NCBI GenBank assembly: GCA_026419785.1
Contig: JAODTK010005918.1
Coordinates: forward strand, 1 to 64,000
Source of the DNA: Sclerodactyla briareus
Lineage: Eukaryota > Echinodermata > Holothuroidea > Dendrochirotida > Sclerodactylidae
DNA: 64,000 nt
Direction of reading: 5' to 3'
In this document: piece after piece, positions 1 through 64,000 of the stretch
How the letters are laid out: each line of letters starts with the position of its first letter
How positions within the stretch are numbered: position 1 is the stretch's first letter
Position numbers and translations under genes: made by a program
The notes under the pieces: model-generated
Told to the model about the DNA's origin: nothing
What the model saw: only the letters and a program-made list of their open reading frames with translations
Databases searched by the model: none

Positions 1-1426
1 TATCCCTTGGAAAGAAATCAGATCCAATGTGAGAAAGGAATAAAAGTCAGATGGTTGGTGTGGGAGGTGGATGTGTGGCTGTGTCTGTGTGTGCGTTTGT
101 GTAGCTGGACGGGTGAGGTGTGTGAAGCACCTAGTAGGGATATCTGAAGAACCAAGCAAACACAACATCGAGTTCAAATTAGCACAGTCGATTGCAAACA
201 TGGAGACTGGAGTGGGAGAACTCTTTTGTTTTTTGGTGGGACAGTTCGCGGAAGTCGCTCTAGGTTACAAGAGGCGAAAACAGAAACAGTGGGAGCACGG
301 TTATCAGCAAATTGCGAGCGTCAATTAACCTGATGGTGCTCATGTAATTGCGAATATAGAGAGGGAGAACCCTATTTTGTTACCGGTTCATTGTATTCAA
401 GGTCAGAAAAGTCCACAGCGGGAATGCCTTGGGCCCGATTTATCTGGACATTGCGAGCATCAAACATCTTCAAAGAAGGTATGTAGGTTGCCGATTATAA
501 AAAAAAAAAAGAACCATATTATACCGTAATGATAGCATCGTGAGGAGAATCTCGGGACTTCTATAGTGGGGAGCATGCGCACTCACAGCTGTCAACAGGC
601 TCATTGTCTATATCAGTACAACGGCTAACATGTCTCCGATAGTGTGCAATGATTCATAGTCACGACACATTCGTGGTCTTGTTATCTAAGCTAACGAAGA
701 TGAAAGGGTTATTGAAATAAGGAATTCAGCTAGTCAGATTACACAAGTGCCCTTAAAAAGGAATGAATTCATAAATAACGCTTTGACCCTATCTGTAGAG
801 AAGGCATGCCCTTGCATACATGATAAATATTATAGGTCCTCGTATCTACAGATCTATGTACAATGACTCCAAACGTTGTTATGTCACAGTTTGCGTGTGG
901 GGAAAAACGTTTGGTCTTGTATATTCAGAGAATGTTACGTTGTCAAGGGAAGGGCAAATCCTTTATGGATAGTATACGAAGTGTTTGAGCAGGGGCCATA
1001 CGACCCTTGAATTATATCGTCGCGTTATTTATAAAACTAATCATTGATTTCAGATCCCAATATAAGGATGAACGAAAACTCGCTCAAACTATCGTTCAAA
1101 CCGGAATTATCTGCTACGCAAGAACCGACATTGAAACCGGTACACTCAGAAGGGGTGTTCAGGAATTTTGTAATGAATTTTGAAACGCACAATAAAACTG
1201 AGAATCTTATTTGGCAAATATCACTAAGAAACATACGGGTAACGTGTCGTCCCCGTAATTACACTTAAACGCTTAGGGATTGAACACGTTGCGTTTGCGT
1301 AAAGGTACGCTACGTGTAGATGTTAAACGCCATATGTTCAGTAATCGAAACGTATTTTCGGGAATAATTACGTTACAGTTTGGGGAATACAGCACCCTAT
1401 TTTTTGGGAGGACTGATTGAGTACGA
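1..1426. other. Upstream region, nothing recognised
   Basis: No exon with family similarity or convincing splice pair was seen. The short open frames here (up to 85 codons) are low-complexity or unremarkable. The missing first exon of the SLC5 gene could be anywhere upstream of 7067 or outside the window. Confidence 0.5.
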
Positions 1427-1530
1427 TACGTTTAGGGATCGAGCACTTTACGTTTAGAGATCAAGCACGCTACGTTTAGAGATCAAGGACAGTACGTTTA
1501 GGGAAAAAGCAGGTTACGTTCAGGGAATTG
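1427..1530. repeat. 22-bp tandem ladder, five units
   Basis: Units start at 1427, 1449, 1471, 1493 and 1515, each beginning TACGTTTAG or TACGTTCAG followed by a GATCRAG-like part. The spacing is exactly 22 bp. Related but irregular ACG-rich words occur upstream from about 1280. Confidence 0.85.
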
Positions 1531-3390
1531 TGTGGGCCGTACCATTTGAGCGCGTTCAGCGCGTGTCAAAAAGTGATGGCGAAAGCGTTAAAACTTTCCT
1601 TAGGCTGTAGTCAATCATTGCTCGATCGGCACGACTCCGCTTTTGCGCAAAACCAACTCAACATTCAATATGAATACCGAGGCTATATTATAACGCCTTC
1701 TATCATCTTGGTGACAGTGGAGTGCGCTTGTGAAAAAAGTGAGATTGAATTGTTTATATATGATGGAGTGGGAAGTTTGTACAATTACACACAGCTAACA
1801 GAGGGTTATCCTTTCTACATAATAGCTACGTATATATGAGTAATATGCAGGTAACGATACTTCAAATTCAAAGTCTCATGTAATCGAGTGAGTATCTACG
1901 GGCTCCTTAAATGGCTCATGACACCGGTTCTCAGTCTCATCGATTCTGGGTTTGAATCTGTTGACGGTACGTCTCGACATAGCTATTGGTTCGGCCCGAG
2001 GGTTATTGCCGACCTCGTTTCGTCCAAGACGCTTTTACTGGTGAAATTGTTGTTACGCCGCGCCCCCTTGCCATTAGTCTGTGTTAAGACGTGGTTGACA
2101 ACCCTGCCGATATGCGGTTCTTGCTGTGTAAGCCTTCCCACATTTCTGAGGTGCGCCCGCAGTACCTACAGGTTTCTCAACCGGAACAACGTCTTGTCCA
2201 GATTGTAGGGCCCCCAGCGAGCCTATTATAAGTAGTCTTGTTCAAGACGCCGTGACTGTGACTTTGAGCTTCTCACATAATCTAGGTCCCTATACAGCCC
2301 TTGTTGAACAGTTCGGTCCTAGATATGTGTTCGCCACAGACGGCGTGTAGGACTGGTCCGTGAAGGTGTCTCATGCATATGCATTCATTTAACTGTATGA
2401 AACAAGGCACTCAATAATGACATCAAGTACCGCCTAACGATATAAAAGAGTAAGAAAAAAGTAAGTCAGTCGAAAATTATCGACCGTATCTTTTTAGGCC
2501 TACTTGCTCCAAAAAACTTGCATCAACAACGAGAAAAGTTTGTGTTTCATAGAATTAGGGGCGGAAATGATCTCTCTTACCGTTCATACTCGGCTGAGAA
2601 CTTTCGCCGCAAAACATTAAACAGCTAGGAAAACTTCACATTCTCCGAGAGTCTCTCACCAAATCACTAGGTCCTTTCCTATACCGTACTATTCATGTTG
2701 CCTATTCTTGTCGAATAAGATATTCAAAATAGCAATAATTAATTGCCAGACTTTCCGACCGAATGAAACGTTTCGATCCATCTGTCAATATATTAATTTT
2801 CATTCCAGAATTACACACATAGGGGACGGAAATATAAATTAGTATGTTAGTTTAATAAGTTCCTCGTAGGAGCCGAATTAGCAACCCACGGGACGTGAAC
2901 AGCTTGAAACGTGGGTTCGTTTTGTGATTGGCTTCTTAGATTGTGAAGATAATGACGTCATATTGAACAGTTCTCCAAGACGAAGCTATTGCCCTTTCAC
3001 CAATCCACCATAAATAATACGATAGCTGGAGGACACAACCGGGGTTCGTTTGCAACGAGTGCTTAGCTCGTCTTAACCAAGACTACCTTAAAAGACAAGT
3101 TGCTTCCAATATTGGAGGGAGCCAATCACGGAACAGATAACATACACACCCACACACAATTGGACAGACGATTAATTCACACAGCTGTGGTGGTCAATCA
3201 AAGTGTAATGCAGCAGATAAGGTTACATTCACTCAAACGCGTGAGGAATAAAATTAATAATCGTCTTAACACAAGACTACCCTTTCATATACCTCACAGA
3301 CTCACACCATAGCAACATATCACACAGTGAATAAGGAGCCAGTTATACAACGCTGAATATCCATAGTAAAGTCTAAAACATGACGTGATT
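1531..3390. other. Unassigned sequence
   Basis: Only short open frames (103 and 106 codons at 1528-1839 and 1888-2208) occur, with no family resemblance. A GGGTTTGAATCT word near 1949 resembles a pol III B box but no A box is clear. Confidence 0.4.
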
Positions 3391-4600
3391 GGCTCCACTG
3401 GCGTAGCCAGCATTTTTGATTGGGGGTGGCCATGGGGGAGGGAGGCTAAGGGGAGGTGGGTGTGCCCCTCCCCTTTGGAAAATTTTTGCATTTTTAGGAA
3501 CCCTCAGATGAAATCTGTTCAACATTTCCATCATTTGAAGAAATTTTTTCCTAACAAAAACTCTTGTTCTTGAAAGTGCGTCACATCTTCTATTTCCACC
3601 CAGTGGACTTTAGATAATAGGCTTACAGGACTCTTCCGTTTTTTTTTTTTTTGGGGGGGGGGGGGGAGGGGGCAGAAAATGTTTTCCCAAATCTTGAAAG
3701 CCGCATGATGGAAAAGTTGTACGGCGCGCGAAAGCGCGAAAAAAATGCTTGTTGATGAAAATCCTCCTGAATTTCGCAATTTCGCCTTTGTCTTATTTTG
3801 TCATTTTCGCCTGTATATCGGTCTCAATTTTTTTTTTAATCCTTTTCGGCTCCCTCATTTTGGACGAATGGATCAAGTGTCTTGGTATGAATTTGCGGGG
3901 TGTCACGCTCCCTCCTCTTATTGGCCAGCCTTCAGCTGGCAGGAATGTACCCAAGGATGCTAATAGCCCCAGGACAACAATTGCAATAATTAAAAAAAGT
4001 ATTTGTCCCGATCTCAAGAGTTATTATCGGTTTGTATTAAAAGCAGACAACAAAACCACGGGTACTATACTGAGCAGAAGCACGCAATTTTTTGCGCATT
4101 GCTTGGATATTACCTATGATATCCCCCTCTAGGCGTACGGGGGTCAATATTTCTGGGAGGCAATATTTTGCCCGAACTTGGGGGGGGGGTTGCTATGCCC
4201 TTCCCCCTAACTATTCAAGCAATTTGACTGGGATTGAGACAGCGGTAACAACATAAGTGACAAATGCTGTTGTAGGGGTATCTACGCACCCCTACGTATG
4301 CAATGTCTTCTATGATCTAAGAACTTGCCCAACTCGCAAATGGGTAAAAAATCGTGTATATATAACGGGTACTACTGCGCCCGAAGCGCGCCAAAAATTT
4401 TGCACGCTGTTTGGCTATGACCAAAAATTTAGCTGTCAGAAGAGAATTCGAGCAACTGACTCTACAAAATAGGAAGAGAGACTGCATAAGTCCAAATTTT
4501 GTTGTCATTAAGTAAAAATTGGAAAAAATGATAATTTGGGGGAATTCGATTGGGGTGCCTGGCCCCGGTGGCCCCCCCTCTGGCTACGGGCCAAATTGGC
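3390..4600. repeat. G-rich interspersed repeat segment
   Basis: It begins with the word TGGCGTAGCCAG, has a run of about 16 G at 3653-3668 and another near 4180, and contains GC hairpins (GGCGCGCGAAAGCGCG near 3724; CGCCCGAAGCGCGC near 4378). Similar wording recurs near 24.68, 26.7, 45.3, 62.5 and 63.3 kb, so this is a dispersed repeat family, not a gene. Confidence 0.6.
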
Positions 4601-6021
4601 TTCCCTCATATTATGAAGAAATTCTATAGAGTCGAGCAGTACGTCTGAAAAGACTACATCGCGGAGCAATTCACCACTGTACATACGACGAGGGGTCCAG
4701 CTCGATTTTGCGTATGATGCTCGAAAGGATGACAGCTACGTGCCCTTAGGAAGAGCTACAGCGTCGGGAAGGTTGATTCCCGAGTTGACTTGATTTGAAA
4801 CTTGTGTTTTAACCATTTAAAAACACTATTTCAACCCACTCTAGAACCGAGCCTAAATGCTGCACTTGCTCTCTCATGTTTGTTGAGGTTGCATAATTCA
4901 GCTGTAGGTACCATATCGTTTTGTATGTGACGGAATTAGAGTTGGAGTTCATTAGAGGTCAAACTATTTCACACTGATGTACTCTGTTTGGATTTGGTTA
5001 CACATAATGAAAAAGGTGACCAAATACTTGAACAGATAATGGTCATACAGAAGTCAGAAGAGGGGGATAAAATATTACTATCGCTTGTTGACCTGGAATG
5101 TTGTTATAAGCACGTTCGGTCTATCCTATAGAATGTACTGGTAAGCCTTTTTCGTTTTATCAGTCTGCAGCTATACCACCATGTTTATGGGTTGGTGGTC
5201 AATATGTCCTTGCACTAATGTGAGGTTTTTCCCCTTGTACTGTTATGATCCAATTTGATGTAGCGGTAAAATCCGTTTATACACCGTTTACAGTACACAA
5301 GTCTGATATATGGACCCTATCGGAAATTAGATGTCGGCAGCTCGGCTAATACACAGGAAATATCCGGATAACTATCGTTATTTGAAACTGCATCTGCCAA
5401 GTTCCATCCCCTCCTGCGGAGACTTGGTCAAGGTTATGGAAATACATGGGATCTCGTCTTGGCAGTTAACATTGTGAATCGAAGACAAATACAAAGAAAC
5501 AGGAACACAACGATGTGTAATGATTCCTCGACACAACCTGTCCTTGAACATTCTTGAAAATGAATGACCTGTTTTCATGAATACAATTTTCTCCATGATG
5601 TACACCCTGTCCTAAAATGTGAACCACGCCAGCAACTATCAATGGAATCGGTCACAGGAACTAACTATTTGGCAGTTTATGCCCAAAAGTGATCGATGAT
5701 GACCGGTTGATGACATGGTCTTTTCAACCCGCACCACGACATTACCCCCTGCAAGTTTCAATAACACATGCCAAGCACTATGTTTTGTTTAAATATGCTC
5801 TTTCATGCCATTTGCAACTAGTCCGGGAAGTTCAACCATTTAGAACCTCATTACCCGTGGCGAACATTTTGAAATGTTTTTACTTTTTGGCCTCTACTTG
5901 ACCTTTGTTAGCTTAGAATGAACAATGGGGTTTCAACTCACCAGCATGACGGCCTACCTCCTACAGAGCCTACTTGACACACGCTTGCGGTTCCTCGATA
6001 TCTTGCTGACAAGGAGTGTCC

Positions 6022-6024
<3 letters not shown>
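4601..6024. other. Unassigned sequence
   Basis: No supported exon, RNA or repeat was recognised. Confidence 0.4.
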
Positions 6025-6061
<37 letters not shown>

Positions 6062-6067
6062 ACACAC
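6025..6067. repeat. (CA)n microsatellite
   Basis: About twenty CA units are followed by a C-rich CACACC region to about 6104. The Val/Cys and Thr/His open frames over it are artefacts of the repeat. Confidence 0.95.
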
Positions 6068-7066
6068 GTGGCCCACCCCCCACCCCACACACACCCACAC
6101 ACATATGCGTGAGTGACTGAATACAAAACAAAACAAATAATCGCCAGTTTGGCGCGAACGAATACGACATAGAAGCCTACCTGCCTACAGCTCCCCCGGG
6201 AATGATGTATGCGAATTACCTTTCCCCACACATTGAGGACATACTACGGTAGCTACAACACACTATATAATTAGGCAGGTAACTTATCTGGATTCTTAGA
6301 CGATTGTAGCGGGACAATTGATTGACCGATGAAAAGGATGATGTCGATGTTAATCCACGATACTATTGAAACAGCTGTGTGCCACAAAATACCTGTCATT
6401 TCTCCTCCGCCAAATTCGCAGCCTCGAATTTGTTGCAGTCGACCAGCAGAGTGATCGAGAGTAACACCAGGAAAAGCTGACAGATAGGGTTAGAGAATAA
6501 TCAAAGGTCATTGAACAGTAACACGTCTTCGAGGTAGTAAGAAAGGAAATGAGAAAACATTATGAATTGCAGTGAAGTGTCAATCTTCTAGAAAAGGGTG
6601 CGGAAGGGAACGGGAAACATGTTCAATTTCACTTCAGCCTGAATGGTTAGAATGGCAATATCGCCCCTTAGCACCTACCAAATGAAGGACAGTGGTCATT
6701 TTCATGACATCACCACGAATTACGTCCCACAGTATTTGGAAACTTTTTGTTCGACATAAAATATTGACGATATACCGTAACCAATATTTAATCGGCTGGG
6801 CGATTTCTCCGTGACGTCATGCAAACGCCGCCGTCGTTTGCTACCAAACGATGTTTCCCCCCGTTCAAATGAGAGCAGCACTAACATTCCAACACTGCCA
6901 CAAGATAGACGGTGTCGTATGTATCGTTCCACGGTATATCGAAAACATCACCATACTGACGTGTGGAGCGCTTTGTAATAACGGAGATTGTGGATTCACT
7001 TCCACGGTATGATATCGTGTATCCTCCACAATTGTGACAGCTGATATTACCATTTGTTTTTTTCAG

Positions 7067-7253
7067 GCATCCTTCCGATCTTCACGGTCTACTCTCAAGG
7101 GCTACTTCATCGCTGGCGGGCACATGGTATGTGGCCCGTAGGAGCCTCGCATCTCGCTAGAGTTAACATCGCAGTGAAGTGAACATTTCATTGGCTGGGC
7201 GGGATCCGGGCCGCTGGAGGAATTGCAAGCGGGGCCCTTCGAAAGTTCTGAAT
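7067..7253 (+). CDS. SLC5 exon: TM1-TM2 region with sugar-site Asn/His/Glu
   Basis: The acceptor is a T-rich tract ending CAG (7064-7066) and the donor is GTGAGT at 7254. The first frame reads through [11 protein letters not shown], the family's FFLAGRSMVWWP segment. The following bases still spell GAS, an LASNIGS-like stretch, [13 protein letters not shown] and FE when small indels are allowed; a G is missing in the WWP codons near 7131, and more indels occur near 7150-7200. In SGLT1 this segment carries the Asn, His and Glu that contact sugar; all three appear to be present, though they are read across frame breaks. The exon lies 640 bp before the next. The preceding exon, encoding the N-terminus and first helix, was not found upstream. 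Confidence 0.82.
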
Positions 7254-10200
7254 GTGAGTTCATCAACCTATGAGTTACATATGGGCCCTTCATATGACAC
7301 GAACGGGTGGTACCGTGGTACGAAGACTAAAACGGTTTTAAATTAGTCGTGTCAGTGTCTTGGGTCCTGTCAATTATTGTTTTCAGCCCGCGGATCTTGT
7401 CGTAAAAATTCCTGACTATGTGAATGAAAATAAAAAGTTTTCTCGTGGTACAGGAATGAAACACTTTTCTAAACACTCTTTTGTCTTCATAACATTCAAC
7501 AATGAAGCACACCATACTTTAATGGATTAAATACACCACGTTTAGAATATAAAGCTATGTTTACCATCTAATTTAAATACGTCTCTACAGTGATATAAAA
7601 GGGTTATAGGAAGGGCGAAGCCACGTGTTCAAAGTAGTGTGTGTGTGTGTGTGGGGGGGGGGGGGGGTCAGAGCAACCAGGAGGTCCAAAGCAGTAATGA
7701 GCAATGTGTGGGTGTGGAAAAAGATATGGAGGCCGGCTGAAAAGTTTGTAAGGGGGGGGGGGATGGCACGACGACCCACGATGTATAAGTACACGGTCCC
7801 TGGATATGTGTGTTTACTTAAAAACTCCATACGAATATGTTCTCCCTTTCAAACTCAGACTGAATATACAGTTGTGCTCATTGTTTTTCACAGGCGATGA
7901 TTGTACTCGTTTTTCTGGGCTGGTACTTCCTCCCCGTGTACCTCTCATCGAAGGTAGGACTCCAGTCATGCTTTTAATAAACTCTTCCTATTGGCTTCTT
8001 GTATGGGGAGTAGTGGTAATCTGTTTAAAGGGCGCTATCTCTCGTCTCCCTACACCCTGTCAATAATGAACGGTGTATTATCGTCTCGTCTCCCTACACC
8101 CTGCCAATAATGAACGGTGTATTATCGTCTCGTCTCCCTACACCCTGGCAATAATGAACGGTTCATTATCGTCTCGTCTCCATACACCCTGCCAATAATG
8201 AACGGTTTATATCGTCTCGTATCCCTACACCCTGCCAATAATGAACGGTTTATTATCGTCTCGTCTCCATACACCCTGCCAATAATGAACGGTTTATTAT
8301 CGTCTCGTCTCCATACACCCTGCCAATAATGAACGGTTTATTATCGTCTCGTCTCCATACACCCTGCCAATAATGAACGGTTTATTATCGTCTCGTCTCC
8401 CTACACCCTGGCAATAATGAACGGTTTATTATCGTCTCGTCTTCATACACCCTGCCAATAATGAACGGTTTATTATCGTCTCGTCTCCATACACCCTGCC
8501 AATAATGAACGGTGTAGTATCGTCTCGTCTCGTCTCCCTACACCATGCCAATAATGAACGGTGGTCATTCACATGACGTTACGAGAAAAACAAAAACATC
8601 TCACGGTATACCGTTTGCTAGTTGCCTAATACCAGATTATGACTTTCAAGTCGTTCATCGACTTCCATATCCTTCAACATGGTGTTAAGCGGTAAGAAGT
8701 GAATCCATGAGTTCTAACAGAGAATGGTTAACAAAGAGTTCGAATCCCAGTCGGGTGAATCCAGAAGGTGCCTGCTGGCTGTTGCTTTCTCGATGGTCTC
8801 TCAGCATAAACTATTTGAGTATGGAAAATAAGGGGTAACTCACTGCACTCCGATCACATATTTTTGCACAATATTGTTCCAATAGACAAATACAAATAGG
8901 TTCGATTTTTTTTTAAATATTTTTAATTGTTGAACAATTTCTTTCAGCGTTGCTGGTATGCACCGTAATTCAGACAGTATGACTGGTCGACATACTAGAG
9001 TGATGAAGTATTTGCAGTTATGCAGTGAAGAATTATTATATGTTTTGCATGAGAACCATTGACGTGGCTGTGTTCGCCCCCCCCCCCTCCCCCAAAACGT
9101 GTGATAGACGTTATAGGGGCAAATTGATTGCGGTCTAGAGTATGTCAAGTACGACATTGGGTGTGTTTGCGTTTGTTTGTACTAACTTGCCGGAGTTGAT
9201 TTCCTCTGCTGATTTTTAGCCAAATTTCTGGTAATTTGATTGACAATATCATGAACAAAATACATCTGGATAAATGGTTTGCAGGATGTTGATTCTGTAA
9301 ACTATTTCCTCCGAGAATGCGTAGCTTAAATCACTCACCTGATGAGGCGACAAGTAATCGGTATGTCTCTCGTATGTAGGACGCGGTATTAATGCCTCCT
9401 TGTACCGTTGTGTTGTTGCCATGTAACAGCTCCTTCTATTTTGCAATGATTCTGCACCCACGGAACCTGTCTCCATCTTTACAAATCGAATCCAAGCATA
9501 TGATAACCAATCACACGTCCCATGTTCACGTTAATTTGGCCTTCATGAGACTATAGAAACTTAGTACGGAATCCTACGTTAAGCTACGATCCTCAGTGCT
9601 TCTGCGTATTGGGGCGTCTGCAATACGTAATTATTAAGGTAAACTTACACCCATTTTTTTTCTAATGCCATTAACAAGATAGGAGTTATCTAAATTCTCG
9701 TAGTTGTTGCAAACGCATTTATCTGTTTCTACCTAAAATCACCAGCCGCAACTCTGAATCAGCTGCCGCAACTCTGAATCAGCTGCCGCCACTCTGAATC
9801 AGCTTCCGCCACTCTGACATCACTGCCGCCACTCTGAATCAGCTGCCGCCACTCTGAACACTGCGCCACTCTGAATCGCTGCCGCCACTACTGAATCAGC
9901 TGCCGCCTCTGAATATCTGCCGCACTCTGATCAGGCTGCGCGCCACTCTGAATCCGAGCTGTCTGCTGAGACTGCCTGCCACACTCTGAATCACTGGGCC
10001 TGAGCCACTCTGAATCACTGCCGCCACTCGATCAGTGCCGCACTGCTGAATCAGCTGCGCGTGCCACTCTTGAATCAGCTGCCGCCACGACTTGACCAGC
10101 TGCCTCGCCACACCATACCTAGAATCAACATCAAGCTTGCCAGTGCGGCCTACTGAATCAGCTGTGCGGCTCGCGATCTGGCCACTTACTTTGAATCACG

Positions 10201-13200
10201 CTCGCCGCCACCTGAATCCGACAGTGCCGGCCACTCCTGAATCAGCTGCTCCGCCACTCTGAAGTCATCGTGCCCGCCACTCTGAATCAGCTGTCGATTA
10301 TTCTCAGAAAAATCAGAATGATCAATCTACACACATTCCCTATCAATCTGATACGAAACACTGCTTCACATAAAGCTCTTACGCCCTACCTCAGGCCTAT
10401 ACCGTATATAAGAGGCCAAGACGCTTTCAATCATATCCAGGAAATCAAAATTTTTTATCAGTCGCTGACTTCGGCGTTTGGCTGATAGTCGAAACTGGAA
10501 AGATCCTTTCGGCGTTTCCTGAGCGTATCAGAATGGGGCTGTGTCATTGAGCCAGAAATCGCAGTTGACCAGTGGCAGAATGCGTCTTCTTTTTAGAGCA
10601 CAATCGCGAGCCTCCGAGTCGTTTATTTCATAATCTTCATTCATCTTCAATATTGTCAGTTTACTTTACTATGCCCACATCCAAGGTCACACCCCTTTTA
10701 ATTGTGTGTTGTTGATAACAGCGTTTTAAACTATTCAGCGCTCCGAGGCGCGCACCCGCAATACACCGTAACATCTCGCGGTTGTGTCAAACCGATATAG
10801 TTAGCACGACTATCGCGCCGACTAAAGTTTGCCAACCCAGGATCGATAGATACGGGTTCCCATCATCGTCGTGCTATACGAAAAGATCAGGAATAATAGT
10901 GCCTGTTGCCCTACTCGATGGGCGCTCAGCATAAGAGACTGGAGAGCAAATGACAACCGGGTAAGCAATTTTCATGTTGTCGTCTGCGTGTTATGATTCT
11001 ACCTCACTCTAGTACCGCGCCCCCCCCCAAAAAAAACAAAAAAAAAAAAAAATCAATACAGGTTTGGCACTTTCGCGGGCCTCCAACGGTTCGAACTTTT
11101 GCTCGGCAATTTTCGCCGCCCCATGTGACATAACTATGAGAACTTTCTTTGTGACAACAGTTACTGGAACCAGTAGCCTATTTACCAGGGGTCAGGGGAA
11201 TAGTGCTCCCCCAACAGGCTCAAATGGATAGAGCGACCTGAAACTATCGGAAAGGTTACCAATGAGGCAAACGGTGATGATAGAGGAAGATGGGAAAGAA
11301 GAAAAGTGGAGTAGATATGGCGCATGCATGCACACAAAGGACATTGGAAACAAGAGGGAAAGCCTGGCATGATGGCCGCCGTCACAAGTGGAATCCCCCA
11401 TACCGCTCTCCCCTATGACGCTGGCGCTGCTACGCAGGTCCCTCGAAACAAGGTTGGGGGGGGGGGGGGAATCAGTGAAAATGAGCAATTCTACGGATCA
11501 GGGGAACCTTTCTGTCATCCTGCAAGAAATCCTCTCAAGTTAATGATCCTATGCAGATACGGAATACTCACATTTTGCTGTTCTGTCAAGCCACTGTGAT
11601 GTTCGTTTAAAGTATTCGTTATATTTAACAACAGTGTACACAATGCCAGAGTATCTCCGTAAGCGATATGGCGGCCAGCGAATCCGTGTCTACCTGGCTG
11701 TTCTAGCTCTCTTGCTCTCTGTGCTCACGAAGATCTCCGTAGTATTATAAATATATATTTCTGTAACTACTCCATTCGTGCATTTGCTCACACCTATTTG
11801 GTTCCATTTCATGTACATATACTTCGTGCTGCATTTGTTGATACCGGTTTAGTGTGGATGAATAATCGTGTGCTTCAAAATATGAAACTTTTCTACTTTT
11901 CTAATTTATAGCCCTTTTATCATGACATACCTTTGCAGTTTTCTTGTGCTTGTGTAGGCACCGTCTGTTTTTTTTTTTTTGAACGCATCAACAAGTCGGG
12001 GTTTCATTAATTCCCGTTGGGTATGTTACGTTCCACAAGTCAAATTGGCTCAATCCTCCCATTTTCCAATGTTACTATTTCCCGGGGGGGAGAACTGGCC
12101 ACTTATCGTATCTCGCCGAAACAATAGCATTTTGTGCTTCTCTCCCCCAGAGAATCTATACACCACATTTCCACTCGACAAAGCCTTTTGGTTTACCAAA
12201 ATTGGCCTAATATCTGTATTTTACAGTTTCCCCACATCCCACTCAAATCGGATTTTGGCATTCTCCCTATAAGCAGATACGGAAGCTACATACCACATTT
12301 CAACTTATCAACTGATATTTGACTTATCGTATAACCCTAGATTTCTATACTTTGACTTATGTTGACCTCGGTTGACCATTGTCCTGACCCGGGACCGGAA
12401 GATAATAGTGTTCATCTACTCATTATGGGGAACCCACAAACCAATTATGCGCTTTCATCCATTCATATGAGACTAATCAACGTGTCACATCCATATACAC
12501 ACACATACACGTGCCAATTGACTCTCCACTTATTCCGTTGCACAGTTTTTTGTGCTCACATGCTTTTCTTACATTTGACCGTTTGCTGACCTTTGTGACT
12601 TGGACTTACCCCAACGATAGGGATCGTCCCCTCCCCACATAGAACTCTTCATGCCATTGAAGTATTGCTCTCTACATTTTTCCTCAACAATTAAATCGTG
12701 CTCACAAGTTGTTTCGACCTCTACTTGACCTTTAATGATTTCAGATGACCTCCCTCAAAACTATACTGTTTTTCTCATTATACCTGTAAGCCTGATGTTT
12801 GAGTTGGAATGAATGGATGTTCTTTTTTCTAGATATCTTGGCTCACAAGGGGCGTCCATATACACGCCCACCCCCGAAAAACTAATGCGTGGACTGCTTG
12901 TTGCTTTTGCCTAAGACGTGTGCATAATGTCTTTTTTTTCCCCAGGTCGAATACAATCAGGTCATCTCAGGAATGTAGCGCTGGACTGTCTATGATGGAT
13001 TTTGACTTAAGGAAAACTTCAACGACCTTGTGGAGCAATAACTCGGCGGTTTATCATCCTTGGGTATAGTAACCCGCGAAAGGCGAAATTTCGCCCTCGG
13101 GGAAAACTACGAAAAGCTTAGCTTCGCAACGATTACCCAACTCTGCAATAATGTGTGCGGGATTTTTCCTTTGGGTATTTGAAAGATAGAGAAAACTTTT

Positions 13201-16200
13201 GTAGTGTAAGGAAATTGTGAATCTGTTTCTTTCACACATGCCATTTCATATGGGCTTGGGGTACAATAGATGCATGACAAGTTAAACGCGTATTACATTC
13301 GATATTTGCGTAGCTACTATTGATTGCTTAAAACATGAACTAAATCACTGTGTATTACTTGTGTGTGTTGTTTACTATTTCGAACCTTTGAAAATGGACG
13401 AATATCTCTTAGGTTTCCGTTACTACATGGGCCCAGTATATATCTATATATATATATTTATATATACATATATATATATATATTATATATATATAATATA
13501 TAATATATATATATATATATATATTAATATATATAATTATATATATATAATTGATATATATATATATTATATATATAAATGGTATATTTGCTTCCTTTTC
13601 CCATTAATTCCTATTAGTTCTTATTCCATCCTTGTACAAAATCTTCCAAAGACTGTATCTTTTATCACAGGATGAATATGTTTGCCGAGCTCTGTTCGTG
13701 CAGCAGGCTTGGGTGGAATCTCTATTGTGCTAGCATCCTCCTCTCCTCCCTCACAGCGATATATACCGCACGGTAGAACAATGACGGCCTCTCTTGCCAA
13801 TGTCTTTTCAAAAATAAGTAAAGAGACGGGACTGTCCCCCATAGAATGAACACCTTAAATATAAGCATCGAACCGTTCCTGGGAACGTCCACGTTTCCGA
13901 GTGAGTGGCCAAGCAGGGATAGGGTTGGGCAATGTCACTGACGGGGAAGAAGGTGGGGAGGGCCCTAGCATCCATGCTCCCCATGCATGAACCTTCATGA
14001 ATGCATGAAATGCATGAATGACCATGAACCAATACCCTACCAGGTTTGACCAACTATCTTTTTGGCTTTTCATCCTCTTTCTTTTACATTTTCCCCTTCC
14101 TCTCATATATTCCTTTTTTTTGTCCCAGGTGGGGGGGATGGGGACCTCCCCGTCCCCCGCCTGACCAGGAATGACGTTTGCGTGAAATATAATCATTCAA
14201 CTAAATGGTGGGTGTTTTCACTTAAACTCATGTGAAACAAGTCTCGCGAAATGTGCAATCATTATGTATGTCTAGGTGACTGCAGGTTCAAAACAAAGAT
14301 TATAGTGAATTAATCAGGTTCGAACAAATGATGTGGAGTGCTATTTGTGAGTGTTGTTAGTTCTTCTCCAATTAGTTTGAATTTCGCAATATTAACAAAG
14401 GTCATAAACTGACAACACACGTTTTGTCTATCGACCTTCCGTTTCTTTCTCCTGCCGTCCACTCCATTATTATATCAACGTTATCTCAACAAAAATAAGA
14501 TGCTGGAAAAATCTATTGTCAGTGAAATATTTGGGGTGCTGCCACTCTAATACCACTCAATAACACTTACCCAGGACCCAGTCATTCCCTTTATTTCTCT
14601 TTCCCTTCTGTAGTAGAGGATACAAAAACACAATGATACGTTTGAAATGACAGGTCGAATTAGCATCTTGGCTATCGTTGAGTATGTCCTCAGGGTACCG
14701 AGTGACTAAGAACAACCCTTTTTGAAGTTAGCACTTGGCTGTTCATAAGACGGCTAACGAGTAAGTAAGCCTCATCCTACCAGTATCACCCCGACTGCGG
14801 TCTTAGAAGAGATCATAAATTACAAATTCAAGCTACCCAGTGAATGTTGTTGTAGAATATAGGTTGAACGGATAAGCCCTTCACTTCAACGGTTCCACAA
14901 TGTCCATTTTTTTAACAATCTTGGTATAGCCTTACACCATATATGCACATGGTTGTCACTTTTACTTTTATGAGAAACAGTCAAACGGCGCCACAAAACC
15001 AGCGGATAAGCTTGACTTGGAAATGGACCTCCCTTGAGTGGACATATGTGTAGAACGTGTCTGCAGCGTTGGTTTGCATGAAGGCCGTAGTTGAACGAAA
15101 AGAAGGGCTAAATGTCCTGGAAAGAAGTCAGAAGATTTCGTATTCGATTCTGAGCGTTTTTCCAGGCGTTCACGTCTCTGGCCGTAGGCAATCTCATGCA
15201 AAGGATTTTACGTGTGAAACAAAAAATTTGAGTAGTCGTGGGAACATCTCGAAGCAATATCCTCTTCGCCCACTGACCATTAACGTAGCCTGGTAGGGAA
15301 GTCCCCCCCCCCCCCCACCGCAAATCGGTATATCGAAGGCTTAGAAACGGGAAATGAAGGAGAAGGAAACGGGGAAACATGAGAGGACATAACGTAAAAG
15401 CCCATAACCAGTGAAGTTGGGAATAATTGGAATACTCGCGCACTAAGTGGGCCTCAAATGGTTCTGATGGTAATGAGGGTGAGGTACGAGCAAGCCCGCT
15501 TTTTTACGGCCCCTACAGAGTTAGAGGTCACCTATCCCCTCCCTCTCCCCTTTTCCCCGCGTCATTACTTCTGTGAGCCGAGGGAAACGCGAGAAGCAAT
15601 GCTACAACCGGAAAATCGTCTTGCCCCCTCTTACGTACTCGTCAAGGCTGGGGGCTACGGCGCCTGCCACTAGCCCCTTCCCCCCATGGCGGAAGCTACG
15701 TCATCCCATCTCATGGTCATTACCTAATCATTTTTTACACTGTTCCTCTCATTACTTACTCGATTCATCTTCAGTGGTCTAGCTGCCGTGATTTCACACT
15801 GACGCTGCACAAAACGCATTATCTGATTGGTGCTATTTGCCTTCATCCTAATGATACTGTGTAAGTTCTTCTTTATTTCGAGTGAAAGAGGTTTTCTCTC
15901 ATATTATCGTTAATTTATAAAAGATAATAATTATATTTCCAACTGGGGGTGAAGTTACGAGATGCGATTACTGGCTACAGATTACGTCAGTCCACCTTTG
16001 ATTTTTGATTCGATTCGATTTATACGGATTCATGAGCCAATGAGGCAATCAAGAACCCTTGGCTGTATCGAAACTGGAAATGGCAAGATTCCTTCAAAAC
16101 GGTAAGACCGTTGGGAGGAACCAAACCGAAACGAGTGGGTGTTCAAAAGTGTGTCTAATATTGCAAAAAAAACCAAAGGCCATCTGAGGCGACCTGTGAA

Positions 16201-17634
16201 TCAAATGCAATCGCCAAATACAGGTCAGAAGACGCCACCATTGTGTCAGCCCTATCCTAAAATACCTTCACATGCCATACCCGAAGAGAGCAACCCTAGT
16301 CTCAGGTATCAATACATACAATCTCTTCCAGCTTATCTTTATACCTCCAAATGCCAAGTTGAGAAACACTTTGATTCTCAACTGCTCGACGGCTCTGAGA
16401 TTATCGCTACTGTTTTTTTTCCGCACTCTAACCGCGTATCCTGGAAAGACACTTAATCGGATACCCAAGCTAATCCCATCATCCCCACCCCGGCCGACAC
16501 CATGAATTGGGCAATACAACATGTGGTGTGCAAAGAGGACGCATTCCATTTCCAACATGTTCCCGCGCCCCCCACGAGGGGGACCTACCCTGGCCAGGGA
16601 TGGCTTCGGCATCACCGTCTCAGCGGTATGGTATTGGTGTACTGACGCAGGTATGAACGATCAACATCACAAGTCATCATGTCTCACCTTCCGTTCGTTC
16701 GTTCGTTCGCTTCCTTTTCGTCACGATCACTCATACTTCTAAACCGTACATGTGATCAGAGGTTTGAAATTTGGTGGTTAATGAAGCATGTCACTGACTA
16801 GCTGGTTACATTTTGTTTGCATAATCTGATTAGATTTTAATTTTACCTACACCCCATCGTCTCCCCACTCGTCCCATTGAACTCCTGTAAAGAGTTGTTT
16901 ACTTACTCCCTCGAGCTTGCAGTGCACGCATCAGGGTAGAAGGAGGGGGGGGACTGTTTAATTCGTCTGTCAATCACCTTCTATGAATGTAGGTGATGGC
17001 GAACTTTCCCACTTTTGTCCCAAGTGTGTTTCCATCCAAACACTGTTCACTTCTACACCGGCCTAGGAATGATTTGTGTTGGGTACACATGCAGTTTTGT
17101 TGGGTACAATATAGCTTAATACAGGCCCTAGGATGAGTTGTTGGTCCTTTGTGCTGGACACTGTTAGCAAAAATTAGGCTAATTTGGTAGACATGTTCCA
17201 AGCCTTCAAGGTTATGATAGAGGTCAGTAAAGGTCAATTAATGTACCAACAATAATGTGGATTGGAGAAGAACACGCAGTGTTTTTCTGCCACGGAATTG
17301 CCGTCCGCAGCTATCGAGAACGTTTGCGATCGACCTGCGCTTGTTTTATGGGTACTTGCGGTACATAGGTCGATACCGACCTTAGTCAGCTGCGTATCCT
17401 ACTCCATTGGCCCGTTTCCATGGCCGCGTCGGGCGGGCGGGCCGGCGGGGCCGTCACGAGGACAACGCGAGTCACCTGTTCCCATGCACGCGGTGGGCGG
17501 GCGTGGCGGTTTTCTTTTCCTCGGAATCACGCACCTAGTGTGTATACTGCGCTATATATTTTATCCTGATTATTTTGTGTTATTATTGTTGTTGTTGTGG
17601 TATTATTATTATTATTATTAATTATTATTAGTAG

Positions 17635-17666
<32 letters not shown>

Positions 17667-18758
17667 TTCATTATTATTATTATTATCATCCATTTATAAA
17701 ACCGATGCATAGGCCTATTAGTGTTTAAACCTCAACACCGGTGTTTATTTCTTAGATATTGTCTAATGTCAACCGATGGCGCCTAAAAGCAATTAAACTT
17801 CACACTTGCAGTTTTGGAGATTTGATTACATAACTTGACACATCAGTGGTTTAAACATCGAATATGTTGTTTCAAATAGTGTTAAAACTGGAGAGAATTT
17901 GTATAAGAACTCATTACGAGTGTTTTTAAACAGTAGGAGTGTTGGCGGCAAACGCCGCCCGCCCTCCCGCCCCGCGTGCATGGAAACGGCTCCATTGAAA
18001 ATAACAGTGAGCGATTTTAAGAGACCCGCTCGCCCGCCCGGCCCGCCCGCGTGCCTGGACGCCCCTTTACAACAGAATATTCGATAGTACCATTAATGTG
18101 GAGGGTTAATTACCACACGACTGACAGCATGCCATATTCCACGTTTCCCTCTGTTCCGAATTTCTCTCTGGATCTCCCAGGGAGGAGAAAGGCATATTTT
18201 TTAGGGCCTTCGGTATGACCGAAACAGATTTTCGATCTCCCAGGTGGGAAGCTGGCGTTCTCATGGAACATCGTCTGATATTGTCTGATCGCAATGTATT
18301 CGACGGCCCTTTCCGGAGGCGGAGAAACCTTCTCTGCTCATTCCCCAGTTGAATCTCTTCTGATCTTCCCCTAAGAGCCTACGATGATCTTGTTTTTGTT
18401 TTACATAATGACTTGACGGTCTGTGTACTGAGTCTTACAGGTATCTGCCTACCTATTTCAACACCTATGTGTTTCTGATTGCTCCCCTCATATGTACGGT
18501 ATGACATATTATTTGTGTCCATGTGCTCTTGCAGCTAGGAAGAGCGCGACTAACTAACTTATATTTAATTGGGTTACGTTTCAGTCGACGGTTTGTGATA
18601 GATGATAACGTTATTAGCCCTCAAAAAAGGGACCTTTAGTGTGCCATATGCGCTATGAGCTAGTCTAACTAACCTATCAATGTCCAACAGGTCATTGTCA
18701 AGCGTGCCGCCCTTACAGCCAGTAGCGTCGCTCTTACTAAAAACATAATAATAAACTA

Positions 18759-18799
<41 letters not shown>

Positions 18800-18852
18800 T
18801 AATAATAATAATATAATAATAATAATAATAATATAATAATAATATAATAATA

Positions 18853-18919
<67 letters not shown>

Positions 18920-21900
18920 AATTAATAACAATAATACATTTATACAGCGCTAAATACAACTCACGAAGAGCAACGATCTGAAGCGCTTACAAAGTAAAAC
19001 ATTAAAAAATGCCTGAGGGAAGAGAAAAAGCTTCAGTCGCGACTTGAAGAGGGGAAAGTGGCATGTATTTCTGTAGCAAGAGGAGGAGAATTCCAATCTA
19101 TCGATTCTCTCCACAGGTAATTGTCCAGCGTGCCCTTGCAGCGAAGAGCGTCTCTCACGCCAAGGGTGGATGTATCTTCGCCGCATTCTTGAAGACCCTT
19201 CCCCTGTTCCTAATCGTCATTCCGGAAGGATCAGCGTGTTCTATTCGTGGATGCGGGGCCTGCATTGATGAAGACGTCTGTATGGAAAATCTGTCAGCAC
19301 CCACCGGCTGTACAACATAGCATACCCGAAACTGGTCATCCATATTATGCCAAAAGTAGGTCGTTCTCTTCATCGGAAAAGTTACTCGAGTAGAGTACAA
19401 TTTAACAAATGAAAGTGAGAAAATGGTTATGAGCCGGTTTCCTTATTTTACTGCAGTGCCGTGTAACCAAATTGCATCTTTCCTAACAACGATCAACACC
19501 GTCTCAATCATTTCAACATCACGTCACACATCACACATCACATTCTAACCGAGCGGCTGCAAGTTGGTATTAGCGTCGGCTTCCACGGGCGGACCGGGGT
19601 TCGTATTATCCCGGTCGGGTTCATACCAAAGACTTAAAAAATGTCACTGTTGCCTTCTCACTGGAGTCAGCCAAGGGAGCAAGGGACAAACAAGGGTAGG
19701 CAATTTGCAAAGTGCCGTCTGAGTGTGATTACCCCCCACACCCGCATTGGGTACCGCCCAAAGAGGCATTGCCTTATTCGTGTACTTGGTGAGGGATTCG
19801 CAGCTATCAATAGGTACAGTATCAGGTCTGCCTCCTTTGCTGGGCCGTGGAATACGAAACGATCCTTGCTGGGAAGTAGCCTATACCATACCAAAAAGAA
19901 AGAAATATTACCCCGACCATCGTCATCACATTAATTTTTCATCATCTTTGCTATCATCATCATCATCACCATGGTCATCTTCATAATCGGAGCCATCATC
20001 GTTATCATCATTAGTAAATCAGCATGAAATCGCGTCATTATCATACCCACATAGTGGCGATAAAATCAACTCCATCAACGCAGCCATTATTATAAGTAGA
20101 TATGTTTCCTTACTTTACTGTCATAAACAATTGCCTTTTTCGTTACCTCAATCGCAGTCATGATGCCCATCGAAATTACCATCATTATCACCATCATGGC
20201 CCATCTTCCCGGCATTTTATCATTGAAAACAAAAACAATCATCAACATCGTCGTCAACATCATCATTATCATCTTTGTTGTCGCCATCATCAGCGATATC
20301 ACCTGTCATCACATTCATCTTTCATCATCTCAACATCATCCTCACCGTGATAATCTCCATTATCGATATCATCATTGTTATCATCATTATCATCAACATT
20401 ATCTCTCTTTCATCACCAAATATGTACTAGTATCATCAACAAATTGTACTGGTGGCACAGTCTCTGCTGCATCCACGCCATATCACTATTTAGATCTTAT
20501 CACTCGTCTGTATCATCATTATCATCATCATCGCCATCGTCGTCGATACCATCAGCTATCATTGCCTTCCATCGCCCAATTAGGTGATTCACAATAGAAC
20601 GTTCACAGCCTTATCGTGAGGCCTTATCAGCGATATATTTACTAGTTGTAATAAAATAAAAATGAGTGTTCCCCTTAGCCACATTGATTAATGGTGGTTC
20701 TTTTCGCCAGTCACACTAAGGAATGAAACAAGGGATTGTACAAGCTACCGAGTAACGAAATTAACAGTCGCGGGCGCTGCTAGGTAAAAATTGTCAAACC
20801 GTATTTTATTCAGATCAAGACCTTCATGAGCAACAACTGCCCCATCTTTATCCTTGAAACATAAAATAATATGTTGTATTCGTATCAATTCCTGCAGTGT
20901 CTCTCGTCAGTCGTCATCGTGTTTCATGTAGCCAAGCCTCTCAGTTGCGCCACCTATTAAATTTCTTTTCCGTTTTCAGGTTTGAAAGGGCTGATGCTTG
21001 CTGTTGTCATGAGTGGTTTGATGAGCTCATTAACCTCCATCTTCAACAGCAGTAGTACCATCTTCACCATCGATGTCTGGAAGAGGATTCGACCTAATGC
21101 TAGCGAGACGGAGATGATGGTTGTTGGAAGGTGAGAGCAGGGGACATTTTTGGGAGTTCGGTTAGTAGAGAAACTGTATTTGGGCCTAATTTCACAAGAT
21201 AGTCCAATATATCGCGAAACTGGTATCTGGCAAAATCAAAGAGGCGACAGCAGCTGGAGTGACCCCACCCGTTTCCCCAGTAATTGCATGTCGGCCAGGT
21301 GTTATTGCAGCGTGTAATATGGGGTGAAGTATTCAATCTCACAGATCACGAACCCGTCCTCGTTTTTTGATTACAAAGAGAAACCGACTCATCGCGGTGT
21401 TCAGGTTGCTACTTTTTCATCTTCGAGGACGCTGGGAACTTTAGGCAGAATCGAATTGTTTGGTAAGACATGGCGCAATTTCCTTTATTTTTGCCAAACA
21501 CTGTGATACTATGACACTGTGCAACTGTGCGATAAAATTGGTAAAAGGAGATACATTTTGCGTTATTCAATTTCATTGGTCCTATGGCTGAACCTGGGTC
21601 CTGGAATAAAAAATCCTGAACACCCCCAATACCCTCTATACCAAGAGGATCATTTACATGTTCCCTACTTTCGAAGGAATCATGCAAATGCCATATGAAT
21701 TTAACCAAAAACGTTGTTAAAACGGTATGAAAAAGTTTCGTTTAATGTGTTGCGGAGATCAATTTGGCGTGTAATAATGATTTTATAGGAAAGAACATGT
21801 TCGCAACATTCATCCGGTATAACAACGATATGCACATTAAAACGTGAAACAAGTCAAGTACATTAGAAACGTCATAACAAAGTTTTAATAACTCACATTA

Positions 21901-24900
21901 AACGTTATTGCAGCATTTTTTGAAGCTCTTTTTAAAATGTATGAAACATTTTCGTGTTTGCTGGAGAAAAACTCTGTATGCAGTTTTGAATAACATCTGT
22001 TTATTCACTACACTACACAAATTTCCTATTTGACGTTCTCTGAAATGTTATTCCTTCCCTATCAGATCAAACAATTAGAGATATACTCCGAGACCTTCAT
22101 AGAGGATTTGAATAATGAGGGCTGCCTCGTCTACCTGCATGTAAGACGCAAATGTTTGTTTTGTGGTATTGCATTATTCACGTGCGAGGTAGGCCGCCAC
22201 CTCACACAGCAATAACCTCTTGTGAGGACAAAGATTCAATTCACTTTCTGGTCCCTCCACTTTTCAAAGTGATTATGGTATAATTTCTTTCACGAATATA
22301 TTGATACAATGGTTGTAACAAAGTTACAAAGCGGAGGAGCAATTCATTGGTGCACCCTCGAATCCTGAACGAAAACAGCTTATATAAGTTAAAATACGGA
22401 TATAGACCATGTATAAGGTTACGGTGGCGGAGGGAGGCGATCAGGGCGGTAGGATAAATCGGGTTCTCTTCCTATGATTCACCTTGCTGCCTTGTAATGA
22501 TGACGTACAGGTTTCTATCAACCCCTCTCTTTATCTTTAGTGCGAAGAAACATGTGTCTAAGGCAATGGAAACCAATTTTGTCCGATATGGTGTTAAACA
22601 TGTTTGAAATATTTATTTAAAAGCTAATTTCAATTGGTAGACTCTATACATAAATGATATAGACTATGAAACATATGTGATGCGACGTGACAGCCTGAGT
22701 CGGTAGCGCTTCGGACTGCACCAACTGACGCGAAGACTTTTCCGCAGACCTTGATAAAAAAAGTGGTCTTGAAACAATTGTTCGACGGTTCTTACTTGTG
22801 AAATGAAGAACTTGTGAGATGACTTGTGAAAATTAGCGCGCAACGTATTTAGTAGCCCCATCGGGGAATTACTCTGGGGGACAAAATCAAGTGACAACTC
22901 AAATGGTGTCTCGACGCGGAACAGCGCTATAGTAGCACCAAATAACATGGGAAAGAGGGAAGAAACGGTTTCGAAGAAAAGTTGCTAATGCCTGAACCTC
23001 TGGTTTGGAAATACATTGGTTCTCATGAGTCGGAATGGGCGCGGCTCCCCACGTTTAAAGTACGTATCTTTTCAGGATACTAGTTACAGAGTCCGCGGTG
23101 AGCGTACGGTACAGTGGTATATCTGGGTCACCCGTCAAGGGGGGGCGGTGGGGGTAGGGTTGCGGCGGATGGGAGCGAGGGGTGGGGGCTCTGGAATGTG
23201 GAGAAAGTAGTCCTCACCAGCCCCCCCTCCCGTATCAGCAAACTGGTCATGGTACCACTAACAAAACTGCGACTAGGTGCAGATGCCGTATGCGATATGG
23301 TTTAATTCAAATCGGATTCAGACAATCTGGAACTGTTTTGCACCGTGACTGTATACAATGTGAGCCTTGCATCACCCTCGATATTTTGTAATCCATTCTA
23401 AAGTGTAGGTAATCCAGTGTGTCTTGGGGGCTTACGTTTAGTTAAAATTGGGTGAGGGCATTTTGTAACACCATATTAGGTTTACCTTGTTGTCACACTT
23501 GTAGTTAGGCTGCAAAGAGGGCGGTCTGATCGGACTGAAGCTTACAAAGAGAAAACTCTAATCGAATTTGATTTTTACCTCTTGTCGGTAATGGTTGACT
23601 GTTTCCCATCGCCTCCTTAAACAATGATCCTACTAGATCTTAAAGAAATGAATGAAAGGCTGATTCTTTTCCTCCAGTCACGCATATAGCCTATATCAAG
23701 TACACTACCTGTTATTCGACAAATCCAAGCCAAACCCCAAAAAATGTCCCGGAGTAGTTGAGAAAAAAGGGTGATTTCTCACTGATGTTGCAATTATGGG
23801 GACCGCCATACAGGGGCTTAAATACGGGTGTGTGATGTGTGGGGGTGGGGGGGGTGACACTCCTTGAAAATCATTGATCATTCGGCAAATAGAGACGGCC
23901 GAACTTGGTAAATGTTGCCATTTACCACTTTGACCTAATACATTACAACCTTTTAAATTTTACCCACAAATGTTCGAAAACCTTGTCTTCAAGACGCCTC
24001 TAAGAGACTGCAAGTTAGCACGTATCTCTACGCACCTACAATTACATGCATTGCTAGCTCCAACGTGTGTTGTTCATTTCATTCACGTTGGGAGGGTCAG
24101 GTTTTTCGGCCAACTCCTACCACAATTTCAACATTTATTTATAGACAGCGACCACAGATTGCTCACTTCCTCTTTCTCTTCCGAAGAGTCTTCGGGCAAA
24201 ATTGGTACTGCTTATTTTAATTTTGTGGGGGCCTACGCTAGGGTTATTTGGGGAAAGTTGTTACCCACGTGGTATGGTGTTATGTTACTAACTGTCTGTT
24301 TTGAGAGTTTTTATTGAGTTTGTTGTAGCTGACTTGGTTTGGATCATTCGAGCGTGCATCGCGTCCCGATGCTGAGCCATAGAGAATATATGAAGACCTT
24401 GTCCAGTTTTAGCGTTACTCTTTTATTCCTCTATCTTGATTCTCACACGCTGTTTCCACCCTCTGGCATATTTTGAAGCTGCCCGGCCGTGAAAAATCCT
24501 GGATCTAGTTCAAATCCCTCCATTCATGCACCCTCAATAGTGAGTGAATCAGCGAGTTGTCCATCTTATTTTACTGATGTCCCTTGCCTCATTTTCATAG
24601 AATTACATATTTTTTCTAAGATACTAGTATCAAAGTTATTTATTCTTCTCAGGCACTTTTGTGGATTACTTTTAGGCAGGGGCGGCAACCATGGCACAGC
24701 CCCCCCCCCCCCCCTCCGAAACGGAGAAACTCGGAGTCAAAGTAGGAAAAATAGGTGCGTTGCACGTTTTTAATAGGTATTTCATGCTAGAATCTCATAC
24801 TAGGATAGTAACCATTTCGCAATCTAGGGGGTTTCAGGTTTGCACAATTTCCCCCCAAAGGAGGGGGAACCCTTAGACCCTTCCCCAGATCAGCTTATCA

Positions 24901-27900
24901 ACAATATCACTTGAAAAAGATCCCCCCGTCGGGACCCACAGCCCCTTCCACAACAGCGCCTGCCGGCCGCCCCTGCCTTCAGGACCTACCGCCCTCTGAG
25001 GCCATCACTGTTTGCCTATGATTGAGCAGTCCTCTTGAATTTTGTATTTATTTCGGAGAAATATTATGCCCAGGAAAAGACATGAGCTGAAAATCCGGTT
25101 CAAGTAAAAACATGTCAAATGTGGGTTTTGGCATAGGGAGTTAGGGTTAGTGTCTGAAATTTCGGTCCGTCACTGGATCCCCCTCCGGAGAAATTCCTGG
25201 CGCCACCACTAATTTCTTTTTTTTTTTGGGGGGGGGGGGCGAGGATATACACTGGTAACTGTGTTTGGAGTTGGATACCGATAACTTAGAACGAGTCATG
25301 AGTTGCCGTTCCGGGCACCTGGGGGGGGGGGGTTAACACCCCGAAATTTCCTTGTTCCCTCCGCGCCAACCGATGGTGGCGCTCCCCTTAGATAGTAATC
25401 TCAACCATTTTCGGGCAAAAACTCTCTGCCCCCCAAGTTACGTCAACCCCTTACGCCTATGCTAAGTGCCTCTGCCTGAATTACTATACCGATACCTAAA
25501 CTTCGGCATCGAGTGGGAGAAGTTTCTCTAAGCCTAAAGCAGGAGACGTTCTTACATTCTGTCATGAACCAAGACCGACTACGGGACCTATTGACACTGG
25601 TTGTGCAGCGTGATCTCACAAATGACAATGACTTGGATGCAATTGTTGATCGGTGGGCAGAATTGCCTACGTTTGGTCGCCTTATCAGTTTTCTAACGGG
25701 GGGTCAACCGATATGGAGGTCGGCGTAAATAGGCCAATCTTTTTTCCCACACTTGTTATGTTGATATATGTAAGGCATTTTGTTCGTGCTCCCCTAATTT
25801 GCATGTCCCAACGTGCATGTTTAAATCGTCAGATTGTTAAAAAATCTAATTGTATGTATGTTGCGATGTGCATTCTGGAACTCCTGGTAAGTGAAAAAGA
25901 ACTCTTTCCACTTCACAGTTGCTCAATGATAAGAATCTCTACATGTCGAAAAATCGACGTACAATACAGTGGCAGCGCCAGCGGGAGCATTCCCCCCTCC
26001 GCCCTCCCCTGTCGGGGAGCAAAGCGGAGAAACGGGGGTCGGGAGAAAAGTAAGAAAAAATATGTGCGTTGCACACGTCCGGGGTGAGCATGACAAGTAG
26101 CGTCGCTAAGGGGGGGGGGGGGGGCAGAGGGCACGTCCCCCCTCGCAAAACTCTGTTGTTCTCTTCCCCTCCCCCCCCCAAAAAAAAATGAGATTCGCGA
26201 TTTTCGAAAAAAATTCTGTAGTCAGTATTCGACTACCAGTTTCAATTAGATCTGGCGAAACACAAACAAAAAATATCATCCAAGAACAGGCGGATTGTAC
26301 TAAGTTCGCCCGATGCGGTGAAAAGTTAAAAAAACGTGTACTAGTGGTTGATTTCGTCCCGTTGCTTTCCTGTCCTCTCCGCATCACTTATGGGAGTTCT
26401 CCCATTGTGGCCCCTAACTCATACATATCTGTGGGGTGAAATATGGAATTAAACACAACCTTCTCATTGACCTTGAAAGCTACAGTCCACAACCGCTTTG
26501 TTTGATTACTAAACCCTTTAACCTCCGGTCCGTCCTCCTCCCTCGACCACGCGCGATTTGAAACTGGCAATAGCTTAGGGTATCAGACTGCTTCAATTTG
26601 CCAACGCATGTTTACTCCAGGTAACTACTGCTGACGTCATATCATGGTTGGGAGAGTAGAGCTGAAGATAGCTCTGAATGTCCTAAATTTTCTGGTGAGA
26701 TCCCTTTCCCCCAGATGTGCCCGGGAAAACCCAGAAAAAAATTACGCGCTTCGCGCGCACTGGGGAACAGTAGTGTGGAGCACAAAGTATTGAACATTCT
26801 GGCGAAAAGTCGGGGCAGCATAAGGGCCCGAGGTCTTACAAAATATTACAATTTTCAACACCGATTACAGAATTTGTGAACACAAAAGGCCCATATTTTG
26901 AAGCTTGACAATGCGCTAAATGCTTGGGAGAGGTCATTTCCGACTCTGGGGGGCTTGCGCCAACCAAAAATTGTCACTTGTGCGCTCCGCGCCAACCTAT
27001 GGTGGCGCTACGCTCAAGATAGGTATTCTCTCACTCCCCCCCCCCCCCCACTAAATGTTTGTGGCCCCTGTGGCCCCCCTAGTGCAAAGTCCCCATGGTG
27101 CGCCAGATTCGCTGATTAAGAAGTAATCATCGAAAAACAAAGGGTCCCTGCATATTGCAACGCGAATTACCACGCTAAAAGGAATAGGGGTCGACATTCG
27201 TCATACGAGCCCGTATGTTTCCCGTTGGTGCTTCAACTATGGCGGCCCCCATATATTGGGTTTTTCCTCACTTTTATCAATATTTATGGGGACTTTACTG
27301 AAATCGATGTCCGTATCAGGGTTCAAAGAGTATCAATAGACCATCCCATTCAGTAGAAATTCAGCCTTCTATCCTCCTTTAAAGCACTTCAATCTCCATA
27401 TATATGAGCTGCTTGGTAACAATGACCTTCTCCACGTCATCACACTGTTGAATCATATTTCGTCGAAAGACTGATTTTCACCTTCACGTGCGTATTGCGT
27501 ATCTATTTAATCCTAGCTTATACCAGGGGTTGATTTTGCGGCATTGAATTGTAGTTTAATAGATACGAAGAAACGAGCCCGGTGTTACTGGAGAGTTGAG
27601 GCCGGGGGGAAATGGGAGCCACATACTACCATTGAGTTCTCCCAGCGATTACTCACCACCCCATGTATTGGGTTCCACCACTTCCGTTTTAAAGAAAGAA
27701 GTTTGACAGAGAGCAACACGCTGACATTTTTTTGTTAATGTTTTCCTACCAATTGAACCCCAATACCCTCTAACGATAGTGAAAGTTCTTGCTCAAGTAA
27801 CAGATGGATCGCATCTCCAATGGCTGAATTGTTAGATCAGATCCATCAGCAATTATGCCTCGTCACGAACTTAACCACCATGCATGGATCGATACATTAA

Positions 27901-29889
27901 TCTTGTTGGTTCCATAAACAGCAGCAGACGCAACACATATATTGGTATGATGACTTTCGTACACGTTGTGCATACTATAGCGAGTTGTAATTCTAGGACG
28001 GACGAGTTACAGCATCGTGTGTTCCGACGAAATCACTGAAGACAAGTGATTCACTGGATAGAATATTGTGCAAGTTTCGTAATTGCCGCTTTAGAGTTAT
28101 AATTGTTCTGGTGAATTCTCCCTATTCTTACCTCCTCCGTGGGAAGCAGTTGGACTGACGTTCTCCCACGGTTATATTGATCATGATCGATGTTAACGAT
28201 GATATAATACCCACTCTTTGTCGAACTTGTGCGATTCCTTACGCTTACTGTGTTGACTATTAGTTGTGTTGCCGGGACAGACACGACAGACTAGACTGAT
28301 CACCGAATACCACTAGGATACTCCACTCGTGTCCGCCTAACGGCTGGGTAGAAATATCCAGTGACACGCTTGCCACATCAACGTCTGTGCATTATTGGGA
28401 GAGAGATCATCTCTAAACCATCGTTTCTCTCTTGCAGAGTGTTCGTCTTGATTATGGTGGCTATCAGTATTCTGTGGATCCCGATTATCCAGGCAGCTCA
28501 GGGAGGCCCGTCTCTTTGACTACATCCAGGCCATCACGAGCTACCTGGCCCCTCCCATCTGTGCCGTCTTCGTCTTAGCTGTGTCGTGGGGACGGATAAA
28601 CGAAGAAGTGAGTTCAGTCTTCGGGACTCATATCGAACTACGAGCACCATGGGCTATTTCTTGCGTAGCTGGACCCTCTTAATTCATGGACATTTTTTTA
28701 CGAACAATTGGGTTTGACCCTTCCCTGTCCTAGCACGATGAGGGCATTGGTAGCGAGAGTGTACATCGATTACGTATGCAGTTACCTATATCTGTATATG
28801 AAACCTTCTGTTTTTAGTTCCTGTCAATCGGTATCACGTGACGAAAACTGAGGTCAAACTCTTTTTTCGTGTATTTAGGTGCGTGCGGCGCACGTTGTGG
28901 GGGGGGGGTGTGTAAGTGTGTGTGAGTGTGACACTTTCTTCTTAGCAGCTTTCTCCGAAACGGCAGACCGATTCCACTTGTGTTGCTGTTGGTTTCAGTG
29001 AAACCTATTGAATGCGGTCTATCGTCGCGTTGGTCCTGAAATGTTTAAAATTAGGGAATGGGTCCTTGGAAGACAAATCATTTGTCTAATTTGCCTAAGG
29101 TTAGTTAGGCAATGTAACTCACGTGTCCAGCAAAAACTTAATACTCCTTTGATAGACATGGTTAACAGTCAGTCCCAATGGATTATAAATTTGTCACTGA
29201 ATAGTGATATTTATAGCTAGCGCCCTTAGCGGCTGGCCAACCCTATACACTTCTATATGTTTCAAATTTTGTGATATTATTCGCTCTCTTTCTTCCGACC
29301 TCGAAGATTTTTGTGATTGAAACATGCTTTATGCAAAATGCAAAATAAAAACCATGATCGCTAAAAAGGAGCGACTAGCGGTTCCTGAAGTTGTTGTCGC
29401 TAATTTTTCTTGACATGGGTATATAGTAACATGAATGAGAGAAGAGATAGCTGAGACAATGAAGAGAAAATAGACGTTGATTAAGAGGAACCTCCCGCGG
29501 CTATAAATATACCATCGTAATATATTTTTCCACCTTTTCCGATGCAACGTAACATTGTATTTTACTCTTATCTTTTCCATCACCAGGGTGCCTTCTGGGG
29601 GTTGATGTTTGGACTAACTTCTAAGGTATGATCCGTATGTCCTCGATTTCGTCTTCCTGCTCCCCAGTGCGGACAGGCGGACCTAAGGCCTGGTATCCTG
29701 GCCAGATGGCATTTCCTCTATTTTGGAATCTTCCTCTTTGGTGTCGTCTGCATCTTTACTATCATCGTCAGCCTTCTGACAGAACCACTCCCTGAACGTT
29801 AATGGGGAGTATCGATACCGCCGCGATTGTGAATAGCTCACGATGTCGCTCTGCGATCTCAAAGATAGATAGATAGATAGATAGATAGC

Positions 29890-29920
<31 letters not shown>

Positions 29921-32900
29921 CTAGATAGATAGATAGACAGACAAATCAACTTTATTGCATCCAGTATGAAAATTACATGCTTGCAGATAAAATACAGTGA
30001 GATCTAGAAACGATAAAATACAACAAACAAATAAATAATAGAGCAATGGGAAAAAAATCAAACATATAAAATCGGACATAAGAATGTGAACACATACACG
30101 TCGTGACAATGCGCGCGAAACAACACAGAGTGGCAAGAGACGGTAACGTATAAAAGTTTAAAATCAATTAGTAAGTATGAGAGATGAACCCAATGGATAA
30201 ACGAAGGCAAGAGATTACCGAGTAAAAGATGAATTGAAGATTGTGACCGATTGCCCCACGAAAATCAAAGGGTAATGATCCGTTTGAGCTCTAGGTGGTC
30301 TCCGCTACGAGGGATAATGCAACCGACGAATCTGTATGTAAGGGGTGGTCCGGGTCTCAAAGAACTGGGTGAAGCTTATCTCTAAGTCTAGGATTCCATA
30401 GATGCGTATGCGTATGTGAAAAAAATCGCCAATTTACGTCATCTGAGCGGGGGCCAGAGTCTGAATATGTCCTATTTAGTTTGAAAAGATAAATATTGGT
30501 TCCATGGAGGCGAATAATTATAAATAAAGACAAACCAACACGAATAGGTGAAATAAGCATATGTACCAATGCGTATACGGATTCTTACCACCGCGAATGA
30601 ATTATATGGAATATCTTCCTTAAAAAGCCAATCAATGAAAATATGCATGGACTGCTGCATTTGTATGGTCTTTTCGCATACACTCATAGTGTTTTCTCTT
30701 CTGAGATAAACGTTCGGTTTCGTAAATAAGTGTTTTTTCACATCCAGCCCGGATACGCATACGCATCTATGGAATCCCAGCCTAATGCGACTTTCGTACT
30801 TCTCGGCAACCGTGGTCGTATCTTCTAAAACTTTCATGCATGTCTTATTCGTGTTGCCAACCCACGAAGTCATATAGTATGCCCAAACACTTGCGAATTA
30901 TAGAGTTATAAAATACAAGTAAAATGTTCTGGTTCACGTTGAAAGAGTCCAAAGATGAATTGTCCGTGGTCTAGTCCGTGAGCAGTACTTGCGGTCTTCC
31001 AGGCGTTTGGAAACATAATGGATAAGTCCATCCCACTTCAGCTGATCATCAATATTACACCAGGTATTCGTATTCACTAACCCACTCCACTGCTTTATTT
31101 TCGATAAGAACTGGTACAGGCACCACAATGTTTACTCTACAAAAGTCTAAAATCAGTACCTTCGTCTTAGTGACATTCAAACGGAGGTAGGCCTAGTTCC
31201 TCTTACATTCTTCAACAAAATTAACAATCTGTTTACGGTAGCTTCTGTCATCGTCGTTTCTAATCAGACCAACGAGAGCAGTGTTCATCGCGAACTTGAC
31301 CAGCGACTGTTTGCTCGGTGAGGAACGTACCCGGAGGTATATGAAGTTAACGGGAACAAAGCTAAAGCAGTGCCCTATGGCGCTCTTGTGCTACAGTTGA
31401 TGATGTCATATGTAACACCACGGCCGATACGTACAATGCGAAAAAATAATGAGTAGTATAAAATCCATAGAATGTGGTACACTGAGTCAAGAAACATATT
31501 ACGAGCAGAGACTTTACCGAGTCCTCTAGATGAGAGTGTGAACAAAATTGCATCGTCAGTGTTGCGTCCCTTCTTGTATGCAAACTGGAGATCATTTGTT
31601 AGATTGACGGTCAGCTTCCTGATATGTTGCAATACAAATCGTTCACAAGATTTCCCATGGTAGCTATGGAGCTATGGTGATGGTTGGGTACCGGAATGAT
31701 GCAGGATTGTTCCATAGACGAGGGATGCACTGGGTCTTAAAGCCCAAGTTGAAAATATAGGTGAAGGATATTGACATTGATGGTTACATTTTCTCAAAAC
31801 CCGGCGTAAGAGTTGTCCGGTCCAGCTGACTTTGATGTGTTATCTCGGCGTACTTATCCACTGTGATGTTTAGAAATGGCGCGGACTCCTCGAGAATACG
31901 GTCGACCTCATCCGTAAAATCATGGCAATCGAACCTGTTATAAAATGAGTTCAATCGATTTGCATGGGTCTGGAAGGATTCTGGTATCAAGCGATGCTTC
32001 GAGCTACTCTTAGTATAACCGCCCATCAAACGCATGCCAGTCCATACATCCCTGATGTTGTTTGTTATTTTCCTGATATACCTTCTGTAAGCGTCTTTCT
32101 CTAGTCTAATCACAGCGTTAATCTCCTTCTGAATCAGTTTCAAGTCATGTTTATTACTTGGTGGCGTCAACAAACATTTTCCAGACCTTCCGATCGAGAC
32201 AGTCTTTTTAAGGTTGTTCCAGGGTTATAAATCCGCCGTTGTTGATAGAAATTACCTGCGGCTTTTCACGCTGGACGAAAGGCTTGTATCATGGTAACAG
32301 GACTACGAGGTCATGGTGGGCTTCACTAAGCTTAGTAAACGGGGCTGATACATTAGCAGCGTCTTTGATGTTGGTGTAACAAAGGTCCAATGTCGGTTCA
32401 CCACGTGTTGGACAATTCACGTGTTGATCAATCTGTAATCTAGGTTTTTCAGTGACTCCATGTCAAAGTCTCCATTGACCACAACAATTAGGCACACGGG
32501 GGCTTTAAGCTTCCAGACCATCTCTATTCATCAAGAATTGAGGAAAAATCATGAGATAGCTTTCTTCGGTTGAAAAAAAAAATCGGAAGATTCGGAACGT
32601 AATTAACTGATATGGAACAGCCTCAAATGGCTTAGGAAGTGTCATTGCCTGCTATATAGGGGTCTTTCAGGCTCAACATTGTCTCACACGACCCGCGCCA
32701 GCCAGTGGGCGACCGCTACGGCCTAAAATAGTCGGTCGCAGCCCTCCCGAAATTAGTACGCCCCCACTGCTAAGATTATGGCTACGCCACTGTGCGTTCT
32801 AACTATTTTCTTTAACCCCATCCGGGTATTTGAGAAATTGACGCCCACCTGCCCCCATTCAGTATCGGTCTGGATCCGCCCTTGACAACCAGTAGTTGTT

Positions 32901-34991
32901 CACACTACTATCCTGGTTGAAAGTGCACACACCCCAATTATGTCAGAGTTTACATTGGAGCGCTATACGAACATTAGAAAATTATTGTGTCATCAGCAAG
33001 ATAACTCATTCGCTAATTAATTCATAGTGGATTGGTCGCTCGCAAGCCTATAGCCAAAGGAAATTTCCCTTCATTTCCTGGCGTTTCTGCGTTATATTTG
33101 CCGATAGAAGTATTCATCAGGCCTCATTGCCCCTGTTCACAGACCAAAGGTCTAACCTTCTGGACCAGGAAAGAACAGCTGGAGGGCAAGGGAGAGTCCT
33201 CTGAGATGACCCGTCAGGATAAACATGATCAACCACGAGAAGATGTACAGGAGGATGAAGGTAAATATAGTGGTGTATGGTCCTTTATCTCATTTTCTCC
33301 TCCTTTCTCAAGAATCAACAGGGAATGGGTAGGAAACAAACAAACATCGCAGTAAGGGAAGTGGGCCAGTTGTCCGTCACTGGAGAAGGCGCATAAGGCG
33401 CCGCTGAACAATCAGCAATCCCATGCGTGAAAAGAAGAAACACAGAAAAGACGAGGCCAATTCGGTTGTGATAAACATGCGATTATATAGACTCCCTTGT
33501 GTAAATCTGGACTTTTCTAATCGAACAATCATGGAGAGCAGTAGCAAATCATGGAGAAGTATCTACTTATTTCAGGTTCCTCTACTTCCTCTATTTGCTT
33601 TTTAAAGATGAAATTAAATTTATGTTCAGCAATCACATGTTCCGAATATGATACTGATTCTGTTAACAAAAAATGACGAGGAGAGTAGAAAATAAACTTG
33701 AAAATTGAAAAAAGGCAGAAAATCAGAAATAAAAAAGAGGAGAAGAAAAATGGAGAAATAGAATAGGGAGGAGAGGAAAACGAATACACTGTGAAACGGG
33801 AAACGGAAGAGGTCCGTCCAATGACTAAGAACAAGTATGTTCCCTTAGGAGGGCGGGAGAATAGAAGAGCGGTATCAGTGTCCCTGTGCATCACAGGTCC
33901 CGGGGTTCGAATTCCAGCCGATCAGCACCGGGCGTTTTTCCAGAAGTGGCTGCATTTGCAGTTCGACTGGCTGTTTTCCTGGTTTAGGTTCCTGTCCTGC
34001 GTTGACATGGCTTGGTAATTTCGGGGGGTTGTTTCGGGGGCACTTGCAATAGGTCTCGTCGGTCGGCTGTGAGCAGTCGCGTCGCACATCTTCCGCTCCT
34101 CCAGGTTCTGAGAAAATGGTCAGGTCCTGGAGTTCACTGATCGTCCGTCGGATGGGGACGTAAAATTGCGGTCCGGGAGCGGGATTAGTGTCACTCCCTG
34201 CTCGATATCATCTGAGCACTAGTCGAAGAGAAGGCCCCCGGAACATTTGTCGCCGGTGCTCATCCACGATCAAAAATTCGGTTAGGGTTCCACGATGTGT
34301 CAAATTGGCTTCCTGAACCCGTAGCAATCAAATCAAATCAAAATCAATCAGGTTACACCGCCTCTCCCGACGCGTAGGCCTTTTGAATACGCCAATAGTC
34401 TGCGATACTGAAACTGGGGCCTCGGCAAATCCGTGACAAGATGTCGAAATCAGGTGAAGATTGTCCTTCTCCCCCCTGACTGGGAAACCAAGCCATTCAA
34501 GACATGAACAGAAAGTAATCAAAAGGGTGCAATCGTCCGTCGAAACTTTTTTTTTTTGGGGGGGGGTGGTCCAAAGCAAGTTGGGGGTCCGAAGCATTGA
34601 TGGGAATGTTCTTGTGAGGAAGAATACCGTTATGCGTGGATACACTCATGGACCTTGCGGGGGTCCCATCAGCAGTTGCCCTCTTGAGTTATATACCATC
34701 AGACCGAGTTGTGTTGGCCACTCGAGTCAGTGCTGTTCGATCGAAATTTATCATTCCTCGTTCATTCTTGCCTCACCCCCTTATTTCAGAAGTCACCTTA
34801 CGGGAGGAAAGCTCACCGACTGGATCTGCGGGACCGGAAAGACAGAGGAACACGAACCGACTGAGGAGGAGATCGCTGCATTGGAGAAACTATCCAACCT
34901 GGAAGAATCTCGCTTGGAGACGATCATTCTCAACCTGGCTGCTATAATCATGGTTGCCTGCAGTATTTTCCTATGGGCGTTTTTCGCTTAG
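7067..34991 (+). CDS. SLC5-family sodium/sugar cotransporter (SGLT-like), 12 exons, first exon not found
   Basis: This is a multi-exon gene for a plasma-membrane Na+/solute symporter of the SLC5 (SSF) family, which uses the sodium gradient to import sugars. Exons: 7067-7253, 7894-7953, 11635-11738, 13671-13772, 15775-15860, about 16449-16650, 19117-19355, 20980-21130, 28438-28607, 29587-29797, 33143-33260 and 34790-34991. Visible family motifs in order are [76 protein letters not shown] and a final hydrophobic helix ending AFFA. Residues matching SGLT1 sugar ligands (Tyr-Trp before CTD, Lys in FLKTLP, Gln in DYIQ) are present. Exon lengths sum to about 1832 nt; adding one missing N-terminal exon gives the usual SGLT size. 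Several exons carry one-base indels. Which SLC5 member it is, and its exact substrate, cannot be decided here; SGLT1/4/5-like is the best guess. Confidence 0.9.
7637..7667. repeat. (GT)n followed by a poly-G run
   Basis: A GT microsatellite of about 8 units runs directly into about 15 G. It lies in the intron after the first recognised SLC5 exon. A second G run is at 7752-7762. Confidence 0.9.
7894..7953 (+). CDS. SLC5 exon: short helix exon
   Basis: This exon is exactly 60 nt, clean and in phase, bounded by CAG (7891-7893) and the donor GTAGGA at 7954. It encodes 20 residues reading [20 protein letters not shown], which matches the SGLT helix with consensus ALVLVVVLGWLFVPIYI. It joins in phase to the end of the previous exon, giving the family's E-x-N-A junction. 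There is no indel here, which supports real selection on the sequence. Confidence 0.9.
8034..8570. repeat. 44-bp minisatellite, about 12 copies
   Basis: The unit contains CGTCTCGTCTCC, TACACCCTGCCAATAATGAA and CGGTTTATTAT. Copies are highly alike, differing at a few fixed positions (CCATAC or CCCTAC, GGTTTA or GGTGTA). The last copies are irregular. It lies in the intron between the SLC5 exons at 7894 and 11635. Confidence 0.95.
8735..8800 (+). repeat. tRNA-derived SINE remnant
   Basis: It has a pol III B-box-like word GAGTTCGAATCCC followed by CAGTCGGGT and a TGCTGGCTGTTGCTTTCTC segment. The same downstream order recurs at 19595-19665, showing a shared family. The A box is weak. Confidence 0.55.
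8801..9741. other. Intron sequence, nothing recognised
   Basis: It contains a C run at about 9077-9086 and no coding similarity. Confidence 0.4.
9742..10292. repeat. 20-bp minisatellite with scrambled centre
   Basis: The unit is CTGCCGCCACTCTGAATCAG, about 27 copies. The first copies (9742-9850) and the last ones (10240-10292) are near perfect, while the middle has indels in almost every unit. This looks like uncorrected noisy reads spanning a repeat. Confidence 0.9.
10293..11634. other. Intron sequence with homopolymer tracts
   Basis: A C/A-rich tract lies at about 11020-11052 and a G run at 11457-11469. No exon was recognised. Confidence 0.4.
11635..11738 (+). CDS. SLC5 exon: [11 protein letters not shown] motif
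   Basis: The exon follows the acceptor AACAACAG and ends at the donor GTAGTA (11739). It encodes [13 protein letters not shown], then [14 protein letters not shown] and SVLTKIS, one of the best conserved stretches of SGLT proteins. The reading is clean inside the exon, but one base is missing at its 5' edge: the previous exon ends in phase 0 and this one starts with two bases of the expected Val codon. The intron before it is 3.7 kb and contains both large minisatellites. Confidence 0.92.
13435..13578. repeat. Long TA-rich tract
   Basis: About 140 bp consist almost only of T and A, mainly alternating TA, and can fold back on themselves. It lies 92 bp before an SLC5 exon. Confidence 0.95.
13671..13772 (+). 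CDS. SLC5 exon: helix with ALFVQQ...GWNLY...LTAIYT
   Basis: The acceptor is TTTATCACAG (to 13670) and the donor is GTAGAA at 13773. After allowing a missing G near 13687 and a small indel at the LGW codons, the exon encodes an MFAGALFVQQ-like segment, then GWNLY and [13 protein letters not shown]. This matches the SGLT stretch FAGAIFINLALGLNLYLAI...ITALYT. It ends in phase 2, and the two trailing bases join the first base of the next exon to make the codon before GLAAV. The exon lies 90 bp after a long TA tract. Confidence 0.85.
13773..15774. other. Intron sequence, nothing recognised
   Basis: This 2.0-kb intron has a small CATGAATGCATGAA-type repeat near 13985-14020 and a C run at 15302-15316 but no supported gene. 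Confidence 0.4.
15775..15860 (+). CDS. SLC5 exon: GLAAVIYTD segment
   Basis: The acceptor is CATCTTCAG (to 15774) and the donor is GTAAGT at 15861. It encodes GLAAVI, then TDA-x-Q and a hydrophobic IGAI stretch, matching the SGLT segment GLAAVIYTDTLQTVIMLVG. The frame breaks at the Tyr codon (an extra C near 15794) and again around 15809. The phase agrees with the previous exon. The identification rests on the exact GLAAVI match, the splice sites and the position in order. Confidence 0.8.
16449..16650 (+). CDS. SLC5 exon: ...EDAFHF...LPWPG...VWYWCTD
   Basis: The 3' end is firm (donor GTATGA at 16651); the 5' end is approximate because the acceptor near 16430-16460 is ambiguous. Readable family segments across frames are an NTTCGV-like loop, EDAFHF, a GDLPWPG-like turn and [14 protein letters not shown]. 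SGLTs have ...SFHIFRDPLTGDLPWPG...LWYWCTDQ at this place. The Tyr-Trp pair of the sugar site is intact. At least three indels are present, including an extra G just before the last CAG codon. The next exon continues exactly with VIVQR. Confidence 0.83.
16692..16709. repeat. Short (CGTT)n tract
   Basis: About four CGTT units lie just after the SLC5 exon ending at 16650. Confidence 0.85.
17404..18061. mobile_element. Non-autonomous inverted-repeat element with GC-rich arms
   Basis: Left arm 17404-17510 and right arm 17956-18061 are imperfect inverted repeats. Each arm has two GC boxes spaced about 70-77 bp apart, sharing CCGTTTCCATG, CCATGCACGCGG and GGGCGGGCGG. The interior holds an ATT microsatellite at about 17578-17692. 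No transposase frame is present. The outer ends and target duplication are not clear. Confidence 0.65.
17578..17692. repeat. (ATT)n microsatellite
   Basis: Interrupted TTA/ATT units. It is complementary in sequence to the (AAT)n tract at 18746-18928, so the two could pair over about 1.1 kb. Confidence 0.95.
18691..18744 (+). pseudogene. Truncated duplicate of the SLC5 [10 protein letters not shown] exon start
   Basis: A CAG acceptor-like site is followed by bases encoding [13 protein letters not shown] and LTK, clearly related in DNA and protein to the start of the true exon at 19117 ([16 protein letters not shown]) about 425 bp downstream. The similarity stops at an AAT microsatellite starting about 18746, so most of the exon is missing. 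One extra base near 18710 breaks the frame. It may be a relic of an exon duplication or of a tandem gene copy. It is unlikely to be used because no exon end follows. Confidence 0.7.
18746..18928. repeat. (AAT)n microsatellite
   Basis: Interrupted AAT units that start exactly where the duplicated exon fragment (18691-18744) loses similarity. Confidence 0.95.
18931..19060. repeat. Dispersed repeat with GCGCTAAATAC / AAGCGCTTACAAA words
   Basis: The sequence after the AAT tract carries ATTTATACAGCGCTAAATAC and GAAGCGCTTACAAAG. Words like these next to AAT tracts are typical of widespread metazoan repeats. This is judged from general recall only. Confidence 0.4.
19117..19355 (+). CDS. SLC5 exon: [10 protein letters not shown]...LKTLPLF...IAYPKLV
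   Basis: The exon follows CTCTCCACAG. It encodes [18 protein letters not shown], then [18 protein letters not shown] in one open frame. It then shifts frame after a lost or gained base around 19222-19236, and reads [32 protein letters not shown]. This corresponds to the SGLT loop with conserved cysteines (ACV...CTNIAYPTLVVELMP). The Lys of FLKTLP matches a SGLT1 sugar ligand. The donor reads GTAGGT at 19356, apparently with one exon G missing, because the next exon needs a phase-1 base to make Gly-Leu-Lys-Gly. Confidence 0.92.
19541..19665 (+). repeat. tRNA-derived SINE remnant
   Basis: An A-box-like ACCGAGCGGCTGCAAG at about 19548 and a B-box-like GGGGTTCGTATTATCCC at 19595-19611 are followed by GGTCGGGT and TGTTGCCTTCTC. 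The order matches the remnant at 8735. It is not a functional tRNA. Confidence 0.6.
19937..20560. repeat. Degenerate (ATC/CAT)n region
   Basis: About 600 bp are dominated by CAT/ATC triplets with interruptions. It produces open frames rich in His/Ser or Ile/Met (up to 145 codons at 20160-20597) that are not genes. Confidence 0.9.
20980..21130 (+). CDS. SLC5 exon: [20 protein letters not shown] (sodium-site helix)
   Basis: This 151-nt exon is free of indels. It lies between CGTTTTCAG and the donor GTGAGA at 21131. It encodes [50 protein letters not shown], a near-textbook SGLT segment. In SGLT1 the paired serines of LMSSLTS help hold sodium at the Na2 site, and both are kept; an earlier position that is Ser in SGLT1 appears as Gly here. 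A 7.3-kb intron follows, the longest in the gene. Confidence 0.97.
21131..25499. other. First part of the 7.3-kb SLC5 intron
   Basis: No exon was recognised. The 115-codon frame at 23970-24317 has no family resemblance. A C run lies at about 24700-24714, next to a GTGCGTTGCAC hairpin (about 24752). Confidence 0.4.
25363..25391 (-). repeat. Copy of the CGGAGCGCCACC hairpin repeat
   Basis: It reads CCGCGCCAACC-GATGGTGGCGCTCC on the plus strand, a near-palindrome. Other copies are at about 26981-27012 (same strand) and 47587, 62316 and 63860 (opposite strand). A G run precedes it at 25321-25332. Confidence 0.75.
25500..25728 (+). pseudogene. hAT-family transposase C-terminal (dimerisation) fragment
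   Basis: Readable pieces are [10 protein letters not shown] in one frame, then [20 protein letters not shown] and [20 protein letters not shown] in another, ending at a TAA. This is the pattern of the hAT C-terminal dimerisation region (SASSERSFSKLK...NRLRSTMSQERLNDL), seen in transposons and TTF- or MYM-type zinc-finger host proteins derived from them. One frame shift separates the two pieces near 25520. No upstream transposase core was recognised, so it is a fragment lying within an SLC5 intron. Confidence 0.7.
26110..27060. repeat. G-rich repeat patch with hairpin copies
   Basis: It contains a G run at 26110-26123, a C/A run near 26170-26187, a GC hairpin ACGCGCTTCGCGCGCA near 26743, a copy of the CGCTCCGCGCCAACC repeat at about 26981-27012 and a C run at 27037-27049. 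It is a patch of dispersed repeats with no gene. Confidence 0.6.
27061..28437. other. Intron sequence, nothing recognised
   Basis: No supported feature was seen before the SLC5 exon at 28438. Confidence 0.4.
28438..28607 (+). CDS. SLC5 exon: [11 protein letters not shown]...[10 protein letters not shown]
   Basis: The acceptor is CTCTCTTGCAG and the donor is GTGAGT at 28608. It encodes [23 protein letters not shown], then [20 protein letters not shown] and [12 protein letters not shown]. One extra C in the run at about 28510 shifts the frame between QGG and LFDY. The Gln of DYIQ matches SGLT1 Gln457, a key sugar-binding residue, and the nearby Thr is also kept. It joins the previous exon in phase across an Arg codon. 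Confidence 0.95.
28800..29219. repeat. Short relative of the AGGTCA-rich repeat family
   Basis: It shares the plan GTGTGTGAGTGTGACACTTTC, AGCAG...CGAAACGGCA, then TTTGCC and a TTGATAGACATGGT-like segment with the repeats at 52.9-53.4, 55.4-55.7 and 58.4-58.5 kb. A GTGCGTGCGGCGCAC hairpin precedes a G run at about 28900. Confidence 0.5.
29587..29797 (+). CDS. SLC5 exon: [10 protein letters not shown]...YLYFGIFLF helix
   Basis: The acceptor is CATCACCAG. The exon starts in phase with [12 protein letters not shown]. After one or more indels near 29621-29680 it continues [21 protein letters not shown] and [20 protein letters not shown], then LTEPLPE, matching the SGLT helix and the following SLLTKPIP turn. 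A GTATGA at 29626 looks like a donor but coding similarity continues well past it. The likely donor is GTTAAT at 29798. The minus-strand LINE tail begins only about 65 bp downstream. Confidence 0.88.
29864..29940. repeat. (TAGA)n tract, LINE tail
   Basis: About eighteen TAGA units with two TAGC variants. They adjoin the AATAAA-bearing 3' end of the minus-strand LINE, as is usual for LINEs that end in a short microsatellite. Confidence 0.9.
30389..30779. mobile_element. Inverted-repeat insertion nested in the LINE
   Basis: A perfect 25-bp inverted repeat lies at 30391-30415 and 30753-30777 (GGATTCCATAGATGCGTATG plus CGTAT, and its complement). The LINE protein reading breaks at one end ([10 protein letters not shown]) and resumes at the other ([11 protein letters not shown]). 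So about 387 bp entered the LINE after it was formed. No transposase frame is inside. A target duplication could not be fixed. Confidence 0.7.
33143..33260 (+). CDS. SLC5 exon: LTFWTRKE and charged cytoplasmic-type loop
   Basis: It lies between the acceptor CTGTTCACAG and the donor GTAAAT at 33261. It encodes [20 protein letters not shown], then [18 protein letters not shown]. SGLTs have LTFWTR or LTWWTR followed by a long, poorly conserved, charged loop before the last helix, and this fits. The frame is open throughout, although the junction with the preceding exon needs a one-base change near 33151 to keep LTFWTR in phase. Confidence 0.85.
33867..33915 (+). repeat. tRNA-derived SINE remnant
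   Basis: An A-box-like AGAGCGGTATCAGTG and a B-box-like GGGGTTCGAATTCC at about 33902 are spaced as in a tRNA. No full cloverleaf forms. Confidence 0.5.
34790..34991 (+). CDS. SLC5 terminal exon: last helix and stop
   Basis: The acceptor is CTTATTTCAG and the stop is TAG at 34989-34991. The exon encodes [20 protein letters not shown], a Glu-rich stretch, then [20 protein letters not shown] and FLWAFFA. SGLTs end with the same plan: a Y/DW-x-CG motif, an acidic loop, and a last helix ending HAYFA. The first few codons need a small indel near 34800 to join the frame set by the previous exon. No AATAAA signal was seen in the few hundred bases after the stop. Confidence 0.93.
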
Positions 34992-37952
34992 CAAAGCTAG
35001 CGCGTGTAGAGCATTAGCCTGGGAAAAGTAGAGTAAAACGAGGGTTACCCACTGATATAGCAAACATGTTGGGTGCCGTATTCCTCTTCCTGCTTCAATA
35101 GGTCGATTCGGGTTTAACGAAATGAAAAACTGACCCTAAATCCCAGTTTGCGTTCAAGCAAATATAATATTTTTCCTTTTCGGCGGGGCACGCTCTATCT
35201 TGTCCAAAATTTCCAAGACATGCATGGGACAGACATCGGTAAACTGGTGTTTTGAAAAAATGGGCGTTGTTTGATTCCTAGCATTTTGATCTGTCAGGAA
35301 ACTGGGGTTTAGGAGAAAGGGCGTGTTTCTGATCTAGCAATTTGATTTGTCGAAAAACTAATGTTTTGGAGAAAGGGGCATTTTGATTTGTCTATCGCCA
35401 TGATTGGGGCATCATAAAATGACCAAGTGGGCGAATGGGTATACCATCATAGTAGATTAACACCACTTTCATTGTTAAACTTACCTGATTACGGGTGTTA
35501 TGTCAATGTAGAAACATATATTTTCGAAGAAAAATTAAACTTTTTCGGCAACATTAGTGAAACAGTGCCTTAGTGGTTACACTGATAGTTATGTGAATGA
35601 GTGTTATGATCGCGCACCACCAGACAACTAGATATTGTGGTTATGAAAAAATCGTAACTATATGCTGTCCACGTGCTCGATGCGAGGTTTCGGGGGCATA
35701 ACCTGTCAAAGCGAGCAGTGGGCATCAGGGCCAATGTTGGAACAGTTATATATTATGTCCCCGCATAATCTGGCGTCAAGTTTAGAGGAAAATACCCCAA
35801 AGTTAGGTGCTCCGGAGAAGAAGATTGGCTTCATTCCTGTGAATCGGATTGATCATGATTTCCCAATATCTAGGTAGGGACAAATGAGTGATCCAACTCC
35901 ATGTGTTCGAAATCAATATGCTGGTAAAAGCACCCTACAGATGATAGAATATACTGGTGACCTCGTGGTAATCATAAACCGAGAAATGCTACTCTAGCAT
36001 TTCTCTGCATAAACGTGGAGGCTGTCAGTCGACGCCTGGAAAGCGTTCTTCCGATAGTTCTACATCACACCTAATATTTCAGTAGCCCCTGTCCCTATCT
36101 CCAACCACGCCAGTTGCTGCATGTGTGTCACTGCAGGTTACTATGGGATATGATCATGAATCCGAGCCAAAAACTGTTATCAATGTCATTGATTCTCTTT
36201 CTGTGTGTCATGCACATGATTGGATGAAAGATAGGTTCTTCTCTTTTTTAGCACGAATGAATCATTGTAAACTTCGGAGTGGAAATGCTAACATGTTTAG
36301 TACAAAGCAAGCATGCATCGATTATGCGTCTAGCAGATTACGGCAGTTTTGTTTTTCTTTAACACGACTGCGCACCAGAAATAAATTTCTCTAGCAGGTG
36401 ATAGGCTATAGGGGAATGTAACTTTCGAAAAGGTTGTAAACAGGCATACATATTCCGCATCTCTGTAAACGAGAGAAGATGAAGTCAAGCTTGCGACAGC
36501 ACGTTATATAAGGCTGTTTTTTATACTGCTTTTATCCGAGTGTTCCATTTTCAATCTGTATATCTGTTTTCATTCTTCCTAATTTGGTAAATCCGTATTC
36601 TTTCTTGTCCAGCAATCATGGCAGGGTATCATTATTCTATAGTTTCATTTGAACGGCTGGAATAATTACTTGAAGGCGCTTTCACCTCCTAAGTATTGTG
36701 GCCAATTGTCAATCGTGTTCACTACTCGTGTTTAGTGATTGAGCAAGTCTAGAGGGGAAATGTCTCAATCAAATGTTAAGTTGTCGAGTTCGACCAACAG
36801 GTTGTGGGTTTGAGTCTACGCCGAAGTGCATTATCCGATGATCGACCAACAAGGTGTGAATGGGGAAAGGAAACATACAGTGTTGCACTGTATGTGGCAG
36901 CCGCTATGGCAAGTCCTCAAGGGGACATAATGAAATGGTGTAACGGTTCATTGTACCAGGTGCGAGCAACATGGGAGATGTATTAGGCATATGAAGTTGA
37001 CTATATGTGTTTGAAAAGGTACCAATGAGTAGAGTTATAATGACTGTGGAGGCTGAAGCACTTTTACATTTGGTTCCCACATGTAAGGTACTATAAAATT
37101 CTGAACCGTTATCATTAATATAGCCCGTCAAGAGCCAATATACTCGGAGCTTCAAATGTATTCCTAGTCCTGCTAGTACCGATCGGTCTCCGTATTACGT
37201 GAGCGTTGTATTCCTATTCAGTCGAATATTGGAGGGGGGGGGGGGGAGTCACGAATGAGGGAAGACACGCGGCTTTCATCCAATGTGTGGTTGGGAAAAC
37301 AATCAGGCTCCAGTCGGTCGCACGACTGATATGCATGACTTTGATGTTTCAAAATAGACATACCCCGTTTATAATCCACGCCACACATTGTAAAACCATC
37401 TCGCACCTTCCTCTGTTTGCACAAGACAGAGTTTCGTTTACCTGCGGACAATTAAAATATCATACCACTTACAAAATCCGGCAAACCAAATTGACTGTTA
37501 TTGACATGCACATTGAAGCATACAGACATCGTTCCAATATTTGATTACCTCTACAATAAACACGCCTGACCGGAAGCACCAAGTAATAGATGGCGTAGTT
37601 GACAGTTTGTCACGTTCCAATACAGCCCGAATCGCCTCGTTATATAGTCGCATCTTCAAATAAACGAGGGACCTCGTGAGAGGATTCTACAACCTCCAGT
37701 CTCTTCTGCGACCAAGATGGCATCTACGATGTCCGCGCGCCATGAATTAATATGAAAAATGAGATGAAAGGCTCGGAAAGTGCCATTCTCTTCATTCTGT
37801 ATGGCCTTTGGGCGGAACCAACGAAGCATTCGCATAGATAGCAGTCTATTGGTTTTGCTGCATGTATTATGTTGATGAGCCCCGGGGTCTAGTATCTTGT
37901 GATGCTATGGGACGCATATAGCCTATACCTGACGATTCCGTCCTCGTAAGAG
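34992..37952. other. Region downstream of the SLC5 gene
   Basis: No host gene was recognised. A three-unit imperfect repeat lies at 35240-35392 and a G run at about 37231-37246. Confidence 0.4.
35240..35392. repeat. About 56-bp tandem repeat, three imperfect units
   Basis: Units begin near 35240, 35296 and 35352. Each has AAACTGG or AAACTAA, a GTTTTGGAGAAAGGGGC-like part and ends TTTGATTTGTC or TTTGATCTGTC. Confidence 0.65.
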
Positions 37953-38157
37953 ACTTGTTCAGGTTCAAGTCGACATTAGCTCCCCAATAGTACTCGGAAG
38001 GTCCTTCTCGTTCCTGATGAGACGCCTACATCTCGATCCGTAAGAAAAAAAGAAAAAACTTGTTCAGGTTTAAGTCGATATCAGATCGGACAAGGGTACT
38101 CTTAAAGTCCTTCTCGTTCCTGATGAGACGCCTACATCTCGATCCGTAAGAAAAAAG
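37953..38157. repeat. 105-bp tandem duplication
   Basis: Unit 1 at 37953-38057 and unit 2 at 38058-38157 both start ACTTGTTCAGGTT and share GTCCTTCTCGTTCCTGATGA, GACGCCTACATCTCGATCCG, TAAGAAAAAA. The second half is nearly identical while the first half is diverged. Confidence 0.85.
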
Positions 38158-38405
38158 ATGCGTTCAAGATTATGTTGCTTGTCAGCATACCACCGGCACT
38201 CCATAGCCCAAAGTCTCTGTGTTCTCTGTGCTTGCGTGAAAAATTGAATTGTCACCTAAACTGGTGGAACAACATTTCGTTTCTAGGTAATGGAAGCAGT
38301 GTGGTAGCCTATTGGTTTGCCTATACCTCTTTCCTGATTCAATGTTGGTCTTCCGCTATCGAATCACCGGAGACAAGGCGTTTAAGGTTACATATAGATC
38401 AATCT

Positions 38406-38553
38406 CAAAACTGTTGTGTAAATTTACACAACACTGTGTGACTAGCACACCTAGGCTATCCTGAATTCTGTGAGAAATTCCACAAATTAGCAGATTATAC
38501 ACAATTATTGTGTAATTGGTCATAATAGGTGTGCTAGTTACACAACATTTTGA
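38406..38553. mobile_element. Small foldback/MITE-like element
   Basis: A perfect 13-bp inverted repeat ACTAGCACACCTA lies at 38441-38453 and, complemented, at 38526-38538. The arms extend with GTTGTGTA (38413-38420) and TACACAAC (38540-38547) and with CAAAA/TTTTG at the ends. The left arm has an extra palindromic block of about 20 bp. The element is about 148 bp and has no coding capacity. Confidence 0.7.
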
Positions 38554-40800
38554 AGAGTGATGACTGGGGAATGAATTCTATAACAGAGATCATAGATTTG
38601 TTTAACAACGTATAAGGAATCTACTTTGAACAATGGCGCAGAAAACACGACATTTCAAGAGCGATTGGGATGAAAGTCATTATTTAGGTATATATTGTTT
38701 TCAAATATGAAAGAAATTGAATGATATACGTTTACTCTATGTTTATGACATAATTTTTTACCATTCATTGTATATATTGCTCTCTCTTGAACTGTACGGT
38801 AGCTGCGGTGAAACATGACAGTTGATTGGAGGAGGGAAGTTTCAAGTGTTAACCCGATTAGGAATCAATCTTAAGCATTAATGGAATATTTGGCAGTTTT
38901 TTCTAATCGGGGAACCTATTTTCTTGGTGGGAGGAGGGGGAAGTGGGTGGGTACGCGCACGACACCGACCAGCGACCTCGTGTTTTACATTTCCCCCCTG
39001 TCAGAAAACCAGATAAATCATCAGTAAAACAGTGGATTGAACTCCGATCGGGCTTAATACTCACTGAAACCTTTCTCCTGATATGAATTCAAATACTTTT
39101 CCGTCGAGGTCCAATTTCACGATTTATTTAGCCTGGGTGTTTTAATCGGTATGTGAACAGGACCAATTTGTTATGATTGTGTCTTAGGTTTGGGATTTAA
39201 TCCAACCGTGTTAATCAGTGGCAATTTCTAATAACATGGTGAGAAATCACTACGCAGTTTTGCCGCATTGGTGAACGTGGGTATTTTGCTCTTTCCATGT
39301 TGGTTCCTTATCATTTCAATGAATGTTCGCTTCTGCGGTACCAATATCTATCTCTGCAAGCGAATACATCATGCTCCTACACATTTCCTCACGTAAATGC
39401 TATATTAACGAAGTCATGCCTCACTTATGGAATTGTAGCCTAACCGTGGACGAGTAAAATGGCTCCTGGCTCGTGTGTAAAAAAAAAAAATTCCTGTGTT
39501 TGTATGTAACGCCGATAACAATTTTCAGTAATTTTTGTAATTGGAATTATCATTGTCTAATTATGCTCGAGAGTGCCACTGATAATGCAGGAGAGTATGG
39601 ATACTGAATCTGTTTCGGCATGCGTTTTGCTCCAGTCTTTACCACTTGAAACCTTTCTCAACACTGCATGGAACAGTCGTCGGTTAGGTCAGACAAGTCA
39701 GGTCAGACTATACAAGACCATGGAACGCAGGTTTTTGTTTTCCACTCAGATGGGGTAGATAATCGATCGTAGTTTCACAACTCATGGACCCGCAATGGTA
39801 CGAGATGTTGTTAAATACTGTAACCAGCCGAATGGTTAGTGACAAACAAGGTCATAATTAGTTTCAAATTCTGGTCGTGTATAATACAAACAGAAACGTT
39901 GATTTCACTCTGTGTTCACCGTTGTGTAGGGTTTTGCATCATTTTTCATTTGACACGTCTTTTTCCATACTATACTTCTTGATTTGATACATCAAACTAG
40001 CACGGTAACGGAAAGGACATATCAAAACCAAGAACCCCCAGTGGGAGTTTCATATGTTTTACCTTGTCAATTGTTTCAATTTACTTTTGAAGAAGCGATG
40101 ACATCATAATGGTACAAGCGAAGGCCCCTCATAGACACTACCTTAATAATTTTAACAAGAAGACGCTATTAATAACAGAGCGACGAATTAATAGGTATTC
40201 TTCTAGAAATTTTTTGTTCGGAACCCATCTATGGTTCATTGGTAACAGGTTTCAAACGTAGATGCGTTACATTGGCTGTAGTTTTCAGGAACGTCGTTCT
40301 CCCTCCATCCGTGCTTCACACGGCTTATTTTGCATTGGTTGAAATGCAGCCTCGGGGTATGGCCGTCATAATGTAATAGATAGGAAGTCCATAGTCATAC
40401 TTTCCCAGTGGCGTTGCAGGGGGCCATGCCCCCACTACCCCCTCCCCACATGATCCAAGAAAAAATTAAGAAAGTGAGGTGTAGGGGAAGTGGGGGGGGA
40501 GGCCAGGGCGGGGGTCTGGGGGAGGGGTGGGGCCAGAAGAGCCGAGCGGTTCCCAGGGTGGGGGAAGCGGCCCACACCTGTCGAGGAGCAAGGCCGTTCA
40601 GATCCTGTGGTTTCGAGGAACTCCGCTTGGAAGTGATGGTAGAGAAGAACTGGTGGCGTTCTACTGACAAAAAGGACTTCCCGGTATCTACCAAGCACAA
40701 ATGGGAATTAGGCGTCCAAGGTCGTTGAATAAAAACCACATGGAGTAATTCCACGGTTGCTGTTCTAACATTGAGAACTGCTGGCGCTTGGTGTACCGGT
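38554..40800. other. Unassigned sequence
   Basis: It contains an A run at 39480-39490 and a G-rich patch at about 40405-40560. Long minus-strand frames over 40395-40994 arise from low-complexity G-rich and GTCT sequence. Confidence 0.4.
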
Positions 40801-40862
40801 GTAGATCTGTGTCCTTTTGGTCCCGCCTGAACTCTGTTCAAGGAGAAACATAGGGTCCCTTT

Positions 40863-40950
40863 GTTGTGTGTGTGTCTGTCTGTCTGTCCTGTCTGTCTGT
40901 CTGTCTCTCTGTCTGTCTGTCTGTCGTCTGTCGTCTGTCTGTCCGTCCAT
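40863..40950. repeat. (GTCT)n microsatellite
   Basis: About twenty imperfect GTCT units inside AGGTCA-rich copy 1. They explain the Asp-Arg-Gln-Thr open frame on the minus strand. Confidence 0.9.
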
Positions 40951-41643
40951 CCGTTCGTTAGTTCGTTTCTCTGCAAACCGTGAAAGGCCATCATGCTGGG
41001 ACCTTTTTGTGGGAGTGCGCGGTGAGAGTTGCCGATGTGCCATCACTTTTCGCCCGAAAGACCATACTCATTTGGATACATTTGCATATTTTAATGAAAA
41101 TTTGCCCGGGAGCTTGTGTACAAGATATCTCTGATTCGTCCGATGCATTGGTGATTCCGTTCGGAGTATATAACAACGAAGAGTACACGAACTGAGTAGA
41201 TTCCTGGCATTATATAGGCTAATTAAGTATTCTAAATTGCATACTTCATGCGTATTTTTGAAGTTTGTAGGAACTTGACGAAACTCGGTGGAGATGGTTT
41301 CTCTATAGTTCCTATGATATATTTTACAGTAGTGACGAGGTCCCAAGTTCATTTCATGTTACTAATTCGCATTTACTCTATCCTAATTTGCATATTTATG
41401 CAATATTTTTTAAAGTTGGTGCTCCTCATGAACCTTTTTGGTGGAGATGGTACACACCATTGATCCTGAATTTAACAACAGTGTAAGGTCACTTAGGTAA
41501 TTTAATGTGTAATTGCATAAAGTACGCAATTTTTCGAGTTTGTTAACATGGGCAGTAACAATTGGAATGAGTGCCTTTAGGGTGCTCGTAGAGACATGTC
41601 TGATAATTTTTTGGGGTTCAGTGGACAAACAACATATAAAGAC

Positions 41644-41665
41644 AGGTCAAAGGTCAAAGGTCAAG
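41644..41665 (+). promoter_or_regulatory. Triple AGGTCA direct repeat (DR1 type)
   Basis: Three AGGTCA half-sites are each spaced by one base. AGGTCA repeats spaced by one base are the known binding form of RXR/HNF4-type nuclear receptors. Whether it is used is unknown; it is part of a dispersed repeat. Confidence 0.4.
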
Positions 41666-42447
41666 TTTTAAGGAAATGTGCTTATTTAGGAGTTACAGGC
41701 CAAAGAAAATAAAAACCGCTATTTTTGGGATAATGTGATAGATCTCTGTGGGCTAGATAGATCTAAACCCACTCCCGCTTCGATCTTGCCTGGTCTTCAA
41801 GTTCAAGTGGCCAAGGTCGATTTTAATACCTTTTGGGCAGATAGCAATATGTCGTGTGTATCTGATACATAATGCTTTTGGGGCGTGGTGCAGCACATTG
41901 AGGCAAGCATTTTTCATAAAAAACCGTCCATGTCATCAAAGGTCATTTAAGGTTCACTCATGGACCAAGAACTGCCAAATATAACATTTCCTGGCAACCA
42001 GACTTAGTGACTGTGGTGTGTATAGGCTGAATTTGGGGTATGCAGATATTATCAAGAGTACATTTTTCATAAAAAACCGTAATGTTCATTAAAGGTCATT
42101 CAAGGTCCACTTATGGACCAAACTAAGGCCAAATAAAACATTTCCTGCAACTGCCTCTAAAGATGTATGTGATATGGCTGAATGTGTCGAGACAAGGTGC
42201 TCATTATGAGTTTTGAATATTTCATTAAAACGTTAGTATCAAGGGCCATCCAATTAGCCGAATCCTATTGTAAGAGTATTGAAATAAGTGAAATAGCCCC
42301 CTACAAAACCCCATGCCTTCTTGGGATTATATTCATTACCCCTCTCAGCTACCCATTTAAGAATGGGATAGTCTAGCTCAGCCTCACTAGTCAGTAACCG
42401 GAACCTATATCTATTTGAAATTTTTTACTCATTTCAAACTTGCAAAA

Positions 42448-44318
42448 CCTCCGCAGACTCTTTGATGATATATGATAAAAACTTTGCTAATAGACCCACC
42501 GTATGTTGTTCCAAGTGGTTGTTCAAGGGACTGTAGTCAATGATGGCGAAGAATGTTTAAATTATTTAAGGTATTGGGATACCATGTACATGTTCGTTGA
42601 TTTCATGAACTTTCGAAGAATATTTCGAGGAGATTGGAAGTGAGAAAATGGTCAATGGACAATTTCCGTTGGCTACGTGTCTAATTTATAGTACGAGTTC
42701 CACAAAACTTGTACTCTTTAGCAGACATGTCAATAGTCAGTCTTACACGAATTTGGAAATAGGGCACTGAGTAGTAGGCTGTTTCTGTTAAATGGCGAAT
42801 ACTGAAATCTTAAAGCAACATATGGAAGGCCTTGTGCTTTTTTGCATGGGTGACTAAAAAGAAGAAATCACTGAGCGTTCAACCAGGCTAGACATGGGGG
42901 CGACTCCGCCCCTGTTATTAGTTATTAAAGTTTCGGACAAGCAATGTGGGAAGCGTATGGGCAGGCTGTGGGCACGCTTTTACATTGTTCGGATTTGAAC
43001 AGGCCGGAATGGGCTCGGAGCTTACACCGCAGAATAACTTTCACGAAGATGATGCGTCTCGAGCAGCTGAATAACGATTAGCGAGAATTTGAAACCAGCT
43101 GCCGACATCGAAACGACTCGGGATAATCCTCCAAGAAATAGATAATATTAGATCTGCATGCACGCATTGTAGAAAACGATCAGATATGCGTGCTGCCAAG
43201 AATATAACCTCAGGGAACATCGAGACAGTGGAAGAATCACCACATCTGAATATTCTGTAACTAATGACGGCGACTTCAAAATGCTTCGCGGTTCCGAATC
43301 AGAGCAGGTGACGAGCCCTGTGACGCATGACTGCAAAATTCGCAAAACATTGATGTATACAAGCAACACAAACACAGAATGAAATCTGAAGGGACAAGTG
43401 TCAAATGCGTGCAGAAACAAATAGCCGGCCGTCGGGTGTCTCCAGCTTGTCTCAAGAGATGGTGACGAAACAACGGACAAGATCAATACACACTGGCATT
43501 GTGGTAAGGTACTTGCTAAAAGATGCTACTGGCAAGAGCCTAGCAGAGAGGATCCACTGGCGAAGAGGGCCTTGGTAATGATAAAATCCAAAAATAAAAA
43601 TACGGACCTCGTGCCGACAACAGGTTCGGCGAGCGACAGTAGCAGTTACGCGTTGGAGAGCAGCTGGAGGTGGTGGTAGAATGATTAGAACGTATGGCGC
43701 AGTAGCAAGATAAGAGGCTAAAGCACAATTGTTGTCAAATAGTATTTTAAAAAATAGAATTATCAGTGTCGACAATTACTCTGCGGACAATAGCAGCCAT
43801 CTTGAGGCCATTATCTCGAAACACCAGGCTAATATGGGAGATTTAGACGCGGAGAGAAAGTGAAACGGATTCGCTGATTTGTTTGCGAGCGACTGGAGTC
43901 GCAGAGAAATTAGGAGTGGGAATCATGAGACCACGTATTCCAGCAAGGTCTCAATTCAGGAGTAGCACTGTGCGTGATCTTGGAGTGGAGGAAGATTTTC
44001 GTTCATGCATTTAACAAAGATTGGATGAGGTCATTACAAGACCTAAATGACACGATTCGATGTAACCAGAGGAAGCATGCTCGTGTAATTTATTACTCAA
44101 AAATGCCATAAAAAAAAAAAACTTTTGTTTTTTTTTTTTGGAAAAAAACCAAGTGCAGAGAATCAGGGAGTAAGAGATAAAAAACTAATGGGTAATGACA
44201 AACTCACATTTGAATGTAAGGCGACTTCGATGGGACAAACTCATGGAAAAGCACAAGCCCAGAAGGGGAAAAAACATGTATTCTCAGCCAGTGAGGCACT
44301 AGACCAGTGTAACCCAAT
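42448..44318. other. Unassigned sequence
   Basis: No supported gene was seen. The open frames at 43148-43775 on the minus strand have no family resemblance. Confidence 0.4.
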
Positions 44319-44459
44319 ATGTTCCCATCCATCCACCACACTGCTTCAATTAAGCTGCCATTGCCCTTCTCAACAGCAGAAGTCGAGCGTCTCTTCCAAA
44401 GTGGAAAATACGCGTCTGTCAAAAGATGTTCCATAGAGAGGACCGCTACAAGCTTTTGA
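44319..44459 (+). pseudogene. hAT-family transposase C-terminal fragment
   Basis: A 46-codon open stretch reads MFPSIHHTASIKLPLPFSTA, then EVERLFQSGKYASVKRCSIE and RTATSF before TGA. The motif LPFSTAEVERLFQSGKYASV is the hallmark of the hAT dimerisation region (LPxSTAxVERLFS). It is on the same strand as, but clearly different from, the fragment at 25500. Upstream sequence shows no continuous transposase frame, so this is a relic. Confidence 0.65.
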
Positions 44460-47400
44460 CCCCTCCCTCAAAGCCCGCGGGACATTCTGAATAAAAACAA
44501 TCTAGCCTTACCAGAGAATGAGGTTGGAATCACATCCATTCACACAGTCTGGGGGAAACCGTTGACAGGGGGTGTCAGGCGAGACCATCGAAGAATCTTA
44601 TCAGTTATTGTTTCGAGACAAACAATGCACCTTAAGGGTATGGCCACTATACTTTGTAAAACAAACAATAACAACAATTTATCATGGGTTTACAGAAATT
44701 GCACCCTTCTCGTGATTTTGGTGGTTCTTCAAACCCTTACCCAGGTACTAACATATCATGAAACAGGATATAATGTCTGTTACGCGGACTATAGTGGGCT
44801 GATTACTCACATCGATTATGATTAGGAGACAAAAGAGAAAATAATCTGCCACTCCAAATCACGACAGCGATACGTATGTTGCTATTTTTGTCCGGCACGA
44901 TTTAATTTAGATGAGAGGTTAATAACTGATCCTAGTGTGGGCGATCGTAAGGATCTCTGCTTGTTGAGTTATTGCAACAAAAGAATACATTGCGAAGAAG
45001 TATAGTAGTTATCACTATCAAAACATAGCCTAAATTTCAAATATCCTTCGGTGAAACTACCAAAAGGTAATGTTTGCCTATTGCTGTATTAGACAGTGAC
45101 GAGGCATTTGCCAGAAAAAGATCTCAAAGTTGAAAAAGTTGAGATGAAACTGTAAGGCCGGGAGTGCCATTCCAAGCACACGGGAGGCATTCCTGCCAAA
45201 CTTGACTGGTATGCTCAGTGCAACCTCGTCCCGTTTTACTTCTACAATCTGGTCCCCCAACCCCATGAAAAAATCATGAAAGCGGGTCTGGGCTGTATTG
45301 TCTTGATTCTCTATTGGCAGTGGCGTAGCCAAGGGGACGGGGGGGGTGGGACCTTCCCTGGGAATATTTTTTTGGAATAATTTTGAAAAATATAGGATCG
45401 CGGAAAAAAAAAGCATTCATATATCATATCAATTAGTTAAAAATGTCTTAAGTCGTCATGAAAGTGGGTAGTGTGTAGACAGAGGGACTGAAGTCAAATA
45501 GCAGGAGGTGCTCCAAACTGTGATGGACCTAGTGTAATTAAAGGAAGAGACTCAGCGGTTATTATATGTTGTTGCTCGATCTGCACCTGTTGGCAGCAAA
45601 AAAAAAGTAGTTAAAGTAAGTGTTAATTGCAATCTAGTCTGGGATTAAATGATTCAACTTGCTCCGGATCCGGAAGAGCGATAAGTAAACCCCAGGATCT
45701 GACCACTCTCTTAAAAATCGGAGGGGGTAGAAGTTTGCTTTTGAAGTCGTTGCTTACAGCCGACCTGCGAGAAACTGTTGGCAAGTTACAGAAATTCCTA
45801 GGACCACCGCGCGGTAGCAGAGCCAGGAGTCAAGTCAGGAACTAGCTCAATCACAACTGAAGGTACTTCAGGAAAAAAATATGTCAGTTCTTGCTGGTAG
45901 TGAATTCGGGGTCTTTCGTATGCGAAGTGTCACTGATACTGCTTCATCACTTCCACGAATTCACAGTTAAACATAACCAGGATAAGTCAACTGTTCCCAT
46001 ATTCAGGAAAGGTGAAGTGAATGAAAATGATGATAGTTTTTTTAAGTCTTATTATCTTACGTGATCAGCAAGCACGTGATCCACACCCGGATATTCAGTC
46101 GATTTTAATCATCATCACACCACATAAATCATCGATTCACTTTTAGTGATATAGGAACGTAATTGAGAATATGTAACAGAAAAGGAGATAGGTCTTCAGG
46201 CGGAATTACATATTGTGCGAGACTTCAGAAGAATTTTGATTGCGAGTTGGAATTCTATGACCCTAACGCGTTTTCTGCATTTGCGATCGATAAGGCAACG
46301 GTATCCCAGTGCTACCCGTGCTAAAAATTGGCATATGGTGAGGTGAGGTAGTAGCGCCGTATGTAGTAACCCTTCGAGAGAAGTCCCCTGTGGGCTCGAT
46401 GAAGGCAATACATCGGAAAGGTGTGTCGGGTGTGAACAAGCAATGAGCGCATATATATATGTACGGATGAGACAAGTATGATCGATGACAGATAATGATG
46501 GGGGTACTCTTTAAAAGCGCTTCGGAAAAGTCTCCGATGTGTTAGAAGCACTATGTTAGCAGCGATAAATATAGAAAACTTATCCATAGAAGGGTACCCA
46601 AGTTGGACTTTCCAAAGGAGGAATACTCCAGTGAAAGGAAATACGAGGAGAGGAGAGATTAAAACGGGAATGTGAATTATTGAGTGCAAGGATCGGTTAT
46701 CATTCCGTATGTGAAAGAACTCAGAGTCATAGGAGCGTATATATGAAACGACAGCGCGACGGGGTGGTGCGGCTACTAATACGACCCAAGAAACAATTGC
46801 AGGCAACTCTTCACGGACCATTTAGGCCAGCAGAATACAGTGTCGGGGTCAATTGGGGGAAAGGGGAGGCCTGCCTCGCAGGCGAGATTTCGTGAGGTTT
46901 TTTCTTTAGCGGTAATTTTTATTGTTATTTGTATAAGAAATATATCATACAGCATGCAAGCGTACGATGAAATGAATAATTTTATTCGTGCTCGTGCTTT
47001 CTATCAGTGGGCTTGATTTCGGACTGGATGGACGTAAGGTCCACTAGTTCTCAGCATCAGTTATCAGCACAGTGTAGTACGTGGAATACATACATCCCTT
47101 CGTACAACTGCACTGTGGTTTTACAGTGCGGCGTTGGCACACGGCATCTACATACATCGTCGCTACAGTTCGGCCACCAATTCTCAATCGGAGGAGTGGA
47201 ACGTTAATACGCCGACAAGCAAGTGGTTCCGCGTAAGCCAGTTTTTATCCCGGGTGAATAACTGCGATATCTTCGTGTGTGCCAACGAGGTTGGAAGCTC
47301 GTGATAATTAGTGTAAGCGTGAGAAACGGAAAACGGGAGGCGGAAGCTGGACTCTGACGTAAGGCAAGACTCCAAAGACACAAACAACGCTAGTTGTAAG

Positions 47401-47586
47401 CTTAATAGCACAAACTGTACAGTGATTTCCTATTGCATCAGGGGGTATGAATAGTGCCAGTAGAGTAGTAGTATTGGTACTGTCAGTCGCAACGATCAGT
47501 ACTGCCACAGTGGCGGCGAAAGCCTACGAATTATGGGGGGGGGGAAGCAGACCAAAATTTGATGAATTGTGGGGGTTACTATCTAA
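44460..47586. other. Unassigned sequence
   Basis: It contains a TGGCGTAGCCAAGGG patch with a G run at about 45318-45350. The 166-codon minus-strand frame at 46321-46821 is hydrophobic but matches no family I know. Confidence 0.4.
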
Positions 47587-47616
47587 GCGGAGCGCCACCA
47601 TTGGTTGGCGCGGAGC
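47587..47616 (+). repeat. Copy of the CGGAGCGCCACC hairpin repeat
   Basis: It reads CGGAGCGCCACC-ATTGG-TTGGCGCGGAGCG, a near-palindrome, followed by AATTTTTGGTTT and a CCAGATGGCCGG word shared in form with the copies at 62316 and 63860. Confidence 0.8.
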
Positions 47617-48035
47617 GTGAAAGTACAATTTTTGGTTTTACAAACCTCCCAGATGGCCGGACGGACCCTCATGAGCGTTGTGAGCTATATTACCCAGTTA
47701 AAACACTCGCGGTCATGTCTGAAAAATGTTATGTATTAATAAAATGGATGTATGAAGAATGATAACGCATATCAGATGGGTTTGAGACAGCAAATTCCCG
47801 CTGAGAGAGCCCGGGGAAAGGGATGTCACAAACACTTCTTCGATCATTACAGTGATTTTCCAGTGCCATGATCGAGACATGTAATTGATGGCTCACCCAG
47901 GTAGACCCTTCCCCGCCCCCAGTTGGCCATCCCCACAGTGTCACGGGTAGGTATCGGATGTCAGTCTTTGGGGTTAGGTCAATCCCGAGGTGGTTTCCTC
48001 GCATTTTACAATACTTGACCAACTAAGTGAAAAAA

Positions 48036-48255
48036 GTATTACGTACGTTAGAAAGACACCAAAAGTGGTGCTTTGAAACGTACGTAACACCTCTTTCCCC
48101 TGGGGATGAATTGTTGTAACAAACAAGGGAATCAAGGTTTGAAAATGTGTATTGCTGTATACACCATATCTGTAAGCAATTTTACCAGTATACAGTTTCG
48201 TACATAAATCAGTATGTTTGGTGTTTTTTTTAATGAAACGTACGTAACACCTAAA
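48036..48255. repeat. ACGTACGT-bearing inverted and direct repeats
   Basis: TTACGTACGTTAGAAAG near 48040 is inverted relative to GAAACGTACGTAACACC near 48076 and 48235. This may be a short inverted-repeat element. The arms are only about 15 bp. Confidence 0.35.
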
Positions 48256-48784
48256 GCCGTTACTGCAAGATAAAAGATGAATTCATCACAGACATGTATT
48301 TGGGGTATTTCTTACTGTTAATCAGAAAGATGAACAAAAAATGCAAGAACACTTTTCGATGTTTAATCTAAGGACTAGTTTTTTTTTTTCAAATGTCACA
48401 AATTGGTTGCCGAGTATTGTGGCCTTCAACGATGATTATTGTCCATCTTGAATATTCTAGTACGCGGAGGTAAATTTCCCATTCGATTACAGATTTCGCT
48501 ACAAAGCTGCGACTATCGCAGACCAGGCGGCCACGGTTCGGTAAGGCAACATGTGTTTGAATTTAGAATGGATAATAGTTTCACCTTTATTTAGGGCTTT
48601 ATACTCTAGTGTCTATATTCCATCAGTTCCGCAGATCTATAATGAATAGTTTAACATTGGCTGATATTGTTTTAATTTTCACATTTCATCTGGTCAAAAT
48701 TTTATGGGGTGGCCGGACTGAATTTTTTTTGGGGGACTCGTCCCCCCCGCACCCCTCCCCCCCCCCCCCTCCCGCTTGCGCCGC

Positions 48785-49299
48785 CTATGGTACTGCCATC
48801 ACGAGTGATTTCACACTCGCTCCCCCGCCTTGTGTACAATGACGGCCTGGCATCAGTGGACAAAGCTCGGTCAATGACGTGTTCATGTCTGCCTTAAAAT
48901 CGGCATCAGGCCACTCAGCCCTGCAATCCGCAACAAGTTTCTGAGTGGCAGGGTGCACGTTATTGAGTCGTATGACCAATACTACGACAAAACTGAACGG
49001 TGTTGAAGCAGAGTGTGTCCCAGAGATGCTCAGGAGCATGAATGACATCCTGTCCATGGAAATCATCCCCTTCCCGAAAAAAAAACTTAAGGTTAATGAC
49101 TGTTTTCGTCGTCGAGTGAGAGAACGTTGTAGGTCCAGAAGTCTGTGAACGAGGACTTGACGACACCCTGGCTGAAAATGTCACTAGCCTCTTCCGCACG
49201 GCACGAATGAGGTAATGAGACCGACATGCGAGGCTTGTGAAAAAGAATGACAATCACGCGCGGCCTGTAACTGTTTAGGGTCGTCGGTGGTCCGAACAA
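48785..49299 (-). other. Possible broken coding stretch, family unknown
   Basis: Three minus-strand frames of 68-97 codons follow one another with overlaps (49093-49299, 48960-49253, 48785-49066). The frames meet near a run of nine A (about 49078-49086), where an indel is plausible. The composition is not low-complexity (for example RPRVIVILFHKPRMSVSLPH; DCRAEWPDADFKADMNTSLT). I do not recognise the protein. Nearby minus-strand sequence up to about 49560 is also partly open. It could be chance or an old transposon protein. Confidence 0.2.
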
Positions 49300-52000
49300 A
49301 TCAGTCCATCTGGATTGTCCATCCTCTCGCCGGAGGCGCAGAACAGCAGACGAAGAGCTCCAGAATGTTGGGGAATCAGTTGTTAAGAGCTGACTACTAT
49401 TCTGGTCACGGCATATGGCCTTGTAGAGAATGCCGGAGCTATATTATACGTATCGGGGTAGTTTGCAACGATGCTGTAAGCTTTGGACTTGTGTCAATGC
49501 CAATCGACGCTCGTAATGGGTGATACGAGCTTTCCCTCCTAGACAACTACCGACTATGAACCGTCACAACATTGCCCCACAGCATTTTTTTTTTTTTAGA
49601 GACGATTTCTCGAAAACCACCCGGAAGGTACATCCGAAGATGCAAAGTGAGAAACACCTACGTTTTGGTATAGACGTGGTGTTTCAGAGGCGTTCTCCGT
49701 GGTAGAGGTAGCTACCGAAATGCTCGCGAAGAGGAGCCACTTCCCGGGTTTCCGTGCTAAAACAAAAAAAAAAAAAAAAAAAAACATCACTGCGAGGGGA
49801 AATTACGAGGGCCGCCAAGAGGGGTAAATACTAGAGCCCCTACACGTGAGTCCCTCATTTCAAGCAGGTGTATTGAAAGAGCAACTCATATGATGGGGAA
49901 AATTAGGTCATTCAGTTTTCAACAAAACGACAAATTGTTGGTGACAAAAACAGAACGAATTTACTTCAAATTCTTCATTGAGTAGCAGTGCCTGAACAAG
50001 TCCAGTTCCTATCTCCAATTGTTTCCGTAAACAGGAACCTAACCGTGAATATAGAATGATATTGAAACTCCGTCCACTGATGCACACGTCGTCTTCCCAT
50101 TGCAAATGGACACATTTGAAACAGCAATAAACAGCTTGTGGCTTAAATTGCTACAATGACATCGATTGACTGAAACATGCCCTCAATGTTCCAATTGCGA
50201 AAGAGCATCAGAAATATTTATGTTTTCCCAGTGAAATCAATGCTGCCGCACGAATTTTCCTCCGCTCCCAGAGTATTTACTAAGTTAATGAAATCATTTT
50301 CTCCTACCTAGAGCAATGGGGTTCACCATAATAGGCTACTGGATAACAAAACAGCCTTTCTTTTGGGGATAAATTAAGGATTGTTTGTGCAAATTTGCCG
50401 TAATTCAAGCGTTGGGTCAGCTGGGGGTTGTTCACGTTCCCAGAAAACATTCTTTACAACATACAAAAGAGTAAATCAAGTTTCGTGGGAGCATTATCAA
50501 TTCAGAGACTATACATTCCTGTTTGCCCGATTAAGAAGTTCAACATCAGGCAAGTGGCACGAGTTATCGGCCATTTAGTGTCCTCTTTTTTCAGCATAGA
50601 ATTCGGTAAATTGCATTAACAGAAACCTACATGGGGCGAAACAATGGCCGTGGTCTAGAGCAAAAGGCGAGCAGGATCAAATATGCAGTAACTACTCCCC
50701 AAATGAGAGCTGACCTGGAATGATGGGTTCACAATATGGCCGCATGAGATCAGACATATCATCCATGTGAATATTTGGTGTGATTGGGCAAACGGATGCT
50801 TCCTTGTCAAGATTGGGATCTACGTCCAAGGAAGATATTTGGTTGCAGATGTTGTAATTCAGACCAGAGCAGACCTATTAATCATCTCGATATTCTTGCC
50901 ATCCGTCGACCTTGCAAGTATGTTGCAACGGCAGGCAAGGAACACACTAAAAAGTTTAACAGACAGTCATACAGCTGTGTCATACACACCAAGTCGAAGT
51001 TGATATGGCAGTGGGCCTGCGAATGGAGTATGGGCTTATCAGCTCCCCATGGTAGGAAAATCTAACACAAACAAAACCTGATTCATATTGTCACGGTTAA
51101 CTCTCAATGACCGTGTTGAGGGTCCCTTGACCACAGGTTTTCCAGAGTTTGTGTAATCGTTTGGGGAGATCCAGATATTGGATCTGTTTGCTCACAGACC
51201 GATAAAAAGTAAAAGCAGTTACGCTCCTAGAACCCAGATTCAGAAAGTTACTCATTGTAATGGTAATTACAATTCATCTGGGGGACTTATACACACATAT
51301 ACTATTCTTCCCTCTTTCCAGGCTTGTTGGCTCGTTGGCACTCTCCAAGCTCTGGAGGATGTAGCCACAGAACACTGATAGCGCCTCTTGTCTTCACTCC
51401 CGGCCCGGTTCCCAAGACTATGAGCTGCGACGGCTGCAGGTGATTCTACCACGAGACAAGAATTGTCTAGCACTCCCTGCACTGTCAGTAGAGCCTCCCC
51501 TACAGCAAACGTTGGTCCTGATAGCATGCTGTGTTGTCCGACAATGTTCAGAAAACATGAGTTATTCTCAGACACAGAAATCATGGATTTCTGTCCTCAA
51601 GATGGCGGACGGGGACTATGAGGCAGATACCCAGGTTTATTCAAATAGTTGGTTCAGTCTTGTCAAAAAAACGGACAACAAGCGAATCAGTTCACCCCAC
51701 TGCTGCATTATTCGTGGATTCCCTCACAAGTTTATGTCCAATAATAAGAATATATAATATATCTAGTTGCGCTTCCCAGATATTTCCCCTTATCATTAGT
51801 GACGTGTCACAAACACCTGTACTATATTCTATCTATATTACGCCCCCAACTGCTTTCTTGTTCCCGTCCTGTGTGCTACACCGATGGGGTTCAGTGCGCC
51901 GCGTTTCATTCATATCGTGTCCCCCGGGGGACTTCTCACAAGATGTAGCAGCCCAGCTTCGGTACGAGCTGCAAGCCTACTAAGCATAAGTCACCTCACA
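49300..52000. other. Unassigned sequence
   Basis: An A run lies at about 49762-49784. No supported gene; frames of up to 121 codons at 51267-51983 are unremarkable. Confidence 0.4.
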
Positions 52001-52153
52001 AGGTCCCCATTTCTACACTTTTAATTGAAGAGCGTTCAGGACATGCCCTGTCCAGGGCACTACGGAAACAGCCCGCGGGCTTTGGTGGGATTACGAACTC
52101 ATATCATCGGATCACAAGTCCTGGAGCTCTACCGACTGAGCTAATCCGCCCCT
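52000..52153 (-). repeat. tRNA-derived SINE, minus strand
   Basis: Read on the minus strand from 52153: GGGGCGGATTAGCTCAGTCG, then GTAGAGC (A box), an anticodon-like arm, and GAGTTCGTAATCCCACC (B box, 52084-52100). The head is clearly tRNA-like, but the 3' acceptor strand does not pair with the 5' end and unrelated sequence follows, so it is a SINE or tRNA pseudogene, not a working tRNA. Confidence 0.7.
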
Positions 52154-52919
52154 GGGAGAACTGGTACAAGCGCCTCAACTCAGCAAGAGGAGCGCTGTCG
52201 GTCTCTAGGTCCACCATATATGCGCTATATTGGGCAGCCACCCACCTAGTAATTTAAGATTTATGAGTCTTCAACCTTCGACCGATCCCGGACTCACGAT
52301 ACCGCCCGCACATGGGATGTTGAGCTTGTTTTGGCTGGGTTATTTCGAAGCCCTATCCCAAGTGCAGTGATGAAGTCACCTTTAAAAGAACCTTACATTA
52401 AGTTAAACTAAGTTACCTCCCTGACCAATGCTATCAGGGCTGCAATCTCTTCACTACAGAATGCTAAATAGTGTACACAAAAAAAAAGATGAACACTAAA
52501 TCTCTTTTACAAGCCTTGTCAAGCAAAGTCGACCTGGCCAAACAACACAAATTCAGAGTTATCCTCCTGACAGGGGAATATGTTGATTACACGATGTACA
52601 AAGAATTCGGTACATCGAAAAGAACTAGTGAGTTCAGGAAGAATGGACAATTTAGTTACATTCGACCCCCGCACCATCCAGTAACATGGGACACCATTGT
52701 AAATGGATTTTACTTGCCCTGCTGAGATTAGGACACTTTTAAGTTCAAGCACATAGTGTTCGGAGGGCATTCAGGGCTAGCAAAAAGAACTAGTACCATT
52801 GTCAATTATTTTGAAGAAGACGCTGGTGTCCACGTAGTACGTTGGCACGGTTCTACGATCTCACATCAGAGGAGACCATTTCCTTTCAAGGATGTCCTCC
52901 AGGACCATAGTCTGTTTAC

Positions 52920-53400
52920 TTTTTTGTCTGCATGACATGAAATTCAGGGGAAGGACTAGTGGTCACCTATGGGTGTGTGTATGGGGGTGTGTGTGTATGT
53001 GTGACGCCCGCCCCCCATATGTCAAACTTCTCGGTTGCAGGATTTCCACAAACCGTGAGGCCGATTATGGACGAAATTTGTGTGTGGCAATGCGAGTTGG
53101 GTGTACACGATCTGATTAGCTTTGGCAGCAAATCATAATTAAGTGAGTAATTAGCTCATTTTAGAATTTATTGTTCAAGCTCGTTAGCAAGATTAAGCAA
53201 GAACTGTATGTGCTACAGTGATGTCGATTGGCAGAGGATTTGGATGAAAGGATAGAGATCTGATTAGATTTCAAGCCCTAAAAATTTACGAAACTTGCGG
53301 GATGTGGGTCCACCTGGTTCCCGAGAAATTTTAAAAGTGAAGTAGGGGGTCACTGGAGGTCATTTATTGTGTCTAATCTGTATGATTATGCAATTTTGTT
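52920..53400. repeat. AGGTCA-family short relative
   Basis: It has CATGAAATTCAGGGG, GGTCACCTATGGG, a GT tract and GATTTCCACAAACCGTGAGG, like the segments at 28.8 and 55.4 kb. It runs directly into copy 2. Confidence 0.55.
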
Positions 53401-54999
53401 CTCGCCTGAACTTTGTTTCAAGGAGAGAATAGGGGTCACTTTGGGTTTTTTAGTGTGTGTTGTATATCTGATGTCGGTCTGTCTGTTCCGTATGTGCGGT
53501 TAGATATTCCTGAACCGTGGAAGCTATCATGCTGGATCCTTTTTGTGGAAGCACAGCCGGGCTTGGAAGAGCTTGCCATGTGGCCATTACCACTCTGTTC
53601 ATTCAAAAAAAAAGACCATACTCATTTGCAGAAATTTGCATATGCAATGAAATTGGCCCGGAGGCACTCGGCATGGTACTAGATTAGATCTTGCGGTAAC
53701 TGCATGGTGATTGCCGTCGGGGTATATACGACAACTATATGAAATGTACACGAACAGAAATTTTTTTTAAGATTCTGGCATTATATATGCAATTAAAGTA
53801 GTCAATAATTTGCATAATTCTGCGATATGTTTTGAAGTTCAGTTGGATTTGACGAAACTCGGTGGAGATGTTCTCTCTATCCCAATAAGGGTTACAGAGG
53901 GCGAGGTCACCAAAAGGTCATTTAGTTGACTAATTTGCATTTACCTCGTCTAATTTGCATAATTTATGCGATTTTTAAAGTTTGGGCGGAATCCTTCATG
54001 AACCGGTGGAGGATGGGACGCCTCTTGATCCTGATAAATTTAAACAACAGTGCAAAGGTCACGTAAGGTCTTTAATTGAATAATTCTCCTAAATTACGCA
54101 TTTTTCGAAGTTTGTTAATTGGCCAGCTAACAATTGGCATGAGTGCAGTCAGGGTGTTCGTAGAGATTTGTCAGGGTAATTTTGGTTCAGTTGTATCAAA
54201 CGCATCTCAGGACAAGGTCAAAAGGTCAAAGTCACGTTTTAGGAAAATGTGCTTATTTTAGGAGTTACAACGCCAAAAAATCAAAATGCCAATTTTTGGG
54301 GTATGTTATAGAGCCGCTGTGTGTGCTACATAGACTAAACCAACTCCTGCTTCGATCTGACACCTGTCTTCAAGTTACCAGGGCAAAGGTCGATTTGAAT
54401 ACCTTATGGGCGATAGCATAGGGCGTGTTTGTACCTGATTACATAATTCTTTTTGGGCTTGGTGCATCACATCGAGGCGAGCATTTTTCATGAAAACGGC
54501 CTTCAGTTCAAAGGTCATTTAAGGTCACTCATGGTCAAGACTGTCAAATCTAACATTGCCGGCCAACAACCTCTAGTACTGTGTTGAGATGGCTTGAATT
54601 TGGGACAGCAGCAGATTATCGAAGGGTAACATTTTTCATAAAACGGTAATTTCCTTGACATATATCATTCCGAAAGGTCACTTAATGGACAATGATAACA
54701 TTCCCCTGCAACCGCCTCCAAGACTGTATGTGATATGGCTGATTTTTCGGGACAAGGGCTCATTTATGATGGGAATATTCATAAACTGTTATGTTATCAA
54801 AGGCATTCAATTATCCAAATCTCAATTGTGAGAAGTCTTGAAATTAGTAAAATAGCCCGAACAAAACTCCATACATTTTTTTGTTATTATTTTACTCTCT
54901 CGCTACCCATTTAAGAAGGGTAATGTCTAGCTTAGCCTCACTAGCATCTAGTCGAACTATCTCTATTTGAAGTTTTACTAATTTCAACTTTCAACCCCT
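53401..54999. repeat. AGGTCA-rich repeat, copy 2 (about 1.6 kb)
   Basis: It is collinear with copy 1 from the CGCCTGAACT start to the CTACCCATTTAAGAAGG end, with many small indels and substitutions. It keeps the internal about 150-bp duplication and the GGTCAAAAGGTCAAAGTCA block near 54218. There is no coding frame. Confidence 0.8.
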
Positions 55000-55423
55000 C
55001 GTGTATGGTATTTCCATTCATCCTACCTATTATTCCTATCTGTAACAGACAGAATTTCTTATTGTCTTATATCAACTTCATGGGCAGACCTGTTGACAAA
55101 ATGTAGAGGGACCATGGATGCACAATTGATTGAGCAGCGAGTTACAGTGGAATCCTCCTACTGTGCATCACCTATATATAGCCATCGTCCAGCGACACAA
55201 TAGGGCCTACTGTACATGTCAACAGCCAACAGCCTGAGGGTGTCAGGTTACACCTTGCAGGAGTGGAGGACTAATAGATGGGCGTATCCACACTAGACAG
55301 GGGATGCTGCAAGTAGTGTGGAGAGGGGTGGTGGGGTGGTGCACTCTCTCGAGAGTTACTGGAAGTCGATAGATGATTATTAAAGGCATTAACTCTTTGA
55401 GATGATGCTATGGATAGTAATTT

Positions 55424-57345
55424 TTTGTCTCGCCTGAATGAAAATTCAGGAGGAGACTTAAGTGGTCACTATGGCTGTGTTTGTGTGTGCGTGTGCGCGC
55501 GCCTAGTGTGTGTGGGGTGTCACACTTTCTCGTGAGCAGGATATCTTTAGAAACGGCAAATGCAATTGCGACCAAATTTTAAGGGTAGCATCGGGGTTGG
55601 GTAAACACGATCTGATTAGATTTTGGGCACGGCAAGCCACTAACTAAGTAAGGTAATTAGCCTATTTTATGGAATTTATTGTTTTAGGCTCGGAGAAAGG
55701 TTACGGAGGAACCGTAGGTGCTATGGTTGACTTGGTTTGGCACAAGTGCGGGATATAAGGGATGTTGAACGGATTTTAGCATTTTCAAGGCGTAATAAAG
55801 TATGTCACAAAGTCAATTCAGGGTCAAAAAAACTAGTTTTTGGCAATTAACTGGAACCGAATGTCTGCCGAGGTTTGGGGAGGTGGCACCATTGTGATTT
55901 ATTCGTTGACCTCCATCTGTGTGGACTTGACCTCAATTGACCTTACCATTGTTTTTTAGGCCTAGATCGATGAATCATAATTATGTTTTGCGTGGCCATT
56001 TCGGATCTCAAAAAGGTACCTTCTGATTCGAAATGAACCATATTTTGACCCCATGTGACCTTGTGTGTGAAGTTATCGGAGGTCAAAGTTTTTATTTGAA
56101 AGTAAGGCAGTTAGGATGTTCATAGTGATTTGTCATGGTGGTTTAGAAGCAGAGGTCACAACTACCCTGATAATGAGGTCAAAGTCAAAGTCAAATGTCG
56201 AATAAATGTGCTTTTTTTTAGAGCTAAAGGGCAAAGAAATTGAAAATCCATCAATTTTGGGATAATGGGACAGAGTCCGTGTGCTGAATAGCTCGATCGA
56301 AACAAACTCCCGTTTTAATCGGGCACTCGGTTCTCTCAAGTTACAGGGGTCAAAGGTTGGTGTTGATAGACTTTAGGGCATAGCATCGGCAGTCCTATCT
56401 TTGGGATACATATGCTTGTAGGTCATCAAAGGTCATTTAAGGGCACTTATGGCACATAAAAAATATTTTTGGAGACAACTCACGTGACATTGCTTGGCAA
56501 TGTGGAATTCAGGACCAGGGTTGTACGTAATGGTGGAGAACATTTTACATAAAGGGTCCTCAAAGGTCGTTTCAGGTCACTTGTGGCATATAACTGCAGC
56601 ATATAACAATAGTATGTGTTTCGCAACAACGTTCAAGTGACCTCCTGATGTTGTGGTTCATATTTCGGACAGGGTGGTAACCGATCTAAGGGTTACATTT
56701 TTTTTAATAAAAACGGTCTGTCATCCAAGGTCATGTAAAGGTCAAATTGGGGTCAAAAACTAGTTTGTTGGCCATAACATGGGAATCAAAATGTCTGCCG
56801 AGGTTGGCAGGTACGTCATTGTGCTCCACTCGTTGACCTCCATCGTGTGACCTTTGACCTCAATTTACCTTTACCATGTTTAGCCACCACTCAAATTTTC
56901 GTGGCCATTTTCGGATCTCAAAGGTACTTCCGATCGAAATGGACAATAATGATCGAACTTAGTGCAGTTAGGGTTGTTTCGTAGAGGTGTGCATGCGTCA
57001 TTCCTGGATTCAGGGATAAAAACATCACTAATGACAATGTCGAGAGGTCAAAGGTCAGAGTCGTAAAAAATGTGCTCATTTAGGAGTATAGGGCAAAGAA
57101 ATTAAAAAAAGGGTCATTTGTGGAGATGTTCTGTGATAGAGATCTGTGTGCTACATTTACGAAACCAACTACCGCTCGATCTGACTCTGGGTCTTCAAGG
57201 AACAAGGGTCAAAGCTCGGTTTTGATTTGATCCCTTCCGGGCAAATATCATAGGGTGTGGGTTTGATTAAATAATGCTCTTGGGGCTTGTGCATCACTAT
57301 CGAGGCAGCATTTTTCTAAAAAACCATATGTCATCAAAGGTCAGT
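55424..57345. repeat. AGGTCA-rich repeat, diverged partial copies
   Basis: It starts again with TCGCCTGAATGAAAATTCAG and a GT/GC tract, then two rounds of the same plan (GTTGACCTCCATC near 55907 and 56853; GGTCAAAG words; the TGATAGAG...TGTGCTA segment near 56270 and 57130). GTGACCTTTGACCTCAA at about 56858 is a one-base-spaced half-site pair on the minus strand. Confidence 0.65.
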
Positions 57346-60022
57346 TCAAGTAAAAAAAAACTGCCAAATATTTAACATATTCAACCTCATTTTGGCCCCT
57401 ATGACAAAAATCAGTCAGAGATTTGTTTACATAAGCTCCCAGATCGGGTAGACCCATCTGTGATAACTGAGAATTGACAGTCTTGGAAAGTTCAAACAGG
57501 GAACGGTGTCTCCTGATTGCCTGAAGACTGCTAAGGTGATTATGTTTGTGACAATGAGGCAAACTGAAGCAAGGGCAATAATGTTGTGTGGTGGGTTCCC
57601 CCCCCCCACCATGTTGTGGGGAGCTTACATAGGCTAGTTAGTAGTAATAGTTAAATAGGAGCAGTTGCCCTCTCAGGAAAGCATTCCTACATGGATCAGG
57701 TGCTGTTGGGAAATATGCTAAATGCTAAATCAGCTGAAAGACATGAGCAAAAAAAGCTTTTGGTTGGGTTATACTAAGGGCTGTATTATTTTCATATTAT
57801 GTGAGGAACCTAAACTGACGGTATTGATTCCAATGTTTCCAATATTGTTGTGGTAAAGACATATTTTTGTGTATATAGCAGATGCATCTAATGTTGAATG
57901 AGTGAACATATTAGGCGAATATGACCAAGTAGGAGGGTATAGCTAAGTTCAAGAGACTTGTATTGAAACATGAAAACTGGTGGGGAGAGTGTACCATTTT
58001 CCGAAACTTTTTAACATGAATTCAGGATCACTGGGAGGTCATTAACACTGTTATTGCATAATTTAGGCTTAATTCAAAAGTTTGCCATATTTCCATGAAA
58101 ACCTGGTGGGTATGGTGGCTAAGCCCCCAACACTTTAACATTAGATTATTTAAGGTCAATGGAGGGCATTCAGTGTGTCTAAGATTTTCACACAAAGCTT
58201 GATTATTGGTATGGTGTGCCTTCAATCCCAACTTCCAATTAACTTTAACATTGATTTGAGTAACGGGGGTTATTTCAGTGTTTAATTTGCTTTATTCATG
58301 CAAAATTCTCAAGTTGTGGATTCCCATGTGAAACATATTTAAGTGCAGTCCACTATTGCCTACTGAGTTATTTTCAAATTAGAAAATGGGTCACTGGAAA
58401 TCAAGCAGCTATATTTTGTGTCTAACTTTGCATAATTTAGGCAATTTTATTCACATTTCCATCAAACTTAATACCCCTTTGGTAGACATGGTCAATGCTC
58501 GTCCTTGAATTTAAAATTGGTCACTGATTAGTAGCGGTTTATGGGTAAAGATAATACCAGAGGCTCCTAAGCAACTCATTGAATGGCATTGTAATTGTTC
58601 GCCTGGTGACTAATAGATGGAGACACTGATCGCGGCGTAACCAGGTGCGACGAACAGAGAGACAGGCGATGACCGTCGCTCTCTTGTTGACCTATGGGTG
58701 AAAGTTTGTTGGATTTCCACAAAACTTTGGTAGTTGTGATCCACTTTTGATCGTGATCATTTTAAAAGGTACAGCTGGGGTCAGCGTAGGTCATTGATGG
58801 ATAATTTGCATAAATCATTCCAATTTCCAACTTGGTAAGAATTTCGCCCACACGCAGTAGATATGGTCTGTTAACGTTTTCTGGGATCTGATGTGTTTGA
58901 TGTTCATGAATTTGAGTGAATTATCATCATATAAGAGCTCCTCGTTAGAATAAATCACGGGGAACGAGGTGAAACCATAGCTCCTGTGACAGCCGCCCAC
59001 AAAGCAAACCCTCTCTTACCCACCAATTTGATTAGGTTGATTAGACTACAAAAATAACTGCTACCATTTCTTACTATCTCTTACCCGGGGTGCCGTGACC
59101 AGGAAATGGGTCGGTGACTGTGTTGCTATAAATGTCATTATATGTCAAATGTAGGCAATAATAGGATTAGACAAATGTGGGGTTTCCTAAAGACATATGT
59201 TGGAACATCCTGGAATGCTGCGTGGGGATAGGTTGGTGGTGTTTGGGGGGAGGGGCGAGGGGGATGTTTGCGGCATGCGGGAAGGGGGGGGGGGCTGGAT
59301 GACATGTCTTGGCTGCTTGGAAAATAACAAGGACAAATGGAATGAGGAATTTTGATGTCAAACAAAAAAAAAAAAGGCAACAGAAGCCCGGGCTGCTAAG
59401 GGGATTTAGAACAAGTTGGATTTGAAAGAAGTGGTGACGGAGCGATAAAAATCTTTATTCAAATTAGGGTTATTTTGGTGAGAAAAGTGGGAGGGGGGTG
59501 GGGGAGGGCCATGAAAAAAAAAAAAAACAATTCCGGGACTTTTGCATCAGGAGTAAAACTTATGGTCAGTCATTTTAGGGAATTTTAGAAGTTTCATGTG
59601 TTATATGTTTATAAATATGTGATGTTCCGTTTCACATGACGATGGTTGCAGGAACTAGTTGGTTGGTTGTGTAGTTAATAATACGAACCATCGATCGCGC
59701 GAAACCAGGCGAGACATTTTTGGCGATCGCCTTGTCTTTCTAGGTTTCGTCCTATTTGAGTCCCGGTGTTAAAAGTAGTTCGAAGTTAAACGAGACTTTC
59801 CTGTAAGGGAAGTTTTGATGTAATTTTATCCGTTGCTACGGAATTAACGCCTCTCTCACCCCTGCCTCTACAGTAGGTGGCTCCTTCATTTCGCTCTGAG
59901 GGTTGGGCCCATTGTCTGTTTCATAAGGACGAGACCGGATTTACCAGGACTGTTTCGACCGAAGCGGCGGCGTATTTTCATATAATCTCGTTCGTTGTGT
60001 CGCAACTCATATTACGATCACT
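57346..60022. other. Repeat-like, no gene
   Basis: Segments at 58050-58560 resemble parts of the AGGTCA family (aggtcattnnntgtgtctaa, tttgcataattt). Segments at about 58605-58685 and 59664-59745 share CTAATAGATGG or similar, CGATCGCG and AACCAGGCGAGAC words. G runs occur near 59285 and 59490. Confidence 0.45.
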
Positions 60023-60618
60023 CCCTGTCACACATTACGGTTGATGAAAGGACACCAACGAATGAAAAATATTAGCTTTTCGTTGGGATCGTCAAAGAAA
60101 AGAAAACAGAGGGAAGATATAACATTACGGAACGAAGAGATAGAATGCCAATAGCCGTGTTTTCTTCAGATAATCTCGACGGTCCGTTCATATCCGTTGC
60201 TTTCTCGAATGGTGCGTTAGTTAGACGTTCGTTCGGTGGATTTTATTAGACGTTCTGTGCGTTACATACTTACGTTTTGGGTTCGTTAGATATCGGTTTA
60301 TATTCCCGTATTATACATGCGTCAAGGTCCCATGTCGGTAGTCGCCATCCTCACGACTGCGTACCGTACATCAACGATTGAATAGCGGACGAATTACGTC
60401 TAAAACACGCACAACCAACGACGAACGCACAATTCATAAACAGAGTTCGTTGGAGTGTTGTGCTGTTTTCCAACGAATTGCCCGAATATTAACGCTCCAT
60501 TACAGTTCGGATACCGAATTTGACGGACGTCAATCGATCAGGAAACGAACTTCGCCGAATTGCCCAAAACAGCGTTCGGTAGGAGTTCGACGACGCTATT
60601 CGTTAATGTGTGTCAGGG
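60023..60618. mobile_element. CpG-rich inverted-repeat element, about 0.6 kb
   Basis: The left end CCCTGTCACACATTACGG (60023-60040) matches the complement of the right end CGTTAATGTGTGTCAGGG (60601-60618) at nearly all positions. The interior is dense in CG dinucleotides and in GTTCGTT / CGAACG / AACGAAT words, unlike the flanks. No transposase frame is present, so it would be non-autonomous. The target duplication is not clear. Confidence 0.6.
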
Positions 60619-62315
60619 GGTATGTGGGACAGGGGCTTAAAGTTCTTTTCTTTCTTATTTTTTAATATCTAGGCCCACATGTTTTCTGCGTGGACAATCG
60701 TTCAGTCGTAGGGCGAGTAAGTGTCAGACTTGGGCTTTCCAACACATCCATACTGCTATGTGTGGTTTAAAACGCCGACACATAGGGTTTCCGGAGTTTC
60801 AATGTACGAGGGGAGGCTTTCCGTAGGTACGCGAGCGTCCTAGATTTTTTAAGCAAGTTACCAACGTAATTCACCCAATGAAGGGTACTGACGATAAATT
60901 GTTGATTACTGTATAAAGCGATTGCCAAGAGGGTAGAAAATATGCCATAGCTCTGACCAAGTAAAAGTTTTATGCAGAACGGATTTGGCGGGAAACCGGC
61001 CAAAATCTGGGAGGAGAAACCGCAATATTATAAGCTACCAAACGTCAGTAGACGGCTTCCCCCGTGTTTGTGGTTTGTGTAGGTTCTTTCATGAAATTCG
61101 GGCCAAATTGCGTAATAAGCAGGGTCTGTTCGCCTATGCCTGAGGCTGCGACCACAGGGTACGCATGCGGGTAGACAGTTAGGGGTATGCCCACGTATGT
61201 ATTGATTAGAAAAAAAAAATTCTCTTTTAAACGGAGCTGCAACGCAAGAACAGGTAAACTGGGTTGATGATTAAGAATGGGAAGCGTTGTTCATTAAGTC
61301 AGATGGCCACTATGAAAACACGAGTAAAAAATACACATTACAAAAGTCTCCACTGAAGCTACTGCAGGGAATTTTCGTGCGATCGCAAACTTTTTCCTAG
61401 CATTTTATCAAAATATGTCAAACGTTCCTGGCGGGTGGGGCTCTGAGGATTCAGATATAGTTGGAAGTGTCATAGTTGCGGTTCTATTGCTGTTATATTT
61501 AAATTGGATTTCTCCTCAAGAATTTATAAAACGGGATTATAATGTGAAGGAATGTTGAATTTCAGCCCTTAACGGTACTGAGATTTGCTTCGAACGTGCA
61601 TTTTGGTGGTTTTACAGCCATTATTTAGCATATTTGATGGAATATTACATGCAAGTGGTGCGTAAGTGTATTGTTAAGCGTTTAAAACGCCCAAATAGAT
61701 GGGAAATTTTATAAAATAAAACTTTCACACTTCAACCAAACAATTTGATAAATGAACCATAAACAAGAGTGACCAGAGAGTAGGTTACCAGTTGGACATC
61801 CTATTTTGATTTGAATCAACCGGAAGACCACCAAAACCAACGAAACTAAGACCCTTTTACGAGAATTTTTTGTGGGGGGGGGTATTCTGAGCATGACTTC
61901 ATTTCAGCCCTTATTTCATTGTTGTCGTGACGATCAAGCATGTTTCTTGAGCATAATTCTGTCCCCGTTCATGCCCACTTCAAATGAAAAACATTGACGT
62001 GGGCGTCCGCAACCTTACGATTGTTCGAAGACGTCTGTAAGGTTGCCATAAGCATAATTGACGTACGCAATCGATACGTCAGGAAGTTTGGATCTCGCCA
62101 TATTAAATGCTGTTCCTTAGGAAAAGAAAAAACAAACCAAAACACACACAAAAGAAAACCCTCGGCTATACTGGGGCGAATGTCTGAATTGTTTTGTTTC
62201 GGGCAGATCATGTTCACTCTGCCCCCATTGGGCGTTCGATCGCGTTTTTTGAAAAGTGGGGGGGACACTCGAATGTCAAATACCATCAAAAAAAAAAAAA
62301 AAAAAAAAATCTAAT
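60619..62315. other. Unassigned sequence
   Basis: No supported gene. A run of about 21 A ends at 62309. Confidence 0.4.
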
Positions 62316-62346
62316 CGGAGCGCCACCATCGTTTCGCGCGGAGCGA
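62316..62346 (+). repeat. Copy of the CGGAGCGCCACC hairpin repeat
   Basis: It reads CGGAGCGCCACCATCG-TTTCGCGCGGAGCG, then AATTTTC and a CCAGATCGCCGGG word as at 47587. Confidence 0.75.
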
Positions 62347-62534
62347 GTCAAAGAATTTTCAGATCTTCATACCTCCAGATCGCCGGGAACGCACCTTGCC
62401 AGGCTCAATAGCAACCCCTGGTCATGTGTGATTTGAGTAAAAAAGACAGACAAAAGTTGTCATTGTGGCATACTAAGATTTTCAACGAATTCACGCAATG
62501 GTATTCGGTTTTGGTTTTTTTTCTTTCTTTCCAC

Positions 62535-63400
62535 TCTGGTCTTTGTTTGCGGGGGCTCCAGGGGTCTAAGAACGGAGTCCCTGGTGGGAACAAAGGGAAA
62601 AGCCCTAGGCGTATGGACCATTTTTCCATTAGGAGCAGAAATTTTGTGCCGAACTTTCTTACGAGTCGCATTTCAATTGGAAAGTACCTACGGCGCGCTG
62701 CGGCCGTGCTCGCGAATTTTTTTTTGGTGCATGTTTTCCTGTGCATTTTCTCGAAAGAAAGCTGCCGAAAATTCAGGCATTTTGTGCACTTTTACCAAGA
62801 CCTTTTTCCTCCCAAATTTTCCACCCGCAATTAATTACCGTCCGAATTTTGCATCTCGAAAATTGGAGTGGGGGGGGGGGGGGGGGACAGTCTTCCCACA
62901 AGGCTTCTGAAATTATCGAGTGAAACAAAATGATTCGAATCACTACATCGCATATTTACCCCTACAACGCCTGGAAGAGAAAGGCCATTGCGCGCGAAAC
63001 ATTTATGCACTTTTGGCTATTGATTGAAATTCGAACCTCTGTATATTAAAACATGGGTTAATCGCTTCGATTCGGCCTATAGTCGGATCAGATCTCACCA
63101 GGGGTCCGCTCCCATCGGGCGGTTTCTACATAAAATTCCAGGGTGGTGTGAATCATTTTGAGACCGCAAGATTATCGTGAGACCGAATCTTATCATCGTT
63201 TTGTCCCAGCCAGGCGAGCGCCCGTGCGGTCGTGGAGGAACTGTGGTTTTCCCGACTGGGGGCCAATCGTTATTCTGCTAGTGATCTTGTTGCCTAGACT
63301 GATCGGGGAAGGGGTCTAAGGGGAGTGGGTTCCCCCTCGCCCCCCTTTGGGAATTTTGGAGACCTGACAACACCCTCAGACACAAAATGTGCACGCTTAG
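62535..63400. repeat. G-rich interspersed repeat segment
   Basis: GGGGTCTAAG and GGGAATTTTGG words and a G run at 62872-62886 resemble the patch at 3.4-3.6 kb. Frames of 108-136 codons over 62424-62910 overlap on both strands and match no family. Confidence 0.45.
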
Positions 63401-63859
63401 TTTTACGATATTCTAGCAGAATTACTATTAAAATATTCTATGTTTCTGCCAACATATTTTTTCCCGACTACTTAACTGTGTGGTTAGATAATGTGGTGTC
63501 AAAACGGTCTGTAACTAGGCTACATGATCACCGGTGCACTCTATTTGGTTATCATGATAAGATTACTAGATTGCTGTAGTACGCTGGATGAGTTTGACGC
63601 GTGATTTTCTCTAAGTGCTCGAACTTATTCACATATGATGACTGGTACATGGAAGATTGAAGAGAATTGGCATTCACTCATGGGCTTTCATAGCCCAGAG
63701 CTGATACCGATATCAATAATTGTCCCGGTGGGGGCTGAAACTTGGCACACATGTCCTCATAGTTTAATCAATTCCCTGCACCAGTGGTGTCACCAGACCG
63801 TTCAAATTAGGGGGGGGAACAGACATTCTGTGGGGTGGGGCACGAGAATACTATCTTAT

Positions 63860-63890
63860 CGGAGCGCCACCATAGGTTGCGGCGGAGCGT
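63860..63890 (+). repeat. Copy of the CGGAGCGCCACC hairpin repeat
   Basis: It reads CGGAGCGCCACCATAGG-TTGCGGCGGAGCG, followed by AATTTTGGTTGCGCAAGCC. It sits 30-50 bp after a G-rich tract. Confidence 0.8.
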
Positions 63891-64000
63891 ACGAGGAAAT
63901 TTTGGTTGCGCAAGCCCCCCCATATGTCCGGAAACGACTCTCCGGCGTTTTATGGCTGCGTTGTACCAAGCTTGTTTTTCAATCTGGGCATTTTGTGATC

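Follow-up and report, generated by a model that had tools for sequence, protein, structure and literature searches.

It was asked whether an SGLT-type SLC5 gene, laid out as twelve colinear exons on the plus strand at 7067-34991 of the DNA studied, is a decaying pseudogene or a working gene whose reading frame was broken in the assembly. The stretch analysed (the window, 64,000 nucleotides) corresponds to bases 1-64000 of contig C3161 (303,833 bases), which belongs to a draft assembly of 319,486,128 bases in 3,171 contigs.

The sequence of human SGLT1, the aligned part of which agrees with PDB 7wmv, was fitted to the region 5-36 kb with a self-written dynamic-programming aligner that admits GT..AG introns in each of the three phases, as well as frameshifts limited to 1 or 2 bases, and that penalises stop codons and so tends to steer round them. 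The score was 1140; the controls reached 248 with the protein reversed, 219 with it shuffled once and 242 on the minus strand, and chance similarity of the exons was ruled out by them. The fit began at human residue 46 and followed the protein to its end through colinear exons with GT..AG introns, reaching a stop codon at 34989-34991. This frameshift-tolerant protein-to-genome alignment agrees with the earlier note, made from the letters of the window, in which an SGLT gene with ordered exons and splice sites had been proposed. The number of twelve exons given there was reached by adding the linker exon (exon 12 in Table 1), which is backed by its counterpart in a second gene on the same contig, paralog C (C3161:191074-191169, score 67 against 29-39 for six shuffles). 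The counterpart of exon 13 was found there as well (C3161:194718-194896, score 130 against 33-39 for six shuffles).

A Pfam search of the plus strand at 7.0-35.5 kb in single frames, with stops written as X, showed the SSF family in frame 2 (E 2.5e-16) and frame 3 (E 2.5e-13), at 60 and 50.1 bits; besides SSF, nothing but ATE_N (E 0.13, 13 bits, cut-off 27) matched this region and strand at E <= 1. The fit was also converted to a read-through protein, built with SGLT1 as guide and carrying an X at each break. This protein covered the whole of Pfam SSF PF00474 (profile 1-406 of 406, 314.3 bits, cut-off 22.8, E 1.5e-93) and matched TIGR00813 at 341.3 bits (cut-off 184). Among PDB chains, SGLT1 and SGLT2 made up the first five of nine rows, and vSGLT stood far below them (E 3.4e-51). 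By these matches the gene is assigned to the sodium:solute symporter family (PF00474/TIGR00813; SLC5), and among solved SLC5 members it is placed closest to the SGLT branch, the predicted C-terminal helix of the SGLTs being present in exon 13. An SGLT gene is expected in an animal; the family is known and the matter is ordinary.

Table 1. Exons of the SGLT-type gene and intronic tandem arrays in the window. Residue numbers are those of human SGLT1.
Feature	Position	Strand	Remarks
Exon 2, residues 46-104	7067..7253	+	most damaged exon, several small indels (by eye)
Exon 3, residues 105-124	7894..7953	+	frame open up to exon end
44-base tandem array, about 12 copies, regular	8036-8562		in the intron from 7953 to 11635 of the SGLT gene
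20-base tandem array, intronic	9741..10293	.	34 substituted, 51 inserted and 23 deleted bases relative to the unit
Exon 4, residues 125-159	11635..11738	+	clean frame
Exon 5, residues 160-194	13671..13772	+	several small indels (by eye)
Exon 6, residues 195 to about 220	15775..15860	+	several indels
Exon 7, to residue 295	16426..16650	+	several indels
Exon 8, residues 296-376	19117..19356	+	about 110 clean bases, then single-base deletions
Exon 9, residues 377-426	20980..21130	+	clean
Exon 10, residues 427-483	28438..28607	+	extra C near 28505; close to paralog C
Exon 11, residues 484-553	29587..29797	+	three frameshift steps in the fit, 29614-29640
Exon 12, linker preceding the last helix	33143..33260	+	by eye; missed by the SGLT1 fit
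Exon 13, last helix and stop TAG	34790..34991	+	SGLT1 fit and paralog C counterpart

Paralog C (C3161:163604-194896) comprises 13 exons, arranged as in the window gene. The two are similar in the linker and the last helix, whereas their synonymous sites are saturated outside one exon (pS 0.78), and because of this saturation paralog C is taken to be an old duplicate of the window gene. A partial third copy, copy B, was observed in inverted orientation at C3161:154186-157220 (minus), head-to-head with the segment 163604-173481 (plus) of paralog C. It holds the first exons only, with no later exons among the matches listed, and the main inverted matches in the flanks of the two are 75-80% identical with many gaps. 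With a dS of 0.22 and a dN/dS of 0.58 relative to paralog C (59 codons), copy B may be a dead fragment.

Some exon borders in Table 1 were settled with these copies or by eye. The end of exon 4 was adopted from copy B (the fit gives 11741), and its acceptor is one G short as compared with both other copies. For exon 6, where the fit had continued to 15908, a GTAAGT donor seen by eye was taken as the end, and the start of exon 7 was taken by eye from paralog C (fit start 16470); the acceptor placed there by eye is damaged.

Exon 1 was not found in positions 1-7120 of the window with human residues 1-48 (score 47 against 38-55 for eight shuffles) nor in positions 1-7066 with the exon-1 peptide of paralog C (score 28 against 26-34 for ten shuffles). 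In paralog C the candidate exon 1 lies at C3161:163604-163731 (score 69 against 45-59 for eight shuffles) and ends at a phase-0 GTGAGT donor, followed by an intron of about 6.6 kb; with its peptide, a search of the assembly at E <= 10 returned paralog C alone (the single candidate was scored). Since only 7,066 bases precede the first exon seen and the window begins at base 1 of the contig, exon 1 of the window gene is probably off the contig end. By comparison with paralog C the gene would have 13 exons, of which the window carries exons 2-13, and the description of it as complete-looking is therefore slightly too strong as regards exon 1, with the start codon and the first helix. The failure to find exon 1 anywhere in the assembly could also be expected if the window copy had died recently within an error-ridden assembly, a real lesion, or a few of them, lying among errors that mask them. 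This combination has no positive sign in its favour, and the contig end explains the lack of exon 1, the intron 1 of paralog C taking up nearly as much sequence as the window has upstream; it was judged very unlikely.

Fifteen positions of SGLT1, which serve the sugar, sodium and gate sites, were checked in the fit, and 12 of them were the same in the window gene. Those retained include N78, H83, Y290, W291, K321 and Q457, all residues of the sugar site. T287 is replaced by A and S389 by G, and E102 coincides with a break, a GAA being visible at 7241-7243 outside the fitted frame. The survival of key sugar- and sodium-site residues noted previously thus holds for most positions. Family membership and the conserved residues suggest that the product would couple the entry of sodium across a cell membrane to that of a sugar or another small solute of similar kind.

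The window gene contains 18 frame breaks in 484 codons. Of the 20 frameshift steps that the SGLT1 fit needed, 15 are one-base steps, in line with the predominance of one-base breaks reported before, and some of the steps may be fitting artefacts. The breaks are fairly evenly distributed for exon length (eye estimate), and it is not claimed that errors are confined to patches. Several indels fall in runs of 2-4 identical bases; the extra C in exon 10, absent from paralog C, is an example of the homopolymer break described earlier, and a G is missing from paralog C in the preceding exon. Breaks are equally dense in paralog C (17 in 481 codons), and copy B showed 6 frameshift steps in 134 codons. 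No in-frame stop was met in the fit of the window gene and two were met in that of paralog C. In exon alignments of two or three copies, none of the indels that could be placed by eye was common to the window gene and paralog C.

Housekeeping genes of the same assembly were broken too. In the three best gene loci among 27 listed actin matches, on C1260 and C2792, codons identical to human actin numbered 357 of 392, 317 of 347 and 258 of 298 (87-91%; adjacent pieces overlap slightly, so that a few codons are counted twice), and 6, 1 and 5 frameshift steps were required, one of which, situated at the end of an exon, is possibly an artefact of the fit. Weaker actin-like loci (C2088 and C2792:288-291 kb; 36-57% identity, most with internal stops) were left out. 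An actin about 90% identical to the human protein and carrying several frameshifts does not look like a decaying gene. The HSP70 exons at C2424:93105-95116, C2424:120302-123210 and C2424:19050-27144 showed 13, 3 and 16 frameshift steps in 277, 305 and 277 residues, respectively; these counts exclude the parts of the fits after 95116, before 120302 and after 27144, which seem spurious or were uncounted, and a C-terminal exon at 125295-125471 with one stop. Parts of a fit on C3110 and the fit of copy B below about 154 kb were likewise excluded. Internal stops occurred in one of seven tubulin and six of 14 HSP70 matches (table rows only). Across genes the density of breaks ranged from about 1 to 19 per kb, and that in the SGLT copies was about three times the actin mean.

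Real frame changes that are bypassed by programmed frameshifting at translation, or by editing, would account for a protein conserved in spite of its breaks. The break sites differ among the copies and the housekeeping genes, however, inspection by eye showed no site that they share, and indels also occur in three of the five noncoding tandem arrays measured, so that the probability of this explanation is close to nil. In the 44-base array, 16 substituted, 5 inserted and 2 deleted bases were counted in 527, an indel rate about that of the exons. Noise is much greater in the 20-base array, where indel bases (74) exceed substitutions (34), with no indels in its first 60 bases. Of three short arrays, one had 3 indel bases in 83, and the other two, the 22-base and AGAT arrays, had none (104 and 79 bases). 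All of these differences include natural variation among units.

The number of breaks was calibrated by simulation. A stand-in intact gene gave a mean of 0.8 frameshift steps (0-2 in five runs), and simulated indel rates of 1%, 1.5%, 2% and 3% gave 11.6, 16.6, 22.0 and 22.6 steps, so that 18 breaks correspond to about 1.5-2% indels in the window exons, with a loose upper bound, as the count levels off at 3%. Simulated decay under four settings, starting from the window protein and hence partly circular and only partly independent, gave 17.6-18.8 steps, scores of 472-861 (window 1050), identities of 0.392-0.475 (window 0.51) and 1.2-3.8 stops (window 0); the setting with 1% indels and 8% substitutions, at 17.6 steps, was set apart from the window gene solely by a score of 861, an identity of 0.475 and 1.2 stops.

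Substitutions were compared between the window gene and paralog C over 320 codons away from breaks. Differences at codon positions 1, 2 and 3 numbered 82, 54 and 173, and dS was 1.92, dN 0.234 and dN/dS 0.12. By this pattern and ratio, the pair has been mostly under purifying selection since the old duplication. Unshared departures from the human protein numbered 33 in the window gene (where paralog C agrees with human) and 20 in the reverse case. The excess could reflect a mild relaxation of the window gene; it is much smaller than expected from decay with so many indels, for which neutral substitution at 12%, for example, would amount by arithmetic to about 86 nonsynonymous changes per 320 codons.

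A true decaying pseudogene, in which the indels are real mutations, would have 18 breaks in 484 codons and a slight excess of changes of its own, as was observed for the window copy. Neutral decay with so many indels should also bring many more substitutions and nonsense codons. Neither relaxed selection nor a disablement specific to this gene was found: dN/dS, which if relaxed would have meant a pseudogene according to the earlier note, was low, the fit was free of in-frame stops, paralog C was broken at equal density, and three actin and three HSP70 genes were broken as well. All frameshift steps were of 1 or 2 bases, which speaks against decay only within what the aligner permits. Decay of the window copy was therefore judged extremely unlikely.

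Because paralog C, actin and HSP70 are all broken while the substitutions show purifying selection, the breaks are very probably errors of the assembly, and the preference for sequence error over decay expressed at the outset is borne out, also by the indels that the two paralogs do not share. We consider it very probable that the window carries an ordinary and probably functional animal SGLT-type gene, the frame of which would be broken by many small uncorrected indels of the draft assembly, at about 1.5-2% of exon bases here. Several of these putative errors lie in short one-base runs, as in unpolished long-read assemblies, and the assembly was presumably built from long reads. On sequence evidence we infer a sequencing cause for the breaks and a real gene that is open and expressed. 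Points that count against the assembly-error reading include the variation of break density by gene, the excess of 33 over 20 departures, the similar number of steps under simulated decay and the 22-base and AGAT arrays without indels.

One exon stands apart in the comparison of the paralogs. Exon 10 of the window gene and C3161:184113-184281 are 92% identical in DNA over bases 31-209 of the 241-base query, with a pS of 0.25 as compared with 0.78 in the remaining gene, and this exon looks like a gene-conversion tract in both. A tentative and rather unlikely extension is that two old SGLTs are maintained separately while conversion keeps the exon of residues 427-483, with the substrate-site helix around Q457, nearly identical. 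If so, two transporters of different properties would have one pore segment in common.

A second allele of the window gene elsewhere in the assembly was rejected on a search with two stretches: one matched only the window and the paralog C exon, and the other, apart from the window, gave no more than three short matches (33-70 bases). A search of the assembly for COX1 gave no match. Elsewhere in the assembly, another SLC5 gene, frame-broken and more distant from SGLT1, was observed at C3110:49930-54404, and SSF-family loci with open exon matches at C970:19733-20260 and C2420:300979-303582 (minus).

Pfam scans of the remaining plus strand and of the whole minus strand of the window at E <= 0.05 returned no family in two sets of 24 and 21 pieces, and one of 21 pieces in a third set showed an SH3_4 match (E 0.029). 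The searches for tRNAs and for Rfam families at the gathering score returned none in the window. An open reading frame at 31784-32224 (minus), without a Pfam match, has five other listed copies, 67-74% identical over parts, and resembles the part of a LINE preceding the reverse transcriptase. Three short direct repeats with a spacing of 12,554-12,574 bases (41256/53830, 41644/54215 and 42348/54902) were also observed, hinting at an old segmental duplication across 41256-54944.

Genes that appear broken or lost in this assembly should not be read as pseudogenes. Since even actin looks disabled here, counts of pseudogenes or of gene losses taken from this genome could be badly inflated. According to PMC12007338, read errors produce frameshifts and premature stops, so that intact genes resemble pseudogenes. 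The frame-broken genes of long-read assemblies described there are comparable to the genes studied here; that paper deals with small genomes, whereas the present assembly has 319 Mb. As for the transporter itself, human SGLT1 (SLC5A1; PDB 7wmv, also 7sl8 and 7sla) is colinear with the window gene over residues 47-664, the C-terminal helix included (E 1.5e-176), with 286 of 592 fitted codons identical, a comparison in which the SGLT1-guided read-through favours SGLT1. SGLT2 (SLC5A2; PDB 7vsi and 8hb0) matched the read-through protein over its full length (E 7.7e-161) with a score slightly below that of SGLT1, the subfamily comparison covering SGLT1, SGLT2 and the other solved SLC5 members.
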